Below, one piece after another: positions 1-63,152 of a stretch of DNA of 63,152 nucleotides (its first letter is position 1; the number at the start of each line of letters is the position of its first letter). The translations under genes were made by a program, and so were the position numbers. Where the stretch lies: the IMG/VR virus record IMGVR_UViG_3300009506_000026, positions 1 to 63,152 of that record; one strand, given 5' to 3'. The notes beneath the pieces were generated by a model. The model was given only the letters and a program-made list of their open reading frames with translations, was not told where the DNA came from and ran no database searches. Origin of the DNA: a virus.

Positions 1-165
1 ACCTTCGGAACGCCAACCTTCGGGGAGCCGAACTTCGGGAAGCCAACCTTCGGGGAGCCTACCTTTGGGGAGCCGACCTTCGGAACGCCAACCTTCGGGG
101 AGCCGACCTTCGGGAAGCCGACCTTCGGGGAGCCGACCTTCGGGAAGCCGACCTTCGGGGAGCCG
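1..165 (+). repeat. Eleven tandem 15-bp repeats
   Basis: Eleven head-to-tail 15-bp units begin at 1, 16, 31 and so on to 151, with consensus ACCTTCGGGGAGCCG. Variants alternate (GGAACG, GGGGAG, GGGAAG in the middle). There are no spacers, so this is not a CRISPR array. The period is a multiple of three and the frame is open, so it encodes the pentapeptide repeat of the gene that ends at 213. The array continues leftward out of the window. Confidence 0.9.
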
Positions 166-213
166 AAATACAGTTCACATTTTTCCCATCAATTCGATTT
201 ATCTCTCAAATAA
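1..213 (+). CDS. C-terminal end of a pentapeptide-repeat protein (5' truncated by window edge)
   Basis: Frame 1 is open from the window edge to a TAA at 211-213. It reads eleven consecutive five-residue units of the form TFG(E/K/T)P, then a 15-residue tail that starts KYSSHF. Most base differences between units fall in third codon positions (TTC/TTT, GGA/GGG, CCA/CCG/CCT) and the remainder exchange E, K and T at one position, which is what a translated repeat shows. The start lies outside the window, so the N-terminal domain is unknown. Repeats of this kind usually form an extended linker or stalk, but I do not recognise the family. The next gene starts 12 bases downstream. The opposite strand is also open across the repeat, so the strand call rests on the codon pattern and on the neighbours' direction. 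Confidence 0.6.
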
Positions 214-224
214 ACCTTAACAAA

Positions 225-473
225 ATGTCGGATAAACTAACATTGGAATTAATGAGGAGAGATGCCTGGAACCATCCTAATCCGGAGAAATTTGATATAT
301 GGGCAAAAGGGGGACCGTGTCCCTATATAACCGAAGAAAGATTCTGGTTTTTCCATGAGAAAAGGGAACTATGGAGGAAGGGCAAACCCAAAATGAAAGA
401 TTCCGACCTTATTCTTGCAATATGTAAAGATAAAGGTTGGAAAATAAAGGGATATTTAGAAGGGGGTGATTAA
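225..473 (+). CDS. Hypothetical protein, 82 aa
   Basis: Small acidic/basic mixed protein with many aromatic residues ([18 protein letters not shown]). There is no signal peptide or membrane segment. I do not recognise a family. It sits 12 bases after the preceding stop and its stop lies inside the ribosome binding region of the next small gene, so it appears to be co-transcribed with the early operon that leads into primase. The upstream region lacks a strong Shine-Dalgarno sequence, which leaves the start slightly uncertain. Confidence 0.6.
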
Positions 474-474
474 C

Positions 475-651
475 TTGAAAAAGTTGATTTGCAGATGTGG
501 AAATAAGGAGTTTATTTTCAGAAACTTTGGATTCAGAGTGGAGGTGACATGCCCAAAATGCAAGGACGTCCTGACCATCACGCTAAAACCAAAGTCCCTA
601 AGATCCAAATCGAAGCATGTTTTTTTAATGGGGAACTCTATTTTTGGATAG
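475..651 (+). CDS. Small zinc-ribbon protein (TTG start), competes with the gene at 549
   Basis: About 58 residues with a CxC and a CPKC pair (KLICRCGNKEF and VTCPKCKD), the pattern of a two-knuckle zinc ribbon. I chose the TTG at 475 because AGGGGG lies 8 bases upstream. A GTG at 466 in the same frame would have its SD directly abutting. The 3' third overlaps the next gene (549-782) in another frame by about 100 bases, which is unusual. Either the two genes truly overlap, or a frameshift joins the zinc ribbon to the downstream frame. Role unknown; such small ribbons are common early phage proteins. Confidence 0.45.
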   Translation: MKKLICRCGNKEFIFRNFGFRVEVTCPKCKDVLTITLKPKSLRSKSKHVFLMGNSIFG

Positions 652-782
652 GGAAATACCATTATAAATGCTTATTAGATGCAGGAGTGATAGCAGAATT
701 TCAAAAGCTTTCCCAGCGTTCTCCCGGCAAAGCTTTGAAGTACCTAAAATCAAAAGGGGTTGAATGGGTAAGATTAAACTAA
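549..782 (+). CDS. Hypothetical protein, 77 aa
   Basis: Basic N-terminus (MPKMQGRPDHHAK), then a compact segment ending in KGVEWVRLN. A GGAGG sequence precedes the ATG with a short spacer. It overlaps the zinc-ribbon frame by about 100 bases. If a +1 or -1 shift occurred in this region, the two would form one protein of about 100 residues with an N-terminal ribbon. No family recognised. Confidence 0.5.
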   Translation: MPKMQGRPDHHAKTKVPKIQIEACFFNGELYFWIGKYHYKCLLDAGVIAEFQKLSQRSPGKALKYLKSKGVEWVRLN

Positions 783-791
783 GGAGGAAAG

Positions 792-1124
792 ATGACCCTA
801 TGTCGCTATTGTACTTACTGGCACGATCCTCAAGAAATCATCGATGTTAATACCAGAATCTGTAGAAAGGGAAAACAAACAACACATAAGGATTCCTGCT
901 TCTACTTCCATCATAGAAGACAGTATGTCTGCCCCAAGGATGGACAGACCAAGAACTGGGTGGAATGTGTGTCAGGAACCGATCCCCACTTCGGGCCAAA
1001 GCCCTTTTGTGAAAATTGTCCCCTGTTTTTCCCTTCCGATGAATCCCCTAAAAAGGAGAAACCAAAACTGATTAGAAAAGACAAACCAAAACTGATTAGA
1101 AACCAGCAGAGTTCACTTTGGTGA
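792..1124 (+). CDS. Cys/His-rich protein with duplicated KPKLIR C-terminal motif
   Basis: The 110-residue protein starts at an ATG behind AAGGAGGAAAG. The first 80 residues hold about ten cysteines in CxxC-type pairs (CRYC, CENC) with several histidines, so it probably binds one or more zinc ions. The C-terminus repeats KPKLIRK and KPKLIRN. The same motif ends two unrelated proteins of this genome (22967-23383 and 59003-59326). Function unknown. It lies directly upstream of primase with a 4-base gap, so it may belong to the replication operon. Confidence 0.65.
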   Translation: MTLCRYCTYWHDPQEIIDVNTRICRKGKQTTHKDSCFYFHHRRQYVCPKDGQTKNWVECVSGTDPHFGPKPFCENCPLFFPSDESPKKEKPKLIRKDKPKLIRNQQSSLW

Positions 1125-1128
1125 AAAG

Positions 1129-2049
1129 ATGATTGACCTTTACACCATCGATATCGAAAAATATCTGGATCACAGAGGGATTTTGTATTCCTATTCAGGG
1201 AAGAATGTCCAGCAAGGCTGGATAGGAATTCAATGTGTTTGGTGCGACGATCATTCTAACCACTTAGGAATAAATCTAAGCAGTAAAACCATCAGTTGTT
1301 GGAAATGTGGTCAGAAGGGAACGATCTTAAAGCTGATCATGAAATTGGAGAGATGCAATCTGGACAAAGCGAACCAGATAGCTAAAAATTTTCAGAACGT
1401 CATCATAAGCGACAGCGAGAGATCGTTCGGGAGAGAGCAGGACAGAGCGGCGGATTTCGATATTCAAAAGTATTCTTTGCTTGAAAATTCATTGCTTGAA
1501 ACACACCGTCGCTTCCTTGAGTCTCGAAACTTCGACCCTGAGTTGGTATTCCAAAAGTATGGACTCAAGTGTTGCGGTCCTATTGGGAGATTCCGGCAGA
1601 GGCTAATCATCCCCGTGTTTTACAACTACAGAATGGTGACCTTTGTTACCAGAAGTGTAATCAATGAGGAGCCCCACTATTGGAATCTCCCAAAAAAGGA
1701 TAGCATATTACACGCAAAGGAGGTGGTGTACGGGGGCGACAAAGTGGAAGAAACCCTCTTAGTTGTAGAAGGTCCACTTGATCAATGGAGAATAGGAGAT
1801 GGATGTGTCTGCACTTTTGGGTCAAAGTGGACCTTAGAACAATTTGCTTTACTGAAAAGGTTCAGAAGGGTGTTTGTGCTTTATGATTCACAGGAGGAAG
1901 AGGCACAAAGGAGCGCCAAGAAATTAGTCTATGATTTGTCCCCTTATGTGGACCATGCCGAGAGACTGGAATTAGAAAAGGGGGATCCTGCAGATTTAAA
2001 CGAGCAGGAGGTTAAATGGCTGAGGAAAGAAATCTTCGGTAAATTATGA
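1129..2049 (+). CDS. DNA primase (zinc finger plus TOPRIM domain)
   Basis: The 306-residue protein has an N-terminal zinc-binding motif (C36, C39 ... C57, C60, with a histidine at 42) like the CHC2 domain of DnaG. It has a C-terminal TOPRIM fold with the catalytic glutamate in LVVEG (E214) and an aspartate in LYDS (D253). These families synthesise RNA primers at the fork. The middle region (about 100-200) is the likely RNA polymerase core. It is short compared with bacterial DnaG, as is usual in phages. It should work with the DnaB-type helicase at 3630 and the polymerase at 15045. The start follows the preceding stop by 4 bases. Confidence 0.88.
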   Translation: MIDLYTIDIEKYLDHRGILYSYSGKNVQQGWIGIQCVWCDDHSNHLGINLSSKTISCWKCGQKGTILKLIMKLERCNLDKANQIAKNFQNVIISDSERSFGREQDRAADFDIQKYSLLENSLLETHRRFLESRNFDPELVFQKYGLKCCGPIGRFRQRLIIPVFYNYRMVTFVTRSVINEEPHYWNLPKKDSILHAKEVVYGGDKVEETLLVVEGPLDQWRIGDGCVCTFGSKWTLEQFALLKRFRRVFVLYDSQEEEAQRSAKKLVYDLSPYVDHAERLELEKGDPADLNEQEVKWLRKEIFGKL

Positions 2050-2089
2050 CCAAAATCGTTATAAATCAGAGGGTTATGAAAATTTTTTC

Positions 2090-2118
2090 TTGACAGAACA
2101 TTATGAATCGACTAAACA
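2090..2118 (+). promoter_or_regulatory. Sigma70-like promoter
   Basis: TTGACA at 2090-2095, a 17-base spacer, and TAAACA at 2113-2118. The -35 box is embedded in a T-rich context (TTTTTTCTTGACAGAACA) that recurs almost exactly at 7351-7370. Expected transcript start is about 2125, downstream of primase and upstream of two hairpins. Confidence 0.6.
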
Positions 2119-2201
2119 TAAGACATAGTATCAACAAAAGTGTGGGGGATAAAGAACGCGATGTGGATGGAGCAAATAAAGGTGCCAACCGCAGTGAAAG
2201 T

Positions 2202-2246
2202 AAACTGACATGCGCCCCTAATTCATCGTGTTCCGCATGTCAGTTT
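2202..2246 (+). other. 13-bp perfect stem-loop
   Basis: AAACTGACATGCG at 2202-2214 pairs exactly with CGCATGTCAGTTT at 2234-2246, leaving a 19-base loop. It lacks a following T-run, so it is a structural element rather than a terminator. It lies 5 bases before the terminator stem. Confidence 0.85.
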
Positions 2247-2251
2247 CAACT

Positions 2252-2290
2252 AACCCCTGAAGGCTCTTCCTCCCCTTCAGGGGTTTCTTT
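2252..2290 (+). terminator. Intrinsic terminator
   Basis: AACCCCTGAAGG (2252-2263) pairs over 12 bp with CCTTCAGGGGTT (2274-2285) around a 10-base loop and runs into TTTCTTTTT. This is a classic rho-independent terminator on the plus strand. Confidence 0.85.
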
Positions 2291-2332
2291 TTGGGCAAGA
2301 GGTGAATTTTTCCACTTAAAGAAAATATCTTC

Positions 2333-2351
2333 GAATTTACTTCGTAAATTC
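2333..2351 (+). other. AT-rich hairpin in the intergenic leader
   Basis: GAATTTAC / GTAAATTC forms an 8-bp stem with a 3-base loop. It is flanked by AAAATAT and ATATTTT, which could extend it through a small internal loop. It lies in the 160-base AT-rich stretch (2291-2450) between the terminator and the next gene. Apart from this I see nothing coding there. Confidence 0.6.
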
Positions 2352-2450
2352 TCAATATTTTCTAGTATTTGTCTTTTTTCTAGTTTTTTATTTCTTTATC
2401 TTCATCTAGTAGCTGTGAAAAATAATGTATCCTTTGGAGAATAAAAAATT

Positions 2451-3209
2451 ATGTTGGTACGATATGTTCCCGCAAAGATACAGAGGTGCCTTGATGCTTG
2501 GAGTGACAGAGGATTTAGAAACCACAACAGACCAAAGACAAAAATATTTCAGGAGACTATTAGATCACTAGACAGATTAATGAGGGGATCATTCTTTGAT
2601 CCCAAACATACTCCTGTTATTCCTGAGCAATACTTTTATCAGCCATTCACTTCCAATGATTTCTTATTATCTCTTGATAATTTTCACAAAGCCTCGTTCG
2701 ATCCACTGTATAAACCATCTTCCAAGAAATTCCTACAGAAAATAACCTTAGTTGATTTTCTTTATCTTGACCTGCTAAGAAACAACGAAAACCGCAGCTT
2801 TTTCCTACAATTCTTTGAAAATCCACCAGAGCTTATACATTTCCCTCTTGATCGTTATCCTGATACCGTAAAAGCCTTAGTGAATGAGTTTAACAGAATC
2901 AGTGGTGGGATGTATGAGTTCAAGAGAGGGGGTGAGGATCACAAGAATTTTGTATTTGCATCGAGGAAATTAGAGGAATTCTTAAAGGAACACGGTAAAT
3001 TGATTGAAAATGGGTGTCTTAGGACACCCGCCCAAAAAGCCGAACTTCTATTTCGATCGGCATTGATCACTATCCATGATGATAGCAAAAAAATCAACCC
3101 TTATTTGTTAGGAGCACCTTGGGTGATTCAAAAAATGGCACAGGTGATGTATAACAGAGGGTATCTAAAGCAGGAAATACCCGAAAGGGATTTAGGGAGG
3201 AAAACATGA
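2451..3209 (+). CDS. Hypothetical protein, 252 aa, between primase and helicase
   Basis: Basic, aromatic-rich, apparently soluble and mostly alpha-helical protein with no motif I recognise. Position between primase and helicase genes suggests a replication role, for example a helicase loader or initiator, but the sequence shows no Walker motif or clear helix-turn-helix to support this. The stop overlaps the next start (ATGA), so it is translationally coupled to 3206-3658. Confidence 0.7.
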   Translation: MLVRYVPAKIQRCLDAWSDRGFRNHNRPKTKIFQETIRSLDRLMRGSFFDPKHTPVIPEQYFYQPFTSNDFLLSLDNFHKASFDPLYKPSSKKFLQKITLVDFLYLDLLRNNENRSFFLQFFENPPELIHFPLDRYPDTVKALVNEFNRISGGMYEFKRGGEDHKNFVFASRKLEEFLKEHGKLIENGCLRTPAQKAELLFRSALITIHDDSKKINPYLLGAPWVIQKMAQVMYNRGYLKQEIPERDLGRKT

Positions 3210-3658
3210 ATCCTATAGCCGAGGAAAGATACAAAACTCTAAGAGAAAATATCAGCAGATGGGGGGATTTCTTAGATTTGCTATTGAGGGGGAAAAAAAT
3301 AAGGTGTAAAAATTGGTACAGTGAAATTGACGAAACTGTGTATCCAAAATATATTCGACTAAATTTTAATGAATATTTACAAATGGGGTCAATTTTTTGT
3401 ATCGATGATAAAGGAGATAGGTTTAAAATGGACCCCTTATCGGGGATAAAATATGAGTGGGAGGAATACAGTGGATTTGTAGATGAATTTCAAAAACCTT
3501 TTGAAAAGATAGCAAATCATATAGGAGTGATGAAAGCTCATTGGACTAAATACCATAACGATGAAATTTTAAAACATATCCATGAAATCCATGATGAAAT
3601 AACATCTCTATATCGGGAGATGAAGGAATATGCTGAAACTGAAAAGGGAAGTCGCTGA
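3206..3658 (+). CDS. Hypothetical protein, 150 aa
   Basis: The N-terminal half looks beta-rich (RCKNWYSEIDETVYPKYI, GDRFKMDPLSG). The C-terminal half, from about residue 90, is helical and charged. It resembles the small phage proteins that pair a short beta domain of about 60 residues with a helical tail, but I cannot name a family. It is coupled to the upstream gene by a 4-base overlap and overlaps the helicase gene by 29 bases, so it belongs to the replication operon. Confidence 0.7.
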   Translation: MNPIAEERYKTLRENISRWGDFLDLLLRGKKIRCKNWYSEIDETVYPKYIRLNFNEYLQMGSIFCIDDKGDRFKMDPLSGIKYEWEEYSGFVDEFQKPFEKIANHIGVMKAHWTKYHNDEILKHIHEIHDEITSLYREMKEYAETEKGSR

Positions 3659-5138
3659 TACAAATCTGGAAAAGAGAATCATAACTGGGTTGATCGTATC
3701 AAAAAAATATCTACAGGAGGTGTACCCTTACCTAAACCTGGCATACCTTAGAAATGACTTTACAAGAAGAATAGCAACCTGGGCGATCAGCTTTTATGAA
3801 TACTATGAGGAAGCACCTTTCACACATATACAGGATATCTACAACAAGGAATCAGTTAATCTTAAGGAGGAAGAAACCGAACTGATAAAACAGCTCCTTC
3901 TCGACATCAGCAAGAGGTATGAGTATGAGAAGGGGCTAAACGTGCCCTATCTTGTGGATGAAACTGTGGAGTTCTGCAAGCAAAGGGAATTGGAGATTAG
4001 AGCAGGAAACATACAGTCTCTTTTGGAAAGGGGGGATGTTAAGGGAGCGGAGGATCAGATTAGTCAATTCAGAAAGGTGCAGAAGATCACTTCCAAATGG
4101 GTAAATCCTTTTGAGGAAAGCGAAGTACTGAAAACCTTCTCTGAAATGGAGGACCCTTTAATGACCTTCCCCGGACAGTTGGGAGAATTTTTGGGCCCTT
4201 TTAGAAGGGAATGGTTAGTAGGGATATCCGCTCCCTTCAAAAGGGGGAAGACCTGGGCTGCTCTGGATTTCTGTATTATGGGAATGATGCAGGATTTGAA
4301 TGTTGTATTCATATCGCTGGAAATGAACGATGTTCAAATGAAGGACAGGTTCTATAAGAGAATGACAGCAGCGGCATCGGAGGGGGAAGGCTATTACTTA
4401 TATCCCTGTTTTGACTGTTACAAAAATCAAGATGGTTCCTGCTTGTTACCTCAACGCACAAGTCACATACGCTTGTTAAATGACAACTTCGAAAAACCTC
4501 GTTTCAATCGTGATTCCAACTATAAACCCTGCACGGCTTGTCGTGCCCTAAGAAATGGGGAGTATGAGAGGGCAACTTGGTTTACAGAATTACAAAGACC
4601 TGAGTACACGACGCAGTTGGTATCTAAAAAGATGGGAGATTTCTACGATATACTGGGAACAAGGTTCAGAATGAAGTCCTACCCCCGATTTTCCGCTAAC
4701 ATCGCTGATATTAGACGTGATTTGGACCTCCTACAAAACTTGGAAGATGTAGTTCCTGATCTAATTGTCATTGATTATGCCGATATCTTGAAACCTGAGA
4801 CTGAGGGACTAAGTGGAGTGGAGAAGGAGGACAGAAGCTGGATAGCCTGTGCCCAACTTGCCAGTACTCAGAAAGCTTTAGTAGTAGTTCCAACACAGCT
4901 AACAAAGGAGGCTCTTGAAGCCGAGAAAATCAGGACTCGTCATACGGCAAGATGGGTGGGAAAGTTGGGTCATGTGGATTCCATGATAGCATTGAATCAA
5001 ACTGAGGTAGAGAAGGAAGCAGGAATAATGCGAGTAAGTATCTTAGTACACAGACACCAAGATTTTCATGAAAGCGATTCCTGTACGATTTTGCAACTAC
5101 TGGAACTTGGTCAAACAAATTTAGATTCACAAAGGTGA
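3630..5138 (+). CDS. Replicative DNA helicase, DnaB family, with Cys-rich insertion
   Basis: 502 residues. An N-terminal helical domain (about 1-150) is followed by a RecA-fold ATPase: Walker A SAPFKRGKT at 200-208, the SLEM segment typical of DnaB around 229-232, and Walker B DLIVIDYADIL around 377-387. It should unwind DNA ahead of the polymerase and bind the primase. Unusually, residues 258-310, between the SLEM segment and Walker B, contain C260, C263, C271, C301 and C304, including a CTAC pair. This looks like an inserted zinc-binding loop not present in E. coli DnaB. No intein splice motifs are seen. Confidence 0.85.
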   Translation: MLKLKREVADTNLEKRIITGLIVSKKYLQEVYPYLNLAYLRNDFTRRIATWAISFYEYYEEAPFTHIQDIYNKESVNLKEEETELIKQLLLDISKRYEYEKGLNVPYLVDETVEFCKQRELEIRAGNIQSLLERGDVKGAEDQISQFRKVQKITSKWVNPFEESEVLKTFSEMEDPLMTFPGQLGEFLGPFRREWLVGISAPFKRGKTWAALDFCIMGMMQDLNVVFISLEMNDVQMKDRFYKRMTAAASEGEGYYLYPCFDCYKNQDGSCLLPQRTSHIRLLNDNFEKPRFNRDSNYKPCTACRALRNGEYERATWFTELQRPEYTTQLVSKKMGDFYDILGTRFRMKSYPRFSANIADIRRDLDLLQNLEDVVPDLIVIDYADILKPETEGLSGVEKEDRSWIACAQLASTQKALVVVPTQLTKEALEAEKIRTRHTARWVGKLGHVDSMIALNQTEVEKEAGIMRVSILVHRHQDFHESDSCTILQLLELGQTNLDSQR

Positions 5139-5158
5139 AAGGAGGAAGAAAAGGTTAC

Positions 5159-5223
5159 GTGCGCGAGAGTTTTTTGGAAAAATTCTTGGAACGATTTTAC
5201 TTTTCAAAGGAGGAAGGAAAATG
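5159..5223 (+). repeat. Leader repeat, copy 1
   Basis: An imperfect 65-base direct repeat shared with 5373-5437: GTGYGCGAGA, then TTGGAAAAATT, then a shared AAAGGAGGAAGGAAAATG ribosome binding site and start codon. Copy 1 also holds a weak promoter-like pair (TTGGAA 5174-5179, TTACTT 5197-5202). Both copies precede short genes. Confidence 0.6.
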
Positions 5224-5403
5224 ATTACAATTAAGGAAAATGCTCAAGTAAAAGTGGTTTCTCAGGATGAACATAATGTCCGAATTGTGGTTTATTTTAG
5301 AGAAAGTGAAGGAGAATGGTTGCAGGTCAAACTAAGGGTTCCTAAAAACGCTTTGAGAGTAGTTGGGGCACCGTGTGCGAGAAATTCTTGGAAAAATTTT
5401 TAA
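5221..5403 (+). CDS. Hypothetical protein, 60 aa
   Basis: Small beta-rich protein (VKVVSQDEHNVRIVVYF, EWLQVKLRVPKNALRVV) behind a strong AAAGGAGGAAGGAAA site. Its last ten residues (PCARNSWKNF) are encoded by the second copy of the leader repeat, so the C-terminus may have been acquired by the duplication that made the repeat. No family recognised. A beta-barrel regulatory protein is possible. Confidence 0.55.
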   Translation: MITIKENAQVKVVSQDEHNVRIVVYFRESEGEWLQVKLRVPKNALRVVGAPCARNSWKNF

Positions 5404-5437
5404 CAGGTTTACAATCTAAAAAGGAGGAAGGAAAATG
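5373..5437 (+). repeat. Leader repeat, copy 2
   Basis: Second copy of the element at 5159-5223. It overlaps the 3' end of the 60-residue gene and supplies the promoter-like sequence, ribosome binding site and start codon of the next gene. Confidence 0.6.
5388..5415 (+). promoter_or_regulatory. Possible promoter in leader repeat
   Basis: TTGGAA at 5388-5393, a 16-base spacer, and TACAAT at 5410-5415. The -10 match is good and the -35 match moderate. The transcript would begin just upstream of the AAAAGGAGG ribosome binding site at about 5420-5428. Confidence 0.4.
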
Positions 5438-5647
5438 GTATGTTTAAGAAAAGATTTTTTTTCGTTACCCATCACATTGTCCTATTACGCAGATAGAGGT
5501 GACTTAGTACACCCACCAGATAAAGGAAGATATCCTTCAGTAAAACAAAGAGGACACGTGTTTCGATATACGGTGTTTCTCACTCCTATAAAAATAACGA
5601 GAAAAGCGTTTATTGAAGAGGTCGAAAATGAGAGAAGTAAAGTTTAG
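5435..5647 (+). CDS. Hypothetical protein, 70 aa
   Basis: Short basic protein with a conserved-looking centre (YYADRGDLVHPPDKGRYPS) and no membrane segment. It starts at an ATG with an excellent ribosome binding site (AAAAGGAGGAAGGAAA). Its 3' end overlaps the start of the YopX-like gene by 20 bases. Function unknown. Confidence 0.6.
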   Translation: MVCLRKDFFSLPITLSYYADRGDLVHPPDKGRYPSVKQRGHVFRYTVFLTPIKITRKAFIEEVENERSKV

Positions 5648-5993
5648 GTGTTGGCATCTTTTAGGAGAAGACTTGGACAAAAAAAAATTTAGACCAGCGA
5701 TGCTTTATGATACAAAACCAGGAGATTGTTTACGATGGCTTTCAGATGGACAAAAAATAGAGGCCATCATGCAATACACCGGTCTCAATGACCGCAACGG
5801 GAAAGAGATTTTTGAGGGTGATATTTTAAGGCATGAATATTCTTATGATATTTTCGTCGTCAAATGGGACGATGAAGAAGCCGGATTCAACTTGTTCAAT
5901 CGCTTTAACAAATTTGTATGGGGTAACATCGGGTTTGGTACAGAAATCATCGGCAATATCTATGAAAGCCAGGAATTATTGGAGGAGAAATGA
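5628..5993 (+). CDS. YopX-family protein, 121 aa
   Basis: The sequence opens MREVKFRCWH and carries QYTGLNDRNGKEIFEGDIL, ending IIGNIYESQELLEEK. This is the full signature of the YopX family (small beta-rich proteins found in many phages; function unknown, proposed to be regulatory). I chose the ATG at 5628, not the upstream TTG at 5613, because the family always begins M-(K/R)-E-(I/V)-KFR and GAGGTCGAAA precedes it. Coupled to the next gene by a 4-base overlap. Confidence 0.85.
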   Translation: MREVKFRCWHLLGEDLDKKKFRPAMLYDTKPGDCLRWLSDGQKIEAIMQYTGLNDRNGKEIFEGDILRHEYSYDIFVVKWDDEEAGFNLFNRFNKFVWGNIGFGTEIIGNIYESQELLEEK

Positions 5994-6262
5994 TAAAAAA
6001 AGATGAATTTACACAAAAGGTTCTAACATTCGTTGTGGATGAAGAGGATTTGTGTCATATTTTAATAACACATTTAAAAAGTAAAGGGGAACCTGTTCCC
6101 GAAGGCTGGCGTTCCATGATTTTGGAAAAGAACGCGAACGTGGAGGAAGTGTATTTCACTTTGGAACTACGCTATGAGGAAGAAACACAAACTACAATCA
6201 ACGGAAAAATGAAAACAGCGGAAGAATGGAGGAAATCCCATGAAGATCACGAAAATATTTGA
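5990..6262 (+). CDS. Hypothetical protein, 90 aa
   Basis: Acidic soluble protein with a beta-rich centre (VEEVYFTLELRYEEE) and a lysine/glutamate-rich tail. Begins within the stop of the YopX-like gene (ATGA) and overlaps the start of queD by 23 bases, so it is co-translated with the modification cluster. I do not recognise it, and no catalytic motif is visible. Confidence 0.6.
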   Translation: MIKKDEFTQKVLTFVVDEEDLCHILITHLKSKGEPVPEGWRSMILEKNANVEEVYFTLELRYEEETQTTINGKMKTAEEWRKSHEDHENI

Positions 6263-6665
6263 GTTCGAGGCGGCCCACCGATTGCCTTTTCACAAAGGGA
6301 AGTGCCAATATCTACACGGACACACATACAAACTGGAAGTGACGGTGGGGGGGTCGGTCGATATTAAATCGAATTCCTCCACTAAGGGGATGGTGATCGA
6401 TTTCGGCATGTTAAAGGGTATGGTGGAGGATTTAATCATTAGCAAGTATGATCATTCCTTGTTGAATGATTGGGATACAAATCCAACAGTTGAGAATTTA
6501 GCACAGGCTATCTTTGTGGTCCTTAATGATTCGATAAAGGCTACAAACGAAATGAATGAGAAGATGGCAGGGAAATATTCTTATATACCTGACGGCCCGG
6601 GCGATTTGTATCTGCATCGAATCAGACTTTGGGAAACATCAACCAGCTATGTGGAGGTGCCATGA
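6240..6665 (+). CDS. queD: 6-carboxytetrahydropterin synthase (QueD)
   Basis: 141 residues, normal for the family. Zinc ligands H13 (AAHRL) and H26/H28 (LHGH), catalytic Cys22 (KCQYLHGH), the MVIDF strand, DHSLLND (D71-H72) and PTVENLA are all present. QueD converts 7,8-dihydroneopterin triphosphate, the FolE product, to 6-carboxytetrahydropterin, the second step toward preQ0. It lies next to queE with a 4-base overlap. Because folE, queE and queC are also here, the phage appears able to make preQ0 by itself. Confidence 0.93.
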   Translation: MKITKIFEFEAAHRLPFHKGKCQYLHGHTYKLEVTVGGSVDIKSNSSTKGMVIDFGMLKGMVEDLIISKYDHSLLNDWDTNPTVENLAQAIFVVLNDSIKATNEMNEKMAGKYSYIPDGPGDLYLHRIRLWETSTSYVEVP

Positions 6666-7342
6666 GAGTTTACAGCATTTTCAATTCAATCAGTGGAGAA
6701 GTAGGATCAATCCCTCAGGGAGCATTGACAACCTTTGTAAGACTTTCCGGGTGCAATTTGAAGTGTACTTGGTGTGATGCGGCTTATGCTCAGGATTCCT
6801 TCGGGGGAACACAAATGACAGTCAATGAGGTTATGTCACAAATAAAGGAGATAGGATGCAAGAGGGTGCTAATCACAGGAGGAGAACCACTCATACAAAA
6901 GGGGGAGGTAGAGGATCTAGTGGAGCAATTGGATCAGTTCGGTTTTATGATAGGCTTGGAAACTAATGGGTCCATTATGGTTCCAGAAGAAATGCATTAT
7001 CTTTGTTTTGTCGTTATGGACTATAAACTGCCTTCTTCGGGCTGCTATTCTCCTAAGCTTCAAAATGAAGTGGTTGAAGAATCCACAATGTATTTCACAG
7101 ATTGGTTAAAATTTGTGATCTTCTCGGAGGAGGACTACCTTGTTGCTAAGGAGAGAGCATTACATTGGAAAGAAAGAAACTTCCACATCGCTTTCTCTCC
7201 CATGCTTTTCTCAAATGGTATTTATGCCGATGATCGTTTAAGAATAAACAGATTGGTACAGAGGATGAAGGAGGATGAACTTTACCATGTAGTTTTAAAT
7301 CTACAGATACACAAGCTTGCCCAAATCGAGGAGCCCAAGTAG
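6662..7342 (+). CDS. queE: 7-carboxy-7-deazaguanine synthase (QueE), radical SAM
   Basis: 226 residues from the ATG that overlaps the queD stop. The CxxxCxxC cluster (C31, C35, C38 in GCNLKCTWCDA), which binds the 4Fe-4S cluster and S-adenosylmethionine, is followed by TGGEP. QueE makes 7-carboxy-7-deazaguanine from the QueD product by a ring contraction. An upstream in-frame start at 6629 would lie inside queD and adds residues absent from the family. The C-terminal portion is longer than in minimal QueE proteins. Works between QueD and QueC. Confidence 0.92.
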   Translation: MRVYSIFNSISGEVGSIPQGALTTFVRLSGCNLKCTWCDAAYAQDSFGGTQMTVNEVMSQIKEIGCKRVLITGGEPLIQKGEVEDLVEQLDQFGFMIGLETNGSIMVPEEMHYLCFVVMDYKLPSSGCYSPKLQNEVVEESTMYFTDWLKFVIFSEEDYLVAKERALHWKERNFHIAFSPMLFSNGIYADDRLRINRLVQRMKEDELYHVVLNLQIHKLAQIEEPK

Positions 7343-7360
7343 GGAACGCGATTTTTTCTC

Positions 7361-7389
7361 TTGACAGAACACGAAACAAGACGTAGATT
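7361..7389 (+). promoter_or_regulatory. Sigma70-like promoter within the deazaguanine cluster
   Basis: TTGACA at 7361-7366, a 17-base spacer, and TAGATT at 7384-7389. The -35 context (TTTTTTCTCTTGACAGAACA) is nearly the same as at the 2090 promoter. It lies between queE and 7424, so it likely drives the second half of the cluster (folE, gat-queC, queC, dpdA-like). Confidence 0.6.
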
Positions 7390-7423
7390 AACAATAACTG
7401 CAAAATACCTCAGGAGGAAGATC

Positions 7424-7696
7424 ATGGATACTCTTTTTCGGATTCATACAAAGAGTGACGAAAATGGGAAATCTCACACTATTTTGGTCTCACCTTTTGT
7501 TTTCGGAAGACTAGAGGCAGAAAGGAGGTGTCAATCTTTAAACGATCTATGCAAGACGGGAAGATTTTATCATGAACCGGTGCCGGACTCCAACTACAAA
7601 CCATCCGAAGTCTGGGAACCAACAATGACCCTTTTTGAGGTCAAACAACATCTCGGGATGATCCCGAAGGAAGAGGAGAAGAAATGGCTGATATAG
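7424..7696 (+). CDS. Hypothetical protein, 90 aa
   Basis: I chose the ATG at 7424 behind CAGGAGGAAGATC; an earlier in-frame TTG at 7361 would be the -35 box. Basic protein without recognisable motifs (HTILVSPFVFGRLEAERRCQ; later PSEVWEPTMTLFEVKQHLG). It overlaps the following gene by 13 bases. It is the first gene after the promoter in the modification cluster, but nothing in it ties it to the pathway. Confidence 0.6.
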   Translation: MDTLFRIHTKSDENGKSHTILVSPFVFGRLEAERRCQSLNDLCKTGRFYHEPVPDSNYKPSEVWEPTMTLFEVKQHLGMIPKEEEKKWLI

Positions 7697-8301
7697 ATTA
7701 CAGCAAGATGGATCAAAAGGAATTGAAAGAGATTTGCAAAGCCCTGAACTCTTTGGAATGGGAAACGGAGGAAGGAAAACAATCTCCAAAGATCAAGTTG
7801 GTAGGAATCACCAAGATGGATCAACTGACTGCCTTTGCGGAAGCCGTCGAATTGATTGACAGTGACAAGTTGGCGCCCTTGCCGGACCAAGCGGTGGCTT
7901 TCTACAACAAATGGATTTCAGGTGAGAATGCCCCCTTGGTGGAGGAGGAGCCCGCAAAGGAGGAGCCCGCAAAGAAGGAGCCCGCAAAGAAGGAGCCCGC
8001 AAAGACCAAGGCAACGGGGGGCCCTATTGGTAAGAAGGTGGATTCATGGGAAGAGTTGGTCAAAATCTTGGAGAATCCCCCAAATCCTACCCGTCACTTT
8101 GATGCTCTGTGTTTGAAGGGGGGAAAAATCGAAGACCTTGTAAAGGAACAGTCCGACTTCATGGCTGAAAAGCACCCGCAAATGACAGCCATGAGAACAA
8201 AGAACTATCTTTTGGGTCACATCAAATACCGCGAAACCACGGGGTATGTTTACGAGAGGGGGGAAGAGGGGTACATCAAGCTGGTGGGGCTTGAGAAGTA
8301 A
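7684..8301 (+). CDS. Two-domain protein with EPAKK linker repeats, 205 aa
   Basis: The N-terminal domain (about 1-85) is helical and acidic. Residues about 92-110 contain four to five copies of EPAK(K/E), a flexible charged linker. The C-terminal domain (about 115-205) has SWEELVKILENPPNP and a segment that looks DNA-binding-like (HPQMTAMRTKNYLLGHIKYRE). I do not recognise either domain by name. It lies between the promoter at 7361 and folE, separated from folE by a strong hairpin. A modular DNA-associated protein is plausible but unproven. Confidence 0.6.
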   Translation: MADIDYSKMDQKELKEICKALNSLEWETEEGKQSPKIKLVGITKMDQLTAFAEAVELIDSDKLAPLPDQAVAFYNKWISGENAPLVEEEPAKEEPAKKEPAKKEPAKTKATGGPIGKKVDSWEELVKILENPPNPTRHFDALCLKGGKIEDLVKEQSDFMAEKHPQMTAMRTKNYLLGHIKYRETTGYVYERGEEGYIKLVGLEK

Positions 8302-8309
8302 CAATCTAT

Positions 8310-8337
8310 AGAGAAGGGGGTTCTTTCCCCCTTCTCT
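8310..8337 (+). other. Strong hairpin immediately upstream of the folE ribosome binding site
   Basis: AGAGAAGGGGG (8310-8320) pairs perfectly over 11 bp with CCCCCTTCTCT (8327-8337) around a 6-base loop. The folE ribosome binding site GGAGA starts right after the stem and the ATG is at 8348. There is no T-run, so it is unlikely to be a simple terminator. An RNase processing site, a transcript-stabilising stem or translation control are alternatives. Confidence 0.75.
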
Positions 8338-8347
8338 GGAGAAAAAG

Positions 8348-8917
8348 ATGGATAAAAACAAGGTGCAATTCTATTTTCGTTTGTTAATGACAAAGGGATT
8401 GGGACTAGATTTGAATGATCCCGTCCTTAAAAATACTCCTGAGAGGGTGGCAAGAATGTACTGTCAGGAGTTTTTTTGTGGGGTGAATTGTGAGTTCGAA
8501 GACTTTCAAATGGATCCTAATACCGATTCGTATGATCAAATTATTATTTCGGATGAAATCTACTTCGTGTCCATGTGTGCCCATCATTTCTTACCCTTCT
8601 CTGGTTATGGGTATTTCGCATACATCCCTGGAGAGCATATCATTGGTGCCTCAAAGATGTCCCGAATTATAAACCACTACGCCAAACGTCCACAAAAACA
8701 AGAAACGCTTTGCCACGAGGCTCTTAGGTGTTTTGCTGAAAAAGTTAAACCAATAGGAGCAATGGTAGCTTTGTTCGGAACACATGGTTGCATGTCTTGT
8801 AGAGGAGTAAAGCAAACCGAATCAAAACTGCTGACCTCCGCTGTTATGGGATGTTTTTCCGAACCCTCCATAAAGAATGAAGCCTTATCATTGATAAGTA
8901 TTTCTAGAACAAAATAG
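8348..8917 (+). CDS. folE: GTP cyclohydrolase I (FolE)
   Basis: 189 residues. Zinc-site residues Cys77 and His80 in CAHHF and Cys148 in THGCMSCRGV are present, with the substrate-loop motif GASKMSRI at 100-107. FolE opens GTP to 7,8-dihydroneopterin triphosphate, the entry compound for QueD. Phage copies supply precursor for 7-deazaguanine DNA modification rather than folate. It is about 30 residues shorter than E. coli FolE at the N-terminus, which is common in phage forms. The next gene follows after 7 bases. Confidence 0.93.
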   Translation: MDKNKVQFYFRLLMTKGLGLDLNDPVLKNTPERVARMYCQEFFCGVNCEFEDFQMDPNTDSYDQIIISDEIYFVSMCAHHFLPFSGYGYFAYIPGEHIIGASKMSRIINHYAKRPQKQETLCHEALRCFAEKVKPIGAMVALFGTHGCMSCRGVKQTESKLLTSAVMGCFSEPSIKNEALSLISISRTK

Positions 8918-8924
8918 GTGCCCC

Positions 8925-9590
8925 ATGTATAACCCATTTCTGATAAAAGAAATTAATGGTCAGTTTGAGAGGGATGAATTTGATGATGATTTCCAAAACG
9001 AAGATTTACATGAGGGAAGAGAATCCCCAGAAGTTAATTTCATTCTTCGAAACGTAAAGGGTGACATATTGGACATAGGATGTGGGAGTGGAAGTTTCTC
9101 CTGCAAATTCCCTATTGTGGCTATATTGGAGCCTAACCCTGTAAGGTTTGAGAAGGCAAAGGTAAAATTTAAAGGGATAGAGGAGAGAATGAAACAGAGG
9201 GGATTTATGGAGAATATCCCCTTTCCTGCGAATTACTTCAATAGTGTTCTAATGTGGGGTGCTTTTTGTTATGCCCGTAGTCATATGGAAGCATTGTCGG
9301 AGGTGAACAGAGTCCTTATTACCGGAGGGCATTTTGTATTGGACATAGTAACCTGGTCCAATATGCCCATTCATCAAACTTTACATGATAGATCCTTTAT
9401 TAAATTTGCTGAGGTATTTGGTTTTGAACTACTAGAAGTTAGGAAATTTGATGATCTTAATTATTATGGTAAGACTGGATTGGCTTTTAGAAAATATGAG
9501 AACTTAAATCTTGATCGTCTAAGGATCCCTCAATGCACAAAGGAGGGTGTAAGGAACTATTTGGAAAAAAGAGATTGGTTTTTGAGGTGA
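8925..9590 (+). CDS. Class I SAM-dependent methyltransferase in the modification cluster
   Basis: 221 residues with a Rossmann-fold SAM site (ILDIGCGSGSF, about 48-58), the acidic end of strand 2 (LEPNPVRF), and the later MENIPFPANYFNSVLMWG and VNRVLITGGHFVLDIV strands. These features fit the Methyltransf_11/UbiE-type class; no DPPY-type DNA adenine or cytosine-5 motif is present. Its location between folE and gat-queC suggests it could methylate a 7-deazaguanine intermediate or product, but the sequence alone does not show the substrate. Confidence 0.8.
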   Translation: MYNPFLIKEINGQFERDEFDDDFQNEDLHEGRESPEVNFILRNVKGDILDIGCGSGSFSCKFPIVAILEPNPVRFEKAKVKFKGIEERMKQRGFMENIPFPANYFNSVLMWGAFCYARSHMEALSEVNRVLITGGHFVLDIVTWSNMPIHQTLHDRSFIKFAEVFGFELLEVRKFDDLNYYGKTGLAFRKYENLNLDRLRIPQCTKEGVRNYLEKRDWFLR

Positions 9591-9593
9591 ACC

Positions 9594-11186
9594 ATGTGTG
9601 GAATATTTGCATTCTGGGCTAGAGAGGGATCATGTCACCCTGATATTATTAGTCATCTTATAGGGATGACTGTAAGTAGAGGAGAAGATGGTTTTGGAAT
9701 TTGGGTAGATGGAAAAACCCATAAATCTGATGAACATCGTTGCCCTTATAGGTTATGTTACAATAAAAAAGGATCCTTATTAATGTGTTGTTCCAGGGCC
9801 ACCCCTGAAACTGAAAATATTACAAGAGAATCTGACATTCAACCCATCATCACAGATGATTTGATTCTAATACACAATGGTGGCGTGACGGATAGTATGG
9901 CGAAAGAATTTCCACTTGAATCCCGAACATCAACTCTCGACAGTGAGTTGATACTAGCAGCATATAGAAAGCACTCAGGGAATCTCAAGGCAGCTATGGA
10001 GAATCTTTCGGGCAGCTTTGCTTTTGTACTGTTCGACAGAGAAAAAAATCGTCTTTACGCCTGCTGCTCCTTCAATCCTCTTGCCCATATGTATGTAAGA
10101 GGTATAGGATATTTTATCCATAGTGACGTGAATGCACTAAAAGAAGCCCTAACAATGATAAATGGGATTAGTAGAAATGTAGTGAACGTATGGGAAGATT
10201 GGTATTATCATGACATCCCTGGGTACACAATTGTGGAAACAGATTTGGATAGTGGGATGCAAAGAATCGAAGAATTCAACCCAAGATTTCTACACCCCAC
10301 TTTTGATAGAAATGATCCCCCTAAAGAGGACCCCATGACTTATGTAATAGCTTCGGGGGGGATTGATAGCGGACTAACTGCTTGGACACTGCAAAAAGCG
10401 GGACACAATGTTTCCTTAGTACATTTCATGTATGGACAAAAAGCACAGGCAGCGGAAGAATGGGCTGTAGATAGAATCGCGGAAAGGATGGATGTAACGG
10501 CACACAAATTTGATCTTAGGGATATTTATAAATACTTTGTGGACAGCAGTATGTTATTGCAGGATTTAATAAAAGTAGATTCAGGAGGAGAAAACATAAA
10601 ATCTACAATAGCATGGGTTTCAGGGAGAAATGCTATCTTTGCATCAATTGTTTTGGGATTAGCAGAGGCACGGATTCTATCAAACTATTATACTTCGGTG
10701 AACATTGCGGCAGGGTGGGCACAACTGTCTGAGGAAACAGGAGGGTACCCTGATAACTCCTACAAGTTTGTAAAAGCCATTGAGGAACTCAAAAAGTTTG
10801 GGTACATAGCGGGGGATAGGATAAAAATTCTTTCCGTAATGCAAAGAATAACTAAAACGGAAGAATGGATATTAGGAGATGCCTTAAGGTTTCCTTTCGA
10901 ATTGACCGTTAGTTGTGATTGCCCCAGTGTTACTCCCTATCTGAGGGCCGAAGAAAAATGGGCAGTGGAGTATAGGCCCAGTCTTTGTATAGAATGTGGA
11001 AGTACCAAATTGTCGATAATTGCAGCGGACAGAGCAGGGGTGCATGATCCGAGACTTTTTACTTCCCCAAGACCTACTTTATCCCCCGTGATGTCAACGG
11101 CTTCTCCGAAACAAATCATTCAACGTCTAATGTTGACGGACGAAGAAAAGGAAATCCTATGTCAGAAAATAAATCAAAAGTGGTAG
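9594..11186 (+). CDS. Gat-QueC: class II glutamine amidotransferase fused to a QueC-like PP-loop domain
   Basis: 530 residues. Met1 is followed by Cys2 (MCGIFAFW), the N-terminal nucleophile of class II amidotransferases. That domain covers about 1-240. A QueC-type PP-loop ATPase follows: SGGIDSG at 254-260, WVSGRNAIF at 341-349, and Cys pairs 441/443 and 465/468 for zinc. Gat-QueC proteins are known from archaea that make archaeosine and from phages with deoxyarchaeosine-type DNA. The family is predicted to use glutamine-derived ammonia to convert preQ0 to the formamidine of archaeosine. Its presence beside a separate queC argues for this second step rather than a duplicated first one. Confidence 0.87.
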   Translation: MCGIFAFWAREGSCHPDIISHLIGMTVSRGEDGFGIWVDGKTHKSDEHRCPYRLCYNKKGSLLMCCSRATPETENITRESDIQPIITDDLILIHNGGVTDSMAKEFPLESRTSTLDSELILAAYRKHSGNLKAAMENLSGSFAFVLFDREKNRLYACCSFNPLAHMYVRGIGYFIHSDVNALKEALTMINGISRNVVNVWEDWYYHDIPGYTIVETDLDSGMQRIEEFNPRFLHPTFDRNDPPKEDPMTYVIASGGIDSGLTAWTLQKAGHNVSLVHFMYGQKAQAAEEWAVDRIAERMDVTAHKFDLRDIYKYFVDSSMLLQDLIKVDSGGENIKSTIAWVSGRNAIFASIVLGLAEARILSNYYTSVNIAAGWAQLSEETGGYPDNSYKFVKAIEELKKFGYIAGDRIKILSVMQRITKTEEWILGDALRFPFELTVSCDCPSVTPYLRAEEKWAVEYRPSLCIECGSTKLSIIAADRAGVHDPRLFTSPRPTLSPVMSTASPKQIIQRLMLTDEEKEILCQKINQKW

Positions 11187-11470
11187 CAGTGGATTTAGAT
11201 GGAACTCTATGTTTAGAACCTGAAAACTTTAATCCCTACAATCCAGACTACAGGAATAGAAAACCATTCAAGCAGACCATTCTAAAAATAAATGAACTAT
11301 ATAAAGAAGGATGGTTTGTTATTATTTATACCTCAAGATACAAAGAGGATCTATTCGAAACGAGGGCTTGGTTGAATGAGAACCATGTGAAATATCATCA
11401 CATCGAATTGGGGAAACTCAGGGCAGACCTTTACATCGACCAATTAGCAAAGAGGCCGGAGGAGCTATGA
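11159..11470 (+). CDS. HAD-superfamily hydrolase-like protein, 103 aa
   Basis: The N-terminal motif VAVDLDGTL holds the DxD nucleophile pair of HAD phosphatases. IIYTSRYKEDLFETRAWL matches motif II (Thr/Ser after a strand) with the following helix. The conserved tail (HIELGKLRADLYIDQLA) ends with the motif-IV-like aspartate pair. It is close to the minimal size for the fold and lacks a cap domain. It begins 28 bases inside gat-queC and ends 4 bases inside queC, so it belongs to the cluster. The substrate is unknown; a nucleotide or pterin phosphate is possible. Confidence 0.75.
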   Translation: MSENKSKVVAVDLDGTLCLEPENFNPYNPDYRNRKPFKQTILKINELYKEGWFVIIYTSRYKEDLFETRAWLNENHVKYHHIELGKLRADLYIDQLAKRPEEL

Positions 11471-12177
11471 TATTACTATTTTCTGGGGGTTTGGATAGTT
11501 ACATTGCATATCATTATTTAGGATGGTATAATCCCGGGATTAAAATTTCCACTTTGTACTGTGATTTAGGACACAGATACGCGGTACACGAAGTAGAGAA
11601 AGTGAAGGAATTGATCCCTACAACTATCATTGATACAAGGTTAAATCTAGCGGATTGGGAAGAAAAAGATGCAAATATCCCAATGAGAAATGCCTTCCTC
11701 AGCATGATTGCCTCTCATTATGACAGAGAAATAATTCTTGTGGTACAGAAGGGTGAGATGGAAATCCCCGACAGAACACAAAAATTTATGGAAGATATTT
11801 CTAAATTAATCACCAGATTAAAAGTCCCATCACGAGCCTGTAAAATATGGTCACCCTTCACTCAAATGACTAAGGCATCCATGGTACAATGGTATTTAAT
11901 TACAGGTCTATCTGAGCAAAAGCTGTTGAAAACAAGGAGTTGTTATTCAGCGGGGGAGAAACCTTGCGGGAAGTGCTCCGCTTGTTTCAGAAGGTGGGTT
12001 GCTATGTCGTTGAATGATCTGCATGAGGAGTACGAAAGCCCCATTTTATTAAACGAGAAAATCCCAGATTACATTCGAAAAATGATGAAGGGGAAATATG
12101 ATGCACAAAGGACAGCGGAAACTTTGGCAGCTCTGATAAAGGCAGGGTATGATGTCGATAGATATATTACTGGATAG
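11467..12177 (+). CDS. queC: 7-cyano-7-deazaguanine (preQ0) synthase-like protein (QueC)
   Basis: 236 residues, starting within the previous stop. PP-loop FSGGLDS at 5-11, IPMRNAFL at 71-78 (the QueC IPxRN motif), and a zinc-binding set C159, C167, C170, C173 (CYSAGEKPCGKCSAC) match QueC. QueC uses ATP and ammonia to convert 7-carboxy-7-deazaguanine to preQ0. Spacing is slightly divergent from bacterial QueC, and the residues between the PP-loop and IPMRN are shortened. It overlaps the dpdA-like gene by 29 bases. Confidence 0.87.
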   Translation: MILLFSGGLDSYIAYHYLGWYNPGIKISTLYCDLGHRYAVHEVEKVKELIPTTIIDTRLNLADWEEKDANIPMRNAFLSMIASHYDREIILVVQKGEMEIPDRTQKFMEDISKLITRLKVPSRACKIWSPFTQMTKASMVQWYLITGLSEQKLLKTRSCYSAGEKPCGKCSACFRRWVAMSLNDLHEEYESPILLNEKIPDYIRKMMKGKYDAQRTAETLAALIKAGYDVDRYITG

Positions 12178-12934
12178 TGGGGCATGGTCGGCTTTTACAC
12201 AGAACAACCCTATTGACATTTATCAGTATATTTCCTTCATAAAATCTAAGGGTAGTAATTTGACAGGGTACTTCAACTTGGATGTTGTGGAAGACAGTGT
12301 GAACAGCTATAAAAATTTTTTGATTATGAAGGAGGAGGGACTAAATCCTATCCCTGTATTTCATGTTCAAGCAGGGATAAAGGACATAAATTATCTTTTA
12401 AAATATATGGAAACTGAGGAATACATTGCAATAGGTTCCATTGCTAACATCTCCACAAAAAGGAGAATCGAAAATCTGGACATGATCTGGAGAGACTATT
12501 TGGTAGACGATAAAAAAATGCCCAAAGTAAAAGTGCATGGGCTCGGTCTACTGTCCCCAGAACTTCTATCTCGTTACCCTTGGTATAGTGTAGATAGCAG
12601 TAGTTGGGTACAGTTTGCAAAATTTGGAGCTATCTTGGTTCCACGAAAGAGAAATGGAATTAGAGTTTTTGACTGTCCCCCCGAAGTTATATTTGTATCC
12701 GATCGTAGTCCTAAGAGGTCCGAACTAGAAGGGAAACACATCGAATCATTTAAAAAATTGGAGAAGGAGAAGATCGTTGAATACATAAATGAGAAAGGTT
12801 TTAACTTGGGGGAACTGTCAAAGGATCATAAGCTGAGGGACAAATTTAATCTGATCTTCTTTCTTGACTTGGAGAGAAGTATTCCAGAATGGCCCTGGCC
12901 ATTTATAGCCAACCGACAGGAGAGCTTATGGTAG
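12149..12934 (+). CDS. dpdA: DpdA-like DNA transglycosylase (TGT superfamily)
   Basis: 261 residues. The opening LLDSGAWSAF holds the first conserved aspartate (D9) of phage DpdA/TGT-like proteins; NLDVVED gives the second (D45). GSIAN at 97-101 and HGLGLL at 130-135 match the substrate-loop regions of the barrel, and SVDSSSW (about 148-154) is the typical third aspartate segment. DpdA exchanges guanine in DNA for a 7-deazaguanine base. With QueC, Gat-QueC and FolE/QueD/QueE next to it, this is the insertion enzyme of the set. An alternative start one codon later (12152) is equally possible. Confidence 0.8.
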   Translation: MMSIDILLDSGAWSAFTQNNPIDIYQYISFIKSKGSNLTGYFNLDVVEDSVNSYKNFLIMKEEGLNPIPVFHVQAGIKDINYLLKYMETEEYIAIGSIANISTKRRIENLDMIWRDYLVDDKKMPKVKVHGLGLLSPELLSRYPWYSVDSSSWVQFAKFGAILVPRKRNGIRVFDCPPEVIFVSDRSPKRSELEGKHIESFKKLEKEKIVEYINEKGFNLGELSKDHKLRDKFNLIFFLDLERSIPEWPWPFIANRQESLW

Positions 12935-13101
12935 TCGCCTTTATTATTCTTTACACATTGATTGGAACTTTTCTATTTAACTGGGCAAATAGCACAAGGG
13001 ATTTAGAGTACCCAAAATTGTGTTTCATTATCTTTGTGCTTATCTGGCCCATACAACTATTGGCTGCATTTGTTATGGTTTTATATGGGAGAAGTAAGTG
13101 A
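12928..13101 (+). CDS. Small two-helix membrane protein, 57 aa
   Basis: Starts at the ATG that overlaps the dpdA-like stop (ATGGTAG) with AGGAGAG upstream. Two hydrophobic helices are visible: VVAFIILYTLIGTFLF and CFIIFVLIWPIQLLAAFVMV, separated by a short polar loop with NWANSTRDLEYPK. It is likely an integral inner-membrane peptide. Role unknown; small membrane proteins in this position could be host-takeover or superinfection-exclusion proteins. Confidence 0.6.
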   Translation: MVVAFIILYTLIGTFLFNWANSTRDLEYPKLCFIIFVLIWPIQLLAAFVMVLYGRSK

Positions 13102-13280
13102 AAATCTACTTCGCTGGTAATTTCCCACAAATGAAGAAACCAGAGTTGGAGAAGTCCGTAGCTGAGTTTGTTCAAGAAAGATACGGGATTTACAGAAGAT
13201 TGATTTCCTTTTACTTTGTTCCAGACATTGAAAACGTATTGAAACTAAAGGGGGAAAACAATGGGAAAACCAAAATGTAA
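13098..13280 (+). CDS. Hypothetical protein, 60 aa (GTG start)
   Basis: GTG start overlapping the previous stop. Sequence opens KIYFAGNFPQMKKPE and continues YRRLISFYFVPDIENVLKLKG. Its KIYFAGNF start looks like the first strand of a Rossmann-like or TIM-barrel protein, as if only the N-terminal part of a larger enzyme were present. I cannot assign it. It lies just downstream of the dpdA-like gene, so a remnant of, or accessory to, that enzyme is possible. Confidence 0.5.
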   Translation: MKIYFAGNFPQMKKPELEKSVAEFVQERYGIYRRLISFYFVPDIENVLKLKGENNGKTKM

Positions 13281-13452
13281 ACTGTCAGGGAGGGATGGAA
13301 ATATTTTCAATCTTATTGGGATAGCTAAAGCGGCATTAGTAAAAGCAGGACAGAAAGAAGAGGCAAAGTTTTTAGTGGATGATATTTTAAAGAAGGCTCA
13401 CTCCTATGACGAATCCCTACAAATCATTATGAATTATGTGGAGGTAGAATGA
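13261..13452 (+). CDS. Conserved small phage protein, 63 aa
   Basis: KCKLSGRDGNIFNLIGIAKAALVKAG matches a widespread, unnamed phage family in which a Cys-Lys-Leu strand is followed by GxDGNxFxxxG and a helix. Function is unknown. It begins within the previous gene and ends 4 bases into the sliding-clamp gene. Expressed with the replication proteins. Confidence 0.65.
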   Translation: MGKPKCKLSGRDGNIFNLIGIAKAALVKAGQKEEAKFLVDDILKKAHSYDESLQIIMNYVEVE

Positions 13453-14486
13453 AAATCGAAACGATTGAACTATTAAAGGCACTATCATCGGTAAGACCCG
13501 GCTTGGCACAGAAGGAAATCGTGGAGGAAATGGTTCATTTCATTTTCACTGGGGAGGAGGTAGCCACCTACAACGACGAAATATGTGTTATCGTCCCTTT
13601 CAAAACTGACTTCTCCTGTTCGGTAAAAGCGGATACCTTATTTAAGTATCTTTTAAAGCTCCCGCAGCCTGAAATTGATATGGATCTTAAAGAGGGACAA
13701 CTGCTGATCAGAGCAGGAAAGTCAAAAGCAGAATTTCCTATTTCTGCCAACGAAGGAATCTTCTCCTATTTAGAGAAGGTAGCGGATTCTTTAGAAGAGG
13801 GAGAATGGAAGAAAACACCAGAGAATTTCTTCAACGGGATTAAGCTGTGCAGTTTTAGTGCGGCGAAGGATAGAACTATGGGAACTCTTACTTGTGTTCA
13901 TGTGGTGAGAGATTCCATTTATAGTAGTGATCAAACGCGAATGAGCAGGTTTAGAATGAAGGGGGAAATGGAGGGATTCCTAATAGAAGCTGCCACACTA
14001 CAAAAGCTTTACGGAATACACCTTAACTTTGATGAATATATGGTTACAAAAAGTTGGATAAACTTTCGAACCAGGGACGATGTGCTGTTTAGTGCAAGGA
14101 GGGTGCTATCACAGGAAGATTTGAAATGGGATGAGAAGGAAAAGCAGTTCATTCTTAAAGGAACACAGGTGGAGATTCCCCCAAAACTTAAGGATGCATT
14201 GGACAAGATATCTATTGTTCTAAGTAACCTGCAAATGATCGACAAGTCGGTTAATATCTCCTTGAGAAAGGGAAAGATGCTTTGCTCTGGAGGGAGTGCT
14301 GCTTCTGGGTTTATAGAGGAAGAGGTAGAACTGGATTATTCATTGGATAATAAAGATTTCTCAATAAATGTGGTTTATTTGCAGGAAGCTCTTGACAAAT
14401 CGCAGAAGTTTGCTGTATCAGATAGACATGCACAGTTCGAAAGTGAAAATTTCCTGCATTTTAGTGCACTTATGATTGAGAGGTAG
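13449..14486 (+). CDS. DNA polymerase sliding clamp (DnaN-fold)
   Basis: 345 residues with the repeated beta-alpha-beta-beta-beta pattern of the beta clamp: an N-terminal domain ending near LIRAGKSKAEFPI, a second domain with VHVVRDSIYSSDQTRMSRF (the clamp LYATDGHRLA-type hairpin), and a third domain ending SENFLHFSALMIER, comparable to the clamp's C-terminal strand. It should encircle DNA and tether the polymerase at 15045. The clamp loader gene is at 18202. Diverged from cellular DnaN, but the fold features are convincing. Confidence 0.72.
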   Translation: MKIETIELLKALSSVRPGLAQKEIVEEMVHFIFTGEEVATYNDEICVIVPFKTDFSCSVKADTLFKYLLKLPQPEIDMDLKEGQLLIRAGKSKAEFPISANEGIFSYLEKVADSLEEGEWKKTPENFFNGIKLCSFSAAKDRTMGTLTCVHVVRDSIYSSDQTRMSRFRMKGEMEGFLIEAATLQKLYGIHLNFDEYMVTKSWINFRTRDDVLFSARRVLSQEDLKWDEKEKQFILKGTQVEIPPKLKDALDKISIVLSNLQMIDKSVNISLRKGKMLCSGGSAASGFIEEEVELDYSLDNKDFSINVVYLQEALDKSQKFAVSDRHAQFESENFLHFSALMIER

Positions 14487-14488
14487 AT

Positions 14489-14863
14489 GTGAATAATTAC
14501 TCCTTAGACACGGAAGATTATGCAATTTATACCCCTCCTGAAGTACAATATTATTGTTTCGAGGATGACAATGATTCAACTTGTTTTACTTATCAGGAGG
14601 TAAAAACCTTAAAAGGGATGATTGAACAACAAGGAGGATTGCCCATGCCTTCACTTAGTTTGATTATTACAATTGTTGTGGTATGTATAATCACCAACAA
14701 AGTAATTATCCCACGTCTTACGACAATGAAAATACTCAGGTTATTTGCCAGACTAATTTACTGGCCTATAGCTGAGTTGTTTAGATGGTATAAGGATAAA
14801 TGGGAAGATTTTATTGAGGCCGCTGATGAAGCGATAAAAACTCAAAAAAGGAGAAAAAAATGA
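14489..14863 (+). CDS. Membrane-anchored hypothetical protein, 124 aa (GTG start)
   Basis: Acidic N-terminal part (about 1-50), one hydrophobic helix (SLSLIITIVVVCIITNKVII, about 55-74), then a second amphipathic/hydrophobic region (LFARLIYWPIAELFRWY) and a basic tail (TQKRRKK). No catalytic motif. It lies between the clamp and polymerase genes, which is an unusual place for a membrane protein, so a role in membrane attachment of the replisome could be considered. That is speculation. Confidence 0.6.
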   Translation: MNNYSLDTEDYAIYTPPEVQYYCFEDDNDSTCFTYQEVKTLKGMIEQQGGLPMPSLSLIITIVVVCIITNKVIIPRLTTMKILRLFARLIYWPIAELFRWYKDKWEDFIEAADEAIKTQKRRKK

Positions 14864-15021
14864 GGAACGAGGAGGAACAAAAGTGGAAGGATCTTGAAGG
14901 AGGCCTTGTTCATGTTAGAATCAGGAGCGTAATTCCATCGAGTTCCACGGAAGTAAAAGTTATCGGGGAAATCTTGGAAACCGAAGATTACTTTGAGTTA
15001 CTCGTATACATCCAGGAATAA
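14860..15021 (+). CDS. Small protein, 53 aa
   Basis: A 53-codon frame with a clear AAAAGGAGAAAAAA ribosome binding site, starting inside the previous stop (ATGA) and ending at TAA 15019-15021. The product opens MRNEEEQKWKDLEGG and continues with beta-strand-like alternation (VHVRIRSVIPS, EVKVIGEILE, YFELLVYIQE). It resembles a small beta-barrel. Function unknown. Its coupling and good start make it a real gene despite its size. Confidence 0.6.
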   Translation: MRNEEEQKWKDLEGGLVHVRIRSVIPSSSTEVKVIGEILETEDYFELLVYIQE

Positions 15022-15044
15022 GAGGAAGAGGAGCATTACGAATA

Positions 15045-17648
15045 ATGTTCTTCCGAGATGAGGAAATAAAAACACAGGCAGTTAGGAGATATGATCTAAA
15101 AGAGGGTTCTCCTAACTGCATGAAGTGTGGACTGTACCGATTTGTAAAATCCCCTAGGATGCTCTGGTCTGGAAAAGGGGGGATGAAATGTCTGCAACTC
15201 GCGGAAGCTCCAGGAAACGAGGAAGATGAAAGGGGAGAACAGTTTGTTGGCGAAGCGGGATCATTATGGGAGAATCATTTAATGTTTTTAGGACTTGACC
15301 TGAACAGAGATTTCTGGAAGGATAATTCTATAAAGTGTAGACCTTTCGATGTGACCCCAACAGGAACTAAGAACAGGACCCCTAAGAAGGAAGAGATTGA
15401 ACACTGCTACCCCCTACTTGAAGAAACAATAAGACGTTTGAAACCAAGATTCATCTGGTTGCTTGGGGGGAAAGCGGTTGAGGCGTTTTATCTCAATGTC
15501 CCAATAGGGGAGAAGACAATTAATCGTTTTCGTGGTTTGTGTATCCCAGACAGACGCTGGAACTGCTGGGTTCTTCCTTTGTTTCATCCTTCCTATCTAC
15601 TTCGCCAACAAGTTGACAATAATCTTCAATCTGTATTCAGAAGGGACCTTGAAAATGCCGCGGTAAAATTAAATCTGGGGGACATTCCCCCTCTTCCCAA
15701 AGAAAACATCATTCATCTAACTGATTATACCTCACTAATAAACTTTCTTGATAAAATCATCTCTGAAAAATCCCCTATCGTGATCGACTTTGAGACTCTG
15801 GGATACAAGCCCTACTACCCAGAAATGAAAATAGTATCCATTTCAATTTCTCCTATAAATGACGATACCTCTTATGCATTCCCACTGGATTATAATAACT
15901 TTTGGCATGATGCAGATAAATTAGTAATACTCGGGAGATTGCGAGAAATTTTGGAGGATCAAGAAATTCTAAAAATTGCTCAGAATATCAAATTTGAGCA
16001 TGTATGGGCGGCAGTGGCGTTAAACATAATAATTAAAGGGTGGTATTGGGACACGATGCTGGCCTCACACATACAAGACAATCGCTCTCAATTCACCTCG
16101 CTTACCTTTCAGACTTTCATAAATTTTGGTAGAGAACCCTACGACACTGAGATGGAAAGGTATAAACGGGCACAAGGAAAGAGTCAATACAACTCCATGG
16201 ATAAATGCCCTCTAACAAAATTGCTAGACTACAATGCTCTAGACTCTCATTATACAAGGTTGCTTTTACTGAAACAGGAAAAGGAATTCGACAAGGATCC
16301 TGGTCTGATTTTCCCTCGTGATTTCTTCTTCGAAGGTACATTAAAGTTCGCGGATTTGGAAATGAGGGGAATGAACGTGGATGAAGATTACATTGAAAAA
16401 ATGTCGAACTCAGATGGCACGGGGACCATCGATAAAGAAATTCAAACGATAAAGAAGGAGCTATCGGAAGGGGAGGAGTCAAAACGATTTTTTCAGGTCA
16501 AAAGAAAGACCTTAGATATTAACAGCACGAAAGACTTAGGCGAACTGTTCTATAATATATTGGGACACGAAAGGATTTACACGGAGAAAGACAACCTCAG
16601 TGTCGATAAGAACGCACTCTCACTTATGAAAAGTGAGTTCGCGGAAAAGCTTCTCCGATATCGTACCCTGGAGAAAGTAAGGGGAACCTATCTAGCACAA
16701 TTCAAACGCTATGTTTACAAGGGGATGATTCATCCTTTCTTTGATTTAGTTATCCCTGTAACCTATCGTAGCAGTAGTTCAAAATTCAATTTTCACAATC
16801 AACCAAAGAGAGACAAACAAGCTCAAGAGTGGGTTAGAAAAGCGGTAAAACCAAGAAAGGGGCATGGCATTCTAAGTAGTGACTTCTCCGGGATAGAGGT
16901 AGGAATTAGCGCCTGCTACAATAAGGATCCCAATCTGATTGCATACGTCTCGGATAAATCAAAGGACATGCATAGAGATTCAGCTTGTGATCTTTGGATG
17001 TTGCCAAAAGAGGAGATAGAATATTGGATACGATTCTATGCCAAGAACTGTTGGGTGTTCCCACAGTTTTATGGTGATTATTATGTTGGTTGTGCAAGGA
17101 ATCTTTGGCGAAATTGCTTATTATTGAAAACAAATTCGGGGATAATTCTTAAGGATCATCTGTACGAAAAAGGAATAAAGAGGTATGAGGAGTTCGAGGA
17201 GCATTGTAAGGAGCAGCAAGATATTTTTTGGGGCACAAGGTTCCCTATTTATAAACAATGGAAAGAAGATATTCAAATCGAGTATCAAGAAAAGGGGTAC
17301 ATTGAAAGCTATCTTGGATTTAGATTCAGTGGGTATATGAGAAGGAATGAACTGACAAATTATCAGACACAGGGAACGGCGTTTCATGTACTGCTTTGGA
17401 CTTTGATCGAAGTAATGAACGTGGCGGAGGAGGAAGGGTGGGATACACATGCTTTTGGACAGATACATGATGATATGTTGCATGACTGGCACCCGGATGA
17501 ATTGGATCATGTAATTGAGACTATCAACTACTGTGGAACACAAAGGGTGAGAGAGGAATTTGATTGGATTGTTGTACCTCTACGAATCGATCACGAAGTT
17601 TCTGAAATTGATGGAAACTGGTTTGAAATGGAGGAGAAACATAAATGA
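15045..17648 (+). CDS. Family 4/5-type uracil-DNA glycosylase fused to family A DNA polymerase with 3'-5' exonuclease
   Basis: 867 residues, three domains. Residues 1-215: uracil-DNA glycosylase of the iron-sulfur type, with Cys25/Cys28, Cys98 and Cys121 (cluster ligands), EAPGNEED (54-61) and HPSYLLR (181-187). Residues about 235-415: proofreading exonuclease (DFETLG with D248 and E250; QNIKFEH; DALDSHY). Residues about 430-867: family A polymerase, motif A SDFSGIEVGISA (612-623), motif B R663 and K667 with FYG (675-677), motif C HDDML (808-812). The 5'-3' exonuclease is a separate gene at 22105. The fusion suggests replication is linked to uracil removal or recognition. Start: ATG shortly after GAGGAAGAGGAG. 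Confidence 0.88.
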   Translation: MFFRDEEIKTQAVRRYDLKEGSPNCMKCGLYRFVKSPRMLWSGKGGMKCLQLAEAPGNEEDERGEQFVGEAGSLWENHLMFLGLDLNRDFWKDNSIKCRPFDVTPTGTKNRTPKKEEIEHCYPLLEETIRRLKPRFIWLLGGKAVEAFYLNVPIGEKTINRFRGLCIPDRRWNCWVLPLFHPSYLLRQQVDNNLQSVFRRDLENAAVKLNLGDIPPLPKENIIHLTDYTSLINFLDKIISEKSPIVIDFETLGYKPYYPEMKIVSISISPINDDTSYAFPLDYNNFWHDADKLVILGRLREILEDQEILKIAQNIKFEHVWAAVALNIIIKGWYWDTMLASHIQDNRSQFTSLTFQTFINFGREPYDTEMERYKRAQGKSQYNSMDKCPLTKLLDYNALDSHYTRLLLLKQEKEFDKDPGLIFPRDFFFEGTLKFADLEMRGMNVDEDYIEKMSNSDGTGTIDKEIQTIKKELSEGEESKRFFQVKRKTLDINSTKDLGELFYNILGHERIYTEKDNLSVDKNALSLMKSEFAEKLLRYRTLEKVRGTYLAQFKRYVYKGMIHPFFDLVIPVTYRSSSSKFNFHNQPKRDKQAQEWVRKAVKPRKGHGILSSDFSGIEVGISACYNKDPNLIAYVSDKSKDMHRDSACDLWMLPKEEIEYWIRFYAKNCWVFPQFYGDYYVGCARNLWRNCLLLKTNSGIILKDHLYEKGIKRYEEFEEHCKEQQDIFWGTRFPIYKQWKEDIQIEYQEKGYIESYLGFRFSGYMRRNELTNYQTQGTAFHVLLWTLIEVMNVAEEEGWDTHAFGQIHDDMLHDWHPDELDHVIETINYCGTQRVREEFDWIVVPLRIDHEVSEIDGNWFEMEEKHK

Positions 17649-17935
17649 ACGTACAAATGGATGTTAAGTTCGAAGCATTCTTGGTACAGGCTGGGGTTTT
17701 ATTTTTTTCCATTACAAAAGAGGGGTTCAGGGAAATTGAAAAGAGAGAGCCTTATGCCTATGAACACGATGTAAAAAGGAAAGGAAGATACTTAGTGCCT
17801 GCCTTGGATCTATTTGGCCCAAGAAACCTTCTTCACAATAAAAAAATAGTATGTCGCATAACTGTAATGGGAGAAGATGATGAGAATGTGGATGATAAAT
17901 CCAAAAACAATGTGCAGACAACACCTTCTAGGTGA
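17645..17935 (+). CDS. Hypothetical protein, 96 aa
   Basis: Overlaps the polymerase stop by 4 bases (ATGA). Sequence is compact with LVQAGVLFFSITKEGFREIEKRE and a beta-rich centre (GRYLVPALDLFG), ending in an acidic, asparagine-rich tail. A possible regulatory or polymerase-associated protein, but no motif is diagnostic. An ATG at 17657 is an alternative start. The 3' end overlaps the DenV-like gene by 59 bases. Confidence 0.55.
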   Translation: MNVQMDVKFEAFLVQAGVLFFSITKEGFREIEKREPYAYEHDVKRKGRYLVPALDLFGPRNLLHNKKIVCRITVMGEDDENVDDKSKNNVQTTPSR

Positions 17936-18242
17936 GCATGTGGAGTTACACATGATTATTGGATGCTGGAAAAAAATGAAAAGCTTAGAAGGTTACAGGG
18001 ATTTGATCGAACTACATTCAGTTCCACAAAGACACCTTTTCATCTCGGAGGAAATGAAAAGGAGAGGGTATAATCATCATAGTCCTATCACGGTGAATCT
18101 AATAACTAAACTCCCAGTGCTTGGTTACGTTGACAGAAAAAAATCCAGAGAGGCACTGCACGAAAGATGCCCTGTTTGTAAGAGAATGTGGGAGGAATAT
18201 TATGACCTTGCAAGTCGCCTATCGACCACCTTCGCTCGATGA
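17877..18242 (+). CDS. Pyrimidine-dimer DNA glycosylase/endonuclease V-like protein
   Basis: About 120 residues. After the start, WMINPKTMCRQHLLGEHVE matches the subfamily of DenV/T4 endonuclease V-like proteins in which C-R-x-H-LLGEH-x-E is followed by H-x-hydrophobic. RGYNHHSPI is the second signature. These enzymes cut at UV-induced dimers or act as abasic-site lyases. The ATG pair at 17877/17880 leaves the exact N-terminus, important in DenV chemistry, undecided: the second gives M-R-M-W, the form usual for this subfamily. Overlaps the clamp loader gene by 41 bases. Confidence 0.7.
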   Translation: MMRMWMINPKTMCRQHLLGEHVELHMIIGCWKKMKSLEGYRDLIELHSVPQRHLFISEEMKRRGYNHHSPITVNLITKLPVLGYVDRKKSREALHERCPVCKRMWEEYYDLASRLSTTFAR

Positions 18243-19158
18243 ATTTATTGGAAATGAGGAAGCGATAGAAAGTTTAAAATCTGTATTGGACAGAGGAGAT
18301 GTTCCAGCAAGTTTCCTATTTACAGGTCCCCCTGGATGTGGTAAAACCACGTTAGCTTTCGTCATAAAAAATCATCTGAAAATAGACGACATGGATTTTC
18401 GTCATTACAACACGGCTAATACCCGAGGGATAGACACGATCCGAGATATCATCGATACGCTGAATTATTGTGCAGCAGGGGGAGAAAGGAAGCTGTATCT
18501 GCTTGATGAATGTCACCAGATCACGGGCGCCGCAGCCGAGAGCATGTTGAAGATGTTGGAGGAACCCCCAAAACATTGTCACTTTGTTTTATGCACATCG
18601 GAACCCGAGAAAATAAAGCCCAATACTTTACGAGCTATTCGGCGCCGCTGCTTCGAACTGCAACTAAAACCCTTAAGCTTCGACCAACTACAACAGCTTT
18701 TGGAGGAAATACTAGAGGCAGAGGGATTCAATCCGAAAGAATACCCTCAAGAAATTCTGGACAAAATTGTAGCCAACTGTTGGGGAAGTCCAGGGCAGGC
18801 TCTTAAACTTCTGGATTCAGTAATCAATATGGACGATCCAGAAAAGATAATGAAGGCACTGGATCAGTTACAAATAAATGAAGGATCGATTCTGGTGATC
18901 TGTCAAACATTGACGGATATTAGAATAAATGAGGAGACCAGGTGGGAAAGAGTGAGGAAGGAACTCAAAGGATTGCCCGATGAACCGGAAAGCATTCGTT
19001 ATGCCATTTTAGGGTACTTTGAGAAGGCACTAATCAGTAATCCACCTAATCTCACACTAAGAAATGTGACCACCTGTTTCATAGACAGTGTTATGTATTC
19101 GGGCAGAGCAGGTTTGTATTTGGCCTGTCAAATGGCTTGCTTAATAGGAGGGAAGTAG
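18202..19158 (+). CDS. Clamp loader AAA+ ATPase (DnaX/RFC-like)
   Basis: 318 residues from the ATG at 18202, which has GGGAGGAATATT upstream. An earlier in-frame start at 18121 would read out of the DenV-like gene. YRPPSLDEFIGNEEA (the RFC/DnaX box I), Walker A GPPGCGKTT (42-50), Walker B LYLLDECHQ (98-106, with D102 E103), sensor-1-like LCTSEPEKI and the RRRCFEL arginine-finger region are all present. It should load the DnaN-like clamp at 13449. Only one loader subunit is visible, so it probably forms a homo-oligomer. Confidence 0.9.
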   Translation: MTLQVAYRPPSLDEFIGNEEAIESLKSVLDRGDVPASFLFTGPPGCGKTTLAFVIKNHLKIDDMDFRHYNTANTRGIDTIRDIIDTLNYCAAGGERKLYLLDECHQITGAAAESMLKMLEEPPKHCHFVLCTSEPEKIKPNTLRAIRRRCFELQLKPLSFDQLQQLLEEILEAEGFNPKEYPQEILDKIVANCWGSPGQALKLLDSVINMDDPEKIMKALDQLQINEGSILVICQTLTDIRINEETRWERVRKELKGLPDEPESIRYAILGYFEKALISNPPNLTLRNVTTCFIDSVMYSGRAGLYLACQMACLIGGK

Positions 19159-19159
19159 T

Positions 19160-19378
19160 ATGGAATACCTGGTGGCAACGAAGTGGGAAGTGAAGCTTTA
19201 TAGAGTAAAACACCCAAAGGGATTAGATGGCTGGTTTGTTAAAGATGGCCTAATTTGTTTTTATTATGACGGAACTACAAGTGATAGGGTTATACGATTT
19301 ACATTTAATAAGGATGAAGTTGTCTTCATTGAGGAGATTGAAAATGATCAACCAGAACTTAGAGAGGGATCCAACTAG
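19160..19378 (+). CDS. Hypothetical protein, 72 aa
   Basis: Small beta-rich protein (EVKLYRVKHPKGLDGWFVKD, LICFYYDGTT, VIRFTFNKDEVVFIEEIE). Starts one base after the clamp loader stop and overlaps the next gene by 35 bases. The fold could be a small SH3- or OB-like barrel, but the family is unknown. Co-transcribed with replication and recombination genes. Confidence 0.55.
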   Translation: MEYLVATKWEVKLYRVKHPKGLDGWFVKDGLICFYYDGTTSDRVIRFTFNKDEVVFIEEIENDQPELREGSN

Positions 19379-19871
19379 TGACCTGCAAATCAAACTTGAG
19401 TCACTTGAATATGAATGCAAGATTCAGGCGGAGCTTTTTCACTACTGGGGGAAAAAGGCGATAGCCATAAACAGAAAGCTAAGAGAAAAAAAATCAGAAC
19501 TTCAAAAAAAGAAAGGAGAATTGGACTTATATTATCGAAAGAATTGGGAAGAACTTGTCGGGACACGATTGAGTGAGATTCAAGTTCAAACTCATGTGGA
19601 AAAGGATGAGGAATATCTTGAAGTTCAAAAGGAATTTTGGGACTTGGAAGACAAGGCGGCGGAATTGGAATCGATTAAGTGGGCATTGACTCACAAGAAG
19701 GAATCTTTGGGTTTCTTGAGTCACTTATGGGCGAGTGGCTACTTCGCACACCCAAAAGTTAGCCCAGAATTTACAGAGATGATGGATCAATATCGAGAGG
19801 AACAAACCCAGAAGGTATTAGATGGGGACAAAAATTTTCAAAAAATCGTAAGGAGAAAAAAGGATGACTAG
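19344..19871 (+). CDS. Recombination mediator, UvsY-like
   Basis: 175 residues from the ATG at 19344 (GAGGAGATTGAAA upstream). The protein is helical: an early helix ECKIQAELFHYWGKKAIAINR, a charged helix, then KDEEYLEVQKEFWDLEDKAAELESIKWAL and SLGFLSHLWASGYFAHP. This order (short helix, KxxxL..K helix, D..Y..V...L helix, hydrophobic C-terminal helix) is that of T4 UvsY and related mediators. They load the recombinase on SSB-coated single-stranded DNA. The genes for an SSB and RecA-like recombinase follow directly, which strengthens the call. Confidence 0.72.
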   Translation: MINQNLERDPTSDLQIKLESLEYECKIQAELFHYWGKKAIAINRKLREKKSELQKKKGELDLYYRKNWEELVGTRLSEIQVQTHVEKDEEYLEVQKEFWDLEDKAAELESIKWALTHKKESLGFLSHLWASGYFAHPKVSPEFTEMMDQYREEQTQKVLDGDKNFQKIVRRKKDD

Positions 19872-20982
19872 TTTAGCAGACAGAATCCGTCAGATGGAAA
19901 CCGATCTACAAGAACAGGCCATGAAGTCCTTGAAGGATAAGGATGAGTACCCAAGCGATTTCGGGAGCATGTTTATTTCTAACAAGATTCCAAAAGGGGT
20001 TGAGTTCTGGCAGCCCGATCGAAAGCACAAAACTGTGGATGGTAGGCATTTGGTTGATATAATCCCCCACATAGCAGGTCCCAACAATCCAAAATGTGAT
20101 GAGGGAAAGGGAGCGTACAAAGTCGATTATTGGAGACATGCTGGATATGGGCCTAACGCCACACCCTTTTGTTGCACATCAAAAACTTGGAAAGAAAGGG
20201 ATGCAGCCTGTGATTATTTGGCGTTGAGAAACTTGGACAAAGATGTTTGGAACCGTCTTCGATCTAAAAGGTACACTTCCTATCTCGTGTGGCCACACGA
20301 TACCCCGGAATTGGAGAGAGAGGGGATAAAGATTTGGGACGTTGCTCATTGGTTCTTTGAGAATCACATTGCTGAATTGCAGGTTAATCCCGAAGGAGGG
20401 GGGATTCTCTCTTGGTATACTTCTTCTGAGGAAGGGCTGTCCATAGCCTTCTCAATCGATGATTCTGGACACTATGAGGATGATTCTGGACAGAAACGGC
20501 AGTCGTTTACATATAAGGGGCACAGATTCTTTCCCAGGAAGAAGGCTATTCCTTCTTGGGTCCTCGAACAGTCCTTCTCACTTGACGAAGCAATGATCCT
20601 TCGCCCTTCTTACGAAGATACCGAAAAATGGTTCTATGGCGCAGTTGGGAAAAAGAGAATTGATGAAACACAGAATGGGGAGCCCTCCTCAAAAAATGAG
20701 GAAAGAAAATCGGAACCTATAGAAAGACCCTCAAAGGATCATTTACCAGATGAATGCCCCTCAGGACACAGATTCGGGGAAATAAAGGAGCACCCCGAAT
20801 GTGATTCCTGCGTTGTGTTCGACAATTGCAGTGATTTTCACGACATGATGAAGAGGGACAGAATGAAGGACGAAGAACCTCAGAAAACAGAGCCAGAATC
20901 AGCTCCTGCTGAGGAAAGTCCCCGTACCCCTTCCCCTACTACTCAAAGAAAGGGTATAATCAGAAGACGGAGAGATTCATAA
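19864..20982 (+). CDS. Single-stranded DNA-binding protein, gp32-like
   Basis: 372 residues. The first 250 residues resemble the gp32-type core (FISNKIPKGVEFW, VDIIPHIAGPNNP, HAGYGPNATPFCC). A variable acidic linker follows, then a Cys/His cluster near the C-terminus (CPSGHRFGE, then ECDSCVVFDNC), which is characteristic of many gp32-like SSBs of tailed phages. The tail ends KGIIRRRRDS. Expected to coat single-stranded DNA at the fork and in recombination. Overlaps the mediator gene by 8 bases; the recombinase gene follows by 1 base. Confidence 0.72.
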   Translation: MTSLADRIRQMETDLQEQAMKSLKDKDEYPSDFGSMFISNKIPKGVEFWQPDRKHKTVDGRHLVDIIPHIAGPNNPKCDEGKGAYKVDYWRHAGYGPNATPFCCTSKTWKERDAACDYLALRNLDKDVWNRLRSKRYTSYLVWPHDTPELEREGIKIWDVAHWFFENHIAELQVNPEGGGILSWYTSSEEGLSIAFSIDDSGHYEDDSGQKRQSFTYKGHRFFPRKKAIPSWVLEQSFSLDEAMILRPSYEDTEKWFYGAVGKKRIDETQNGEPSSKNEERKSEPIERPSKDHLPDECPSGHRFGEIKEHPECDSCVVFDNCSDFHDMMKRDRMKDEEPQKTEPESAPAEESPRTPSPTTQRKGIIRRRRDS

Positions 20983-20983
20983 A

Positions 20984-22108
20984 ATGGAACTTATTCGAAA
21001 GGGAACCATGCCTGTTAGTGAACAGAAGGAAGAACCACAAGATTCCTTCTTTGAAGAGGATGATGATATCTCAACGGATAAGGAGCACCTTTTACCCACT
21101 GGTAGCACTTTGCTGAACCTTCAATTGTCAGATAGATGGTACGGTGGGTACCCTATTGGTAGGATTATCAGTCTTGTTGGAGAATCGGAGGCAGGTAAAT
21201 CTTTATGTGCTTTGACATGCTTTGCGGAGACCTCTCTCTATGAACGATTTGACAGATATAGATTTATACTCGACCCCGCGGAGCATGGTGTAATGTTTGA
21301 CATAAAGAAAATGTTTGGAGAGGAAATAGCAAGGAGAATTGAAATTCTGCCGGACAAGGATTCCTCCGATACCGTGGAAGATTTCTTCTCTAACTTTCGA
21401 AAAGTTCTAAAGAAAGGGGAGCCCTTTATCTACGTTCTGGATTCACTGGACTCTCTGACATGCTTGGCGGAATTGGCAAGGGCGGATGAAATTGAGGAAA
21501 AAGGAGAGGCATCCGCCTCTTACCAAACAGAGAAAGCAAGGATGATATCACAGCTTCTTAGAGTGACAAAAAAGGACATAAAGACCACAGAAGGGCTGTT
21601 AATTCTTATCCATCAAACCCGTGATCTGATTCAAACGGCAAGTAAATTTAAAGCGAAACCCGTGGTAGAATCTGGAATACCCGGAAAGACTAAGGGAGGG
21701 GGCAGAGCGGCGAAGTTCTATGATTCGGTTGAAATATGGGCAACGGGAAAGCCCATCATACAAACTATAAGAGGGATGGAAAAAATCGTTGGGACCTCGG
21801 CTAAACTAAAAGTAACCAAGAACAGAATCACAGGGAAGAAAGGAAAAGTCAATCTAATTATGAATCATTATTATGGGGGGATTGACGATTTGACCAGCTG
21901 TGTAGAGTTCCTTGTGGAGACAGGCGCTTGGAAAAAGGAAGTTAATTCTATTGTCCCAACTATGGGACTCGAAAAAGGAATGATGCCTAAGATTATCAAC
22001 CAGATAGAAACGAAGTGTTTAGAGGTGGAAGTGCAGAAGTTGGTAGGACAGGTCTGGCAAGAAATAGAGGAAGCTTGCAAACCAAATAGAAAGCCACGAT
22101 ACTCATGA
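20984..22108 (+). CDS. RecA/UvsX-type recombinase
   Basis: 374 residues with LPTGSTLLNLQLSDRWYGGYPIGRI, the N-terminal RecA/RadA strand, and Walker A GESEAGKS (66-73). Walker B is FIYVLDSLDSL, followed by a RecA-like L2 segment (TRDLIQTASKF and GGGRAAKFYDSVEIW). It lacks the extended C-terminal domain of bacterial RecA, as in phage UvsX/Sak4-like proteins. It should catalyse strand exchange with the UvsY-like mediator and SSB. The extreme N-terminus, MELIRKG, resembles the KLIRKG motif found elsewhere in this genome. Confidence 0.85.
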   Translation: MELIRKGTMPVSEQKEEPQDSFFEEDDDISTDKEHLLPTGSTLLNLQLSDRWYGGYPIGRIISLVGESEAGKSLCALTCFAETSLYERFDRYRFILDPAEHGVMFDIKKMFGEEIARRIEILPDKDSSDTVEDFFSNFRKVLKKGEPFIYVLDSLDSLTCLAELARADEIEEKGEASASYQTEKARMISQLLRVTKKDIKTTEGLLILIHQTRDLIQTASKFKAKPVVESGIPGKTKGGGRAAKFYDSVEIWATGKPIIQTIRGMEKIVGTSAKLKVTKNRITGKKGKVNLIMNHYYGGIDDLTSCVEFLVETGAWKKEVNSIVPTMGLEKGMMPKIINQIETKCLEVEVQKLVGQVWQEIEEACKPNRKPRYS

Positions 22109-22965
22109 AAACCTTGATCACCGTTGACTGTCATGCGATGTGTCATAGAATCCGTTACGGTATGGGTGGAATTGAACTATCCACAGATAATTCAAACACC
22201 GAGATAGTTTTTGGTTTCATGGTTCAATTGCATCAATTGGCTACCAAGTTTGAAACTAACCTATTCGCTTTTGCTTGGGACAGCAGCAAAAATTTCAGAG
22301 AGGATATAGATTCAGACTATAAGCGCAATCGAAAAAACGTGGAGAAAACAAAGGAAGAATATGATCAGGATAGAAAAGCACGATGGCAGTTTACTCGTTT
22401 ACGTGTGGATGTACTTCCTCGATTGGGATTTAGGAACAACTTCATCCAAACAGGGCTTGAAGCGGACGACCTTATCGCCAGTATCGTTTGCACCAATGAA
22501 TACAACCATATCATTGTTTCCCGAGACAGCGACCTCTATCAACTCCTACACCCCACAGTCCGAATGTATGATTCTCAGACTAAAAAGGAGTTTACTTATC
22601 CAGACTTCATGCTAAGATATGGGATAAGACCGGGGGTATGGGCGAAGGTAAAGGCAATTGCAGGGTGCCCTACAGACAATGTAATGGGAATACCCGGAGT
22701 AGGAGAAAAGACAGCCATTAGATATTTAAGAGAGGAACTCCCTGCAAAAAACAAAGCTTTTCAATTGATTGTTGACTCCTCTGATAAAATAAATCATAAT
22801 TTAGAATTAGTCGAATTACCCTTCCATGAAACACAGGAAACTCCTATAGTGGAACACGAATTATATCAAAAGGACTTCTTAACCGTGTTCGAAAAACTTA
22901 AATTCAAGTCTTTTCTATCGGCTTCTAATTTCAATGAGTGGGTAAAAGCTTTTAGGTTGGTATGA
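22105..22965 (+). CDS. 5'-3' exonuclease / flap endonuclease (FEN-like)
   Basis: 286 residues. DCHAM at the start, FAWDSSKNFREDI with basic YKRNRK, GLEADDLIASI, SRDSDLYQLL and the helix-hairpin-helix PGVGEKTAIRYL give the metal and DNA-binding set of the PolI N-terminal/T5 flap nuclease family. It should remove RNA primers and flaps, the job of the 5' domain missing from the polymerase at 15045. Overlaps the recombinase stop by 4 bases. Confidence 0.9.
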   Translation: MKTLITVDCHAMCHRIRYGMGGIELSTDNSNTEIVFGFMVQLHQLATKFETNLFAFAWDSSKNFREDIDSDYKRNRKNVEKTKEEYDQDRKARWQFTRLRVDVLPRLGFRNNFIQTGLEADDLIASIVCTNEYNHIIVSRDSDLYQLLHPTVRMYDSQTKKEFTYPDFMLRYGIRPGVWAKVKAIAGCPTDNVMGIPGVGEKTAIRYLREELPAKNKAFQLIVDSSDKINHNLELVELPFHETQETPIVEHELYQKDFLTVFEKLKFKSFLSASNFNEWVKAFRLV

Positions 22966-22966
22966 T

Positions 22967-23383
22967 ATGGATAGAGAAAAGAAAGCCCGAATAGCCCGTC
23001 AGAACAAGCGCAGGAGCAAACAGGATCAAACAAAATCAGCTCAAATGATGGGGATGGAAAATGTAGCAGGACTAGCGGGAGAAGATGCAAGGAGTCATTG
23101 CTTCTCTGGAGAATGGAAATGTCTGAAAAGATTCGCAGGAGAAAAGTATCTGGAACAAGCGGAGAAGAACTGCCCTGAAGGGAAGATTCCATTAGTAAAG
23201 GTACATATAGTTGGTGAGCGTAGAGAGGATGACATTCTGATGTTCCGATTTAGGCATTGGCAGAAGGTTTGCAGACCCGAACTTTATTCTCCTCCAAGAG
23301 AACCCAGCAGAAAGGAGGTCACGAAGGAAGTCAAATTCAACGAACAACCTAAAACCCAACTAAAACTAATAAGAAAGGGGTAA
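22967..23383 (+). CDS. Hypothetical protein with C-terminal LKLIRKG motif, 138 aa
   Basis: Highly basic N-terminus (KKARIARQNKRRSKQDQTK), a cysteine pair further in (SHCFSGEWKC), and a C-terminal tail ending QPKTQLKLIRKG, which resembles KPKLIR tails on proteins at 792 and 59003. A nucleic-acid-binding role fits the charge, but no family is recognised. It is followed by the Hc1-like gene after 2 bases. Confidence 0.6.
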   Translation: MDREKKARIARQNKRRSKQDQTKSAQMMGMENVAGLAGEDARSHCFSGEWKCLKRFAGEKYLEQAEKNCPEGKIPLVKVHIVGERREDDILMFRFRHWQKVCRPELYSPPREPSRKEVTKEVKFNEQPKTQLKLIRKG

Positions 23384-23385
23384 AA

Positions 23386-23571
23386 ATGGGAACAATTGCG
23401 GAGAAAGCCGAAACGATCAAGACATTGGCAGAGGAGGCATTGTTGGATGCTTTGAAGTTTGAGAAAGGGAACAATGCAGCGGGAACCCGATTGACCAAGG
23501 CAATGCAATCCATGAAGAAGATTGCACAGGAGGTCAGGAGCCTTACATTCGAAGCTAAAAAATCTGCTTAA
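23386..23571 (+). CDS. Histone H1-like peptide, Hc1 family
   Basis: 61 residues: IKTLAEEALLDALKFEKGNNAAGTRLTKAMQ... then KKIAQEVRSLT and a Lys/Ala tail. The pattern KxEKGNxAAGxRxxxxxxxLxKxAxxxR is the Hc1/histone-H1-like family known from Chlamydia and many other bacteria. These proteins compact DNA. Here it could condense phage or host DNA or help packaging. It is an uncommon gene in this position, immediately before the split SbcC genes. Good start behind AAAGGGGTAAAA. Confidence 0.7.
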   Translation: MGTIAEKAETIKTLAEEALLDALKFEKGNNAAGTRLTKAMQSMKKIAQEVRSLTFEAKKSA

Positions 23572-23573
23572 TC

Positions 23574-23641
23574 GAAGGGTGCCCCAACCAGCTCCATTCG
23601 CAAAGGGGTTAAACGCTACCTCAGGTGGAAAGCGGCCCTTC
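23574..23641 (+). other. Structured leader between hc1-like and sbcC-like genes
   Basis: The 83-base gap can fold with a closing 7-bp stem (GAAGGGT with GCCCTTC, one G-T pair) and two internal hairpins (CCCC with GGGG at 23582-23607; CGCTACC with GGT...AGCG around 23614-23634). The overall size and three-stem form recall a small riboswitch or a tRNA-like element, but T-loop (GTTCRA) and anticodon features are missing. The ribosome binding site of the next gene (AAAAGGAG) starts right after the closing stem. Confidence 0.45.
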
Positions 23642-23654
23642 AAAAGGAGCCACA

Positions 23655-24731
23655 ATGATCCGTTCAATTGAAATCGAAAACTTTCAATCTCATGAACACT
23701 CGATATTGGAATTTGATAAAGGATTGAACGTGATCATGGGCACCTCCCATTCAGGTAAATCTTCCATCGTAAGGGCCCTGCAGTGGGCCCTACAGAACAG
23801 ACCTCAAGGCTTTTCCTTCCGAAGTCATTTCGCCAAACCTAAAGAGTCCACCCGAGTAGCCATAGAATTTATAGATGATTCCTATATTGTCCGAGAACGC
23901 AATAAAAGTGAGAATAAATATGAACTCCCAGACTGCAAGCTTGAAGCTCTACGAAGCGACGTTCCAGAGGAGGTCCAAAGATTATCACAAATTACCTCTA
24001 CCAACATACAAGCGCAGGGGGAACCTTATTTCCTTTTATCACAAACTCCTGGAGCCGTCGGCAGAGAATTCAATCGCTGCGTTAACCTCCAAATTATCGA
24101 TGAAAAGATCAAAAAGGCGAATTCTATTGTTGACTCTACCAGCAGGAGGAAAAGGGATATTGAGACGGAGCTTAATGATATCAGGGAAAAACTTCCCCGT
24201 TTTTCTCATGTTACTATTGCCGAAAAACTTCTTTCTGAAATTGATTCCCTCCTCCTAAAATCCTCAAACCTACAAAAAGAAATAGATCGTTTGCAGGTTT
24301 ATTTAAAAAAGATAGAGGGAGCAACGGGTGAGATAAAGGAAATAAACGAATGGCTTTCCATTGAGACTCCCTTTAGAGTGCTAAAAGAAAGCTGTTTGGA
24401 GTATCGAAAATTAAATCAGGAAATATCAAAACTTGGTAGGTTATCAGAAAGGGTAAAAGAGGAACAATCAATTATAGAAAGCACAAAAGAATGGCTTAAA
24501 ATTGAGGAACCCTTCCAAGCATTAAAATCTGACATTCAGGCTTTTAAAAACCTATCAAATTCCATCTCTATACTATCTCGCATAGTGACTGATATAGAAC
24601 AGAGAGAGAAAGTGTGGGAGAAGGCAAATGAGAACGTGGAGAAGCTAATTGCTAGACGTTCTGAGATACTAAAATCAGATGAATTTTGTCGGAAGTGCGG
24701 AGCACATCAAAAGTATTGGAGGAAAAGATGA
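23655..24731 (+). CDS. SbcC/Rad50-like N-terminal half (ATPase half, ends at CxxC hook)
   Basis: 358 residues from the ATG at 23655 (AAAAGGAGCCACA upstream). SIEIENFQSHEHS and Walker A GTSHSGKS (29-36) are the Rad50/SbcC N-terminal ATPase. The Q-loop region is in NIQAQGEPYFLLS. A coiled coil occupies about 160-340. The protein ends 10 residues after FCRKCG (C345, C348), which looks like the zinc-hook CxxC. No C-terminal ATPase half follows in this gene; that half lies at 26639-27238. Thus this is one half of a split SMC-like protein. Confidence 0.82.
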   Translation: MIRSIEIENFQSHEHSILEFDKGLNVIMGTSHSGKSSIVRALQWALQNRPQGFSFRSHFAKPKESTRVAIEFIDDSYIVRERNKSENKYELPDCKLEALRSDVPEEVQRLSQITSTNIQAQGEPYFLLSQTPGAVGREFNRCVNLQIIDEKIKKANSIVDSTSRRKRDIETELNDIREKLPRFSHVTIAEKLLSEIDSLLLKSSNLQKEIDRLQVYLKKIEGATGEIKEINEWLSIETPFRVLKESCLEYRKLNQEISKLGRLSERVKEEQSIIESTKEWLKIEEPFQALKSDIQAFKNLSNSISILSRIVTDIEQREKVWEKANENVEKLIARRSEILKSDEFCRKCGAHQKYWRKR

Positions 24732-24820
24732 GATTCCTTTTTTGGTTTGTTGGTATGCTATCAGGGATGGTAAGCGCGGCCTATCTTGTTTCTCATAAAG
24801 AGAGTCCAATTGGGACTTAA
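24728..24820 (+). CDS. 30-aa single-helix membrane peptide
   Basis: ATG at 24728 lies within the previous stop, behind GGAGGAAAAG. The 30-residue product (MRFLFWFVGMLSGMVSAAYL followed by a short polar tail) is one hydrophobic helix, possibly a signal-anchor. The strong ribosome binding site and tight coupling favour a real gene. Function unknown. Confidence 0.5.
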   Translation: MRFLFWFVGMLSGMVSAAYLVSHKESPIGT

Positions 24821-24838
24821 CATTAATGGAAAAGATCA

Positions 24839-25741
24839 ATGAAACTCCTAATAACGGGTGACAAACATCTTGACAATAAGACACCGAGGAACAGACTTGA
24901 TGATCGATGGGAAACATCACAAAGAAAGGAACGATTTATTGCTCAAACTGCCTATGAAAACAAATGCTCCTACGTGCTCCAGCCAGGAGACTTTTTCGAC
25001 AATTACAAAGCAAGCGATTTTCTCAAACAATGGATCATTGATTTTCTACGCCCTATGCCTTTTCACACCCTTACAGTATTTGGGCAACACGACCTCAGAT
25101 ACCATAATTCCAACACGGAAAATACACCTCTTAAAGTCCTCGAAGCCTCCCGTTGTGTAACTATATTGGGGAAAGAATCTTCCGAACTCCCACAAAAATC
25201 AGGGGATATTTCTATTTATGGTTGTAGTTGGTTCGAAGATGTCCCTGGAATAAAATACAAAGATCAGTTCAATGTCCTTGTTATGCACAAAATGGTAATA
25301 AAGGAAAAGCTGTGGCCGGGACAGGAAGCGGAGTATGGTAGTCATTTTTTAGAGAAAACGGAGTTTGATTTGATTGTTAGTGGGGACAATCATCGGACCT
25401 TTATATTGGAGAAAGGTAATAGGTTTCTGATAAACTGTGGTGCCTTGTATCGAAACTCCATAGATTTAATGGATCATAAACCCATTTGTGTAGTTTTTGA
25501 TACCGACAAAAGAGACTATCAAATAATTCATGTTCCGATTGAACCCGCGGACAAAGTGTTCGACCTAACAAAAATAAAAACGGAGAAGGAAGTAAACGAA
25601 AAATTAAAAGTGTTTGTTGATGGATTGAAGGAGCAGGAAGTCAGGGAATTGGATTTTGAGAAGGAGTTGGAAAGGTACATAAGGGAGAATAAAGTGGATG
25701 AATATGTGCAATTAATATTGAATGAGATAATGGAGGACTGA
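24839..25741 (+). CDS. SbcD/Mre11-like nuclease
   Basis: 300 residues. Calcineurin-type metal motifs are in order: GDKH (D8, H10), GDFFD (about 50-54), GQHD (about 80-83), a VMHKM segment, GDNH. LINCGALYRNS matches the SbcD/Mre11 capping region. It should act with the split SbcC pair as a DNA end-processing nuclease. The C-terminal 80 residues are charged and helical, likely the ATPase-interaction part. Lies between the two SbcC halves. Confidence 0.85.
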   Translation: MKLLITGDKHLDNKTPRNRLDDRWETSQRKERFIAQTAYENKCSYVLQPGDFFDNYKASDFLKQWIIDFLRPMPFHTLTVFGQHDLRYHNSNTENTPLKVLEASRCVTILGKESSELPQKSGDISIYGCSWFEDVPGIKYKDQFNVLVMHKMVIKEKLWPGQEAEYGSHFLEKTEFDLIVSGDNHRTFILEKGNRFLINCGALYRNSIDLMDHKPICVVFDTDKRDYQIIHVPIEPADKVFDLTKIKTEKEVNEKLKVFVDGLKEQEVRELDFEKELERYIRENKVDEYVQLILNEIMED

Positions 25742-25742
25742 C

Positions 25743-25982
25743 GTGGAAGACATTTTAAGAGAACTGGATAAGATTGAAAAGGAAATAGGAGAGGCGAAAA
25801 ACGACATTGCAAGAGCAGAGGGAGAATTAAAAGGACTATTCCGAGCTTTAAAGGAGGAATTCGGAGTAGATAGTTTAGAGAAAGCGAACAGGTTGTTGGA
25901 AATCAAAGTTAAAGAAAAAGAAACTTTAAACCCAAGAATCTTAGATCGTTACAAGGAATTAAAGGAGACCTATCAATGGTAA
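25743..25982 (+). CDS. Small coiled-coil protein, 79 aa (GTG start)
   Basis: GTG start one base after the SbcD-like stop. Residues 3-30 and about 38-75 form heptad-like helices (LRELDKIEKEIGEAKNDIARAE; LEKANRLLEIKVKEKETL). Similar small coiled-coil proteins sit next to sbcC-like genes in other phages. Because the C-terminal SbcC half has only a short coiled coil, this protein could supply part of the missing arm; this is inference. Confidence 0.6.
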   Translation: MEDILRELDKIEKEIGEAKNDIARAEGELKGLFRALKEEFGVDSLEKANRLLEIKVKEKETLNPRILDRYKELKETYQW

Positions 25983-26377
25983 AATGGTATAACTCTATAT
26001 ACGAGGATGAGGCGTACACCAAAATTATGTTGACGATTGTAATCTCGGTGCTCTTGGTGGGTGCTTTATTCGTCGGAGTGGCTTTCTCTCAGGAGAGCAA
26101 AGATAGTCCTGAAATCGAATCCTTAAAAAAGGATCTACAGTATTATCAAGCGAATCTGGAAAGAATCAAATATGAACGTGCCTATATGGAAGAGAGGAAT
26201 AGAACTCTAATTCAAGACGCGAGGACACTTCAAAAATTGATCCAAGAGACAAACCAAAAGATCGCTGATATCAAAAAGAAGGAGGAAGATAATGCGAAAA
26301 AGTCTAAGGAACAGATTGGGGAATCGGCACAAGAAAAGTCCCCCTGTACAGGACCAGAGTGCGAAGAGGAAAAGTAG
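25976..26377 (+). CDS. Membrane-anchored coiled-coil protein, 133 aa
   Basis: One N-terminal hydrophobic helix (IMLTIVISVLLVGALFVGVAF, about 17-37) then a long coiled coil (about 46-105) and an acidic Cys-containing tail (CTGPECEEEK). This is a type II topology similar to inner-membrane spanins, but the gene lies inside the sbcCD operon, not a lysis cassette. The next gene overlaps it by 86 bases in a different frame. Confidence 0.6.
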   Translation: MVKWYNSIYEDEAYTKIMLTIVISVLLVGALFVGVAFSQESKDSPEIESLKKDLQYYQANLERIKYERAYMEERNRTLIQDARTLQKLIQETNQKIADIKKKEEDNAKKSKEQIGESAQEKSPCTGPECEEEK

Positions 26378-26651
26378 ACTATCTAAAGTAATAGAGATTG
26401 TCCTGTTGGTTTTGCTTGGTGCTTGTTTGAATTTTGGCTATCATTATCTGGCTAAGGATAAAGAGGAACCCTACCTATCATTCGATATTTCAGAGGAGGA
26501 GTATAAAGCGATATTCCAAGATGATGGGGAAATTATGTCCTTTGATAGAGAATTCTTAAAGAATTATTTGTGGGAGTTAGAACAGGAGTGGAGGGAAAAA
26601 CAATCGGATCCTTTCGATGTGGTGCCGAAGGAGTTCCCGTGGAAGATTTAG
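26292..26651 (+). CDS. Membrane protein, 119 aa, heavily overlapping the previous gene
   Basis: Starts with a strong AAGGAGGAAGATA site inside 25976-26377 (86-base overlap). A basic N-terminus is followed by IEIVLLVLLGACLNFGY. The LGAC could be a lipobox, but it is preceded by a long charged stretch, so a single membrane helix is more likely. The C-terminus is acidic (FDISEEEYKAIFQDDGE). Overlapping frames with a membrane/coiled-coil partner recall embedded Rz/Rz1 spanins, though context argues against it. Confidence 0.6.
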   Translation: MRKSLRNRLGNRHKKSPPVQDQSAKRKSRLSKVIEIVLLVLLGACLNFGYHYLAKDKEEPYLSFDISEEEYKAIFQDDGEIMSFDREFLKNYLWELEQEWREKQSDPFDVVPKEFPWKI

Positions 26652-27238
26652 AACGTATTCGCAGAAAATTTGAGGATCAAAGGAAGGAACGTGATTACCT
26701 AAATCACCGTCTTTCTGACTTAACAGCAGAGTATCAAAGACAATCAGAGAGACTTTTGCAAGCGGAAAAAGCGAGGACGATTGTTCAAATTGTCGCTAAA
26801 AACGTGCAACAGAAGCTAGAATTTAAAATTTCAACACTCGTCACTACTGCCCTTGAAGCCGTCTTTGATAATCCCATTAAGTTCATTGCTCGGTTTGAAA
26901 CAAAAAGGGGACAAACCGAATGCAATCTCCTCTTTGAGGAATACGGTTCTGAATACAATCCATTAGATGGTTCCGGCTATGGACCTGTTGACGTATGCAG
27001 TTTCGCGTTGCGGGTTTCTCTGTGGTCATTGGAACAATCTCGACCTGTGCTAATTTTGGATGAACCCTTCAGAAACGTAAGTCCCGATCTGCATGAGAAG
27101 GTAAGTGAAATGCTGAAAATGATATCGGAGGAACTAAAATTGCAAATCATTATGGTTTCCCATGCAGAGAATATCAATATTGCGGCGGATAAGATTATCA
27201 AAGTGAGGAAGGAGGGGAAGGTGACAACAATCTCTTAG
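26639..27238 (+). CDS. SbcC/Rad50-like C-terminal half (Walker B half)
   Basis: 199 residues from the GTG at 26639 with AAGGAG upstream. A coiled coil covers about 2-48. Then comes the C-terminal ATPase: FEEYGSEYNPLDGSGYG (signature-motif region, 111-116), SFALRVSLWSL, Walker B VLILDEP (137-143, D141 E142), D-loop-like segment and the H-loop VSH (173-175). It pairs with the N-terminal half at 23655. The signature lacks the canonical SGG and reads GSGYG. The coiled coil is far shorter than the N-half's roughly 180 residues. Confidence 0.85.
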   Translation: MEDLERIRRKFEDQRKERDYLNHRLSDLTAEYQRQSERLLQAEKARTIVQIVAKNVQQKLEFKISTLVTTALEAVFDNPIKFIARFETKRGQTECNLLFEEYGSEYNPLDGSGYGPVDVCSFALRVSLWSLEQSRPVLILDEPFRNVSPDLHEKVSEMLKMISEELKLQIIMVSHAENINIAADKIIKVRKEGKVTTIS

Positions 27239-27248
27239 TGGAGGAAAT

Positions 27249-27569
27249 ATGAAAGGCTTATCTTTGATCAGGAGAGATATAAGCACGGAAGATGTTAAGA
27301 GATTTGTTGGAGAGGGAAACACGATAAAAGAAACCGCAAAAAGATTCAAGTGTTCAACACAAACAATCAGCAGGATATTAAAGGGGGAGAGAACAAAAAG
27401 GAGGAAGGGGGGGATAGTAAGAGGAGGGAGGAAAGTGTGTCAATGTTGTCGTATAAACTATGTACCCACCGTCCCCATAAGGGGACATATTCTCACTTGT
27501 CTATGCGAGGAATGTTGGACAAAGGGAGGGTATACCGTAGTGCCAATTGATAATCGATGCTATGTTTAA
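27249..27569 (+). CDS. Putative regulator: helix-turn-helix plus zinc finger, 106 aa
   Basis: A helix-turn-helix (NTIKETAKRFKCSTQTISRIL, residues about 26-46) resembles the resolvase/sigma-type HTH; RTKRRKGGIVRGGRK is a basic linker; a Cys cluster (VCQCCRINYVP then CLCEECW) could bind zinc. These are features of a DNA-binding transcription factor. The stop lies 7 bases from the convergent minus-strand gene, at the boundary of the two arms, a good location for a late-gene switch. Start: ATG behind GTGGAGGAAAT. Confidence 0.65.
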   Translation: MKGLSLIRRDISTEDVKRFVGEGNTIKETAKRFKCSTQTISRILKGERTKRRKGGIVRGGRKVCQCCRINYVPTVPIRGHILTCLCEECWTKGGYTVVPIDNRCYV

Positions 27570-27590
27570 GGAAAAATTAATCCTTTTTTT
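27568..27590 (+). terminator. Weak possible terminator at arm junction
   Basis: AAGGA / TCCTT forms a 5-bp stem with an 8-base AT loop, followed by TTTTTT on the plus strand. It overlaps the stop of the regulator. It is not mirrored by a T-run on the minus strand, so it would stop only plus-strand transcripts. The stem is short, so this is tentative. Confidence 0.3.
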
Positions 27591-27744
27591 CCCTACGATC
27601 ACAATGATCCGAAATCTCTCGATAATAATAGCACTTGTCCCGATATTTTCCCTTTTCAAAATATTCACACTCCTTGCTCTGAGCATCGGGACAAGTGCAG
27701 ATCGTTAGGTTTCCTTCATGATTCTGGCAATTCTTCTTCTCCAT
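27577..27744 (-). CDS. Small Cys-rich protein, 55 aa
   Basis: Minus-strand ATG at 27744, stop at 27579-27577. The product begins MEKKNCQNHEGNLTICTCPD and has seven cysteines (C6, C16, C18, C26, C38, C48 region), with KECEYFEKG and DKCYYYREI. Such densities suggest a small zinc-binding or disulfide-rich protein. It overlaps the holin-like gene by 29 bases and ends 7 bases from the convergent regulator gene. Function unknown. Confidence 0.55.
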   Translation of the reverse strand: MEKKNCQNHEGNLTICTCPDAQSKECEYFEKGKYRDKCYYYREISDHCDRREKKD

Positions 27745-27985
27745 TTTGGGGCCTCTTCAATGCTCTCTGTAAAAGATCATTTTTTTCGGAGGACCCTTGG
27801 GAGGTATGAAAATACCAACCCATTGAGGTAACGTATGATCCAACTAAAGCACCTACAAGTATGTCTATCGTCCTTTGAGCAGGTTCTGGGATACTCGGAC
27901 TAATCAACAGGAAGATAAGAAGTACTGCAAAAAACCCTAACGTATTAAGCAACGCAAACACAAATTGAGCCTTATTTCTAGACAT
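27716..27985 (-). CDS. Holin-like membrane protein, 89 aa
   Basis: Start chosen at the ATG at 27985 (GGGGGTAGC upstream). Two membrane helices: VFALLNTLGFFAVLLIFLLI and TIDILVGALVGSYVTSMGWYF. A polar tail begins HTSQGSSEKNDLLQ. The GSS(E/A)KND tail after a second helix is typical of phage holins and related small membrane proteins. It lies next to a lipoprotein and a membrane coiled-coil protein, which together suggest a lysis-related module. No endolysin is visible nearby. Confidence 0.6.
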   Translation of the reverse strand: MSRNKAQFVFALLNTLGFFAVLLIFLLISPSIPEPAQRTIDILVGALVGSYVTSMGWYFHTSQGSSEKNDLLQRALKRPQNGEEELPES

Positions 27986-27986
27986 G

Positions 27987-28481
27987 CTACCCCCAATATA
28001 GTGCAAATCGTTTCACCTGCACAACCAAATCATCCACACTTAAATAAAGCAAGTTTTGATCATATTCAGGGACGATCTGACCATCAGGCATCGACAAAAA
28101 GAACTCCGACATGACCAAGAACGTACCACCTACCATGCTGTTGAATTTTGTCAGTTGAGCAAAGGCCAAGATTTTCAAATCCCCATAAGTAATCCCCGCT
28201 TCAATCCGTTTCTTTACCTCATTCATCCATTTCTCAAACTGATCAGCTTGCCACAGTTCTAATACCAATCCTTCTTTTGCTGCCACGACCATCATTGCAT
28301 GAACGGCGCAGGGGTTCTGTTTCAGTTTGTCAGCCTGTTCACAAATCGAGGATGTTATCGCTCCTTCCGAAGCCTTCCATTCATCACACACGGAGCAGGG
28401 CCTATCAAAAGGATTGTTTATGTGTAATGTACCACATCCTACCAAAAAAATCAGCAACAAAATAAAACCCAATCGTTTCAT
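27987..28481 (-). CDS. Lipoprotein, 164 aa
   Basis: MKRLGFILLLIFLVGCGTL is a clean lipoprotein signal with lipobox LVGC, mature Cys16. The mature part has Cys pairs (CSVCDEW, CEQAD, NPCAVH) and a helical centre. No known catalytic motif. The gene starts within the stop of the 28478-28921 gene (ATGA), and a holin-like gene follows. Candidates include a spanin-like outer-membrane partner or a surface-exclusion lipoprotein; the sequence does not decide. Confidence 0.7.
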   Translation of the reverse strand: MKRLGFILLLIFLVGCGTLHINNPFDRPCSVCDEWKASEGAITSSICEQADKLKQNPCAVHAMMVVAAKEGLVLELWQADQFEKWMNEVKKRIEAGITYGDLKILAFAQLTKFNSMVGGTFLVMSEFFLSMPDGQIVPEYDQNLLYLSVDDLVVQVKRFALYWG

Positions 28482-28921
28482 TTTCCAATCTCCTTAGATA
28501 AATGTTCAATCGATTTCTTATTGGAATTCATTGTTTCCATTGCTCCCCTCATGAATTCCTCTGTTTTTCCCATATGCCTGTTAATACTTTTGATCAAATC
28601 AAGATATAGACCCTCTGTTTTTTCTTCCCACTTAACCCTCCTTTCCTCGGCTTTGTCCAATTGAATACACAAAGCCGTTATTTTTTTCTCCACGCTACCC
28701 ATACTGTTCGAAAGTGGACAAGTTGCTCGAAATCCCGCACACCTCTCTTCCGAGACAATCTTTTGTGAGGTTAATTTATCCATGTCCTTCTCCAAACCTT
28801 CGATTTTTTCTTTCTGCGCCCCCTTATCTTCATTTATCCTTTTTGAAAATTGGTACCAAGTGAATATCAGACCGCATGCCGTTAAGAAAAATCCGAATAT
28901 TGTTTCCCATCCAAGTGTCAT
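28478..28921 (-). CDS. Membrane-anchored coiled-coil protein, 147 aa
   Basis: Start chosen at 28921, the ATG overlapping the glycosyltransferase stop, preceded by GGAGAAG. One helix (TIFGFFLTACGLIFTWYQF) near the N-terminus followed by a long coiled coil (EKIEGLEKDMDKLTSQK and ITALCIQLDKAEERRVKWEEK) is the topology of an inner-membrane spanin or a small structural anchor. The next gene encodes a lipoprotein. The pair may be an i-spanin/o-spanin-like set; this is inference from topology only. Confidence 0.6.
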   Translation of the reverse strand: MTLGWETIFGFFLTACGLIFTWYQFSKRINEDKGAQKEKIEGLEKDMDKLTSQKIVSEERCAGFRATCPLSNSMGSVEKKITALCIQLDKAEERRVKWEEKTEGLYLDLIKSINRHMGKTEEFMRGAMETMNSNKKSIEHLSKEIGK

Positions 28922-29859
28922 CCATCTTCTCCTTTCCATTTCCTTGCCCACTCTTGAATAGAGATTTTCTGCTGATTGGCGATATGCTTTCTGTGTGGTT
29001 GGCACTTGGCAATGACATCCTGATAGATGTTCTTTAAAGCTTCGGGTTTCCCCTTCATGTTTTCAGAGAACAATCGACATAAATCCTCTCCTCCATAACA
29101 ATATGTTGCAATTAATTTATTCCTTAAATAATCGTCGTACACATAACAATACCCCCTTTTCTCCCCATGATGAAAAAGAGGCTCCGTAGGGAATATCCAT
29201 TTCTTCATTCCCATCACTGCCAATGAAAAATTCAAAAATTGCTCACCCCCAGAATAAATTCCAAGCTCAGGAGGCCATCCCCCCAATTTATTGTAAACCT
29301 CCCTTGACATCATTACTCCACAACAACTCATACAAGGGACCTCATAGGGAGATTCATTCCTCCTGTACCCCGTAAAAGAATAATCTAAATGTCCTTTACT
29401 TAGATTGTTTACCAACTTGTAAATCAATATATGTGATTCTAAGATTTTGTATGTTAAGGGCAAATGAAGGGTACCATTCAGCTCCCTATGATTCTCTTTA
29501 TAAAATTGGAACATATTAAATAGAGAGTCTCGGGAGATAATACAATGGGCATCACAGAACCAAAGAAAATCCCCCGTGGAATGCTTCACTCCTAAATTCT
29601 TTGACTGCCAATGTGACAGCTTCTTTTCATACTTCAAATATTTCAACCAGGGATTGATCCTACCAGAACAGGCATTCACTGCCTCTCCACTTTTGTCATT
29701 TTCATATCCTAACGATTTTACCTGCTCGCAATAATTATCCACTGCAATGACTTCAAAATCAACTCTGCCCCTTAGTTCCTGTGCAATGTTCTGTAGGGTA
29801 AAAAGGACTTGTGGATACTCATTACAAAAAGGAATTATCACGGACAACTTTTCATTCAT
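28918..29859 (-). CDS. Family 2-type glycosyltransferase resembling polypeptide GalNAc-transferase
   Basis: 313 residues. VIIPFCNEYPQVLFTL is the nucleotide-sugar binding start of a GT-A enzyme. The metal-site motif is DAH (103-105, in WFCDAHC), the DxH form used by ppGalNAc-T enzymes rather than the usual DxD. SCCGVMMSREVYNKLGGWP and the later GGE (204-206, in YSGGEQFLNFSLAVMG) correspond to the ppGalNAc-T acceptor-side segment, followed by a histidine pair (230-231). No ricin-like lectin domain is present. A transferase that adds a first sugar to Ser/Thr is suggested; other GT2 roles remain possible. Confidence 0.7.
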   Translation of the reverse strand: MNEKLSVIIPFCNEYPQVLFTLQNIAQELRGRVDFEVIAVDNYCEQVKSLGYENDKSGEAVNACSGRINPWLKYLKYEKKLSHWQSKNLGVKHSTGDFLWFCDAHCIISRDSLFNMFQFYKENHRELNGTLHLPLTYKILESHILIYKLVNNLSKGHLDYSFTGYRRNESPYEVPCMSCCGVMMSREVYNKLGGWPPELGIYSGGEQFLNFSLAVMGMKKWIFPTEPLFHHGEKRGYCYVYDDYLRNKLIATYCYGGEDLCRLFSENMKGKPEALKNIYQDVIAKCQPHRKHIANQQKISIQEWARKWKGEDG

Positions 29860-29862
29860 CCT

Positions 29863-30750
29863 TCACCTCACCAATGATTGCAAATATTTGTCGAAATCCC
29901 TCGCCGACCTCTCTATATTATATCCTATTCTGAATTTATTCCTCCCTGATTTTCTTACTTTATTTAGGATTGTTCCATTCGATAATATCCAATTTAGTTT
30001 ATCAACAAAATCAAATTGAGTGTATCCAATATAATCCTTACCTTCGATTAAATTAGCATAAGGAAAAAGCTTAGTTTCATCTAAACTTTTGTGGGCAAAC
30101 AGAAGGGCTCCCGTTCTTAAAACATCGGTATACATATCGGAACTGGGACCAAATCCAGGACATCCTATAACCACCTTTGTTCTTCTCAATTCTTGTAAAT
30201 ATTGTTCCCTCTGAATCCTCCCATGCACAATCAAATCATTGGTAAAGTTTTTGAATAGTAATTCTTTAACGCTTTCCCGAATATAGTGTGGGTATTTCGG
30301 TTTCGAAAAACTAAAAATGGAACACCGGAAATTGATTACAATCTCCCTATCAAATTCATCCTCATAGATTTCCTCCCCCGAATTGATTGAAACAATAAAG
30401 GCTACAGGGTAATTATTCAGATAAAACTTAGTTGGAGCGCATTTAATTCGTGGAAATAAATTCCCAAATCGTAGGAATCCATTCTGATTCCCATTATCAT
30501 GAGAATCAAGCAATACTTTGGGTCCTTCAAAATCTAAAAACAGCTTGTCGGTCTTTTCAATAACCCACGGCTTGAATTTGTACCCCATAGTCTCATTAGG
30601 AAATGTATTATATACCAACACATCTCCTAAATTTTCTGTGTATTCTGCTAAAGGATTCCATATGATCGTATGCTTATCCTCTAATAAAGACAGCATTTTT
30701 TGGAAGTATTTTTGATTACTGCCCTTAGAAAAACAATATTGAATTTTCAT
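29863..30750 (-). CDS. Glycosyltransferase, GT-B-like, 295 aa
   Basis: Start at 30750 (ATGA overlap with the previous gene; GAGGGAGGA upstream). The second half has VVIGCPGFGPSSDMYTDVLRTG and LFAHKSLDETKLF, the nucleotide-sugar-binding region of a GT-B enzyme, comparable to exostosin/GT1-like phage proteins. The N-terminal half is less conserved. Substrate unknown. Part of the glycan island; ends 4 bases before the ppGalNAc-T-like gene. Confidence 0.65.
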   Translation of the reverse strand: MKIQYCFSKGSNQKYFQKMLSLLEDKHTIIWNPLAEYTENLGDVLVYNTFPNETMGYKFKPWVIEKTDKLFLDFEGPKVLLDSHDNGNQNGFLRFGNLFPRIKCAPTKFYLNNYPVAFIVSINSGEEIYEDEFDREIVINFRCSIFSFSKPKYPHYIRESVKELLFKNFTNDLIVHGRIQREQYLQELRRTKVVIGCPGFGPSSDMYTDVLRTGALLFAHKSLDETKLFPYANLIEGKDYIGYTQFDFVDKLNWILSNGTILNKVRKSGRNKFRIGYNIERSARDFDKYLQSLVR

Positions 30751-31478
30751 TCCTCCCTCTCCCATTCTAAAAAGAAAGCTTTGCTACCTTTCTTCTTGAA
30801 TTTATAATCTGCCATCCATCTCCTCCCTAAATCTTGAATATAATTGGGTGAGTTCGGTTTTCCAAAGACACCGAACTTCCATTTTAATACCTCATCTAGT
30901 AGGGGGGATCCTTTCTCATGAAATTGTTTCTCGGGATTAAAATCTTCTCTAAGATAGGGGAGACAGTTCCTAACAAAATCATGTCTAATTAAGGAGGGAT
31001 GTCCACAAAATCCTACTCCCCCAATCAGCTCCTTCGGACATTCGAAATAATCCCCATTCCAGGGGAAAAACTTATCCCAATTTTTCATTTTATCCTCTGA
31101 GGATTTGAACTGGGGGAGTCGAAGGGAAGCAAGTTCAGGATATTTCTCCATTAAAAATATCATTTTCTTTAAACTCACAAATACTTTTAATTCCCAATCA
31201 TCCTCCAAATGAAAAATAAATTCTGATTCCGTTTGTTCCCATGTCCATTTAAAGGCGGAGGCAAAATTGGGTTTCTCCGCTATTCTATATTTGCCCATGT
31301 GGGGGTAAAACATTTCAACCACATCGATTACTCTTTGTGGATGACTTGTCCCTATAGGATCTACATTTACAATAGGACGAATAGTTGCTTGCCCAAATAA
31401 ATTATTCTCAAAGGAATATAAAGTTCGATACAGAATCTCCGGGCGACAACAAGCCGTTATGGTTACATCGATGATCAT
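30747..31478 (-). CDS. GT-A type glycosyltransferase, 243 aa
   Basis: Start chosen at the ATG at 31478, three bases before the stop of the neighbouring methyltransferase; an in-frame earlier start would read through it. DVTITACCRPEILYRTL opens the GT2-like fold; FIFHLEDDWEL carries the metal-binding EDD. The C-terminal part (GGVGFCGHPSLIRHDF) is the typical acceptor segment. It is close to the sister enzyme at 35328-36059, which has MEDDF at the same place. Donor and acceptor unknown. Confidence 0.75.
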   Translation of the reverse strand: MIIDVTITACCRPEILYRTLYSFENNLFGQATIRPIVNVDPIGTSHPQRVIDVVEMFYPHMGKYRIAEKPNFASAFKWTWEQTESEFIFHLEDDWELKVFVSLKKMIFLMEKYPELASLRLPQFKSSEDKMKNWDKFFPWNGDYFECPKELIGGVGFCGHPSLIRHDFVRNCLPYLREDFNPEKQFHEKGSPLLDEVLKWKFGVFGKPNSPNYIQDLGRRWMADYKFKKKGSKAFFLEWEREE

Positions 31479-31479
31479 T

Positions 31480-32091
31480 TCAGGAGTACCTCCTTTTCTG
31501 AAAATACAATAGATTGTCATAAAAGGCTTTTATGCCTGGTTTTTTCTTCCATGGTTCCCACGCTCTTCGGATTCTATCTACCGGATTGGAATTGAACTCA
31601 TAAGATTTATAATGGAACTTTTCTATCCAATATTCCGCTGGTTGACAATTTACATGGTAATGTCCCCCTTGTCCTGGGGGAGCGGCGGACAAAAGCAATT
31701 TATCGGAAAAGGCGATCAGATTGTCCAATAAGATATCGGAATACTCTTCCTCAATATGCTCCAATACTTCAAAACAAGTGCAAAGATCGAACCTCCCTGG
31801 GAACATATTTTGCACGTCTATGGGGCTTCTTAAATCCATATAAACAATGAATCTGGTCATGGCAAACTGTGAGGCATGTTTCGATCCTTCAAGACCCCAA
31901 GCAACTATCTCCCATTTCTTCCGAAAATGATCCACCAAATCGCCTACCGCACATCCTACATCCATAAGAGTTGTAGGATTAAACTCTTCCATTATTGCAC
32001 GACAGACGTGCTCCGCTCTCCAGGCAAGACGGGTATGAATTTTGAAAAAGTGTGGTTTGTAAATTTCTTCAAGTGGTTTTCTATTCTCCAT
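31480..32091 (-). CDS. SAM-dependent methyltransferase, 203 aa
   Basis: TLMDVGCAVGDLVDHF gives the SAM-binding loop; EVLEHIEEEYSDILLDN is a motif common to the methyltransferases that act on sugars and small molecules; HYHVNCQPAEYWIEKF comes later. Class I fold, 203 residues. Located among glycosyltransferases, so O-methylation of a glycan is the likely job, but the substrate cannot be read from sequence. Confidence 0.75.
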   Translation of the reverse strand: MENRKPLEEIYKPHFFKIHTRLAWRAEHVCRAIMEEFNPTTLMDVGCAVGDLVDHFRKKWEIVAWGLEGSKHASQFAMTRFIVYMDLRSPIDVQNMFPGRFDLCTCFEVLEHIEEEYSDILLDNLIAFSDKLLLSAAPPGQGGHYHVNCQPAEYWIEKFHYKSYEFNSNPVDRIRRAWEPWKKKPGIKAFYDNLLYFQKRRYS

Positions 32092-32355
32092 CTATTGTCT
32101 CCTAAAGATTCTACAAAAAAAGTTCCATACTTTTACAAACCATTTCTCCTCATAGTATTCCACTAAATCAATATACTTCGTTGCTCCACATACTGGACAG
32201 CAAAGACCTATTATTTCATCCTCGCAATCTAATGATGCCATCATAGGCCATAATACAACGTCGATTCTTCCTTCCCTCTCACAATTAACACATATAGGGT
32301 AATACACAAGGTCGTCTTTCCTTGTGAAATCAGGCCGGTATATTTTCGTTGTCAT
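32092..32355 (-). CDS. Small zinc-ribbon protein, 87 aa
   Basis: Start chosen at the ATG at 32355 (GGGTTGGAAC upstream), 25 bases inside the preceding gene. Two CxxC pairs (PICVNCERE and LCCPVCGATK) separated by about 30 residues make a zinc ribbon. The rest is acidic with a hydrophobic/aromatic tail (KVWNFFCRIFRRQ). Function unknown. Confidence 0.55.
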   Translation of the reverse strand: MTTKIYRPDFTRKDDLVYYPICVNCEREGRIDVVLWPMMASLDCEDEIIGLCCPVCGATKYIDLVEYYEEKWFVKVWNFFCRIFRRQ

Positions 32356-32683
32356 GTTCCAACCCTCTTCTCCCCATAAATCGTATCGGCTTTCCCATAG
32401 CTTTGGCAATCGCAATTTCGGTGCAAACCCCCTTAGATTTTCTCCAATCTTTAAAATCTGCTACCCATACCTCATCACACCATTCAATAAATGGTACGTC
32501 TTGAAATAGCCAAAATTCTGTCCCTTCGGGGGGATTCACCATTACACAGGCTATTGGGTGGGTGTGACTAATAGGACTGAAAACCTCATAACCTTGTAGC
32601 ATCAATTCCCCTGCTATTTTATTGGCCATTTCAAAGCTCTCCTGTTCCTGTCCCGTGTAGGGAATTGCTAGGTAAATTTTCAT
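32330..32683 (-). CDS. Nucleoside 2-deoxyribosyltransferase-like protein (DUF1937/DUF4406 type)
   Basis: 117 residues. MKIYLAIPYTG, FEMANKIAGELMLQGYEVFSPISHTHP, and the glutamate segment GVCTEIAIAKAMGKPI match the small DUF1937/DUF4406-type family related to nucleoside deoxyribosyltransferases. These act on N-glycosidic bonds of nucleosides or are signalling-nucleotide hydrolases. It starts within the stop of the metallophosphoesterase gene (4-base overlap). A link to nucleotide precursors or to the modified base is possible but unproven. Confidence 0.65.
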   Translation of the reverse strand: MKIYLAIPYTGQEQESFEMANKIAGELMLQGYEVFSPISHTHPIACVMVNPPEGTEFWLFQDVPFIEWCDEVWVADFKDWRKSKGVCTEIAIAKAMGKPIRFMGRRGLEHDNENIPA

Positions 32684-33867
32684 AATGATCCCGAAAATAG
32701 AGGTTCCTGAATGTCCTCCTCCTCTTTATATGCATGATCATAATTCTTGTAATCATCCTCTATATCTGGGAATATTATAAAGGGCGCCTCAAACCGAAGA
32801 ATATTTCCTTTCTTCAAGGTCGCCTTTATTATGTATCCCCCCACTACAGGGAAATACCCCTTGCGTTTTAGATAATTAGTTCTTCCCTCAAATCCCCCCG
32901 ATTGACAAGCAAATATGGGACCAAATAGAGCCTGCATTTGGATATGTAGATGTCCTGCAAGAAAGAACCTTATCTTTGATTGTTTGCTTGCATACTCATC
33001 CACAGCTTTATAAAGCTCCTGAAAGGCAAGCTGTTCCACTCCTTTCTGTAGACGATAGGAGTAGGCATAGGGGATTCCCCCAGAGGGGTGCCAAAGCTGT
33101 GCCTCGACCTTATCTATTAGAGGAATGTTGGCGACATCTCCCCCCAAATAATGAATATCCTCCCTTCTTTTGCTAATTGCCAAAACGGGATTGTGTCCCG
33201 CCCTTTTAACAAAATCATAATCATGATTGCCTGCAAGCATGTACCAATCGAAACCTGTCGGTAAATTTCTTAGCAGACTTCTTTCCTGTTCCTCCGCACT
33301 ACTAGCATAAATATCATGCTCCTGTCCTTGATACACCTTTATTCCTGCGAATACATCTCCAGGAACAAGGATATGTTTCACCCCCTCCTGTTTAGCCTGC
33401 TTACAAAATTGATTTAACCCAGTGATTTGGCATGCTTTGGAACCAAAATGTAGATCAGATGTTACTCCAAACACAATCTCCTTTGAATCCGAAAGTGGAC
33501 TTTCAATCATTTCTCCGCTCCCTAATGCTTCGGACGAATACACAATCCGATTGTCCTGAATGAACACATCCACACCCCCTACTCGACATTCATCAACGAG
33601 GTTTCTTAGCTCCGTTGGACTACAATCCAAATCAGTCATTACATCCGAACAACTCATTGAGTTCCCATGTCCCTTTAGCATTTCGATTAACAAATTTGCT
33701 CCAATTTTTGCCATAGTTCCTGTATGACCCTCTAATTCGGACATTCCTCTCTCCTCTTTCAAGCGTTCTCGTCTCCGCCTCTCATTGATCCGATGGCGTT
33801 CGAGGCATGATGGACAACGTGTTCTACCCTGTGCCGCCTCCTTTGAGCAATCAATACACCTCATCAT
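32680..33867 (-). CDS. Metallophosphoesterase with N-terminal zinc ribbon, 395 aa
   Basis: MMRCIDCSKEAAQGRTRCPSC opens with a zinc ribbon. A winged-helix-like segment (MSCSDVMTDLDCSPTELRNLVDECR) follows. The second half is a calcineurin-type phosphoesterase: DLHFGS, GDVFAG, GNHDYDF, then GHLHIQ. The enzyme could be a nuclease, a cyclic-nucleotide phosphodiesterase or a phosphatase. It is distinct from the SbcD-like gene at 24839. I chose the ATG pair at 33867/33864. Placement inside the glycan island is unexplained. Confidence 0.78.
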   Translation of the reverse strand: MMRCIDCSKEAAQGRTRCPSCLERHRINERRRRERLKEERGMSELEGHTGTMAKIGANLLIEMLKGHGNSMSCSDVMTDLDCSPTELRNLVDECRVGGVDVFIQDNRIVYSSEALGSGEMIESPLSDSKEIVFGVTSDLHFGSKACQITGLNQFCKQAKQEGVKHILVPGDVFAGIKVYQGQEHDIYASSAEEQERSLLRNLPTGFDWYMLAGNHDYDFVKRAGHNPVLAISKRREDIHYLGGDVANIPLIDKVEAQLWHPSGGIPYAYSYRLQKGVEQLAFQELYKAVDEYASKQSKIRFFLAGHLHIQMQALFGPIFACQSGGFEGRTNYLKRKGYFPVVGGYIIKATLKKGNILRFEAPFIIFPDIEDDYKNYDHAYKEEEDIQEPLFSGSL

Positions 33868-33877
33868 GTCCCCTTTA

Positions 33878-34615
33878 TTATTCAATGTGGTCAACTAGAC
33901 CCCACTCCTTGGCCTTATCAGTACAGAACCAAGTCGTGTGTTTTTCTAGTTCTCCCCATTTGTCCTTGGACAACTTAGAATTTTTTACCAACTTATCAAT
34001 GTAGCGATCACGCAGCAGTTCCATCAACTCATTTTGTGCCCTAATGTCCGAAGCGGATTCCCGTCCTGGCCATTTCCACAAAGCAACCTCGTGAACCATG
34101 AAAATCGTTCCGGGTGCCGCAAAGCGTTTAGAACAAACAGCGAATACAGGAACCGCCGCACTAGCAATGATTCCAGATGCATGTGCCGTGATATGAAATC
34201 CCTTGCGCTTGGCACGTTCGATCTGGTCGGCCAACGCCAGGCCGGAGAATGCATCTCCCCCAGGTGAATTTATGAACAGGTTTACATCTCTTATTTGTGT
34301 ATTGTATTCCAAGAATACAAGATCATTCCAAAGACGGGTGACATCCGCAACCGACAACCCGGAAAAAATCTTGACAAAGGCTTTATCCTTGGCGATGAAA
34401 GACAGTTGAGACAAAGACCCTTCCGGATTGGGAACCTCCATTGATTTATTAATTTGATCCCCTTTATTCACTTCAACGGAAGAGGGACCTTGTGCCCCCA
34501 CTTTGACAAGAATTTCCTGAGGTTTACTTGCAATTTGTGGCATCGAACAACTAAGAAAAAAAATAGCAAAAATTGACAGGATTAAAGCATTGAGGATACT
34601 CGATTTTGTTTTCAT
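33878..34615 (-). CDS. ClpP/SppA-like serine protease lipoprotein, 245 aa
   Basis: A lipoprotein signal (NALILSIFAIFFLSC, lipobox FLSC, Cys23) precedes a ClpP-fold domain: FINSPGGDAFSGLALADQI (SPGGD at 117-121), ASGIIASAAVPVF with the likely catalytic Ser152, and FMVHEVALW with His175. Phage ClpP-like proteins are normally cytoplasmic head-maturation proteases. This one appears anchored to the envelope, away from head genes, and more like SppA or NfeD-type membrane proteases. Its substrate could be a host membrane protein. Good family match, unusual cell location. Confidence 0.75.
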   Translation of the reverse strand: MKTKSSILNALILSIFAIFFLSCSMPQIASKPQEILVKVGAQGPSSVEVNKGDQINKSMEVPNPEGSLSQLSFIAKDKAFVKIFSGLSVADVTRLWNDLVFLEYNTQIRDVNLFINSPGGDAFSGLALADQIERAKRKGFHITAHASGIIASAAVPVFAVCSKRFAAPGTIFMVHEVALWKWPGRESASDIRAQNELMELLRDRYIDKLVKNSKLSKDKWGELEKHTTWFCTDKAKEWGLVDHIE

Positions 34616-34626
34616 CTTCGGTTTCC

Positions 34627-35331
34627 TTAAAAAATTGTTCTTGGATCTTTACCTCGTTCTCTCCAATAGTTAATCCAAATACCCCTTTCTTTCTCTAATA
34701 CAATCTTATATTGCAGCAAGTTGGATACTTGATTGCGCCCTGATTTATGATAGATAAAACAGTCCTTCAATCTAATCCAACTATAATTGCCCGAGGTTCT
34801 CAAATGATAAGAAATCCAATTGTCACCGAAGAATATTCTAAACTTTCTAACAGGAATCGGGGGAATGCGAAAAGCAACTTCCCTTCGCATTAAAATCACC
34901 CCGGCATTTCCCTTCCCTGTTGGTAGTGCCTCCCCAGATAAATCATCCAAAGAAGCACACTTTGGCAATGGTAGTTCCTCTACTACCGTAGCCGTAACAC
35001 ACCCTGTCGTCAATCCCGCATATCTTACCCCTGTGGCCCTTACCGACTTCTCCAAAAGACATTTGCATAATCGCAAATCATCCGCAAGTATCCCTACAAA
35101 GTCGAATCTCATTCCAAGACAGATGTTCCAAACTGCATTGGTACCAATATTACCCTCGTTGGGCTTGTTCACTCGAAATTGAAAATCGTATTTTATGTCC
35201 CTCCCTTCAAATTTCCCCCCATTATCCACCAATAGAACATAATCAGGTTTCATTGTCTGTTTATTCAAATCGCCAAGGACATTTAAAACTTGAGTAGGTC
35301 TCATGCAGGGGATTACAAGTCCTATACTCAT
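34627..35331 (-). CDS. GT2-like glycosyltransferase, 234 aa
   Basis: SIGLVIPCMRPTQVLNVLGDL and VLLVDNGG are the GT-A donor-binding strands; VGILADDLRLC holds the aspartate pair; NAGVILMRREVAFRIPPI and FGDNWISYHL are the acceptor-side segment. Most similar in layout to the family with a MEDDF or HLEDDW motif in this island. Overlaps the next gene upstream (35328) by 4 bases. Substrate unknown. Confidence 0.75.
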   Translation of the reverse strand: MSIGLVIPCMRPTQVLNVLGDLNKQTMKPDYVLLVDNGGKFEGRDIKYDFQFRVNKPNEGNIGTNAVWNICLGMRFDFVGILADDLRLCKCLLEKSVRATGVRYAGLTTGCVTATVVEELPLPKCASLDDLSGEALPTGKGNAGVILMRREVAFRIPPIPVRKFRIFFGDNWISYHLRTSGNYSWIRLKDCFIYHKSGRNQVSNLLQYKIVLEKERGIWINYWRERGKDPRTIF

Positions 35332-36059
35332 AGCTTAAAATCCTCGATTCTCTGTGAAAGTTTATTATGTCGGAACAAATTTGCATGGATTTGTGCCATG
35401 CGAAATACCTTTAATCTGTCTCTCCAAATTGTCTCCGCTATTTTTTCGTTGTAAACATAGTGCTTCCTTGAAGGAAGCATCATTTGTAATACCTCACTTT
35501 TAACAATATGGGGATTAAATACATAGGTATTTTTTACCTCTTCAAAGATCGTTTGTGAGGTATCCAATAAACCCTTTTGATCCCTTTTATAGTCCCAATA
35601 GAAGGGAACTTCTGGCTTAACCAGGTCCTTATGCTTCCCATAAATAACAGTATCATAATTAAAATATTTGCATTCCTTCCATGATCGAAGTCGTATGCAT
35701 CCAAAATCTTTGAACACCTCAAAGAACTTAAAAATAAAATTAAGATAATAGGTCAAAGGCTCGCAACAAATAAAATCATCCTCCATATACATACAAAAAG
35801 GGGTGTCTTCTTTCAGACAGGCCCTCATTACTTGGACGTGTCCCCAGCCCCCTCCTCTATTTTCCTCAAACGAAATTACCTCTTTGAATTGTCCCTCATA
35901 TTTTGCTACCACATCCAATGTATCTTTTTCCACCGACTGAATACAAATTTTAAAGATAAAAGTGTCCAGACAATCTCTATTCAAATGGAAGAACGAGTCC
36001 AAAGTCTTATCCAATATTTGTGGTCGTTTGCACGTAAGAAAACCTACCGCAATTTTCAT
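35328..36059 (-). CDS. GT2-like glycosyltransferase, 243 aa
   Basis: KIAVGFLTCKRPQILDKTL starts the fold; FCMYMEDDFICCEPL contains the metal-site DD. KEVISFEENRGGGWGHVQVMRAC is the typical loop between donor and acceptor parts. The C-terminal third is basic and helical. Coupled by 4-base overlaps to both neighbours. Similar in size and motif to 30747-31478, suggesting a duplicated pair of sugar transferases. Confidence 0.75.
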   Translation of the reverse strand: MKIAVGFLTCKRPQILDKTLDSFFHLNRDCLDTFIFKICIQSVEKDTLDVVAKYEGQFKEVISFEENRGGGWGHVQVMRACLKEDTPFCMYMEDDFICCEPLTYYLNFIFKFFEVFKDFGCIRLRSWKECKYFNYDTVIYGKHKDLVKPEVPFYWDYKRDQKGLLDTSQTIFEEVKNTYVFNPHIVKSEVLQMMLPSRKHYVYNEKIAETIWRDRLKVFRMAQIHANLFRHNKLSQRIEDFKL

Positions 36060-36997
36060 AAAAAATTCCTATGCCTTAATGGAGTGAATCTTTTGTCCCT
36101 AACCTTCTCATACACTTTAGCATAATTTATATATCGACAGGATCCACAGATTCTAAGATCGGGTTTAAATTGATTCCTTCTTGCCCAAATATCTTCCAAG
36201 CTTTCCTCGTTCACATCCCCTATAATAAAATCAGGATTTCCTCTATGAACACAACAATAATAAACCTTGCCATTCGCTCCCACCTGACCTATTAGACCTG
36301 CGATTTGACAAGGGAGATTGGAGTCCAATTCTACCGAATATCTATCAACCTTAAATAACCCCTCATCTGAAATGTTCCTCATTGTACTTTCAATTCCAGA
36401 GATTTTCCAAGCAGGTTTTATTTGTGCATAAGATACTCCCAATGATTCCGCTAGTTCTCTAAACCCCTCAACCTCCTGTTTATTTTTCTCCGTGACTACC
36501 ATACTTAACCCTACATCTGTTTTCCCTACACACATTCTTACATTCTCTATAACCTCATCGAAAACATTGTTTCCTTTTATGGCTTCGTATGTTTTAGGAG
36601 TAGCCGCATCCAAACTAATCCTAATAAATTGAAACTTGTCAAGCACCCCCTCCACCCGATCCAAAAATATTCCGTTTGTTATTAACCCAATTTCTAAACC
36701 TAAATCGTAAGCCGCCCAAATCATCTTCTCCGCAAAAGGATTTGTTAATGGTTCTCCCCCACCCGACAATGTAATGGATTTCGCTTCCATTTGGTACACT
36801 TCAAAAATGACATCACTAAATGTAGACCATGTCATTACCGAACGATCCTTGTTTAGATAATTCTTGTAATGACAAAAATAGCACCTATTCTGACAAGTAT
36901 TAGCAATGTCAATTTCACAGGTTACAAAGGGCTGTCTTTTCCCTTCTATTATCCTATCTGTTTCCTTTAAAAAATTTAGAATCTTGAAATCCATCAT
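36056..36997 (-). CDS. Radical SAM/SPASM-domain enzyme, 313 aa
   Basis: CQNRCYFC (CxxxCxxC) near residue 35 coordinates the 4Fe-4S cluster; SGGGEPLTNP is the SAM-binding GGE region. The C-terminal third has further cysteines (PCQIAG, YYCCVHRG, ICGSCRYI), the SPASM-type auxiliary-cluster region. Such enzymes modify peptides or sugars. In a glycan island it could create an unusual sugar or modify a protein. It overlaps the acyltransferase gene by 44 bases. Confidence 0.78.
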   Translation of the reverse strand: MMDFKILNFLKETDRIIEGKRQPFVTCEIDIANTCQNRCYFCHYKNYLNKDRSVMTWSTFSDVIFEVYQMEAKSITLSGGGEPLTNPFAEKMIWAAYDLGLEIGLITNGIFLDRVEGVLDKFQFIRISLDAATPKTYEAIKGNNVFDEVIENVRMCVGKTDVGLSMVVTEKNKQEVEGFRELAESLGVSYAQIKPAWKISGIESTMRNISDEGLFKVDRYSVELDSNLPCQIAGLIGQVGANGKVYYCCVHRGNPDFIIGDVNEESLEDIWARRNQFKPDLRICGSCRYINYAKVYEKVRDKRFTPLRHRNFL

Positions 36998-37769
36998 CTT
37001 CCCACTCCACGTAATTTTTTCCTTTATGTGAATAATATCGAAATCTAATACCTGCTCTCCTCAACAAGTTTCTAAATCTTTCGGTGTCTCCCGTCACAGG
37101 TCCCACTATTTTACGGTCATACACGCTGAAAAAAGTATCCCCTATTCTAAAAATAGGACCATCTTCCTTAAATTCAAAATCCTTTTTGAATGTTCTCCTT
37201 AAATGAGTAACTAATAAATTAAAATTGACCTCCTCTTTGGGATAAGCATTTTCTTTTTTTATCTCAACTGGGATTCCCGCGGCAAAACAGAAATCAGGTA
37301 AATCTTTATTTACTAAGGACATTGCGGCTACCATCACTCCCTTTCCAATAGTGACCCCAGGATTCACCCAAGCATGTGGCAGCCAGGAAAAATGTCGTAT
37401 CTCTACAGGAGCAAATTGAAAGGGGTATCCCCAATCATAGGGAGCATAAGCACCATGTGTCCAAATATTGGACTGATGTCCTATTCCCACCTCATGCCAT
37501 ATTTTCACTCTACAAGCGGTATTGATATGAGCAAATCGTCCTAAATGCAAAAAGTCCCCTGCGATCAATTCCGATGTTTCCTCGAAACAACTACCCCCTC
37601 CTATCCAACTATATTCATGAATCCAAGCCTCTCTACCGATTATTACCGATCTACCCTCGATCTTAGCATAATCGTTAATCACACTACCATCACCAATTTC
37701 AAAATGTTCGGTGACATTGATCGTGGCTTTCGGACTTATTCTAACATTTTCTCCCTGTTGCCATCTCAT
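36954..37769 (-). CDS. Left-handed beta-helix acyltransferase-like protein, 271 aa
   Basis: Start at the ATG at 37769 (GAGGTGGCTATT upstream). Repeated hexapeptides appear throughout the first 180 residues (ATINVTEHFEIGDGSVI; KIEGRSVIIGREAWI; VNPGVTIGKGVMVAAMSLV), the LbH fold of sugar O- and N-acetyltransferases, followed by a separate C-terminal domain of about 90 residues. The catalytic His may be in IWHEVGIGHQSN. Likely acetylates a sugar in the island's glycan. Confidence 0.78.
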   Translation of the reverse strand: MRWQQGENVRISPKATINVTEHFEIGDGSVINDYAKIEGRSVIIGREAWIHEYSWIGGGSCFEETSELIAGDFLHLGRFAHINTACRVKIWHEVGIGHQSNIWTHGAYAPYDWGYPFQFAPVEIRHFSWLPHAWVNPGVTIGKGVMVAAMSLVNKDLPDFCFAAGIPVEIKKENAYPKEEVNFNLLVTHLRRTFKKDFEFKEDGPIFRIGDTFFSVYDRKIVGPVTGDTERFRNLLRRAGIRFRYYSHKGKNYVEWEDDGFQDSKFFKGNR

Positions 37770-38392
37770 AATAGCCACCTCTTTACTTCAAAGGCTTCGG
37801 CGTATTTACATCCACATTCTGATCCTCTGACCCGAGCTTTTGCTTCTATCGCTTCTATGGATCTTTGATGTGGAAACTCCCTCATCTCACACACAATTTT
37901 TTCCAAAGTGAGTAATTTTTTGTTCATAAATTTTTCAATGTTCACATATAGATTAGGAGCAAATGTTGTGGAACCCCCTAAATATTCACAACATAAAAGA
38001 CCTACCGGTCTTCCATAACACCTTGCTTGCACCAATGCACTCTTAAATACAATCCTATGATCCTCATTTATATCATGCTCAGAATGAGTAATAATTAAAT
38101 CAAATTTCAGCCCCAACGATTCAAATCTTTTATTTAATTCCAACTGACCATATTTATCAAATTCCATTGTAGGGATATTCAAAAAGAAACAATTACTCAA
38201 TGGAACACCTAAACACGTGGCAATCTTTTCCGATTCCTGTCTATAACTTACTCCTGGTCTTCCATGAACAACAATCCCATTATTTGCCCAAACAATAAAT
38301 ACTTGATGATTCTCCGAAATAAATTTGGCTATAGTTCCCCCACAATACAAAATCTCATCATCCACATGAGCCACATATACCACGATGTTCAT
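37766..38392 (-). CDS. PIG-L/LmbE-family deacetylase, 208 aa
   Basis: Start at 38392 (GGTGGA upstream). The metal-binding motif AHVDDE (8-13) and the second motif HSEHDINEDHR are hallmarks of the PIG-L family, which removes N-acetyl groups from GlcNAc-type sugars or their conjugates. In a glycan island it would give a free amine for further substitution, possibly by the neighbouring acyltransferase. Short overlaps with both neighbours. Confidence 0.88.
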   Translation of the reverse strand: MNIVVYVAHVDDEILYCGGTIAKFISENHQVFIVWANNGIVVHGRPGVSYRQESEKIATCLGVPLSNCFFLNIPTMEFDKYGQLELNKRFESLGLKFDLIITHSEHDINEDHRIVFKSALVQARCYGRPVGLLCCEYLGGSTTFAPNLYVNIEKFMNKKLLTLEKIVCEMREFPHQRSIEAIEAKARVRGSECGCKYAEAFEVKRWLL

Positions 38393-38970
38393 TCCACCAA
38401 ACCTTTTCCAATATCGTAATACATTACACAAAACCTACCAAGCTTATCCAATGTGTATTGCTTTATATTCAAATGTGAATAATTATAGTTGCTCATAATC
38501 GTTCCTATCCTACGAGCAATCACCCCTTTGTGAAAATCATCCACAACCAAATAAGTTCCCGTATTAACAAATTGGGATAAAACTGTTTCCAAATACTTAT
38601 GTCTATGCCCAGTAACATCGATATCATAAAAGATCAGATCAAAGGCTTTATTGGCTCCTTTTATCTCTGGCCAAATAAAAAAACCTTCGCTTCCCAATTC
38701 ATGCTTCTTAGAGAAAGCTTTACTTTTCTGTAGCCATCCTTTATTGGCATCCACAGACCAAATATCTGTATCCAAATTATTCCTCTTTTTATACAATCGA
38801 AAGGCACAACTGCTTATTCCACTACCAAGATCCAAGATACTCTCCGCTTGTTTTCTCCTGAACATTCTCATCAAAAATAAACAGCATTCTAAGGATGCCG
38901 CCATTCCTGATATCGTACTTGTATATTCTTCATGAATCGCCGTAAACTCTTCCTTCAATTGTTCATCCAT
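38389..38970 (-). CDS. SAM-dependent methyltransferase-like protein, 193 aa
   Basis: SILDLGSGISSCAFRL is the SAM loop and IWSVDANKGWLQ the acidic second strand; IFYDIDVTGHRHKYLE and YLVVDDFHKG fit the Methyltransf_24-type family. Target likely a sugar hydroxyl or a small metabolite. It lies between a GT-B enzyme and the PIG-L deacetylase with overlaps at both ends. Confidence 0.72.
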   Translation of the reverse strand: MDEQLKEEFTAIHEEYTSTISGMAASLECCLFLMRMFRRKQAESILDLGSGISSCAFRLYKKRNNLDTDIWSVDANKGWLQKSKAFSKKHELGSEGFFIWPEIKGANKAFDLIFYDIDVTGHRHKYLETVLSQFVNTGTYLVVDDFHKGVIARRIGTIMSNYNYSHLNIKQYTLDKLGRFCVMYYDIGKGLVE

Positions 38971-40096
38971 TGATCATCTCATATTCTTCTAGTAAAGATT
39001 GAATTCCTTGTGATGGGTCACTCGCCGTCAACATGGTGAAAAGTTTTTTCATTTGGGGCAAAACGACCTGCTCTATCCCGAACGATCTTTCATAATACAT
39101 ATACACACTCGTTTTGTCTGAGAAGTCTCGGGATCCAAGTTCTCCTTTAATCACACGGGCTATTTGTCTAAAGTCATCACTGTTATTTATGACTGTGCAA
39201 ACATCGGGGTTGGAAGATATTAAAGGATGGTGTCTATGTGGGAAGGACATAATCACTCGGGTTCCACATCGGAGAGCCTCAAGAGGTCCTCTATCATTTT
39301 GTCCATGTCCCCCTAAAAATAACGCCAACTTGGATTTATTCAAAATCTCACAAACTTCATTTCGGGGAACCATCCCTGTCATTCTAATTCTCAAATCATG
39401 ATCCAAAATATCCTGTAGGATTCCATTTGTAAATGTACCATGAGTTTTTCTGCCCGGGAGAATACAATTAAGCTTTTCCCCATATAACTTTTGGTACTCA
39501 ATCGCCACCTTCACCCCTCTCCATTGAGCCTTCTTGTCATGAATATGTGAACACCCAATACACACATCATAAATCTTAGGGGTCTTGATTGGACGAAAAA
39601 TGTAAGGATTCACTGGCTTTCTAAAATCTAAAAACAATCTGTTGTTCCTTCGGTCATACCAGTCCTTGCCACTTAAATCATCAAACACAATATCCCAAAA
39701 TTTCCACCTTTGTCTTCCCGTATTTGCAGCATATAAAAGTAACCAATGCTTTCCCTTCAATTCATTCAACAGATTAAACCAACTACGAAATCCCCCTCTT
39801 GCCCAAATAATATCTCCCTCCTTCAAAAACTCTCTCAGAACTTCAAAATGAGGGATCACATAACACTGGTGTCCTTCCAACGATGTTTGTCCTGTATTTC
39901 TTCCTGACTCCGCAAAGATCAAAACATCGTCAACGATTGCCTCCTCCTTCATCCTTTTTATTATTTGGAAGTATCCTTCAGTACCAAGACCGGAGTTCTC
40001 TCTTAGATACTCACAATGGGATTTCTTTCGTCTATCCCAAGGTTGATTCACCTCTCCACAACTGCCCCCCATATATATAAAAATCAACCTATTCAT
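38963..40096 (-). CDS. GT-B glycosyltransferase, 377 aa
   Basis: Start at 40096, the ATG that overlaps the sulfotransferase stop. The C-terminal Rossmann domain shows IYDVCIGCSHIH, LNCILPGRK, then a donor-binding helix region (KLALFLGGHGQNDRGPLEALRCGTRVI), with the GPLEAL corresponding to the GT4 EX7E region. Probably transfers from a nucleotide sugar. N-terminal domain diverged. Substrate unknown. Confidence 0.72.
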   Translation of the reverse strand: MNRLIFIYMGGSCGEVNQPWDRRKKSHCEYLRENSGLGTEGYFQIIKRMKEEAIVDDVLIFAESGRNTGQTSLEGHQCYVIPHFEVLREFLKEGDIIWARGGFRSWFNLLNELKGKHWLLLYAANTGRQRWKFWDIVFDDLSGKDWYDRRNNRLFLDFRKPVNPYIFRPIKTPKIYDVCIGCSHIHDKKAQWRGVKVAIEYQKLYGEKLNCILPGRKTHGTFTNGILQDILDHDLRIRMTGMVPRNEVCEILNKSKLALFLGGHGQNDRGPLEALRCGTRVIMSFPHRHHPLISSNPDVCTVINNSDDFRQIARVIKGELGSRDFSDKTSVYMYYERSFGIEQVVLPQMKKLFTMLTASDPSQGIQSLLEEYEMING

Positions 40097-40839
40097 TTCA
40101 TCCACGTATTTTTTATTACTCTTTCTTCTAATTTTCTGTAATCCAACAAAGGTAAAGGCGCTTTTATTCTATTTTTATGATTATAGATTCTACCACAAAT
40201 GAACCGATGGTCTCTTAGTTTTATTTTCTCTGGGTCTCCCAACTCTAAAAAATTAGCAATCCTGTTAAAATTCCCTTTATCCTTTATCATATTCGCTGAA
40301 ATGTAGATCGCCTTCCCACCCCCTCTCTCCACCTCTCTTTTATATTTTCTCATACGATGCTCAATCTCCAAAGTATACCAATAACAAAGCTCGTAAGGAG
40401 TTCTTCTTTTCCAATCACCCAGTCTTGTTACATTCTCAGGGTGAGAAGGCGATATCGCAAATATATTTCCCCTTTCAGTCGTCCCTGGAATTAGATCCAA
40501 TGATAAAAAACTTTTTGCTATCTTCCTTCGATTTCTCTTGATCAATAATAAATCAGGCACATAACCTAAATCCAATAAGGGGTAGAAAAAATACTTACAA
40601 AATCCATGACTCATTTCCATGTAAATTTCTCTCCCCTCTACCAAATTCTCAATGGAGGGAAGTTTCTCTGTCCTTAAAAAGGTTCTGAAATCATCAAAAG
40701 TTTTGTTTTCATGAGAGAAGTGGATAAAAGAGGGGAAGGGCTCGTGGTAGGAAGCGACTTTTCGAAAAAGACCAAAAAGAATAGACAAGAATCTTGTCCC
40801 TGTTCTCCCAGCCGTTACTGTAAAGATCATTCTTTTCAC
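40093..40839 (-). CDS. Sulfotransferase-like protein, 248 aa (GTG start)
   Basis: FTVTAGRTGTRFLSILF is the 5'-phosphosulfate-binding loop (the sulfotransferase version of a P-loop, 7-23); HEPFPS and LLIKRNRRKIAKSFLS (3'-phosphate-binding region, Arg/Ser) follow. Enzymes of this fold transfer sulfate from PAPS to sugars, proteins or lipids. In this setting sulfation of a glycan is likely. Follows a 90-base gap with a long hairpin. Start at GTG 40839 (AAAGGAAAG upstream); an ATG nine bases later is possible. Confidence 0.75.
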   Translation of the reverse strand: MKRMIFTVTAGRTGTRFLSILFGLFRKVASYHEPFPSFIHFSHENKTFDDFRTFLRTEKLPSIENLVEGREIYMEMSHGFCKYFFYPLLDLGYVPDLLLIKRNRRKIAKSFLSLDLIPGTTERGNIFAISPSHPENVTRLGDWKRRTPYELCYWYTLEIEHRMRKYKREVERGGGKAIYISANMIKDKGNFNRIANFLELGDPEKIKLRDHRFICGRIYNHKNRIKAPLPLLDYRKLEERVIKNTWMK

Positions 40840-40857
40840 GGTCTTTCCTTTATTGGG

Positions 40858-40929
40858 CCCCTCCCTACCGACGGTATTGGGTGACTGCCTTTTATTGTTC
40901 CACCTGCTTTCCTATCGTGTAGGGAAGGG
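40858..40929 (-). other. Long-range stem in the intergenic region before the sulfotransferase
   Basis: On the minus strand the 5' part (40929-40919) and the 3' part (40868-40858) pair over 11 bp with only one G-U pair; about 50 bases, including a GGTG/CACC pair, lie inside. The first arm begins just after the stop codon of the GT4 gene. There is no T-run after the stem. It is likely an RNA structural element (processing or translation control). Confidence 0.5.
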
Positions 40930-42195
40930 TTACCAAGCCTGTATTGCCTCCTGCATTACTGGAGCATAATATCTAAAATAAAGTGAATCCATGTTATAGG
41001 TCTGTCGGCAAAATGTCTTTACCTTTAACACCTCACTTTGTCTCAGTCTCGCCACAATTGTATGAGCAATGGCGGCCCAATATTGCTCATTAGGGGGATT
41101 AAAATTTCTATGGAAACTACCAAACTCAAAATACAGAGCCTCGTGATTTGTAATCTCCACTTGGTTATCTAAGGATCTATTTAAAACTAACAAGGTGCCC
41201 GAGGCGGCGGCTTCGGGCACCACTAAACCAAAACTCTCCTCTCTTGTTGGAAAAATGAAAAGATTACTTAATAGAAATAGTTGGGATATCATGTGTTTGG
41301 GAATGCCTACATCATATTTGGGTGACTCAAATTCAGAAGTAAATATAATCTCCTTTCCCACAAACAATCCCTTTTCCTTTGCAATTTGCTTGTACCTATC
41401 AACATCTTCCTTCTGTTGTTTCCCTGTTGCCCATTGACAAGCTACTACTAAACAAATCGAAAAACCCATTGCCTTTAACTCACTAAAGATGGTGATTACT
41501 TCGGCAACCCTTTTAGCCTCAAGTCTATCAACGGAAGCAGGGAGCAATTGCACAATATCCGCTTGCATTACGGAAGGGTTTTGATCTATGAATCGCAGGG
41601 TATCTTCGTGGAAATCAAAGAAGGTTCTTGGATCTTTTATGTGTGGGATTATTCTCACATTATCATCCATCCCCCTGTACTGCTCCGCCACTCTTGTTCT
41701 ATAGGAAGCAGTAGGGAATACCAACTTATGATTTTTTCCATATGTCTGGATGTTCCACCAATCTCTCGCCACGGAGGGCATACTGTGAATCCAATGTAAC
41801 CACCGGGTATCAGGCATTCTTCTACCCACTTCAATGCAGGCTAAACCATAAGGCAAATTCCACCCAGTGAACACAAAATCATGTGTAAAGATGATTTTAA
41901 TCCCCGTTGATTCCAGTTCTTTGCAAAGAGCATTTGCAGTAGTATTAACAAGGAGCTTATGCTCGGCGGACATTTTGTATTGACTTTTGTAATCAACAAG
42001 GTGAGAGAAGGGAATTGATTTGTGCAAGGTTACTTCGGCAGGGAAAGTTTCTCCATTGTACCCCGAATTTACGAATAAGTGAACCTCATGCCCATGCCTG
42101 TTGAGCATCATTACTTGATCCTTCACGATGCCTGTTAGACTGTAGCCGGGCTGAAATTCCATGAACGTGGTTAGAATCGCAACTTTTTCTTTCAT
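40930..42195 (-). CDS. GT4-type glycosyltransferase, 421 aa
   Basis: I chose the ATG at 42195 behind AAGGAGAAAAAA; the ATG at 42210 lacks a clear site. EVHLFVNSGYNGE is the N-terminal Rossmann region; VVACQWATGK, FIFPTREESFGLVVPEAAASG (EX7E) and the later DNQVEITNHEALYFEF give the GT4 C-terminal domain. It is the first gene of the island after the predicted promoter (42266-42238). Sugar unknown. Confidence 0.85.
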   Translation of the reverse strand: MKEKVAILTTFMEFQPGYSLTGIVKDQVMMLNRHGHEVHLFVNSGYNGETFPAEVTLHKSIPFSHLVDYKSQYKMSAEHKLLVNTTANALCKELESTGIKIIFTHDFVFTGWNLPYGLACIEVGRRMPDTRWLHWIHSMPSVARDWWNIQTYGKNHKLVFPTASYRTRVAEQYRGMDDNVRIIPHIKDPRTFFDFHEDTLRFIDQNPSVMQADIVQLLPASVDRLEAKRVAEVITIFSELKAMGFSICLVVACQWATGKQQKEDVDRYKQIAKEKGLFVGKEIIFTSEFESPKYDVGIPKHMISQLFLLSNLFIFPTREESFGLVVPEAAASGTLLVLNRSLDNQVEITNHEALYFEFGSFHRNFNPPNEQYWAAIAHTIVARLRQSEVLKVKTFCRQTYNMDSLYFRYYAPVMQEAIQAW

Positions 42196-42237
42196 TTTTT
42201 TCTCCTTCATTATGATTGAATTCCTAAGTTTATTTTC

Positions 42238-42266
42238 TTATTAATTGGGCGTTTATGTTTAGTCAA
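42238..42266 (-). promoter_or_regulatory. Sigma70-like promoter for the glycan island (minus strand)
   Basis: On the minus strand TTGACT (42266-42261), a 17-base spacer, and TAATAA (42243-42238). It lies directly after the stop of the tail-tip gene and upstream of the GT4 gene, with a predicted transcript start near 42231. The spacing and both boxes are good. It would let the island be expressed separately from the late structural genes. Confidence 0.55.
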
Positions 42267-42269
42267 GCG

Positions 42270-45200
42270 TTATGAATAGCCCTGACATTCATACATTGAT
42301 ATTTCGGCGCACCCCGACTGGTAACTTCCTCCTCCCTGAGCTTCCGTGATTCTCCATCTATAATATTCATAATTTATCCCATTCGGAAATATCCAAGACT
42401 TTTCCTCTCCTTGTGCCCACGATAGTCCAGATTGACTATAGACGGTTGATTCCTCTCCTGAAAAATCTCCTGTACTTGAACCCTCCAGTACCCAAGACTT
42501 GGGAGCATACCCTATCGGTAATGGAGCCCATCTAATTACCAACCGCTCAATGTTCTTTGAGGCTGTTAAATGAAGTTTAATCCATGCATCTGCCGTTCCT
42601 ATGGTATCATAGGACATCCAAGCAGTTGTCTGATTGTCATCCGTCGCATTATCATCAATATAGGTGAGATATTCACTGCTGCTGCTAATTGTACTGCCTG
42701 TGGCACAATCCGATCCCCAGTCCGTACAATCCTCTGGTCCATAAAGAGTTGTTGTAGTAGTTGAGGAACAGGTGCTAGTACTCATCGTGGAACTTGTAGT
42801 TGAAAGTGTGGAACTTGTCGAGCTTGTAGTGGACAAAGTGCTGGTGGTTGAAGCTGTGGAACTGGAAGAACTGGTCGAACTCTGTGTAGAAGTGGTAGAC
42901 AAAGTGGAACTGCTAGAGCTTGTTGTAGACAACGTGCTTGTAGTTGAGGCTGTGGAACTGCTAGTAGTCGAACTTGAAGTGGTAGTTGTGGAACTTGTCG
43001 TTGTTGAAGTTGAACTAGTGGTGGACAAAGTGCTGGTTGTCGAAATTGTGGAACTGCTGGAGCTTGTTGTGGAGGCTGTGGAACTGCTGGTCGTAGTTGT
43101 TGAAGTAGTGGAACTTTGTGTTATAGATGTTGTGGTAGTCGAACTGCTTGAACAGGTCGTGGTGGTAGATGTAGTAGTGCTTGTGGTTGTAGAAGGATAC
43201 GTTGTTTCTGTTGTGGTAGTCGAACTGCTTGAACAGGTGGTTGTCGTACTGGAACTGGTCGTTGATAGGGTGCTTGTCGTGGACAAAGTGCTTGTGGTTG
43301 AAATCGTACTTGTGGTGGTAGATGTTGTGGATGTTGTCGTTGCCCCCGTTTCAGTCCAAGACTGATTATATAATTCAATATTAAATAGATACATTGGGTT
43401 GTGGTTACCGAGAGGTGTTGCAAATTCCAAATATTGCAAATCTCCTCTATTAAGCCAATTAAGATCAATCGTCCAATATTGAGTCCATTGAGGTAAAAGT
43501 ACATTGTAAATTACAGGACCAGAAGTGGTTCCTATCGTTAACCACGTATCCGCAGTAGGTGTTTCTAAGGGGTAAAAGGTTAATCTTATCTTTGCAGGTC
43601 TTAAATTATTTGCCCAATTTCCCTTTACCGACAACTTTGATACATGCATATCCCCCAAATGTGCATCTGGGTTATCATTAAATTCCCAATAATCATAATC
43701 ACCGTGCCAGGAAACCGATATGGGAGTTTCGGGTCCAGCTTGAACAGGCTCCCAACGATGATTGTCAAAAAATGAGGACCAGGGTCCTGCATACTCCACG
43801 TGTAGTTCCGCAGCATTGGTGGAATCGTAATTCTCATCCCCTGTCGCTGAATCTACCGTCATTCCCCCCCATTCATCCTCATTTAAAACTACATCTCTAT
43901 CCGATTTTACAATAACAATTAAATTTCCCCCATATCCTGGTCTGTTTATCACCTCCTGCAAAGATTCTGAAAAATCCACAGACCAAAACCATTCATGTTC
44001 ATTGGCACTTCGTATAAAAGACCATTTGGTACTAGCTGAGGTCAAAGGAAGAGCGTTATACTCCGCAATAGAAGTAGGGGCGACAGGATCATCCGCATCC
44101 ACCAAAAAGATTTCGGCAAAGGCGGAGCCCCCCTCAAGAACTGAGGAATAAGAAAAAGCACTTAATTTTAATCTTGAAGAAATAATAAGACTTTCCGGTT
44201 CAATATCTACATTTATGAATCTAAAAAAGGCATCATAATTATGAACAGTACCAGAATCGTTATCAGGACCAAAAATGATATTCCCAGTGGAGTTAAATGT
44301 TAGTTCTGTAATATGTCCATCATTTGCATTTCCTCTAACTTCCCAATAATCACTTGTCGAAGCGATTATCTTCAAAGAGGAGGAAGTCTGCCGACACTCT
44401 ATTTTTGCCCCCCTCGTACTTTGCACTATTCGGGTAACTCTGAACTTAGTGTACTCACTTATACATTGATTCAGTAGATCACGATCAAAGATTTCAAAAG
44501 GGGTAAACTCAAATTGGATAATATCCCCTTTATCAATTTCTGATAAATAGTCCCCACCATCAAATTCACAAATCAATCGAGGTTGTCTGTTTTCTCCAAG
44601 TACCCACCCTGCAAAAGATAGGGCCTGTGATTCCCCAACAACAAAATCTAAATCTATTGGTTCCCCTGTTAATTGACCATAAATATCTTGACTATCTGCA
44701 TCCTCTACCTCTATTACACTTTTTGACTTCTCAAGTTCTGATTTATTTCTTTCGGACCACTCTTTGGCATAGCTAATTAAAAATCGATTTCTAAGTTCGG
44801 AACGCTTGGTAAAACGCGATCTTGCGGTATTAAGAAAAATTCTCCCCTCATTGATCGTCTTATCGGAAGTGGTATTATCTGGGATATACTTTAGATGGTG
44901 CTCACCTAAACTATGGAACCAAGCACTCTTAGCTTGAAAAGCTATATTGGATACTAATTCCAGGACGTTCGGCGCTTCCGTTATAACTACTCCAAGAACA
45001 ATCGCTTCCGCCACGTAATTGGTGTGTGCGGTATTAAAATCAGCATTAAAATTATCTACCGACTCTCCACAATAATTAATCAAAAAATGTTGAATAATTT
45101 TCCCTGGGTATTCCAATAACTGACCCGATATTCCATACCCCCTACTTTGAATATCTGCTGATACTCTACCCCCTAATACTGTGTCCGCCACACTGTTTCC

Positions 45201-46736
45201 CGTTATATCCACAGTGCCAACTTTTGTGACATTCGAGGTTGTTTCTAATGGCTCAGTCTTAAATTCTATCCAAGCCAAAGAAACAAATACATATCCTAAG
45301 GAATTGCTCCCCCCTCTTAATAGGTCTCCTGTTAAATTATTTATTTTATCCCATGTGTCACACAAAGAATTAACATTATACCAATTACTTTTGAAGGTTC
45401 CCGTTGTACTTTCTTGAATATATCTATTAGCCCATGTAAATTTCATGTTGCAGTTGTTATCTATAAATGGAATATGCATACAAAGACGAAATTGAAGGGG
45501 TGTCTTGTCAGGAATCTCATACATTGCCTTACTGAGTTCCACTTCACACCCCGCATTTTTTATTTCCCCCCAATCCGTCAAGTTACCATTAACCAAATTC
45601 TCAGGAAAATTTACCCATCCCCCAGAACTGATTTTTTCAGCTATTTCAAATTCCCAAACTTCATATAAATCCTCGCCATGAGCATGACCCCCATCATTTA
45701 CATCAATGGAATCATCTACCTCTATATTAAACTGCTTTTCTATAGAGGGTTTCGCCGTAAATTTAATTACAGCCATCCCGGGGTAATCCTCATGTTCATC
45801 CCCCGTTTGCCCCGTATAAGCCACAAAGTTAGTAATCTGTCGTACCCATTCACCCGTGGTTCGATTCTCAATATAAATGGCATCAAACGATTTTATTGGG
45901 TGGTCCATAGCGAAAAGATACTCAGTTTGTATTTCCGCTATAGTCGTGCCTGCTTTATGTTCCGCCTGTGTAGTTTCCGCATACCCTCGAGAGCACCCCA
46001 TAAAAGAATTTCCTGAAATGTAGCTATAACTGATTTGTTCAAAATCAAGTTGTATAACTCCCCCTCCAACTGGAAACTTTGAGGTGTCCGTCGATTCAAA
46101 AAATGAAACACTGTCGCTAATATCTGCCACCAATGAGGTTAATGATCCCGAATCTACCCCCAAAAAAGGCATCTTTAAAATTCTACCATAAGCGATGGGG
46201 AATAACTTACCAACATCGTCAGGGTCCGCGCCGGGGTAAGACTCGGAAGTACAAAAGTTTCCCTGAAATTTATTTATTAGGGACACCTCGTTGGAAGTCA
46301 AATAGACCCTAACTCTGTCCACTCCTTCATTCTCAACATCCTCTATTTCTCCCTTAAAAATTAAATCCTTATCCTCAGCAGCCGAAGCCCCCTCAAAAAT
46401 TCGATAAATACTAACGGAGGAATACATAGGAGGAGAGGAACCAAATAACAAAGAAAAATTTCCCAAAGTTCCAATACTTACATTATTTGCCACCACAAAA
46501 CTTGCATTGCCTGGATCAGGGGTGCTTCCATCAAATCTAATGTCTCCTGAATCAAGGTCTCCCCATTCGAGTACTAAAGGTTCATAAATTTGTGAATTAA
46601 AAATAAAAGTAGAAGTACCAAACAATCTGTCACATAGATAATAGGTAGAGGAATCAAGAGTGATTTCGACAAGCCAAATAGGCTCCGTATGAGGAGAATC
46701 GATCTTTGTTTGATTAAAGGAACTTAGAGTTTTCAT
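42270..46736 (-). CDS. Tail-tip/receptor-binding protein with mucin-like linker and C-terminal discoidin-like domain, 1488 aa
   Basis: Residues 1-1130: long beta-rich structural region typical of tail-tip proteins, opening with SFNQTKIDSPHTEPIWLVEI. Residues about 1133-1330 are almost all Ser/Thr with a few Leu, Ile, Cys and Ala (42747-43340 in DNA). The C-terminal domain (about 1331-1488) has CTDWGSDCATG and then a jelly-roll resembling F5/8 type C (TAWMSYDTIGTADAWIKLHL; YYRWRITEA), a carbohydrate-binding fold. Cysteines near its ends may pair. It follows the distal tail gene by a 4-base overlap. A receptor-binding function is likely; the Ser/Thr linker is a candidate for O-glycosylation. 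Confidence 0.72.
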   Translation of the reverse strand: MKTLSSFNQTKIDSPHTEPIWLVEITLDSSTYYLCDRLFGTSTFIFNSQIYEPLVLEWGDLDSGDIRFDGSTPDPGNASFVVANNVSIGTLGNFSLLFGSSPPMYSSVSIYRIFEGASAAEDKDLIFKGEIEDVENEGVDRVRVYLTSNEVSLINKFQGNFCTSESYPGADPDDVGKLFPIAYGRILKMPFLGVDSGSLTSLVADISDSVSFFESTDTSKFPVGGGVIQLDFEQISYSYISGNSFMGCSRGYAETTQAEHKAGTTIAEIQTEYLFAMDHPIKSFDAIYIENRTTGEWVRQITNFVAYTGQTGDEHEDYPGMAVIKFTAKPSIEKQFNIEVDDSIDVNDGGHAHGEDLYEVWEFEIAEKISSGGWVNFPENLVNGNLTDWGEIKNAGCEVELSKAMYEIPDKTPLQFRLCMHIPFIDNNCNMKFTWANRYIQESTTGTFKSNWYNVNSLCDTWDKINNLTGDLLRGGSNSLGYVFVSLAWIEFKTEPLETTSNVTKVGTVDITGNSVADTVLGGRVSADIQSRGYGISGQLLEYPGKIIQHFLINYCGESVDNFNADFNTAHTNYVAEAIVLGVVITEAPNVLELVSNIAFQAKSAWFHSLGEHHLKYIPDNTTSDKTINEGRIFLNTARSRFTKRSELRNRFLISYAKEWSERNKSELEKSKSVIEVEDADSQDIYGQLTGEPIDLDFVVGESQALSFAGWVLGENRQPRLICEFDGGDYLSEIDKGDIIQFEFTPFEIFDRDLLNQCISEYTKFRVTRIVQSTRGAKIECRQTSSSLKIIASTSDYWEVRGNANDGHITELTFNSTGNIIFGPDNDSGTVHNYDAFFRFINVDIEPESLIISSRLKLSAFSYSSVLEGGSAFAEIFLVDADDPVAPTSIAEYNALPLTSASTKWSFIRSANEHEWFWSVDFSESLQEVINRPGYGGNLIVIVKSDRDVVLNEDEWGGMTVDSATGDENYDSTNAAELHVEYAGPWSSFFDNHRWEPVQAGPETPISVSWHGDYDYWEFNDNPDAHLGDMHVSKLSVKGNWANNLRPAKIRLTFYPLETPTADTWLTIGTTSGPVIYNVLLPQWTQYWTIDLNWLNRGDLQYLEFATPLGNHNPMYLFNIELYNQSWTETGATTTSTTSTTTSTISTTSTLSTTSTLSTTSSSTTTTCSSSSTTTTETTYPSTTTSTTTSTTTTCSSSSTTTTSITQSSTTSTTTTSSSTASTTSSSSSTISTTSTLSTTSSTSTTTSSTTTTSSSTTSSSTASTTSTLSTTSSSSSTLSTTSTQSSTSSSSSTASTTSTLSTTSSTSSTLSTTSSTMSTSTCSSTTTTTLYGPEDCTDWGSDCATGSTISSSSEYLTYIDDNATDDNQTTAWMSYDTIGTADAWIKLHLTASKNIERLVIRWAPLPIGYAPKSWVLEGSSTGDFSGEESTVYSQSGLSWAQGEEKSWIFPNGINYEYYRWRITEAQGGGSYQSGCAEISMYECQGYS
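42747..43340 (-). repeat. Ser/Thr-rich low-complexity tract, tail-tip protein
   Basis: About 198 codons of Ser and Thr with a few Cys, Leu, Ile, Glu, Pro and Ala. Synonymous codons (ACA, ACC, ACG, ACT, TCC, AGC, AGT and others) are mixed, so the DNA is a degenerate repeat rather than a simple trinucleotide run. This argues that amino-acid composition is under selection. The segment TTTTCSSSSTTTT occurs twice. Confidence 0.9.
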
Positions 46737-47476
46737 AACATTTCCAATAATTGTACCTGGGTTTCAGCCGTCCCCTCTGTGGTATAATTTTCATCAGGAA
46801 TAGGTGAAAAACGAGCAAGCCAATAATCCCCCTCATGATCTTTAAAGTAAAAGGGCTTTGAATAATCATCCAAATAAGAAAGCAGTTCTCTAAAACTGCT
46901 AAGAGTGAACACGGTATTGGCATGAAACAAATGATAGGAACGAGTTCTCTTTTTAGGAGAACGCTTGGAGGAAATCTCAAGGCCCCCATAAGTCGCCTGC
47001 CATTCTACAAAATCTTGGTCTTTCCCTATCGGCACATTATCAAACACCACCTGGTATTCATACCCTGCGGACATGTAAATCTCGGTGCATTGAGGGGCAA
47101 CCGCGCTTGTCGCCACCACTCTCCAATATCGTTTCGTCAAAGGGGAAGAAATCGTTTTTATAATTTGGGTATTTCCACTCTGTGTCCAACTTTCAACATT
47201 CGTCCAACTGCTACCATTAGTAGACCAATCCCAAGTCATTGCGAGACCATTAAAATTATGGCGTTCAATGGCGAGGAAATCAACCGCAAGGTCTCCTGCT
47301 GCACCCTGATCCACCTGAAATGTGATCGTTCCTCCCGTTGTATATTTCCAATAAAAATCAATTGACCTATCATAGAGTCTTGATTCGGGGTACCCGCTAT
47401 CCGCATCCCCTGTTACCGAAACACTGACCCCAGATTCCGATAGTAGATTATAAGGGAAGAATTTGATCTTAGCCAT
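46733..47476 (-). CDS. Probable distal tail protein with discoidin-like N-terminus, 247 aa
   Basis: The first 140 residues resemble a jelly-roll (IDFYWKYTTGGTITFQVD; AVDFLAIERHNFNGLAMTWDW; YWRVVATSAVAPQCTEIYM), similar to F5/8-type C domains. The C-terminal part is compact and aromatic (YWLARFSPIPDENYTTEG). Lies between the tape measure and the tail tip, the place of the distal tail (Dit) or tail-hub partner. Overlaps the tail-tip start by 4 bases. Confidence 0.6.
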   Translation of the reverse strand: MAKIKFFPYNLLSESGVSVSVTGDADSGYPESRLYDRSIDFYWKYTTGGTITFQVDQGAAGDLAVDFLAIERHNFNGLAMTWDWSTNGSSWTNVESWTQSGNTQIIKTISSPLTKRYWRVVATSAVAPQCTEIYMSAGYEYQVVFDNVPIGKDQDFVEWQATYGGLEISSKRSPKKRTRSYHLFHANTVFTLSSFRELLSYLDDYSKPFYFKDHEGDYWLARFSPIPDENYTTEGTAETQVQLLEML

Positions 47477-50400
47477 TTTTTCCTAATCCTTTATCCACAT
47501 TCTCTATTGCTTTCTTTACCTCGGTAGCCAATTTTCTCATGCTATTCCTGTCCCCCGTCAAAAACTGTGGGGACACGGTTATATTATATGTTCGGTTGAT
47601 CGGAGAGGGGGTGGCAAACTCAGGCTGCATTTCATACCTGGGAGCCAAAGATTTTACCAAACCCCCCATCCTTGCCTTGATCACCTTTGTGGCACTCTCA
47701 ACAGGGACCGTCATGCTGTTAATAGAGGACATAAAATTGGTACCATATTTTTTCACGGCTTCCGAACGCATGACATACTCACCATGTGATAACCAAGCAG
47801 CAATCTTGTCAATTCCCCTTGCTCCTATTACTGATCCACCACTTCCATATTTCCTTGTTTGCCTCTGCTTCTTTTTCAATCTTCGAATTAAATCTAAGGT
47901 GTAACCACCCTCAGCCATCCCTTCGTCCGTCCTAATATATTCACCAGAACCCAATTGGGGCTCCTCTCCCCCCTCTATTGCTGGCACTCCCCCTTCCTGT
48001 GTAATCTTTACCTTCAGCGTGATTTCCTTGCTTTCAATCTGATCCCACTTCTCTTGAAACTTGTCAACCAACTGGTAAGTTCTATCTAAATCCTGTAATG
48101 CTTGTTCAGTTTGAAGAACAAGCTCCTTTCTAGAAACATCATCGATTTTCTTTCCATATGCATCGATCAAACGATCCAGCTTTTCGATGTCCGATTGAGC
48201 ATCCTGAGCCTGTTTCTTCGTCGCCTCCCTTTGATTCTTATACAAAGCCTCAATCTCATTCGCAATTCGTTTCATGTAGCTTTCGGCTTCATCGGAAGTG
48301 GATCGAAGGTCTCTCACAGTTTCTCCACTTGAATCCTTTACTTCTCTTGCCAGCCCCTCCGCTAAATCATACGCCTGCTTGTAGGTATCATAGTCATGCT
48401 TTGCCCTCGCCTCATTCATCAGCTTATTAATCCTGCTGATATCGTCATTGTATTTCTGTTCATCGGAGAAATCTCTTTGACGAATCTCTCGGAGGTTGTC
48501 AGAATGTTCTTTTCTAAACTTCTTTAAATCTCTGGATAATTCACGGAATTTACTTTTAGACTCGGTTATTATACTTTTTAATTCGGTCTTGTAATCTTTG
48601 GCAAGATCAATCCATGCTTCGGCTTGCTTTCGGGAAGACTCTCTGGCTAAATCTTCCAAAACATCATTCTTTGCCTGTTCAATCGCTATCAGTTCCTCTT
48701 TCCTGGCTTGAGATTCCCTCAATAAAGCTCCCGTATAGTCCTTCTGAATATCTTTTAATTTGCTCGCATTATTCTCCGCCAGCTCCTTTTCCTTTTCATA
48801 CACACTCTCTAAACCTTTGGTCCTTTCTTGGTATGTTTTTTCCACTTGCTTTGCCAATGAATCCAATATCTTTATTTCCCAATCTGCCCTTTCCTTCAAG
48901 GACATCTTCTCTTTTTCATTTTTCTCTATAAAGTCAACCAAAGTTTTCGCTCTGATAGCCATTATATTTTTCGCTATCTTTTCTTCCTCAATATTATAAT
49001 CCTCCGCTTTTTTCTTTAAAGCCTCGATCTCTTTATCCATATTTGCCAATGAATCAATTAAAGCCACTTGAGACTCGGCGCTCAACTGATCATACAATTC
49101 ACGAAAAACCTCAGGCATATCAGAAAGATTTTCTTTAAAATTCTTGGCAATTTCTTTGGAAGATTGTTTTAGAGCCTCCAAAGCCGTGATCACAAGTTCA
49201 ACCTGATCTTTAGTTGCTCCCAACCTTATCAAAGCGACTCTTATTTCCTCAAAAGACAACTTAGATTCATACAAAGTTGTCCCTGTAGCTACCCATTGAT
49301 CATTCATCTCCTGTTGAGTTTTTTCATATTCCTTAGTGTCCCTGCCCAGTTTTTTATAATATTCCGAGACCTCACTTATATACTCCCCAATTAGTTTAAA
49401 ATCATCACGAAGAATATCTAACATTCCTTTTGGGATTATAATCTCAAAAGCTTTGCCCAAAACCTCCGCATTCTTTCCTATATTGTCGATAAAATTCCTA
49501 TATTTAACATCCAGTATAGTAAGTAGTGCATCCCATCCCTTACTTACCCTATTCAAAAGCCCCTGCCAAAAAGCTACCTCCTCCAATTTTTTTCGATATA
49601 GTTCCAAAGTCTTAATATTATTCTGTAGTTTCGTTTCAAGTTCAACCGATAGAGCTTCTCTTATTTTCTGAGCATTCTCCTCGGCTTTCTCGGAGTTCAA
49701 ATCCAATTGACCAGACAATTTCGAATAGGCCGCTTCCACTCTCTTTATCGTGGATTCATGTTGTCTTTGAACATTTTCTCCCTTCTTATATTTTTCCGCC
49801 AACTTATCAAATTTCTCCGCATAAAGAGCCAGAGTTTGCGTAGTTTGTCCCATTTTCTGATCCAACTTAATTGTAACATCTATTGCTCTTTGAGTGGATC
49901 CCCTAAACCAATTAAATACGGCTATGCCCGCCCCAATAGCCGCAAATAACAATCCAATCTTTGCCGCCGCACTCCTCATTATAGTAACTAATCTTGCGAC
50001 ACTAGCAGTCATGGCAATAGAGGATCCCTGAATAAGATTCATAACAATCAGGGCTTTTTTCAGGTCATTGGCAAACTTCACAATTATAGGACCTAATTTT
50101 AACAATAACTGCCCAAGTTTTGTAAATGATACACCAAGGAGTGTTAAACTGGCAACCCAAACGGTGATACTAGTTAAAAATTTCCCAATCGAGGAACTAA
50201 TAAACTGAGCTATTACAGAAGCCAACGATCTTAAAACATCCACTAGTACCTTTAAGCTGTCCGTAACCCCCGCCTCACCGAAAGCAACCGCTATCAATTT
50301 TGCTCTGTCCGCCAAGTTCTTTAATTTTACTCCTAATCCCTCCATCTGAGTGGAGGCCATATCCGCTGCGGACCCTGTTTCATAAACTTTATTGAGCATA

Positions 50401-51497
50401 TCTTGAAAACTGCCAGGACCAGTAGTACCAAAAGCTTTTGATAGTACCGCAACTGCTTGGGCTCCTCTAAGTCCAAACAATCTATACGCCTTTGCCATAT
50501 CTACTGTTCCCGCTTCCGATTCCTGCATAACACGACTTAAATTTTCCATTGCTTTTTGATAACCAACAAGTCGTGGATTAATCTCATTCAAATCAATTCC
50601 TAAAGATCGAAATTCCTCCCTCAAATTCCTACTTGGAGACAACAATCGAGATATTACCTGCCGTAACCCTGTACCAATAGTGCTTGCTCTTAGCCCATTA
50701 TTAGCAAGAACCCCCATCGAAGCCGCGGCTTCCTCTATATCAATTCCCGCCTGAGCAGATGCGGCACCCACATAATTAAACGCGGTCCTTAATTTATCAA
50801 TTGTGAGTTTACTTCTATTGACGGCGTTCGCCATCACATCAGAAACTCTTGAGGACTCAACAGTGCTGAGATTCCAAGCTCGAATTGATGTGGTAACCAG
50901 ATCCGCCACATCCGTCATATCTCCTAAAGTGCCTGTAGCCAAATTAGCCACCGCCGACATAGCCTGCATTGACTCAGTGGCGCTGAAACCTGCCTGACCT
51001 AACAAGACCATCCCATCCGCTACCTCAGCAGTTGAAAACTTAGTATCCTTCGCAACCTGTTTAATCGTTTCTCCCATGCCCATTACTTCGGCATCCGTGG
51101 CACGGGTGATGGCTTGCAAATTCTTCAAAGCCTGATCGAAGTCAACGATTTCTTTGGCTCCCGCCGCAAACGCCCTCATCAACCCATATATACCACTTGT
51201 TGCTATGCCGTAGGTTGCAACTGTTTTTAACGCCAAGGACATGCGGTTGACAACACCCGTGACCCTCGTGGCGGCCCTGGCATACTGTCCTAACGCCGTA
51301 TGTCCTCTTTGAATGGCTTGAGTGGCACCCTGTACGTTGCGCCCAGCTTGAGCAAAGGCTTGTGATCCCCTGCCCATCCCCTGCAACTGTTGATTGAAGT
51401 TTAAAACGGCTTGCCGGGCACGTTGGATACCATTAAGGAGAGCAGTAATATCCGCAGTAAAAATTGTCCCGAGATTAAGAGTCCTTCCGTTAGCCAC
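47469..51497 (-). CDS. Tape measure protein, 1342 aa
   Basis: N-terminal 380 residues carry the TP901-type tape measure signature (VDFDQALKNLQAITRATDAEVMG; FSTAEVADGMVLLGQAG; ASMGVLANNGLRASTIG). Residues about 410-520 hold hydrophobic helices. A very long coiled coil follows to about 1200 (KEKELAENNASKLKDIQKDY; LREIRQRDFSDEQKYNDD), then a C-terminal part with GGEEP and MGGLVKSLAP. The length sets the tail length in this family, so the tail should be about 200 nm by the usual 1.5 A per residue rule. Long, non-contractile tail expected as no sheath gene is seen. Confidence 0.9.
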   Translation of the reverse strand: MANGRTLNLGTIFTADITALLNGIQRARQAVLNFNQQLQGMGRGSQAFAQAGRNVQGATQAIQRGHTALGQYARAATRVTGVVNRMSLALKTVATYGIATSGIYGLMRAFAAGAKEIVDFDQALKNLQAITRATDAEVMGMGETIKQVAKDTKFSTAEVADGMVLLGQAGFSATESMQAMSAVANLATGTLGDMTDVADLVTTSIRAWNLSTVESSRVSDVMANAVNRSKLTIDKLRTAFNYVGAASAQAGIDIEEAAASMGVLANNGLRASTIGTGLRQVISRLLSPSRNLREEFRSLGIDLNEINPRLVGYQKAMENLSRVMQESEAGTVDMAKAYRLFGLRGAQAVAVLSKAFGTTGPGSFQDMLNKVYETGSAADMASTQMEGLGVKLKNLADRAKLIAVAFGEAGVTDSLKVLVDVLRSLASVIAQFISSSIGKFLTSITVWVASLTLLGVSFTKLGQLLLKLGPIIVKFANDLKKALIVMNLIQGSSIAMTASVARLVTIMRSAAAKIGLLFAAIGAGIAVFNWFRGSTQRAIDVTIKLDQKMGQTTQTLALYAEKFDKLAEKYKKGENVQRQHESTIKRVEAAYSKLSGQLDLNSEKAEENAQKIREALSVELETKLQNNIKTLELYRKKLEEVAFWQGLLNRVSKGWDALLTILDVKYRNFIDNIGKNAEVLGKAFEIIIPKGMLDILRDDFKLIGEYISEVSEYYKKLGRDTKEYEKTQQEMNDQWVATGTTLYESKLSFEEIRVALIRLGATKDQVELVITALEALKQSSKEIAKNFKENLSDMPEVFRELYDQLSAESQVALIDSLANMDKEIEALKKKAEDYNIEEEKIAKNIMAIRAKTLVDFIEKNEKEKMSLKERADWEIKILDSLAKQVEKTYQERTKGLESVYEKEKELAENNASKLKDIQKDYTGALLRESQARKEELIAIEQAKNDVLEDLARESSRKQAEAWIDLAKDYKTELKSIITESKSKFRELSRDLKKFRKEHSDNLREIRQRDFSDEQKYNDDISRINKLMNEARAKHDYDTYKQAYDLAEGLAREVKDSSGETVRDLRSTSDEAESYMKRIANEIEALYKNQREATKKQAQDAQSDIEKLDRLIDAYGKKIDDVSRKELVLQTEQALQDLDRTYQLVDKFQEKWDQIESKEITLKVKITQEGGVPAIEGGEEPQLGSGEYIRTDEGMAEGGYTLDLIRRLKKKQRQTRKYGSGGSVIGARGIDKIAAWLSHGEYVMRSEAVKKYGTNFMSSINSMTVPVESATKVIKARMGGLVKSLAPRYEMQPEFATPSPINRTYNITVSPQFLTGDRNSMRKLATEVKKAIENVDKGLGKNG

Positions 51498-51792
51498 GTT
51501 TCTTTACTCCTATGCTAAGAACTTGATTGCCTTTATGAAGACCCTTCATTCTCTCCGTCAAGGCTTTTTTCTCCTCGGGACTGTACTTCTCATTGTAATA
51601 TTCCGGAGATTTGAAGGTGAATATGTCAGAGGTTTCCTCTGCTTTTTCATCGTCCTTTACATGAGCACCATGAATCTTAGCCTGAAACTCCATCATCGAC
51701 ATCATTCTTTTCTGATGGTGCTCAAATAAAACGATAATCTGCTTCTTGGTTAATCCCCCTTCTCTATATGACTTTCTAAAACAATCATCCAA
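51490..51792 (-). CDS. Tail assembly chaperone, downstream part (likely made by frameshift)
   Basis: 100 residues from the first ATG, helical and charged (LTKKQIIVLFEHHQKRMMSMM). That ATG has no ribosome binding site, but the frame is open upstream to about 51840, meeting the end of the 51822-52244 gene at a C5 run. It is therefore probably expressed as a -1 frameshift fusion with the upstream chaperone, the classical G/GT arrangement. Directly precedes the tape measure gene (8-base overlap). Confidence 0.65.
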   Translation of the reverse strand: MDDCFRKSYREGGLTKKQIIVLFEHHQKRMMSMMEFQAKIHGAHVKDDEKAEETSDIFTFKSPEYYNEKYSPEEKKALTERMKGLHKGNQVLSIGVKKRG

Positions 51793-51821
51793 TTTGTAAT
51801 TATATACTTCACAAACAGCCG

Positions 51822-52244
51822 TTACGACCTCTCCGAGGGGGATTCCACTATCTGTGGCTCCTTCCCGAAGAGGGCTTCCAACTTTTTTTCGATTTCCTCC
51901 CTTTTAAAGTTCTGTTGGTAAACATGGCCAACTATCTCCAAAGCCTGATAGTTTGTAATGTCCTTCAGAACTTCTACTGTTTCCTCTTCCATTACCATAG
52001 GGATAATTTTCCCTATATTGTCCGATATCGTGTCAATCAAAAATTGAACTAACTCTGGAGTCAAAGCAGTGGAGTTAGGATCCATCTTTCCAAATTCAAC
52101 CAAAATTTTTGATATCATGTCTTTAAGCGTCAATTCATCCGCTAAGGACAAAGGGTAAATCTTAACCTTCCTGAGATTCCGAATGCCTATGGTGACTTCC
52201 GGAATCTCAGGATTGAGTTCTCGTATTTGTTGATTTTCTGGCAT
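51822..52244 (-). CDS. Tail assembly chaperone (upstream part), 140 aa
   Basis: Helical acidic protein (IRNLRKVKIYPLSLADELTLKDMISKIL; VMEEETVEVLKDITNYQ) located between tail tube and tape measure, the invariable place of tail chaperones. Good start behind AAGGAGAAAATAGC. The 0-frame ends shortly after a CCCCC run (51841-51837), from which ribosomes could shift into the downstream frame. Chaperones of this sort bind the tape measure during tail assembly. Confidence 0.75.
   Translation of the reverse strand: MPENQQIRELNPEIPEVTIGIRNLRKVKIYPLSLADELTLKDMISKILVEFGKMDPNSTALTPELVQFLIDTISDNIGKIIPMVMEEETVEVLKDITNYQALEIVGHVYQQNFKREEIEKKLEALFGKEPQIVESPSERS
51837..51841 (-). other. Putative -1 frameshift slippery site (C5 run)
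   Basis: Minus-strand sequence reads GAA TCC CCC TCG in the 0 frame; moving back one base places CCC again in the decoding site, so re-pairing is possible. After slippage the frame runs open into the downstream chaperone gene (LGEVVTAVCEVYNYKLDDCF) and ends at 51490. Confidence 0.5.
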
Positions 52245-52264
52245 TGCTATTTTCTCCTTACTAA

Positions 52265-52906
52265 TTACGCAGTGGTTGTGGTAGTCGTAGTGGTTGTGGT
52301 AGTTGTGAAGGTCGAGCCGTCATTCCAAACAATTTGTCCCAACGGCTTGTCATCCCAACACGCATTTCCACCACTAATTTCCGAATCAGCCCTTTTAGCC
52401 TCAATTCGAATTGCAACCGCAGCAGGTTCCTCAGGAGCAAAGTCCATCTCAATTGAGGCGGAAACCTGTGCCCTGGGGAAGATAATGTTCATGGTATTGG
52501 TACCATCAGGATAAGTATAAATTGCTTCCATCCTGATATACTCCGCGGATGCCAAAGTACCAAGAGCAATTTTCCCTGTGTGTGCTGCGGAATATGCAGC
52601 ATCAGTGGGATCCAAACCACGAGCAAGCGCCATGTTCTTTGGAGTGATTTCTTTGAAAGCACATTCCAAAGCAGCCTGCTCACGAAGTGGGAAAACAGCA
52701 TCTTCCAACATAGGAAAACCTGATTCCAACTTGAAGAACTCCGTATTACCTACAAAACGAGTGTTTGCAAGTGCTCCAATAGAATCTGTGGAGGACAACC
52801 ATGGAGTTTGTTTTGTCAGATACGTGGCAGAAGCTGCCACTCTGACCTGAGCCAAACCCAATGCTACTGTAGTGGTATCTCTTGTTACAGGACCAGTTCT
52901 TGCCAT
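52265..52906 (-). CDS. Major tail tube protein with poly-Thr C-terminus, 213 aa
   Basis: Position (upstream of chaperones and tape measure) and size fit the tube protein; the body is beta-rich (TRFVGNTEFFKLESGFPMLEDAVF; MNIIFPRAQVSASIEMDF). From residue about 200 the chain is twelve threonines then Ala, ending TTTTTA. The threonine codons are ACA, ACT, ACC and ACG in mixed order, so the tail is not a simple trinucleotide expansion. Two other virion proteins end the same way. The tail could extend from the tube surface as a glycosylation site. Confidence 0.75.
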   Translation of the reverse strand: MARTGPVTRDTTTVALGLAQVRVAASATYLTKQTPWLSSTDSIGALANTRFVGNTEFFKLESGFPMLEDAVFPLREQAALECAFKEITPKNMALARGLDPTDAAYSAAHTGKIALGTLASAEYIRMEAIYTYPDGTNTMNIIFPRAQVSASIEMDFAPEEPAAVAIRIEAKRADSEISGGNACWDDKPLGQIVWNDGSTFTTTTTTTTTTTTA

Positions 52907-52908
52907 AC

Positions 52909-53220
52909 TTACTCACCCCCTTTCTTTTCGTTTGTGCCAGAATAATCTTCTTCCTTGGATTGAATTTTAGGTGGTAGATTAACAGGAAAAAAATTGAACG
53001 TATTCCAATGATCAGGATATTCCAATCTACAAGCCCTTCTAAAACATCTCATTTTTATGGAACCATGAACTAACATCTCTACCATAGGAAACTTCTCCGA
53101 AATAGGGACATCCTCATCTCGGTGACTTCTACCAAATACAAACCTCCAAAGTCCCCCTGGCAGTTTTTCAATCAACCTCTTCCCGCACTTCTCACAATGA
53201 AAAAACATTTTTCCGCTCAT
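52909..53220 (-). CDS. Zinc-finger protein, Com-like, 103 aa
   Basis: MFFHCEKCGKRL and a second cysteine pair (RCFRRAC) suggest a zinc finger. The layout (CxxC, about 40 residues, CxxxxC followed by an aromatic tail) recalls phage Mu Com-like proteins, which regulate translation of the mom DNA-modification gene. Here it lies among tail genes, so a structural or regulatory role is undecided. Confidence 0.5.
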   Translation of the reverse strand: MSGKMFFHCEKCGKRLIEKLPGGLWRFVFGRSHRDEDVPISEKFPMVEMLVHGSIKMRCFRRACRLEYPDHWNTFNFFPVNLPPKIQSKEEDYSGTNEKKGGE

Positions 53221-53678
53221 AGCTTCGATGCCGTCCTTAATCTAACTGAAAGAGTTTTGTATTTGGTGCCATCGGGAGCTAGTAGTTGTCCGGATTCCAA
53301 AACCTCTTGTACCAACAATCCCCCTATTGCTACCCATGCCTGATTCAAATAACTTCTATACAATGTAATACTTTTCATCCCATGAGTTGCATTCTCATCC
53401 GATAGATACCCAAGCACTTTATCTTTTAGCTGTGCCAATCTCCACCCCTCATTGTCCTCCCTGGTACAGCAATGGACATACAGAAAGAAGGTTGACATAG
53501 TAGTGAATTCCATAGCACCAAAATTCACTGATACCCATTGTGTGCTACTAGAGTCAGGCTGTGAAATGCCAATATCAAAAACGGTGGTTATCCCCTCTGT
53601 GGTCTTTAAATTGTCCTTAAAATATTTAATAATGCTATCTCGGACATTGGCTTCTCGGGCAGTAGGATCAAGTGCCAT
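53217..53678 (-). CDS. Tail terminator/completion-like protein, 153 aa
   Basis: Overlaps the zinc-finger gene by 4 bases. TAREANVRDSIIKYFKDNL and TTVFDIGISQPDSSSTQWVSVNFG followed by YVHCCTREDNEGWRLAQLKDKVLGYL is the order seen in tail terminator proteins of siphophages (helix, strand, strand, helix). Position before the tail tube supports this. Moderate confidence because the family diverges quickly. Confidence 0.55.
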   Translation of the reverse strand: MALDPTAREANVRDSIIKYFKDNLKTTEGITTVFDIGISQPDSSSTQWVSVNFGAMEFTTMSTFFLYVHCCTREDNEGWRLAQLKDKVLGYLSDENATHGMKSITLYRSYLNQAWVAIGGLLVQEVLESGQLLAPDGTKYKTLSVRLRTASKL

Positions 53679-53679
53679 T

Positions 53680-53886
53680 TTAAAGTTCCTTAGCCTTCCT
53701 TACGTTTTCACAAATTCCATCCAATCCCTTAAAAAAATCCTCTTTGACGTACTCCACAATTTCCTTATCAATCTTACTTTCATCATACTGGCAGTGATCA
53801 AGGAAGTCGAGAATCATTTCGGCTTGCCTCAAGGACAATTCAAGACCAATAAATGTATCTCTATCCTGCACAAAAATTATTTTCAT
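53680..53886 (-). CDS. Hypothetical protein, 68 aa
   Basis: Small acidic helical protein (MKIIFVQDRDTFIGLEL; ILDFLDHCQYDESKIDKEI). Starts within the stop of the upstream gene (ATGA) and ends 1 base before the tail terminator. In other phages similar small genes lie here with unknown function. Confidence 0.5.
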   Translation of the reverse strand: MKIIFVQDRDTFIGLELSLRQAEMILDFLDHCQYDESKIDKEIVEYVKEDFFKGLDGICENVRKAKEL

Positions 53887-54254
53887 TTTGAAAGAACCTC
53901 ATAAAAAGGATTATCTTTGTCCTTTAAATCCCAAGGATCATTATTAAGTTCCTCAAAAACCAATTTCTTAATATCTTGTCGTTCCTTCGTCCATCTTATT
54001 CTTTTTTTTCTACCTATATACTTTTTCCCAGAATGAAACAGCTCCAATAGTTGCGAGGTCAATAACCAATAAACAAATACATATTTGAGGCGTGTACTTT
54101 CGGGGTCCTTGCTGTCAACCCTTATCCTTATTCCCCTATTCATCTCATGCGACCAAACTCCCCACTCAACATCAAAACGGGACATCTTTTTGTCCATTGC
54201 CTCTTTGAACTTCTCGTCAATAAATTCAATGTACTTCTCTGGGGTCATATCCAT
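53883..54254 (-). CDS. Hypothetical neck/tail protein, 123 aa
   Basis: Start chosen at the ATG at 54254 (TTGGAGCAACA upstream) near the stop of 54245-54808. Helical, basic in the middle (KKYIGRKKRIRWTKERQDIKKL). Unknown family; likely a neck component by location. An ATG at 54248 is also possible. Confidence 0.5.
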   Translation of the reverse strand: MDMTPEKYIEFIDEKFKEAMDKKMSRFDVEWGVWSHEMNRGIRIRVDSKDPESTRLKYVFVYWLLTSQLLELFHSGKKYIGRKKRIRWTKERQDIKKLVFEELNNDPWDLKDKDNPFYEVLSK

Positions 54255-54808
54255 TGTTGCTCCAATCGCTTTAAAGCGGCTTCCGCTTGTCTGATCCAAC
54301 CTGTGTCCGAATACTCGATGCCCGTTGGAATAAACAAGGGTCTTGGTTTTGGGTATGTTCCAAAACCTTCCTCCACCAAGAGTGCATACCAAACAATTAA
54401 CTTCTTAGGTCCATAATCCCCAGCACCGAACCATGATTTTCCCCCACTATCTATTGCAGTGGGATCAACTCCCCCTAAATACCCCTTTGGCATTTTGATA
54501 ATCGTAATCGCATTCAATAGGTCCCTTTTCAGCATCCAAAACTTCATAGGAAACCCATGATCTTTCTTCCAAGATTCATACCTCTCATTATACGTAGGGT
54601 AACTAAATTTCCCCGACACCAAATTCTGCCTAACTAAATTCGTATATTCAAAGGCGCATGTATAGGGAAGTCTGTCCTCTAATATCCTTGCCTCATTCTC
54701 CAATTTATGAGTTGCCACTAACCAACGTCGCAACTGTCCTGGATCTAAAAAGGCCCTCAGCATTGATTCCTCACTGTGCCATTCAATACTTTCATACTTG
54801 TTAAACAT
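54245..54808 (-). CDS. HK97-gp10-like neck/minor tail protein, 187 aa
   Basis: Size, place and pattern (PGQLRRWLVATHKLENEARILED; NLVRQNLVSGKFSYPTYNERYESW; LIVWYALLVEEGFGTY) resemble the HK97 gp10/virion-morphogenesis class that joins head to tail. No catalytic motif. The gene overlaps the preceding 127-residue gene by 52 bases. Confidence 0.5.
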   Translation of the reverse strand: MFNKYESIEWHSEESMLRAFLDPGQLRRWLVATHKLENEARILEDRLPYTCAFEYTNLVRQNLVSGKFSYPTYNERYESWKKDHGFPMKFWMLKRDLLNAITIIKMPKGYLGGVDPTAIDSGGKSWFGAGDYGPKKLIVWYALLVEEGFGTYPKPRPLFIPTGIEYSDTGWIRQAEAALKRLEQQWI

Positions 54809-55140
54809 CCCCCAAATTCATTAGGAGAACCGTCCCCATTTAGGGTTACATACGATTTGAAAAAATAGGGCTTAAATTCAATATACTCTTTTTGTTCCTT
54901 AAACAAAACAATTAGATCATGTTCTATCTGTAAAAAGGAAGGGAAAGCTGAGGAAAGCTCCTCAGGTATTTCCTCCGAGCTTTCGAAAACAGCATACCAT
55001 TTAGTTCCAACATTGTGCCAATTCACTTCCTCATATTTTTTAATTCTGATAATCTCCTTCAAAGACACATACTCCGATATCGATTCAATAATTTTGTTCG
55101 AATCCCCTTTTCCATTTTCCACTATAAATAGAGTTATCAT
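54757..55140 (-). CDS. Hypothetical protein, 127 aa
   Basis: Beta-rich in both halves (MITLFIVENGKGD; HNVGTKWYAVFESSEE; KPYFFKSYVTLNGDG). Starts inside the stop of the 58-residue zinc ribbon gene (ATGA). Likely part of the neck. Family not recognised. Confidence 0.5.
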   Translation of the reverse strand: MITLFIVENGKGDSNKIIESISEYVSLKEIIRIKKYEEVNWHNVGTKWYAVFESSEEIPEELSSAFPSFLQIEHDLIVLFKEQKEYIEFKPYFFKSYVTLNGDGSPNEFGGCLTSMKVLNGTVRNQC

Positions 55141-55313
55141 GTTACTGTCCTTGGATCCACAGATGTTGATTCGCCCTTAGGAAGCCCATTCTTTAAAATA
55201 CCACAATAACCACATTTAGGGCAAACGCAAAGGGTTTCTCCACTTGTATTTTTTTGGTCTTCCACCACAAACTCAGTCTGACAAACAGGACAAATAATAA
55301 TTAGTCCATTCAT
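55137..55313 (-). CDS. Small zinc-ribbon protein, 58 aa
   Basis: ATG 55313, stop at 55139-55137. Starts in the stop of the fiber-tail adaptor gene (ATGA) and ends in the start of the next. The product opens MNGLIIICPVC and continues with LCVCPKCGYCG, giving two Cys pairs for one zinc. Unknown function; the start couples it to the upstream structural gene. Confidence 0.6.
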   Translation of the reverse strand: MNGLIIICPVCQTEFVVEDQKNTSGETLCVCPKCGYCGILKNGLPKGESTSVDPRTVT

Positions 55314-55621
55314 ATTAAATCCTGAACTTTAAAGAAAACCATGTATTCCTTATAATTGTTACCACTACTTTGTACCTTACAAATTACATAGTAACCTTCT
55401 CCGTCGGTTCCATTTTGAACATAGATTCTTACAATTGAACCACTATAGGTACACTTGTTGGAATCTAATATAGTAGTGGAAACATCTACACCGTCTTCGT
55501 CATAGGCTTTAAAAGTTACATCGGAAATAGTTTCTTCGTCTAGCCATGTAGAAATATCAATATCTATATAATATTTTTCCCATGTAGTTTTAGGTTCAGT
55601 TACGGAAAAGCTTTCCCCCAT
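55310..55621 (-). CDS. Fiber-tail adaptor-like protein, 103 aa
   Basis: YYIDIDISTWLDEETISDVTFKAY and SIVRIYVQNGTDGEGYYVICK match the short Ig-like 'phage fiber-tail adaptor' type domains (ISxWLxxETIxxVxF...G.DGxxYxVxC). It directly follows the 729-residue Ser/Thr protein, so together they may form a surface fiber at the neck. Good start behind AAAGGAGATTACA. Confidence 0.65.
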   Translation of the reverse strand: MGESFSVTEPKTTWEKYYIDIDISTWLDEETISDVTFKAYDEDGVDVSTTILDSNKCTYSGSIVRIYVQNGTDGEGYYVICKVQSSGNNYKEYMVFFKVQDLI

Positions 55622-55633
55622 TGTAATCTCCTT

Positions 55634-57823
55634 TCATGCAACAAATCTATTCCTGGCATTCTCCGCAGTAAAAATTGCCCTCGCATTTTCCCCCACAAAT
55701 TCATTTCTATTAGTTTTTCCTTCAAACTCGGTATGTGGTTCTATCGACCAATCCATAGTAACGGTAGTTGTTGTGGTTGAACTACTGGTCGAAGAGGTCG
55801 AGGAACTCGTTGTTGAAGCTGAGGTGCTTGTGGTAGAGGAAGTTGAAGCAAGCTGTGTTACTGTTGTTGTGGTCGTTGAACTACTTGTGGTTGTCGAGGA
55901 AGTTGTTATGGTACTACTCGTCGTTGTGGACAGAGTTGTTGAGGTCGAACTGGACGACGAGGATGAAGTCGAAGTTGAGGAAGTTGTTGTAGTTAAAGTT
56001 GAACTGGATGACGAGGAAGAACTTGAGGATGAGGTTGTTGTGGTCTCACTGGTACTAGTAGAAGTTGAAACAGTTGAACTCGAGGTCGAGGAACCTGTTG
56101 TCGAAGTCGAAGTTGAGGAAGAAGTGCTTGAAGTAGTGGTTGTTGTAGCCGAACTCGAGGTAGTCGTCTCGGTTGAGGAAGTTGAGGTAGATGAAGTTGT
56201 TGTGGTTTCCGTCGTGGACGTACTCGAGGACGTCGAGGTTGAGGTCGTTGAACTAGTAGAAGAACTGGTAGAAGAACTAGTAGAAGAACTGGATGAGGTC
56301 GAACTAGATGAGGTTGTAGTGCTCTGAGTCGTGGCTCCTGGCTCGGTAGTTGAAGTACTTACGGTGGAACTAGTCGTGGTGCTCTGAGTTGTGGTACTTA
56401 TTGTGGAACTTGTCGAACTCAAAGTTGAGGTTGAAGTCTCAGTAGTCGTGGTGCTTGTAGAAGTAGTGGATGAAGTACTTGAACTAGTGGAGGAAGATGT
56501 TGAGGTAGAGGAAGAACTTGTGGTACTTGAAGATGACGAGGTCGTGGTCTCAGTAGTCGTGGTGCTTGTAGAACTCGAGGTGCTGGACGATGTTGTAGAA
56601 GCCGAACTCGAGGTAGTTGATAAAGTAGAAGAGGTTGTAGTGGTTAAAGTGGTAGTAGTTGCAGAGGAGCTTGTAGTTGTTGTAGAGGAAGAGGAGGTCT
56701 CTCCCGGCTCCGTCGTGCTGGTTGTTGTCTCAGTACTGGTTGTGGTTGACGAAGTTCCCGAAGTGCTTGTGGTCGAAGTATGTGAGGTCGAAGTTGTGGA
56801 ACTCGACGTGGTAGACAAAGTTGAGGATGTGGAGGCTGTGGAGCTTGTGGTTGAAAAAGTTGAAGATGTGGTGCTAGTTAGCGTCGAACTAGATGTGGTT
56901 GTGGAAGAGGAGCTTGTGGTTGAACTAGTCGAACTAAAGGAAGTTGAAGTTGTTGTGGTTGAGGTTGATGTTGTCGTACTGGACGTGGACGACGAAGTAG
57001 AGGAGCTTGTGGTTGAAGTTGTCGTACTGGACGTGGACGATGAAGTAGAGGAACTGGTAGTGGACAGAGTGGAGGACGTGGTCGAAAATGAAGAAGTAGT
57101 TGTTGAGGACTGGGTGGTTGTGGAAACCGTTGAACTTGAAGTCGAAAGAGTGGAACTTGTAGTGGACAAAGTTGAGGTTGTGGTTGAGGTGCCCGAAGTT
57201 GATGTTGTCGTACTGGACGTGGACGATGAAGTAGAGGAGCTTGTGGTTGAAACAGAGGTGCTTGAACTAGAGGATGAACTTGTAGTGGTACTACAAGATG
57301 TTGTGCTATACGTTGAACTGGTAGTTGAAGCTGTGGAACTCGAGGTGCTACAAGATGTTGTGGTTGAGGTGGAGGATGAGGTGGTACTAGACGACGAAGT
57401 AGAGGAACTTGTGGTTACTGTTGTAGTTGTGGTTGTAGTGCTGGAAGAACTTGTTTGTGGAGCAGCAACCGTAACATCTACAGGTGTAGTTGTATACTCC
57501 GTTAAATCATCCTCAATTAATTTTATTCTAACTTGAAACGAACCAGTAGTACCATCATTATAAACAGTTAGCTGTTGTTCATCCGTTGTTTGAAGGCCCG
57601 TTATGGGATTGGTTTCGGAGGAAATATTAAGGGCGCCAGAGGAACCAAGACTTGTCCAAGAACCTACTCCTTGGTCCCACTCAAAATACATATCACCCGA
57701 TTCTGCCCAACCACCACTGCCCGAAGTGGTAATCGCACCCCCCATCAAAAAACTGCCACTGGGTTCCAGTTCCGGATCCACCGTGGGGCGGGGCATTGTT
57801 ACGCCGGTGATATTAGTGGACAC
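55634..57823 (-). CDS. Mucin-like Ser/Thr-rich virion protein, 729 aa (GTG start)
   Basis: Residues about 1-120 form a beta-rich globular domain (SGSFLMGGAITTSGSGGWAE; SFQVRIKLIEDDLTEYTTTP). Residues 124-688 are nearly all Ser and Thr with scattered Glu, Gly, Pro, Leu, Val and His. The last 41 residues carry short repeats (NEFVGENARAIF, TAENARNRFVA). The long tract is too simple to fold and resembles eukaryotic mucins, which are densely O-glycosylated. GTG start follows GAGGTAAGAA. Lies between the connectors and the fiber-tail adaptor, so I expect a neck or head fiber. No enzyme motif is present. Confidence 0.75.
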   Translation of the reverse strand: MSTNITGVTMPRPTVDPELEPSGSFLMGGAITTSGSGGWAESGDMYFEWDQGVGSWTSLGSSGALNISSETNPITGLQTTDEQQLTVYNDGTTGSFQVRIKLIEDDLTEYTTTPVDVTVAAPQTSSSSTTTTTTTVTTSSSTSSSSTTSSSTSTTTSCSTSSSTASTTSSTYSTTSCSTTTSSSSSSSTSVSTTSSSTSSSTSSTTTSTSGTSTTTSTLSTTSSTLSTSSSTVSTTTQSSTTTSSFSTTSSTLSTTSSSTSSSTSSTTTSTTSSSTSSSTSSTTTSTSTTTTSTSFSSTSSTTSSSSTTTSSSTLTSTTSSTFSTTSSTASTSSTLSTTSSSTTSTSHTSTTSTSGTSSTTTSTETTTSTTEPGETSSSSTTTTSSSATTTTLTTTTSSTLSTTSSSASTTSSSTSSSTSTTTTETTTSSSSSTTSSSSTSTSSSTSSSTSSTTSTSTTTTETSTSTLSSTSSTISTTTQSTTTSSTVSTSTTEPGATTQSTTTSSSSTSSSSSTSSSTSSSTSSTTSTSTSSSTSTTETTTTSSTSTSSTETTTSSSATTTTTSSTSSSTSTSTTGSSTSSSTVSTSTSTSETTTTSSSSSSSSSSSTLTTTTSSTSTSSSSSSSTSTTLSTTTSSTITTSSTTTSSSTTTTTVTQLASTSSTTSTSASTTSSSTSSTSSSTTTTTVTMDWSIEPHTEFEGKTNRNEFVGENARAIFTAENARNRFVA
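55760..57454 (-). repeat. Mucin-like Ser/Thr tract, 565 codons
   Basis: A run of degenerate 9- to 24-base repeats encoding Ser/Thr with occasional Glu, Gly, Pro, Leu, Val, Ala, Phe, His and Gln. All Thr and most Ser codons occur, in irregular order. The opposite strand is also open and gives Val/Glu-rich polypeptides; those are shadows of this one. Confidence 0.9.
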
Positions 57824-57840
57824 TTCTTACCTCGGACATG

Positions 57841-57858
57841 ACACGGCACCCACCGTGT
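57841..57858 (-). other. Hairpin upstream of the mucin-like gene
   Basis: ACACGG and CCGTGT form a 6-bp stem with a 6-base loop in the 45-base gap between the two structural genes. It lies 10 or more bases upstream of the GTG start and has no T-run. It is possibly an RNA stability or coupling element. Confidence 0.5.
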
Positions 57859-57868
57859 AAGAAAAACT

Positions 57869-58543
57869 CTAAGCTGTGGTTGTGGTGGTAGATGTGGTGG
57901 TGCTTGTAGTAGTGGAAGTAGTCGTCCACTGCCGAGTATCTTCACCCACATCTAAGACATTCATCCCAGAATATCTTCTTTTCTTAATCGTTTCCACCCT
58001 TAGAAACGATCCATCTGAAAGCCTGATTCTATCATTTATTTGAATATCGATAGATTCAGGGAGATACATTTCATGGTTTTCTATCCCAAGAAGACCAATT
58101 TCCTCATCAGTATCCAAACTATTCCCGTATAAGGGGGTAGTCAGTAGAGCATCTACAGAAGAATCGATTAGGGTCCAAATGGTCCTTGATCGATACGAAG
58201 CAGGATCATCTATCTCAGAGGGCCTGAGAATCGAAATAACTTCATTTGTCTTGTAAAGAACGACATCATATTGAATCACGGCATCCTCGAACATTCTTGC
58301 CGTGCGGTTCATCACGTAGAATTTGTCCGAGGTTGTAACAAACTGGATCAGATCACCCCCCACCATTTCAGTATTATAGGCAGCCGCAGCCTCTAAGAAG
58401 AACTCACGTATAAAGGGTTTGGTGACTTGAGCATTTGGCTTGTAAGCCAAATATTCTCCCGTCACATTTCCGGAATCTCGGATAATAATAAAAGAGGTCC
58501 CAACCTCAGGAAGGACCTCGGCTATGTCGGGCCCTATTGTCAA
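57869..58543 (-). CDS. Neck/head-tail protein with Thr/Ser C-terminal tail, 224 aa
   Basis: Beta-rich body (SFIIIRDSGNVTGEYLAY; QFVTTSDKFYVMNRTARMF; SFLRVETIKKRRYSGMNV), then a tail of Thr and Ser from about residue 206, ending STTTTTA. The last six residues are identical to those of the capsid and tube proteins. It overlaps the preceding gene by 4 bases, which is typical of head-tail connectors. Codons in the tail are mixed. A role in the neck is inferred from order. Confidence 0.65.
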   Translation of the reverse strand: MTIGPDIAEVLPEVGTSFIIIRDSGNVTGEYLAYKPNAQVTKPFIREFFLEAAAAYNTEMVGGDLIQFVTTSDKFYVMNRTARMFEDAVIQYDVVLYKTNEVISILRPSEIDDPASYRSRTIWTLIDSSVDALLTTPLYGNSLDTDEEIGLLGIENHEMYLPESIDIQINDRIRLSDGSFLRVETIKKRRYSGMNVLDVGEDTRQWTTTSTTTSTTTSTTTTTA

Positions 58544-59001
58544 CCATCCTCCTCACTGGGATTCATAATCACTTGATTACTATTCAAGTATGTGGTATCA
58601 ATCCCTGTGTGTTCCTGATATTGAAAGCCCGCCGCTATCTGTGTCCCAAACAACTCGTAAGCTTCCACCCCAGCGAATAGATCAGGCCTTTCATCCTTGA
58701 ATTTTTCAAAGTCCCGATCTTCCTGTCTAACCAAAGCCTGATAATGTTCAAATCTCTGTTGAAGTTGAATTCCTTCATACCTAAACTTATGAGCATTTCT
58801 GAGAACCATGTAATGAAATAAATGACGAGTGGCTCTGCGCTTCAACCATTTAATCTGTTCATTATCCGTAACAGGAAAAGACCAACCCGTTTCCCTTTCA
58901 GCCTCATCAAGTGCATCATCCCAATCTGTCCCATCGAATTTGAGAACCATAGCACTCCCAAATTCCCTCTTTAACAAAACCTCCATCTCATCCTGAGTCA
59001 T
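58540..59001 (-). CDS. Head-tail connector-like protein, 153 aa
   Basis: Helical (LLKREFGSAMVLKF; IKWLKRRATRHLFHYMVLRNAHKFRYEGIQLQQRFEHYQAL), which fits the DNA-packaging/connector class (HK97 gp6-like). Located right after the capsid region and before the 57869 gene with 4-base overlap. Assignment is mainly by order and helical content. Confidence 0.55.
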   Translation of the reverse strand: MTQDEMEVLLKREFGSAMVLKFDGTDWDDALDEAERETGWSFPVTDNEQIKWLKRRATRHLFHYMVLRNAHKFRYEGIQLQQRFEHYQALVRQEDRDFEKFKDERPDLFAGVEAYELFGTQIAAGFQYQEHTGIDTTYLNSNQVIMNPSEEDG

Positions 59002-59002
59002 A

Positions 59003-59326
59003 CTACCTCCTGATCAGCTTGGGCTTATCTCTGTTTGTTGGCTCCTTTAAAACGGGTCTTTGAACAACTAAATTCTCCACAAGTGGTTGAACTCCAGGAA
59101 CAATCTTCGATTTCATGTCTGGGGTTTGAAAGGTAGGGGAGAAGTGAATCCCACCTGGGGAAGTCAACTTCTCCCTCCCGTACTCAACAACCTCAATGTT
59201 CGAATTCCCTTCAAAAATATCAGGTAATAGAATGGAAGGAAAGGGACGACGAAGTACCGTCCCTTCTTCCCATACCTGACTCCCAGCCTTAATTGTTCTT
59301 CTCAGTCTGATAGCTTCGATTCTCAT
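59003..59326 (-). CDS. Hypothetical virion-region protein ending KPKLIRR, 107 aa
   Basis: Begins MRIEAIRLRRTIKAGSQVWEEGT, a beta-strand start, then a loop with GGIHFSPTFQTPDMK. Its end, TNRDKPKLIRR, matches the double motif of the protein at 792 and is near the end of the 22967 protein. Possibly a small neck or head protein. Family not known. Confidence 0.55.
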   Translation of the reverse strand: MRIEAIRLRRTIKAGSQVWEEGTVLRRPFPSILLPDIFEGNSNIEVVEYGREKLTSPGGIHFSPTFQTPDMKSKIVPGVQPLVENLVVQRPVLKEPTNRDKPKLIRR

Positions 59327-59346
59327 GATTGTAATCCTCCGCCTAC

Positions 59347-60675
59347 TTAGGCTGTGGTAGTTGTCGTGCTGCTGGACGAAGTTGTAGTGGTTGAGGTCAG
59401 AGTGTCAGTGTAAAGCGACTTGACATCCAACGTGTAGATAGCATCCCTATTTTTGATAATAGGAAGACCTTTATCCTGAACACGAATCCAAACACCTTCA
59501 GGATCCCACTCGTACTTATCGTCCACCTTCTGTCCCCATTGTCGAGGCAAGGAGAAGGGAGCTTCCATGTACTTAGCAATTGGCATTCCATCAACTGTGG
59601 ATGCCATCATCAGGAACTTGTCATTGGGAATGTAATACTCAGGCATGAAGACCTGATCCTCCCCTGCCTTGTAAGACGAAGCAGGAGGATAGGATAGTTG
59701 GATTCTATTGGTTTCCGTCTCCACTGACTTGATATAGCAGTACTCATAGGTTCCTTCAGATACATCCAAGAACCTTACTTTCCCACCAGCCTTAAAATCA
59801 GAAACATCATCCAGTGTTATCCAAGTAGTTGATCCCCCCGTTACCGCTGCAACCAACCAAGCTTTGACCTCATACATTTCATCATAGACGATGAAGTTCG
59901 GGATATTCAAGATTCTTCCCAAGACCTGAACATTCACCCCCACAATTTCATGCAGGTTGCCCCCGTACAAATTCCCAGGGCCACCAGGGCCACCAAAATA
60001 GCTGTTATACAGAAGTTGACGGATAGTGGTATCATTCCCAATGTATTTCAGCACATTACTATTGCACATGGCAACATCGACGACTCCACCACAGTCCTCT
60101 TTGATCTTGGTCTTGCCGTCCTGAATATCACTGAGAATGTTTTTACTTCCACCGTTGTCCCAGTTATAAGCGGAAGCCAAAGTCACACGATGATCGGAGG
60201 GAATACCATAGTCGATAGTAACTTTGTACCCACCTTTCACCGCATAGGAGAAACCATTATTGAAAAGCATTTGGACAAACATCCATTCTTTTCTACGGTC
60301 ACTCCTGTTTTTTAATCCCGCCAGTTCCTCAGCCAATTTTTGCTCCGCAGCATGGTAATCCGCAGTCGTTCCGGGTTTTCGAAGATTGTTAAGGAATTCC
60401 TCATCAAAATACATCTTCTCTTTCCAGAAAGCCGCCGTGGCTGAATGCTGTGCGATTCCATGGGGAGCCGTTACCTGAGCAGGTGCCCCAGGAGCGGCGA
60501 ACGGGGTCATTCCACGCCCTCCCCTTTGGCTTTCCCATTTAATATCGGCAGATGCGGCTTGACTTGCCGTGAACCGATTCATAAAGAACAATTCCGGTGG
60601 AGTCATGAAAGTTCGCATGAAATCTTCCAGGACTTCCAACCTAAGAATAGGAATATCAGCAGTTCCTCTTGGCAT
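59347..60675 (-). CDS. Major capsid protein with Thr/Ser C-terminal tail, 442 aa
   Basis: Position after scaffold and decoration proteins and size fit a major capsid protein. The body includes FMRTFMTPPELFFMNRFTAS, EEFLNNLRKPGTTADYHAAEQ and later GNLYGGNLHEIVGVNVQVLG and the KFLMMASTVDGMPIA segment (similar to phage major capsid proteins of the lambda gpE type). The chain ends TLTSTTTTSSSSTTTTTA. The six final residues are shared with the tube and neck proteins. If displayed on the capsid surface, the tail would give hundreds of Thr/Ser sites per virion. Codons are mixed. Confidence 0.8.
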   Translation of the reverse strand: MPRGTADIPILRLEVLEDFMRTFMTPPELFFMNRFTASQAASADIKWESQRGGRGMTPFAAPGAPAQVTAPHGIAQHSATAAFWKEKMYFDEEFLNNLRKPGTTADYHAAEQKLAEELAGLKNRSDRRKEWMFVQMLFNNGFSYAVKGGYKVTIDYGIPSDHRVTLASAYNWDNGGSKNILSDIQDGKTKIKEDCGGVVDVAMCNSNVLKYIGNDTTIRQLLYNSYFGGPGGPGNLYGGNLHEIVGVNVQVLGRILNIPNFIVYDEMYEVKAWLVAAVTGGSTTWITLDDVSDFKAGGKVRFLDVSEGTYEYCYIKSVETETNRIQLSYPPASSYKAGEDQVFMPEYYIPNDKFLMMASTVDGMPIAKYMEAPFSLPRQWGQKVDDKYEWDPEGVWIRVQDKGLPIIKNRDAIYTLDVKSLYTDTLTSTTTTSSSSTTTTTA

Positions 60676-60692
60676 ATTATCTCACCCCCTTT

Positions 60693-61379
60693 CTATCGAA
60701 TCATCAGATAAATGCCTTTGGATGAGGCACTCAAATCTGTTTTTGCAGCCGAATCAAGGAGTTCCAAAACTCCCTCATACAACATGCAGTTTCCGAGAAT
60801 TAGTGTGGCTACGGCACCCTTAGCGGTGGAGCCGGTTCCCGTATCCCGACTTTGCTCAAGAATGCCCACACAGTCCGAGTAGTTGTTGCTGCTATCCCCC
60901 GCCTCGACACAGATATATGCTTTCCTCGCAGTGGTGAAAGCAGTTCCACCAATACTGCTAGTAAACGTAATCTGCGCCATATGAGGATAGGTTGTACGAT
61001 CAATTGCCGTGATGGCGCCTTTGTTTTCGGCAGCCGTGGTATCGTCATTGATGACCACATCATCGCCTACCGCAAACTTGTAACTGTCATTCATACTGAC
61101 ATACACATATTTGTCGGTAGTTCCAGAATTTGCGACCAGGTAGGCTCGCCCCGGATGATCCTCCGCTCCTGTAAAAGAGGTCGGATTATAGGGAACATAC
61201 CTTTGTGCGCGACTAGACGACGCCGAAAGATTCACAGCCAAACAAGTCCCAGCCTTCAAAATCCCATATCCACTCTGCAACGTGATCTGCATTTTCAGCG
61301 CGGCGATGGGCTCACTAAAATATAGTCGCTTGTAGTCGTCCTGGACACCCCAACTTTGTTGCGGAATATCATAAGGCAT
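60693..61379 (-). CDS. Head decoration-like protein, 228 aa
   Basis: Between scaffold/protease and capsid genes, the standard place of a decoration protein. Contains an N-terminal extended segment (LYFSEPIAALKMQITLQSGYGILKAGTCLAV) and beta-rich repeats (KYVYVSMNDSYKFAVGDDVVI; TFTSSIGGTAFTTARKAYICV). Comparable to lambda gpD/head-fiber-like families. Start behind AGGTGAGAAGAT. Confidence 0.65.
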   Translation of the reverse strand: MPYDIPQQSWGVQDDYKRLYFSEPIAALKMQITLQSGYGILKAGTCLAVNLSASSSRAQRYVPYNPTSFTGAEDHPGRAYLVANSGTTDKYVYVSMNDSYKFAVGDDVVINDDTTAAENKGAITAIDRTTYPHMAQITFTSSIGGTAFTTARKAYICVEAGDSSNNYSDCVGILEQSRDTGTGSTAKGAVATLILGNCMLYEGVLELLDSAAKTDLSASSKGIYLMIR

Positions 61380-61407
61380 ATCTTCTCACCTCCCTTCCTT
61401 TTCGTTT

Positions 61408-62541
61408 TTATGCGGCTTCTTTCGTTGTCTGTCCCACTCTGCTTAGAAGGCGAGAGGTCAGACTTTTGTTTTCTTCGGCGAGGTGAGTCTTTTCCTCAAT
61501 TTCCTTTTCGGAAGCGCCACCCCCCATAATTTCATCGGACTTGGTGCTTTCCTCCCAAAACTTAATCTCTTCCTCCACGGCCTTACAAAACTCAGGTCGA
61601 TCCAAAACATCTTCCTTCACAAACTTATTGTAATCCACATTGTTTCGAATCTTGTCCTGAATCCTCTTTGGCAGAGTACTGGAAGCAAAGCTTTCGGACC
61701 AAATTGAAGCAACCTCGGCTTGAAGCGCCTTCTCTTTAGAAACATCCAACTCCCGGCGCAGCTTGACATTTTCTCCCTGAATATCCTGCATCAATCCTTC
61801 CTGAGTTTCCAATTTTTCAGAAATAGGAGCAAGCAATTCAGAGAAAGCAGCCTTCAGGGGCTCCAAAATGATAGCTACCAATGCATCCTTTTCCTTTTCC
61901 AAATCTTTGATATCAAACGGCATTTCTTCTTCACCTCCTTCTTGCTCTTGATTTAATTTGATCACGGTTTCCTCACACTCAATTTCTTCCATCACCTCCT
62001 TTGAAAATGCTGCGGCTGTAGTTTTTGAATCCCATCCAAATACACACACCGACATTTCCTTAAATTCCGACTTCCTCCAAATCGCTCCAGGGCCTTTAAG
62101 CTTATAGCCATTCACTTCCGCTTCTGCTCCCTCTTCTAACCTCTCTATGGAAGTCGGTTTCGCATAAATACTAGCCTGATAAGGAAAGCCCTCTCCAGAA
62201 AGCTTCTGAAATTCACGACTTTCCTCCGTATCCGCAAAAATAACATCCTCCGGAGCCTCAATTTTACCATTCTCAACTATGGGTTTCCCCATGTGTGCAA
62301 TCTTCCGATCCGTCTGGTGATCCTCTAAAATAGGGAACCTTTTTTGATTAAATGACATACCAGAAAGATCAATCGCCAAATCACCCCAATACCAATGCCC
62401 CTTAATAATTCCCCCCGAGTATCCTACCATTTTAAGCTTTTTAGGTTTGTCCTCTCCCTCCGAAAAAACAAAAGCAGTACACCCTACACCTGTCTCTACT
62501 AAACGAAGGGCTCCTTTCGGTAGTTTCTCTAATTTCATCAT
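61408..62541 (-). CDS. Head maturation protease/scaffold-like protein, 377 aa
   Basis: The N-terminal half (about 1-200) is a beta-rich domain with GGIIKGHWYWGDLAIDLSGMSF, ILEDHQTDRKIAHMGK and ASIYAKPTSIERL, like the phage Mu I-type protease domain. The C-terminal half (about 215-377) is a helical, acidic coiled coil (LVAIILEPLKAAFSEL; VKLRRELDVSKEKALQAEV), the scaffold portion. Such fused protease-scaffold genes are common in this arrangement. Overlaps the preceding gene by 4 bases. Catalytic triad not assigned by eye. Confidence 0.7.
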   Translation of the reverse strand: MMKLEKLPKGALRLVETGVGCTAFVFSEGEDKPKKLKMVGYSGGIIKGHWYWGDLAIDLSGMSFNQKRFPILEDHQTDRKIAHMGKPIVENGKIEAPEDVIFADTEESREFQKLSGEGFPYQASIYAKPTSIERLEEGAEAEVNGYKLKGPGAIWRKSEFKEMSVCVFGWDSKTTAAAFSKEVMEEIECEETVIKLNQEQEGGEEEMPFDIKDLEKEKDALVAIILEPLKAAFSELLAPISEKLETQEGLMQDIQGENVKLRRELDVSKEKALQAEVASIWSESFASSTLPKRIQDKIRNNVDYNKFVKEDVLDRPEFCKAVEEEIKFWEESTKSDEIMGGGASEKEIEEKTHLAEENKSLTSRLLSRVGQTTKEAA

Positions 62542-63020
62542 TTCTTTCCTTTCTTACAGGCATTTAGGTCAGGCCAATGACGACAAACACAGGCTTTTAT
62601 TCCTGAAGGATTGGGGGCGTGTCTCGAATAAGCAATCGCGGAGATTGCCCTGCGACGTGTATTGACTGGGTATGTGCCCTTAGGGGCTCCTCCCGAAGGA
62701 CCACAGAATGGACCTTTCTTGTATTTTCCCGCATTTGATCCACCCGGTCGATCCTGAGGTTTGCTTTCTAAAGAGTATATACCTTTTTCATCACTTGTCA
62801 AGCCGAAAAAATCGTCATGGTCAACAACATCAAAAATTCCTCCTGAATCCAATTCTACAAACTTGGAATTAGCAATCCTAATGGCCTTTCCCTCACAATC
62901 ACTTCCCCCCGACCTTTGACAACTCTCTAAAGCTCCATTTGCAATGCTCACCCATTTCTTTTTTTGAGAAGGAGTCAAACCCTTTTTATGTCCATCGACA
63001 TCCCCCACTGACCAAGGCAT
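62538..63020 (-). CDS. Head-region protein with ChaB/DUF6582-like features, 160 aa
   Basis: DVDGHKKGLTPSQKKKWVSIANG resembles the ChaB-type segment (HxxGLTxxQKxxWVxxAN) found in phage head genes; the C-terminal part (FCGPSGGAPKGTYPVNTRRR; ISAIAYSRHAPNPSGIKACVC) matches the DUF6582-like signature. Good start with AAGGAGATTTGAA. Its place upstream of the protease/scaffold gene suits a minor head or packaging-associated protein. Confidence 0.6.
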   Translation of the reverse strand: MPWSVGDVDGHKKGLTPSQKKKWVSIANGALESCQRSGGSDCEGKAIRIANSKFVELDSGGIFDVVDHDDFFGLTSDEKGIYSLESKPQDRPGGSNAGKYKKGPFCGPSGGAPKGTYPVNTRRRAISAIAYSRHAPNPSGIKACVCRHWPDLNACKKGKK

Positions 63021-63031
63021 TTCAAATCTCC

Positions 63032-63152
63032 TTATTGTTGTATTCCATCAAATTTCATGCCAGTTCGCCCAAAATAAAGCTCACAGGCTCCGATATCTAT
63101 GGTGTTCCAGGGGAATTTGCCGTAAAAATCTGTCTGCCCGCTAATTCCCGTT
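63032..63152 (-). CDS. C-terminal end of a beta-helix-like protein (5' truncated by window edge)
   Basis: Minus-strand frame open from the window edge to a TAA at 63034-63032; 39 residues visible. DFYGKFPWNTIDIGACELYF closely resembles the DIGAYE motif at the end of parallel beta-helix (choice-of-anchor Q) domains, common in bacterial and phage surface proteins. The rest lies outside the window. It would be the gene upstream of the head genes. Confidence 0.55.
   Translation of the reverse strand, partial: TGISGQTDFYGKFPWNTIDIGACELYFGRTGMKFDGIQQ

Follow-up and report, generated by a model that had tools for sequence, protein, structure and literature searches.

The analysed stretch of DNA (the window; 63,152 nucleotides) comes from an uncultured phage whose capsid, tail and other virion proteins have mucin-like tails rich in Ser/Thr. 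With a tract defined as a segment of 12 residues of which at least 11 are Ser/Thr, five ORFs on the minus strand contain tracts, all at the places given in the original prediction, and no other window ORF of at least 60 aa has one. The major capsid protein (59347..60675; Phage_cap_E, PF03864, 1.8e-28) ends in an 18-residue Ser/Thr tail (residues 425–442), with TSTTTTSSSSTTTTTA as its C-terminal sequence. A 16-residue tail (198–213) closes the tail tube protein (52265..52906), whose role is assigned by position, and a tail of 19 residues (206–224) closes the connector-position protein (57869..58543). A 729-aa mucin-like protein (55634..57823) contains a tract of 567 residues (123–689), with 511 Ser/Thr within tracts and Ser/Thr making up 75% of the chain overall. 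In the tail-tip protein (42270..46736), a tract of ~205 residues (about 1126–1330) is followed by a C-terminal F5/8 type C (discoidin) domain (PF00754, 2.4e-8). The labels “neck” and “tail tip” are given by position alone. The long tract of the 729-aa protein draws on all ten Ser/Thr codons, including AGY, so it is the amino acids that are kept and not a DNA repeat, which rules out a DNA microsatellite as the source of the tracts.

The same strand contains an island of glycosyltransferase (GT)-like, sulfotransferase-like, methyltransferase, radical SAM, PIG-L and acyltransferase genes, referred to here by start coordinate and all on the minus strand. Its first gene encodes a GT4-type retaining glycosyltransferase (40930..42210; PF00534, 7.2e-7). 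It is accompanied by a putative sulfotransferase (40093..40839), which has a PAPS-loop-like GRTGTRF start, and a putative GT-B glycosyltransferase (38963..40105), weakly GT-B-like by profile and conserved in the islands of four other phages (G005, G014, G019 and G043). There are two SAM methyltransferases, at 38389..38970 (PF13847, 6.7e-5) and 31480..32091 (PF13489, 7.8e-8; conserved in the G005 and G014 islands), a PIG-L family deacetylase (37766..38431; PF02585, 6.1e-17), a hexapeptide-repeat acyltransferase (36954..37778; PF00132, 6.5e-8) and a radical SAM/SPASM enzyme (36056..36997; PF04055, 6.1e-15, and PF13186, 2.8e-8; orthologue in the G005 island). A weakly GT25-like enzyme (35328..36059) matches PF01755 at 3.2e-4 in the own-genome search, below the cut-off. 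Three putative enzymes have no family match: a GT2-like one (34627..35331; orthologues in the G005 and G014 islands), a GT-A-like one (30747..31520; orthologues in the tailed phages G005, G014 and G043) and a glycosyltransferase (29863..30765; orthologue in the G019 island); PDB profile searches with 30747 and 34627 gave no match. Finally, 28918..29859 encodes a ppGalNAc-T-like glycosyltransferase of 313 aa, consisting of the catalytic domain alone (PF00535, 3.2e-13). Non-sugar genes are also found in the island, namely a metallophosphoesterase (32680), a Clp-type protease (33878) and a DUF1937 protein (32330), and no sugar-nucleotide gene was found in it.

The seven glycosyltransferases originally counted thus reduce to two with clear family assignments, 28918 (GT2/GT27-like) and 40930 (GT4-like), two weak ones (35328 and 38963) and the three putative enzymes without a family match, while Pfam matches bear out the PIG-L, hexapeptide, methyltransferase and radical SAM/SPASM assignments. 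The putative sulfotransferase 40093 itself matched no Pfam family, and relatives' islands contain Sulfotransfer_2 (Pfam) genes. Tailoring content differs among islands, in sulfotransferases, radical SAM enzymes and GT17. A bacillithiol-like synthesis by the GT4 and PIG-L proteins (BshA/BshB1-like) was considered and dropped, as scores lay far under the curated cut-offs and no PIG-L orthologue was found in the relatives.

The assignment of 28918 as ppGalNAc-T-like was upheld by profile search and by a predicted structure of high confidence. When the family profile (16 rows) was searched against the PDB, the seven best matches were all ppGalNAc-Ts (best 6.1e-10). The AF2 model built from the same 16-row alignment has a pLDDT of 93.7, and among the 50 Foldseek matches to the PDB listed for it all are ppGalNAc-Ts, with a TM score to the query of up to 0.75; an earlier, weak model (3-row alignment, pLDDT 60) had given mixed GtrB and ppGalNAc-T matches. 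The protein is therefore predicted to adopt the fold of the ppGalNAc-T catalytic domain. D103 and H105 (DxH, the putative metal motif), H230, R235 and Y237 are invariant in the 16 rows. Pfam and PDB profile matches stop within the catalytic domain, and no ricin-type lectin domain is present. A viral scan with the single 28918 sequence gave no match, and a search of 50,697 phage records gave one weak match, Tunturi_4 (25% identity), without Ser/Thr tails. Among 21 loci of the 28918 family, 17 have tracts and 19 have the GT4 enzyme. The peptide TTTTTTTTTTTTA is a candidate acceptor for 28918.

The GT4 enzyme 40930 is the best and widest marker of the Ser/Thr-tail trait. In 49 rows of its family, the GT4 retaining catalytic residues E325-x7-E333, R229 and K233 are invariant. 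Tract ORFs occur in 61 of 80 loci of this family (35 of 45 clusters at 70% identity), on the same strand as the GT4 gene in 113 of 114 cases and at a median distance of 834 bases, mostly <2 kb. The other 19 loci have no tract within reach, some of them being cut off; one of these tract-less loci (L135) belongs to G014, the tails of which are further away. Searches of cultured phage records (50,697 in the 28918 search) with 40930 and one divergent relative gave no match. Mucin-type glycosylation starts with a ppGalNAc-T, which 28918 had been guessed to resemble. The ppGalNAc-T-like fold agrees with this, but the steadiest partner of the tracts is 40930, which leaves 28918, 40930 or both as the starter. 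Within the broader reading of a virion O-glycosylation system, and with a probability that overlaps with it, there is a near-even prospect that 40930 primes Ser/Thr in a GtfA/GtfB-like manner and that 28918 acts later or elsewhere. The breadth of the GT4 marker and its invariant catalytic residues speak for this order of events, as do the position of its gene directly after tract-bearing structural genes in both lineages (see below) and the 28918-like gene being found in only 10 of the 50 loci of the divergent GT4 group. On the other hand, the fold predicted for 28918 is that of a family with peptide acceptors, and the 40930 profile matched BshA-like and other GT4 enzymes in the PDB, with GtfA not among them.

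Whether related phages retain tracts and island jointly, a check that had been proposed with the original prediction, was answered strongly in favour. The capsid, tube and connector tails behave as an all-or-none trait: 13 contigs have three of three, and eight contigs with homologous capsids have none. In the window and 12 relatives both the capsid and the tail-tube C-termini bear Ser/Thr tails, and no tract was found in 21 tailless capsid relatives. Core island orthologues (28918, 30747, 34627, 38963 and 40930) were found only in the tailed relatives and are missing from the eight tailless contigs. The capsid tree gives the tail trait one origin, so that it represents a single event within that lineage. 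The tailless relatives possess other GTs, and a GT alone is thus no predictor of tails. The notion that any phage GT accompanies tails was discarded, there being none in these relatives or in the loci of another phage GT family (0/6).

Ser/Thr tracts and the enzyme island recur jointly in many unrelated uncultured phages. A capsid related to that of the window is present in only two of 28 other 40930-family contigs. In an unrelated lineage with Mu-gpT-type capsids, all 32 loci with this capsid and a 40930-family GT4 have tract proteins, which lie immediately upstream of the GT4 gene at the loci examined in detail. A control set of 80 random viral loci, 698 kb in total, has neither tracts nor the GT4 enzyme, so that the tracts exceed what chance would give. 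The Fisher values for the tract–GT pairing ignore kinship. A search by DNA pattern showed that capsid and connector tails accompany the GT4 enzyme in four of four contigs >25 kb. Isolated poly-Thr tails without it were found in nine contigs of this size, and G054 (76 kb) and G080 (31 kb) have several tract ORFs and no GT2/GT4 family match. The claim that any poly-Thr tail means a GT island is ruled out by such contigs, and a tail by itself is no proof of glycosylation. They also lend something to the idea that the tails stay unmodified and are retained in their own right as flexible linkers or sticky fibres, with the island as a common passenger, but the four-of-four pattern and the empty random loci make this quite improbable.

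Two further readings direct the island enzymes elsewhere. Phage GT clusters frequently target cell surfaces, and one weak GtrB-like PHROG match would suit an island that makes or alters host surface polysaccharide (serotype conversion or exclusion), the tails being unrelated. We consider this improbable, given that in unrelated phages the island co-occurs tightly and on the same strand with structural genes bearing tracts, and that the well-modelled 28918 resembles peptide transferases, not GtrB. Addition of sugar to phage DNA bases is the least probable. Viral GTs that hypermodify DNA are known (Pyle et al. 2024, as cited in PMC12619734), but the island belongs to the strand of the late structural genes, its occurrence follows that of protein tails, and DNA modification is more probably the work of a separate 7-deazaguanine pathway encoded in the other arm.

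Taken together, the phage probably encodes an O-glycosylation system for its own particle. The original prediction that the island builds and tailors O-glycans on virion tracts is supported by the tract–island co-occurrence and the fold predicted for 28918, GalNAc and “mucin-type” being putative terms; we infer the tails as acceptors, the step order, the sugars and the benefit. Late in infection, soluble island enzymes would draw on host nucleotide sugars, and 28918, 40930 or both would place the first sugar onto Ser/Thr residues in the disordered tails that the capsid, tube, connector-position, 729-aa and tail-tip proteins carry. Further island GTs would lengthen the chain, and its end groups would be varied by the sulfotransferase, methyltransferase, acyltransferase, deacetylase and radical SAM enzymes. 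The result would be a virion with a dense mucin-like coat, for which shielding, adhesion, protease resistance or hydration are candidate benefits. In a wider form, which we favour by a little, this is a mobile mucin-type module that has moved between unrelated tailed phages, all uncultured and some represented by contigs of 140–277 kb. It would consist of Ser/Thr carrier tails, the GT4 enzyme, in many cases an enzyme of ppGalNAc-T fold, and tailoring genes that vary and include sulfotransferases. The coat would be sulfated or methylated, and the ppGalNAc-T catalytic fold would also act on viral proteins inside the cytoplasm of bacteria.

To our knowledge, virion glycosylation is documented only in a few mycobacteriophages, via other enzymes. 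If the proposal holds, many environmental phages would have sugar-coated particles, made by a widespread system that has long mucin-like acceptors and is not homologous to the mycobacteriophage one. This would bear on phage sticking, hiding and persistence and on the origin of ppGalNAc-T-type enzymes, and could provide soluble enzymes with which to glycosylate Ser/Thr tails in bacterial cells. Such phages can be found with the GT4 gene as a simple sequence marker.

Eukaryotic ppGalNAc-transferases (CAZy GT27) have Ser/Thr clusters as substrates, and their fold is best known from animal mucin biosynthesis. The window enzyme 28918 is like them in its predicted catalytic fold, the DxH motif and the conserved GGE and H..R.Y region, a likeness by sequence and model, and unlike them in its ~15% identity, its lack of the lectin domain and its being phage-encoded. 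In serine-rich repeat adhesins, GtfA/GtfB prime Ser/Thr-rich tracts and the cluster contains a variable number of tailoring GTs (PMC6291802). The window likewise combines GTs and Ser/Thr-rich tracts with varying tailoring GTs, priming being proposed here, but no GtfB partner or DUF1975 domain was identified and the carriers are virion proteins rather than secreted adhesins. A literature search covering few subscription papers found no mucin-like phage proteins and no sulfotransferase-bearing virion glycosylation. The closest precedent is the capsid and tail-tube glycosylation of mycobacteriophages, by non-homologous enzymes: in Che8, Corndog and Myrna, virion glycosylation takes place at the C-termini of these two proteins (Freeman et al. 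2023, as cited in PMC12619734, PMC12363180 and PMC11600133). The idea behind the original prediction, which named no described phage with the full arrangement, thus has a precedent. Both systems comprise phage-encoded GTs (here by Pfam, profile and fold) and an O-methyltransferase, and the C-termini that are acceptors in mycobacteriophages would have the same role in the window. Che8 has three GTs, gp108–110, with gp110 resembling GT25 and gp108 containing a methyltransferase domain; blastp and profile comparison of the three with the island enzymes and their profiles gave no significant match. Its capsid ends in a short FNKTGS and its tube in a short QYSDGS rather than in Ser/Thr tails, whereas the window phage has tracts of up to 567 residues on at least five proteins, and more tailoring enzymes.

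In the 63,152-base IMG/VR virus record, the genes of the virion region lie on the minus strand in the transcription order head protease (61408; genes are named by start coordinate), conserved head-region protein (60693), capsid (59347; Phage_cap_E, PHROG major head protein), connector-position protein (57869, its role assigned from its place after the capsid), 729-residue protein (55634), tail tube (52265), tape measure (47469) and tail tip (42270), with the sugar-enzyme island (42210–28918) last. The ORFs confirmed what the original prediction had observed, namely the island and Ser/Thr tracts in five of the structural proteins encoded on this strand. The capsid, tube and connector share the tail ending TTTTTA. 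The long tract of the 729-residue protein freely employs all ten Ser/Thr codons (ACT, ACA, ACC, ACG, TCA, TCC, TCT, TCG, AGT and AGC), which points to selection on the amino acids. In the same protein (55634–57823, minus strand), a repeated ENARxxF-type motif (NRNEFVGENARAIFTAENARNRFVA) is found after the tract, at the C-terminus.

The plus strand carries, at 6240–12177, a 7-deazaguanine pathway composed of QueD/PTPS (6240), a QueE-like radical SAM enzyme (6629), GTP cyclohydrolase I (8348), a glutamine-amidotransferase–QueC fusion (9594) and a second QueC-like protein (11467), which likely form a DNA modification system. At 15045–17648, also on the plus strand, one ORF encodes both an N-terminal uracil-DNA-glycosylase domain and a Family A DNA polymerase.

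A scan with the capsid yielded 43 viral loci, and the whole contigs were then fetched. Some of these capsids end in a Ser/Thr tail; in others the chain terminates cleanly at about the position corresponding to residue 418–420. Where the capsid is tailed, the tube and the connector are tailed as well (13 of 13 contigs besides the window, a set that includes the near-copies G002/G019, G005/G007 and G001/window, the independent phages being fewer), and in eight contigs with a tailless capsid both are also tailless. The tails are an all-or-none trait among the capsid relatives. In a capsid tree built without the tails, the tailed set forms one side of a single branch (100/99 support), which implies one event within the lineage, so that the correlation is non-independent there.

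The island and the tails occur together. Orthologues of 28918, 30747, 34627, 38963 and 40930 were found only in tailed relatives (G002/G019, G005 and G014), and the core is absent from tailless relatives of up to 92 kb, which have other GT2 genes. The contig G043 has an island with the same core, the GT4 enzyme first and the ppGalNAc-T-like enzyme last. Family-alignment scans, whose reach extended beyond the capsid lineage, gave 21 loci with the 28918 alignment and 80 with that of 40930, and tract ORFs were present in 17 and 61 of them, respectively; there were none in 80 random viral loci, chosen by a meaningless 15-base pattern, nor in the six loci of a different phage glycosyltransferase family. 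The difference between 61/80 and 0/80 (Fisher 2e-27, a value that ignores kinship and the shorter random loci, 698 kb versus 1.3 Mb) bears out the expectation that relatives keep tracts and island together. After clustering of the GT4 proteins at 70% identity, 35 of 45 clusters had tracts. In 113 of 114 cases the tract ORF and the GT4 gene have the same orientation, and the median distance between them is 834 bases; the 189 tract ORFs comprise 54 core groups.

A sequence search of 28918 against PDB chains placed human ppGalNAc-T10 first, and the seven best PDB matches of a 16-member profile are all ppGalNAc-Ts (best 6.1e-10), with TarP and other GT2 enzymes ranking lower. D103 and H105 (DxH motif), G204-G205-E206, H230, R235 and Y237 are invariant in the family. 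The AlphaFold2 model (mean pLDDT 93.7, pTM 0.92), which has no lectin domain, retrieved ppGalNAc-Ts in all 50 matches listed by Foldseek (T1, T2, T4, T7, T10, T12, Toxoplasma T3 and fly PGANT9; TM-score to the query 0.61–0.75). Both the profile and the predicted fold support the earlier, putative assignment of 28918 as ppGalNAc-T-like. The GT4-like 40930 keeps E325-x7-E333, R229 and K233 invariant across 49 members, and a profile search brings it closest to BshA-type enzymes and other members of GT4, not to GtfA; as the most widespread partner of the tracts, it may act as the primer. The islands of relatives contain, in varying sets, Pfam sulfotransferases, a further radical SAM enzyme, a GT17 enzyme and methyltransferases. 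A constant core with varying end-group enzymes would be expected of a surface glycan under diversifying selection. The window island also encodes a Clp/S14-type protease with a lipoprotein-like N-terminus (33878–34615, minus strand), adjoining a metallophosphoesterase. The tailless relative G017 (L081–L084) has another sugar-enzyme set (GT2, and hexapeptide transferase-like, radical SAM-like and methyltransferase-like proteins) at 46877–55229, between head and tail genes.

A second lineage, with a Mu-gpT-type capsid (PF10124) that has no meaningful match to the window's capsid, accounts for 32 GT4 loci, all 32 with tract proteins. In those examined closely, small dedicated carriers, in which a long (ST)n tail is joined to a head of some 50 residues, lie directly between the capsid and GT4 genes (L189:8580-9586; L156:7979-8392; L160:8241-9164), and GT2 genes come after GT4; one gpT-capsid locus has genes for a UDP-sugar dehydrogenase, a DegT aminotransferase and an epimerase, all sugar-nucleotide functions. 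Related gpT-type capsids also occur in six cultured or assembled phages; the stretches read from these contain no GT4-family member, and five of the six lack a tract ORF. A further 28 contigs, several of them 140–277 kb long, encode members of the GT4 or 28918 family, and only in two is the capsid related to that of the window. The GT4 gene is also present in four bacterial-genome contigs (Deltaproteobacteria, Desulfobacteraceae, Proteobacteria and Anaerolineales MAGs), two of them with tails; these labels suggest possible hosts, but the binning of viral contigs is unreliable.

Tracts without a glycosyltransferase island had been named as evidence against the original prediction, and here the outcome was divided. 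A DNA pattern of eight Thr codons, Ala and stop found 39 stretches. Among contigs longer than 25 kb, the GT4 enzyme is present in all four whose capsid and connector are both tailed (G043, G056, G062 and G079); nine others have a poly-Thr tail without it, several with one tailed protein. In the tailed contigs G013 and G016 no glycosyltransferase was seen, but both break off close to, or short of, the place where the island would be expected. G054 (L321-L322) and G080 (L333) encode several tract ORFs with no PF00535 or PF00534 match; in these two, either other enzymes are active or the tails may be unmodified.

In support of the original prediction, phage-encoded O-glycosylation of the virion tails, the sugar and the primer enzyme aside, is the best explanation and a likely one. 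Glycans at the C-termini of capsid and tail tube are described for mycobacteriophages, with Che8, Corndog and Myrna named, in three papers (PMC12619734, PMC12363180, PMC11600133), which cite Freeman et al. 2023. The Che8 capsid ends in FNKTGS and its tube in QYSDGS, and its three glycosyltransferases have no significant kinship to the window island. The window system would thus share the idea of mycobacteriophage glycosylation, but in a different and larger build.

Follow-up and report, generated by a model that had tools for sequence, protein, structure and literature searches.

A ppGalNAc-T-like glycosyltransferase of a tailed phage, encoded in a gene cassette next to candidate Ser/Thr-rich acceptor proteins

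A 63,152-base IMG/VR record (the window, meaning here the whole stretch of DNA that was analysed) encodes a 313-aa enzyme which, as judged from its modelled fold and active-site layout, is ppGalNAc-T-like, and which lies at the end of a conserved gene cassette. From its computed fold, residue conservation, cassette synteny, and co-occurrence with Ser/Thr tracts, we infer that it is probably a phage polypeptide Ser/Thr glycosyltransferase, belonging to a module through which the phage O-glycosylates mucin-like virion proteins of its own. The window encodes an HK97-type major head protein, a head maturation protease, a tail assembly chaperone, and a tape measure protein, and its genome is therefore that of a tailed phage. 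The ORF is a real gene, open on the minus strand only, with many stops in the plus-strand reading:

28918..29859, minus strand: ppGalNAc-T-like GT-A glycosyltransferase, 313 aa, with DAH at 103–105, GGE at 204–206, H230, R235, and Y237 (from motifs, Pfam, profile, AlphaFold2 fold, and family alignment)

An AlphaFold2 model of the enzyme, built on a six-member alignment, had a pLDDT of 90.7 and a pTM of 0.91. The best 50 Foldseek matches of this model were all ppGalNAc-Ts (best E 1.3e-16), and VIA-align aligned it end to end with the catalytic domains of 29 ppGalNAc-T entries (Z 24.6–28.4 over 275–289 residues), followed by WrtF (Z 20.0), heparosan and chondroitin synthases (about 19), and SpsA (17.9). 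A neighbouring GT-A enzyme (30747–31520) taken through the same pipeline as a control first matched B4GALNT1 and TarS, with B4GALNT1 best at Z 16.2 and a ppGalNAc-T in 37th place at Z 14.2; because this neighbour did not match a ppGalNAc-T first, the fold pipeline discriminates. A preliminary description of this DNA had likened the enzyme to ppGalNAc-Ts, and comparison with their structures agrees with it, the nearest fold being that of a ppGalNAc-T, well apart from other GT-A enzymes.

The same description had read DAH at 103–105 in place of DxD, which was borne out as the sole D-x-H of a protein in which D-x-D is absent, and had placed a GGE before a histidine pair, an order that was likewise found (GGE 204–206, then HH 230–231, then KRGY); a second GGE at 256 is not conserved. 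Across 49 homologues (37–66% identity to the window protein, plus the Tunturi_4 phage enzyme at 21%), D103, H105, G204, E206, H230, R235, and Y237 are invariant in the family alignment (each 49/49), and the DAH, GGE, and His motifs are for this reason beyond chance. In GT27 structures, the Mn ion is held by the Asp and His of DxH plus a later His (PMC11074326), and both DxH and this third metal ligand are matched by D103, H105, and H230 (49/49), the equivalence of H230 coming from profile alignments. Within the Gal/GalNAc-T motif WGGEN, GGE is kept (G204 and E206 in 49/49) and Asn is present in 35/49, while the Trp is absent (Y202, G203), its position being occupied by Tyr or Gly in the phage family. 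The REGLxRA(R) segment that precedes DxH is defining for GT27. It is not conserved here, the aligned stretch reading LSHWxAK in 48/49 family members, and since neither the WGGEN Trp nor this segment is conserved, the donor or acceptor may differ from those of ppGalNAc-Ts. A ricin-type lectin domain (PF00652) was not matched among the 49 members, and the 313-aa protein stops where the catalytic domain stops (model residues 1–313 aligned to T2 134–439). The enzyme is not filed in GT27, a family that transfers GalNAc from UDP-GalNAc to Ser/Thr by a retaining mechanism, because it has no lectin domain, the REGLxRA(R) segment is not conserved, and its activity is predicted only.

Searches of Pfam, PHROGs, and NCBIfam gave the enzyme generic GT2 or weak labels only. 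The Pfam match was PF00535 (GT2; E 3.2e-13, 50.4 bits against a cut-off of 23.3) and nothing more specific; this broad model, matched by 49/49 family members at E ≤ 0.1, does not separate GT2 from GT27. A PDB search with the single sequence returned a ppGalNAc-T first (T10, E 2.3e-4), and with the 49-member profile the first nine matches were all ppGalNAc-Ts (best E 2.9e-14, T10), in alignments that span DxH and in several cases also GGE and the His-Arg-Tyr segment. Of the other GT2 chains in the PDB, most are matched by the profile over the N-terminal half only. In the comparison of GT27 with GT2, the family profile thus favours ppGalNAc-Ts and not polysaccharide- or lipid-type GT2s, as the earlier assignment implied. 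In the reverse direction, a profile from four ppGalNAc-T sequences ranked family members at the top among 7309 ORFs, but a few bacterial GT2s scored in the family's range, and sequence alone separates the family from ordinary GT2 less well than the fold does. A GT2 of a Sumerlaeia MAG (L069 9962–10885) reached 33 bits with this four-sequence profile and is possibly a cellular relative.

Relatives were not found by single-sequence scans and were reached only via scans with growing alignments, which recovered about 55 in IMG/VR phage contigs; a genome scan added one, in a deltaproteobacterial MAG contig. The earlier statement that such enzymes are rare outside eukaryotes can thus be kept only with a limit, as the family is present in these phage contigs. 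Minor tail proteins of Microbacterium phages gave a weak match (E 0.2).

Presumed acceptors had been placed in the same genome, and two near-pure Ser/Thr tract proteins are indeed encoded there:

42270..46736, minus strand: tail-region protein, 1488 aa, encoded immediately upstream of the cassette and bearing a Ser/Thr tract; no library match
42738..43364, minus strand: its Ser/Thr tract, residues 1125–1333, 81 Ser and 98 Thr of 209, candidate acceptor
55634..57823, minus strand: structural-block protein, 729 aa, mostly Ser/Thr, candidate acceptor
55742..57466, minus strand: its Ser/Thr tract, residues 120–694, 263 Ser and 249 Thr of 575

A tail role of the first protein is suggested by its place beside the tape measure gene. 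Ser and Thr make up 11.3% of the other window proteins, a composition at which 32 such residues of 40 have a binomial chance near 1e-23 per stretch. Every one of the six Ser codons, AGY and TCN alike, and of the four Thr codons occurs in both tracts, and because all ten codons are used, the tracts are not a simple DNA-repeat artefact and selection at the protein level is indicated. Proline is almost missing from the tracts, in contrast to the PTS repeats of mucins.

The cassette is a minus-strand gene run that leads from the tail block to position 28 kb and begins 59 bp after the Ser/Thr tail-region protein. It encodes a GT4, a P-loop protein, a GT-B, methyltransferases, a PIG-L deacetylase, a hexapeptide acyltransferase, a radical SAM protein, and several GT-As, which are listed here from the first gene downstream:

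40930..42210, minus strand: GT4-family glycosyltransferase, first cassette gene, most conserved partner
40093..40839, minus strand: P-loop protein, sulfotransferase-like by eye, accessory (inspection; no library or Pfam match)
38963..40105, minus strand: core GT-B-like glycosyltransferase, in 30/51 loci (weak PDB profile match to WbaZ-1)
38389..38970, minus strand: methyltransferase, accessory
37766..38431, minus strand: PIG-L family de-N-acetylase (PF02585, E 6e-17)
36954..37778, minus strand: left-handed beta-helix (hexapeptide) acyltransferase-like protein
36056..36997, minus strand: radical SAM and SPASM protein, variable accessory, in 5 family loci
35328..36059, minus strand: probable GT-A, accessory gene (weak PF01755, E 0.013)
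34627..35331, minus strand: GT2-like accessory protein, in 14 family loci (glycosyltransferase call by inspection, no Pfam match)
31480..32091, minus strand: core SAM methyltransferase (PF13489)
30747..31520, minus strand: core GT-A glycosyltransferase with an EDDW motif, fold nearest B4GALNT1, TarS, and POMGnT1
29863..30765, minus strand: accessory protein, 300 aa, GT-B-like by eye, no confident Pfam match, with a homologue in 2 family loci

A ClpP-like protease with an apparent lipoprotein signal peptide is also encoded inside the cassette (33878–34615, minus strand). The core recurs across 51 family loci (GT4 in 41, GT-B in 30, methyltransferase in 32, GT-A in 33), usually in the order GT4, GT-B, methyltransferase, GT-A, with the ppGalNAc-T-like enzyme last, and GT4 is found in 28/29 larger contigs with the enzyme vs 0/28 lineage relatives without it. 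The linkage of glycosyltransferase genes to a structural-protein gene is conserved in relatives as well, a Ser/Thr ORF lying 19–566 bp upstream of GT4 in ten family loci. One contig (G027; L057 6404–10948) carries three copies of the ppGalNAc-T-like enzyme close together, with Ser/Thr tracts downstream.

In the mechanism that we favour, the enzyme would act as a cytosolic, metal-dependent GT-A that binds a nucleotide sugar via a metal held by D103, H105, and H230, and would place the first sugar on Ser/Thr of the tracts in the 42270–46736 and 55634–57823 proteins. The GT4, GT-B, GT-A, methyltransferase, PIG-L deacetylase, and acyltransferase would then elongate and decorate the glycan, either ahead of virion assembly or in the course of it, so that tail or virion proteins would come to carry a mucin-like coat. 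The presence of a PIG-L deacetylase is a hint that some of the sugars in this glycan are N-acetylated.

The tracts may also be glycosylated by the same module with the roles of two enzymes exchanged, so that GT4 (40930–42210) forms the first sugar–protein bond and the ppGalNAc-T-like enzyme extends the chain. Initiation by GtfA/GtfB on serine-rich repeats is established, and GtfA, a GT-B enzyme that initiates on streptococcal serine-rich adhesins, is a precedent for such a role; the GT4 gene is, moreover, the first in the cassette, adjoins the Ser/Thr ORF, and is the best-conserved partner. We nevertheless consider initiation by GT4 unlikely, because the fold most specific for polypeptide acceptors is that of the ppGalNAc-T-like enzyme, and in one contig, G026, the enzyme and Ser/Thr tracts occur together with GT4 absent. 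The GT4 profile also matched no PDB entry at E ≤ 0.01, although this search is weak evidence, and the profile of the GT-A neighbour matched none at E ≤ 0.1.

For the co-occurrence counts, tracts were defined by at least 60% Ser+Thr over 40 residues with at least 20% Thr, the Thr minimum having been added because an early random-contig control yielded Ser-rich ORFs with little Thr. By this definition, 27 of 50 family loci contain a tract, as against none of 93 random viral stretches whose summed length was similar; at 75% Ser+Thr, one tract-bearing stretch was seen among 133 random stretches. Larger contigs were scored by a DNA pattern of ten consecutive ACN/TCN codons, which occurs in 25/30 of those with the enzyme, these contigs being fragments in which absences are soft; three more contigs, G007, G009, and G018, have tracts that are seen at the protein level. 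As a lineage control, the comparison was restricted to 40 contigs that are 35 kb or longer and, like the window, carry an SbcD-like marker, and the codon pattern was found in 9/11 fragmentary contigs with the enzyme vs 1/29 without it (p=1.9e-6), or in 9/12 vs 1/28 (p=7e-6) when a contig cut within the enzyme gene is counted. Among closer relatives only, the corresponding values are 5/7 and 0/9 (p=0.005). The conserved synteny and this lineage-matched co-occurrence strengthen the idea of a polypeptide acceptor.

These counts also bear on the reading that the cassette serves to alter polysaccharide on the host surface, for receptor masking or serotype conversion, and has no connection with the tracts, which would then be flexible linkers. 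Host-surface modification is the role of many phage GT2 and GT4 genes, the best PHROG match of the enzyme is to GtrB-like O-antigen conversion, albeit weakly (E 0.0045), and Thr-rich tracts are widespread without glycosyltransferases; yet within one lineage the tracts follow the enzyme, the cassette comes after tail genes, and neither a flippase nor a Gtr-type partner turned up among those cassette genes that were scanned, all of which makes a host-surface role decidedly improbable.

The association between tract and enzyme is not universal. Tunturi_4, an isolated Tunturiibacter phage, encodes a 21%-identical homologue, gp2 (L002 1567–2565), between its terminase and portal genes, and has neither a Ser/Thr tract nor a cassette, so that distant homologues need not act on tracts and our glycosylation claim covers the cassette-borne clade. 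Tunturi_4 gp2 is a tractable experimental relative, whose acceptor is perhaps a different one. In the other direction, 52 loci picked solely for a Thr-rich tract gave two weak matches to the enzyme family. Viral contigs without the enzyme family often carry Thr-rich tracts, TTTTTSTTTTTVAP-like repeats among them (L209–L328). A general expectation that phage Thr-rich tracts lie beside glycosyltransferases was rejected, as Pfam matches to glycosyltransferases near tracts were little above random. Ser/Thr tracts thus need no such enzyme, being common in phages without it and with glycosyltransferases hardly enriched around them.

Two QueC-family proteins are encoded on the plus strand at 9594–12177, one of them fused to a glutamine amidotransferase domain, and suggest 7-deazaguanine modification of DNA or tRNA. 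Their presence could be taken to mean that the glycosyltransferases act on modified bases of the phage DNA, but QueC homologues occur in only one other family contig among the sequences searched, the cassette adjoins the structural block, and the nearest folds are those of protein and glycan glycosyltransferases and not of base glycosyltransferases, which leaves glycosylation of DNA bases highly improbable.

Among known systems, the ppGalNAc-Ts (GT27; GalNAc-T2, -T10, -T12, and Toxoplasma GalNAc-T3) are alike in the GT-A domain from end to end (Z up to 28.4), and the phage enzyme keeps their D-x-H, GGE(N), and the following His...Arg-x-Tyr segment. It differs from them in its low identity (14–19%), in having no lectin domain and no membrane anchor that was seen, in lacking the WGGEN Trp and REGLxRA(R), and in being encoded in phages of bacteria. 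GT60-type polypeptide alpha-GlcNAc-transferases (PF11397) are so annotated in uncultured Caudovirales phages, and some viral structure matches are annotated "Glycosyltransferase, GlcNAc"; unlike GT60, however, none of the 49 family members matches PF11397 at E ≤ 0.1. The glycosyltransferases of mycobacteriophage virions are reportedly phage-encoded. Glycosylation of mycobacteriophage capsids has been described (Freeman et al., 2023, cited in PMC12691614) and has phage proteins as its targets, as is predicted for the present phages; these are set apart from that system, as far as the part of it considered here goes, by a ppGalNAc-T-like enzyme and by near-pure Ser/Thr tracts that run to hundreds of residues. 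In Streptococcus mutans, PgfS of the Pgf system acts on the Thr-rich region of Cnm, and its GT-A gene likewise lies directly beside the Thr-rich acceptor gene (PMC5856776); unlike the phage enzyme, PgfS is membrane-bound with multi-TM partners, and its NCBIfam model, for which the cut-off is 500, gives the window protein just 13 bits. The GtfA/GtfB system of serine-rich-repeat adhesins is similar in its cytosolic O-glycosylation of Ser-rich repeats and its adjacent glycosyltransferase cluster, features that are predicted on the phage side, and differs in that its initiator is a GT-B heteromer whereas the phage candidate is a ppGalNAc-T-like GT-A.

Phage virion glycosylation and a bacterial GT-A beside a Thr-rich acceptor are thus already known, while the open-access literature, to which the search was confined (subscription papers and preprints excluded), yielded no paper on a phage ppGalNAc-T-like enzyme and no example of one encoded in a conserved phage cassette beside putative mucin-like virion proteins. 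To our knowledge, direct initiation of Ser/Thr O-glycosylation of the ppGalNAc-T type is regarded as eukaryotic. It is possible, though a little short of an even call, that phages of bacteria encode a complete mucin-type O-glycosylation system of their own, comprising a soluble GT27-like initiator, extending and decorating enzymes, and dedicated mucin-like virion proteins with Ser/Thr residues in the hundreds. If true, this would be the counterpart, in viruses of prokaryotes, of the mucin pathway of eukaryotes, or possibly a relative ancestral to it. Confirmation would mean that proteins in the prokaryotic world are O-glycosylated by a further, new route. It would also suggest a function, open to test, for many unexplained phage glycosyltransferase clusters and for part of the Ser/Thr tracts of viral metagenomes, inform ideas on how the GT27 fold arose, and make available a simple cytosolic enzyme with which mucin-like glycoproteins could be produced in bacteria.

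Elsewhere in the window, a uracil-DNA-glycosylase-superfamily domain is fused to a family A DNA polymerase with a 3'-5' exonuclease domain (15045–17648, plus strand), and homologues are found near the glycosyltransferase in 16 family loci.

Follow-up and report, generated by a model that had tools for sequence, protein, structure and literature searches.

Three virion proteins encoded in a 63,152-nucleotide stretch of viral DNA (IMG/VR record IMGVR_UViG_3300009506_000026, hereafter the window) end in tails of serine and threonine, and a large group of uncultured phages has shell, neck and tail-tube proteins with such tails in common. The tails are real and conserved at the level of protein sequence, and either all three proteins have them or none does. 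They co-occur with a specific cassette of glycosyltransferase (GT) genes, also in phages with unrelated heads. Judging from the sequences, we consider it likely that the tails are mucin-like C-terminal substrates for a phage-encoded O-glycosylation of the virion. The tails would act as flexible, mucin-like acceptor arms, and the GTs encoded downstream of the tail genes would attach O-linked sugars to many serine and threonine residues per tail. The de-N-acetylase, the acyltransferase, the methyltransferase and a possible sulfotransferase of the cassette may trim or decorate the glycan. Since tails are borne by subunits that recur across the particle surface (capsid or decoration protein, neck or adaptor, tail tube and tip), the glycan would form a coat over the whole particle, the purpose of which could be masking from host or environmental binding, proteolysis, or adhesion.

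Serine/threonine tails in the window and its relatives

All three tailed proteins are encoded on the minus strand. The major capsid protein (MCP; 442 residues, 59347..60675) is firmly assigned by its PHROG match to the major head protein family phrog_29 (E 1.4e-42) and by its relatives. Because PHROG and Pfam matches are weak or absent for the other two, their names are taken from gene order and relatives. The putative neck or adaptor protein (224 residues, 57869..58543) has homologues in 22/22 contigs, and its sole PHROG match is a weak one to a family of unknown function (phrog_37035, E 4e-4). The putative tail tube protein (213 residues, 52265..52906) has 36 relatives and matches no PHROG or Pfam family.

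Translation of these open reading frames shows that each C-terminus is a Ser/Thr run closing in TTTTTA, as the original prediction had it. The MCP ends in DTLTSTTTTSSSSTTTTTA, with its tail TSTTTTSSSSTTTTTA at 59350..59397; the neck protein ends in DTRQWTTTSTTTSTTTSTTTTTA, with its tail TTTSTTTSTTTSTTTTTA at 57872..57925; and the tail tube ends in GSTFTTTTTTTTTTTTA, with its tail TTTTTTTTTTTTA at 52268..52306. Candidate acceptor residues are present in this way at the C-termini of both the MCP and the tail tube. That the three proteins are unrelated and spell the shared ending with different threonine codons also proved correct. The tail-less parts have no meaningful mutual similarity (best blastp E 0.18), and the last six codons differ in all three genes (ACT ACC ACA ACC ACT GCG in the tail tube, ACC ACC ACA ACC ACA GCT in the neck protein and ACG ACA ACT ACC ACA GCC in the MCP). 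The count of three was too small, as tip, fibre, decoration and other proteins are also tailed or contain Ser/Thr tracts. Two further virion-region proteins of the window, both encoded on the minus strand, have long internal tracts. A 729-residue protein (55634..57823), which has no Pfam match, has an N-terminus that looks Ig-like by eye, followed by a mucin-like tract of roughly 560 residues (about 57454-55763). A 1488-residue tail-tip-like protein (42270..46736), found in tailed relatives only, has a tract of roughly 190 residues (about 43340-42747) N-terminal to its C-terminal domain.

Among the uncultured relatives, the MCP, neck and tail tube either all have Ser/Thr tails of 13-30+ residues, or none of the three has one. 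Every complete MCP, neck and tail-tube reading frame is tailed in the tailed contigs, and the tailless contigs contain zero tailed reading frames. The contigs of this study were picked via the MCP, the tail tube or the GT4-type enzyme described below, so that the counts given here do not come from random sampling. In 13 tailed clade contigs, 48 of the 828 genes encode a tail, 28 of them ending in TTTTTA, whereas no such tail and no TTTTTA ending was found in the 938 called genes of 11 tailless relatives. The shared tails thus go far beyond chance. In an MCP tree built without L044, L045, L080, L001, L019, L007, L026 and rows with fewer than 300 matched residues, 33 tailed rows form one clade and 33 rows are tailless. 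The tail state changed a single time within the clade, so that the comparison of 11 tailed with 11 tailless contigs counts as one event. One tailless relative lies in a MAG titled Melioribacter roseus, which is too little to name a host. Among cultured relatives, the window MCP gave only partial matches of 25-29% in seven phage records, and the tail tube and the GT4 enzyme gave zero; in the same record search, the GT at 30747 matched one uncultured record.

The tails are retained as protein sequence. The MCP tails of four relatives (L005, L006, L009 and L015) show 2-12 synonymous changes among their 18 codons and identical amino acids in 6/6 pairs, and neck tails shift in length and swap threonine for serine, yet remain Ser/Thr. 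When the longest common substring of same-genome tail DNA was compared with synonymous shuffles, only 3/108 pairs (in G068, G079 and G082) reached p<0.05. Copying of one DNA segment is therefore not general, in agreement with the claim that the match is at the protein level. These observations support that the tails are a common protein-level feature retained by selection, not by DNA copying. Alternatively, an old copying of DNA, followed by saturation of silent sites, may lie behind the similar tails.

The tails could also be unmodified disordered spacers, or the result of simple-repeat drift (ACN-repeat slippage), without any shared enzyme. Tail lengths change between close relatives, and the tail of the window tail tube contains a local 15-nt direct repeat; therefore, slippage inside a single gene does happen. 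Drift, however, fits poorly with MCP tails in which amino acids are exactly retained despite codon divergence, with same-genome tail DNA whose similarity does not exceed that of synonymous shuffles in 105/108 pairs, and with the absence of tails from all 938 genes called in the tailless relatives. It fits no better with tails found all-or-none on specific virion proteins and accompanied by a GT family. We regard this explanation as improbable.

The glycosyltransferase cassette and its association with tails

The GT cassette adjoins the tail genes (window 28918-42210), with the GTs and tailoring enzymes described here encoded on the minus strand. Five GT families are confined to tailed relatives (0/11 tailless contigs each), and they account for 5 of the 11 tail-enriched families in an unbiased family table. 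Pfam profiles assign the GT2 enzyme (28918..29859; Glycos_transf_2, E 3e-13; 5/11 tailed contigs) and the GT4-type enzyme 60 nt downstream of the tail-tip gene (40930..42210; Glycos_transf_1, E 7e-7; 7/11). Two Pfam-less families, each in 6/11 tailed contigs, are modelled as GT-A enzymes. The first (30747..31520; pLDDT 90.6) has as PDB matches GnT-I (E 2.4e-10), POMGnT1 (E 8e-10) and ppGalNAc-T, and a second member, a GT-A-type protein at 35328..36059, falls in the same family by blastp and alignment. The second (34627..35331; pLDDT 72) matches WrtF, TarP and ppGalNAc-T2. The fifth family is a putative GT-B enzyme (38963..40105; 5/11), recognised by eye from an EALRCG motif, with no Pfam match at 0.001; neither this protein nor that at 29863 gave a GT match in profile searches.

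Other cassette genes are predicted to encode a SAM methyltransferase (31480..32091; Pfam Methyltransf_23, E 8e-8; 5/11 tailed and 3/11 tailless contigs), a radical SAM/SPASM enzyme (36056..36997; Radical_SAM, E 6e-15; SPASM, E 2.8e-8), a hexapeptide acyltransferase-like protein (36954..37778; Hexapep, E 6.5e-8) and a PIG-L-type de-N-acetylase (37766..38431; PIG-L, E 6e-17). A protein that looks by eye like a sulfotransferase (40093..40839) is found in the window only and has no Pfam or PHROG match.

The GT4 family, with 182 relatives in viral contigs, is the marker family of the tailed phages. These relatives were found by alignment search; single-sequence scans for the neck protein and GT4 were unproductive. 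Tails are present in 17/20 contigs that lie outside the clade and combine the same GT4 with unrelated heads, and none was seen in the other three (G066, G067 and G074). One entry of this comparison, G042p, covers 18 kb of a contig whose GT4 lies outside that part. The tailed proteins outside the clade are decoration proteins resembling lambda D, head-tail adaptors and tail tubes, with Pfam matches to HDPD (E 4e-19, 1e-12, 7e-20 and 1e-7), to head-tail adaptor Ad1 (E 8e-17 and 2e-16) and to major tail protein (E 3.5e-29 and 4e-31). In the four contigs with decoration protein D, the tail is on D and the MCP has none. Loci within 10 kb of a non-clade GT4 contain tails in 26/68 cases versus 2/41 control loci (p 7.5e-5), with 12 of 80 loci left out as clade members (L230 among them, its membership assumed). 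In 17/28 contigs, GT4 lies 19-4053 nt downstream of a same-strand gene whose product has a Ser/Thr tail or tract.

The association is not complete. Four tailed clade contigs have no GT4 in the available sequence, three of them being 36-44 kb fragments, and G030, an 80-kb tailed contig without GT4, retains only two of the GT families, 28918 and 30747. Among mostly short T-tailed contigs found by a DNA pattern search, which placed 11/80 loci in a 'weak' class excluded from further searching, GT4 is present in 4/28 versus 0/41 controls (p 0.02). Since GT4 is found in so few of them, other tail systems probably exist. GTs in general were rejected as a tail marker, because tailless relatives and controls contain Pfam GT2 and GT1 as well, GT2 being equally common in T-tailed (3/28) and control (5/41) contigs.

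A different role for the cassette would be glycosylation of the host surface or of the phage's own DNA (as hypermodified bases), with the tails being something separate that is linked to it by ancestry only. Both are known roles of phage GTs in passages of PMC12619734; the window has genes labelled by eye as 7-deazaguanine genes at 6240-12934, and the 28918 product has a GtrB-like PHROG match (E 0.0045). The 7-deazaguanine genes are, however, unlinked to GT4 (QueD in 6/28 GT4-positive versus 3/11 tailless contigs), and Que-, FolE- and DpdA-like genes, in 2-6/28 and 1-4/11 of these contigs, respectively, show no tie of the GTs to base modification of this type. Such a role also fits poorly with the GT4-tail association in phages with unrelated heads, and with a GT4 that often lies just downstream of Ser/Thr-tailed genes. 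We therefore think a DNA or host-surface target unlikely. An Acinetobacter phage study (PMC8402811) deals with host glycans and was set aside.

The very ends of the tails

In close relatives, the tails end in A, AP, SP, GP, V, I, T, S or GS, and the three proteins of a single phage sometimes end unlike one another (L005, L013 and L024). TTTTTA as a universal tag is ruled out by this variation. The original prediction is thus supported in part. Its best-supported point is that the tails mark several proteins for one kind of modifying enzyme, as they travel with the GT cassette; the specific string TTTTTA is not supported as the tag and is not the conserved element.

Endings nevertheless agree within a genome in 61/108 pairs, against 31.1 expected. 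Stratified by protein, the agreement is 33/62 versus 20.6 (p 0.0004), and outside the clade 25/37 versus 8.9 (p 0.0001), with kinship corrected only in part; G060, a near-copy of G052, was dropped from these tests and from that of DNA copying. The agreement lends weight to the view that the very end of the tail matters. Within the clade, neck and tail tube changed jointly to a proline end in 3/3 independent pairs, a number too small to be significant. For an alanine end, joint changes were not seen in the same 22 rows, which exclude 16 loci (copies or near-copies) and rows lacking a complete neck and tail tube.

The original prediction had also named a protease or an assembly factor, and we found nothing pointing to either. 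As cleavage or assembly tags, the tails would accord with the within-genome agreement of endings and with the ClpP-like protein encoded inside the cassette (33878-34615). Yet this gene is found in the window only (1/11 tailed contigs), endings within one phage differ in several relatives and tail length varies widely, which makes such tags a very improbable explanation.

Returning to O-glycosylation, we tentatively suggest, as a possible but doubtful extension, a transferable virion-coating system common to uncultured phages with unrelated heads. It would comprise a GT cassette and mucin-like tails, the latter having originated on whatever protein is exposed at the particle surface (MCP, decoration protein D, adaptor, tail tube or tip). 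The exact C-terminal end would be a genome-specific recognition code, read by an enzyme that starts modification there. We suggest a code because ends agree across non-homologous proteins of one genome at the protein, not the DNA, level.

Comparison with known virion glycosylation

As far as we found, virion glycosylation is documented in a few mycobacteriophages, and our results point to a wider, apparently undescribed version of it in uncultured environmental phages. No publication describing such tails was found in the open-access literature searched, a scope that covers few subscription papers. Ser/Thr tails together with the GT4/GT-A set provide sequence markers for such phages. With these markers one can test which phages give themselves a sugar coat, whether the tails work as portable tags for glycosylation, and whether the enzyme is directed by the residue at the tail's end. 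If they are portable, such O-glycosylation tags and their dedicated GTs would be a useful laboratory tool.

In Mycobacterium phages, capsid and tail tube are reported to carry glycans at their C-termini (PMC12619734; for the capsid, also PMC11256854). The proposed system would work like the virion glycosylation of mycobacteriophages such as Che8 (Freeman et al. 2023, as cited in PMC12619734, PMC11256854 and PMC12691614). The glycan sites given there are at the same ends that bear tails here, and in both cases several phage-encoded GTs are clustered (gp108-110 in Che8). The Che8 capsid, adaptor and major tail protein, however, have no Ser/Thr tail (ends NKTGS, TIHRL and YSDGS). Che8 gp108-110 have no HMM match to three window GT families at E<=10, and their best blastp hit to the seven window GT-type proteins is E 0.051 over 9 residues. 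Compared with Che8, the system described here would have tails that offer multiple sites and extend to neck, decoration and tip proteins, together with a larger enzyme set.

Mucin-type O-glycosylation is characterised by dense Ser/Thr tracts. The tails share such tracts, and the GT-A models resemble ppGalNAc-T and POMGnT1. Unlike mucin-type tracts, the tails are phage-encoded, C-terminal and almost pure threonine and serine, with few prolines.

Serine/threonine tails in the window and its relatives

The 63,152-base virus record is a phage contig whose late genes lie on the minus strand and run from the head genes (~62.5 kb) through the tail genes to ~42 kb, where the run passes into modifying enzymes, a minus-strand cassette spanning 42.2 to 28.9 kb. 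Translation of these minus-strand ORFs to their ends gives the Ser/Thr (S/T) tails of the major capsid protein (MCP; 59347-60675; TSTTTTSSSSTTTTTA), the neck protein (57869-58543; TTTSTTTSTTTSTTTTTA) and the tail tube (52265-52906; TTTTTTTTTTTTA), the latter two named by gene order. As the original prediction of a common TTTTTA tag stated, the three ends match and their Thr codons differ. S/T also makes up most of a 729-aa protein, and forms a tract of roughly 190 residues ahead of the last domain of a 1488-aa tail-tip-like protein. A 15-nt direct repeat within the tail-tube tail (52268-52306) points to local slippage where Thr codons form tracts.

Scans of viral contigs with the MCP and the tail tube yielded 43 and 36 loci, respectively. 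Among these fragments, which were picked by query and are mutually related, S/T tails close all complete ORFs for the MCP, neck and tail tube on tailed contigs and no such ORF on tailless ones; the background count in genes of tailless relatives was 0/938. Tip, fibre-like and further proteins are tailed on single contigs each. In the MCP tree (66 rows), a well supported branch sets the 33 tailed rows apart from the others, which implies one gain or one loss in this clade, with zero reversals.

Tailless loci, too, have short look-alike ends on several of their proteins: in L025-L037 the MCP closes with ..AFDLDEY and the neck with a ..GEVYDD-type end, and in L072-L074 the ends resemble SGSP. Locus L154 (DYLN01000029.1), a relative whose MCP is 53% identical in a match ending ahead of the tail position, lies within a MAG that bears the title Melioribacter roseus and so hints faintly at a host for the broader group.

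Conservation of the tails and their endings

Among four close relatives (L005, L006, L009, L015), the 18-codon MCP tails differ by 2-12 synonymous and no amino-acid changes in 6/6 pairs, while the neck tails show T/S swaps and length changes. Judged from these substitutions, the MCP tail sequence is kept at the protein level, and in the other tails the S/T character is kept.

The commonest ending is A, and exact TTTTTA closes 28/48 clade tails; AP, SP, GP, V, I, T, S and GS also occur, so that the predicted shared ending is not universal and holds as a genome-specific trend. With endings classed as A, P, V-like or S/T in 25 genomes having at least two tails, 61/108 within-genome pairs had the same ending (31.1 expected): 25/37 outside the clade (8.9 expected, p 0.0001) and 36/71 inside it (27.5 expected, p 0.02). 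When shuffling was confined to each protein family, the count was 33/62 (20.6 expected, p 0.0004). DNA copying left no general trace: tail DNA within one genome was no closer than synonymous shuffles in 105/108 pairs. Tree-based joint-change tests gave only three independent pairs for Pro ends, all in the same direction (p 0.25), and no link for Ala ends. Taken together, these sequence comparisons show a real trend, though one not yet fully separated from kinship.

Large proteins on five other viral contigs (L325, L329, L371, L379, L384) close with TTTTTT(T) plus I, V or L; a T run with one hydrophobic residue is possibly another tail type.

Glycosyltransferases associated with the tails

Comparing the gene families of 11 tailed and 11 tailless contigs, with no preselection of genes, we found five families, named by the start coordinates of window cassette genes, in tailed contigs and in 0/11 tailless ones: 40930 (7/11), 30747/35328 (6/11), 34627 (6/11), 28918 (5/11) and 38963 (5/11; GT-B-looking by eye). 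Two of the five have Pfam names, GT2 and GT4-like glycosyltransferase (GT), and models of two further families (pLDDT 90.6 and 72) match GT-A glycosyltransferases, including GnT-I, POMGnT1, TarP and polypeptide GalNAc-transferases. Generic GT profiles did not separate tailed from tailless phages; by gene content, the split comes from these specific families. A de-N-acetylase, an acyltransferase, methyltransferases and a radical SAM enzyme are interspersed in the cassette, and another window gene looks by eye like a sulfotransferase.

The cassette also encodes a ClpP-like protein (33878-34615) whose start looks like that of a lipoprotein; among the 22 contigs, this protein was found in the window only. 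Elsewhere (6240-12934), QueD, QueE, FolE, QueC-like and DpdA-like genes, recognized by eye as 7-deazaguanine-pathway-like, suggest modified guanine in the phage DNA; they showed no linkage to the GT4 cassette.

Because the clade amounts to a single event, the GT4 family (40930) was taken as bait, giving 182 relatives, of which 80 were kept. Of the 50 GT4 contigs searched for MCP type, 3 had that of the clade and 6 had a distant one; in the other 41 the profile saw no MCP. Tailed proteins occurred in 17/20 non-clade GT4 contigs fetched, some of them fragments; G066, G067 and G074 have GT4 and no tail. These tailed proteins are not homologous to those of the window: a lambda-D-like decoration protein in four contigs, whose MCP is untailed, along with the head-tail adaptor Ad1, a major tail protein, a tail tube and a tail assembly protein; in one phage type, a short T run closes the capsid protein. 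Overall, 26/68 GT4 loci outside the clade have tails, compared with 2/41 control loci. The reverse test, in which 4/28 contigs with the T-tailed pattern and 0/41 controls have GT4, gives weaker support.

Proposed role and comparison with mycobacteriophages

The most economical reading of these sequence patterns is that the tails would be arms that accept O-linked glycans, added by phage-encoded enzymes to virion subunits exposed at the surface. Protein D is exposed on the particle, and an outside position fits the placement of the tail, which the four D-bearing contigs have on the decoration protein and the clade of the window has on the MCP.

In mycobacteriophages, glycans are reported at capsid and tail-tube C-termini (PMC12619734; for the capsid also PMC11256854). 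Since Che8, a mycobacteriophage with reported virion glycosylation, has neither S/T tails nor GTs homologous to those of the window when checked directly, the comparison lends no support to membership of one system, and the likeness of the window system to mycobacteriophage virion glycosylation would be one of working.
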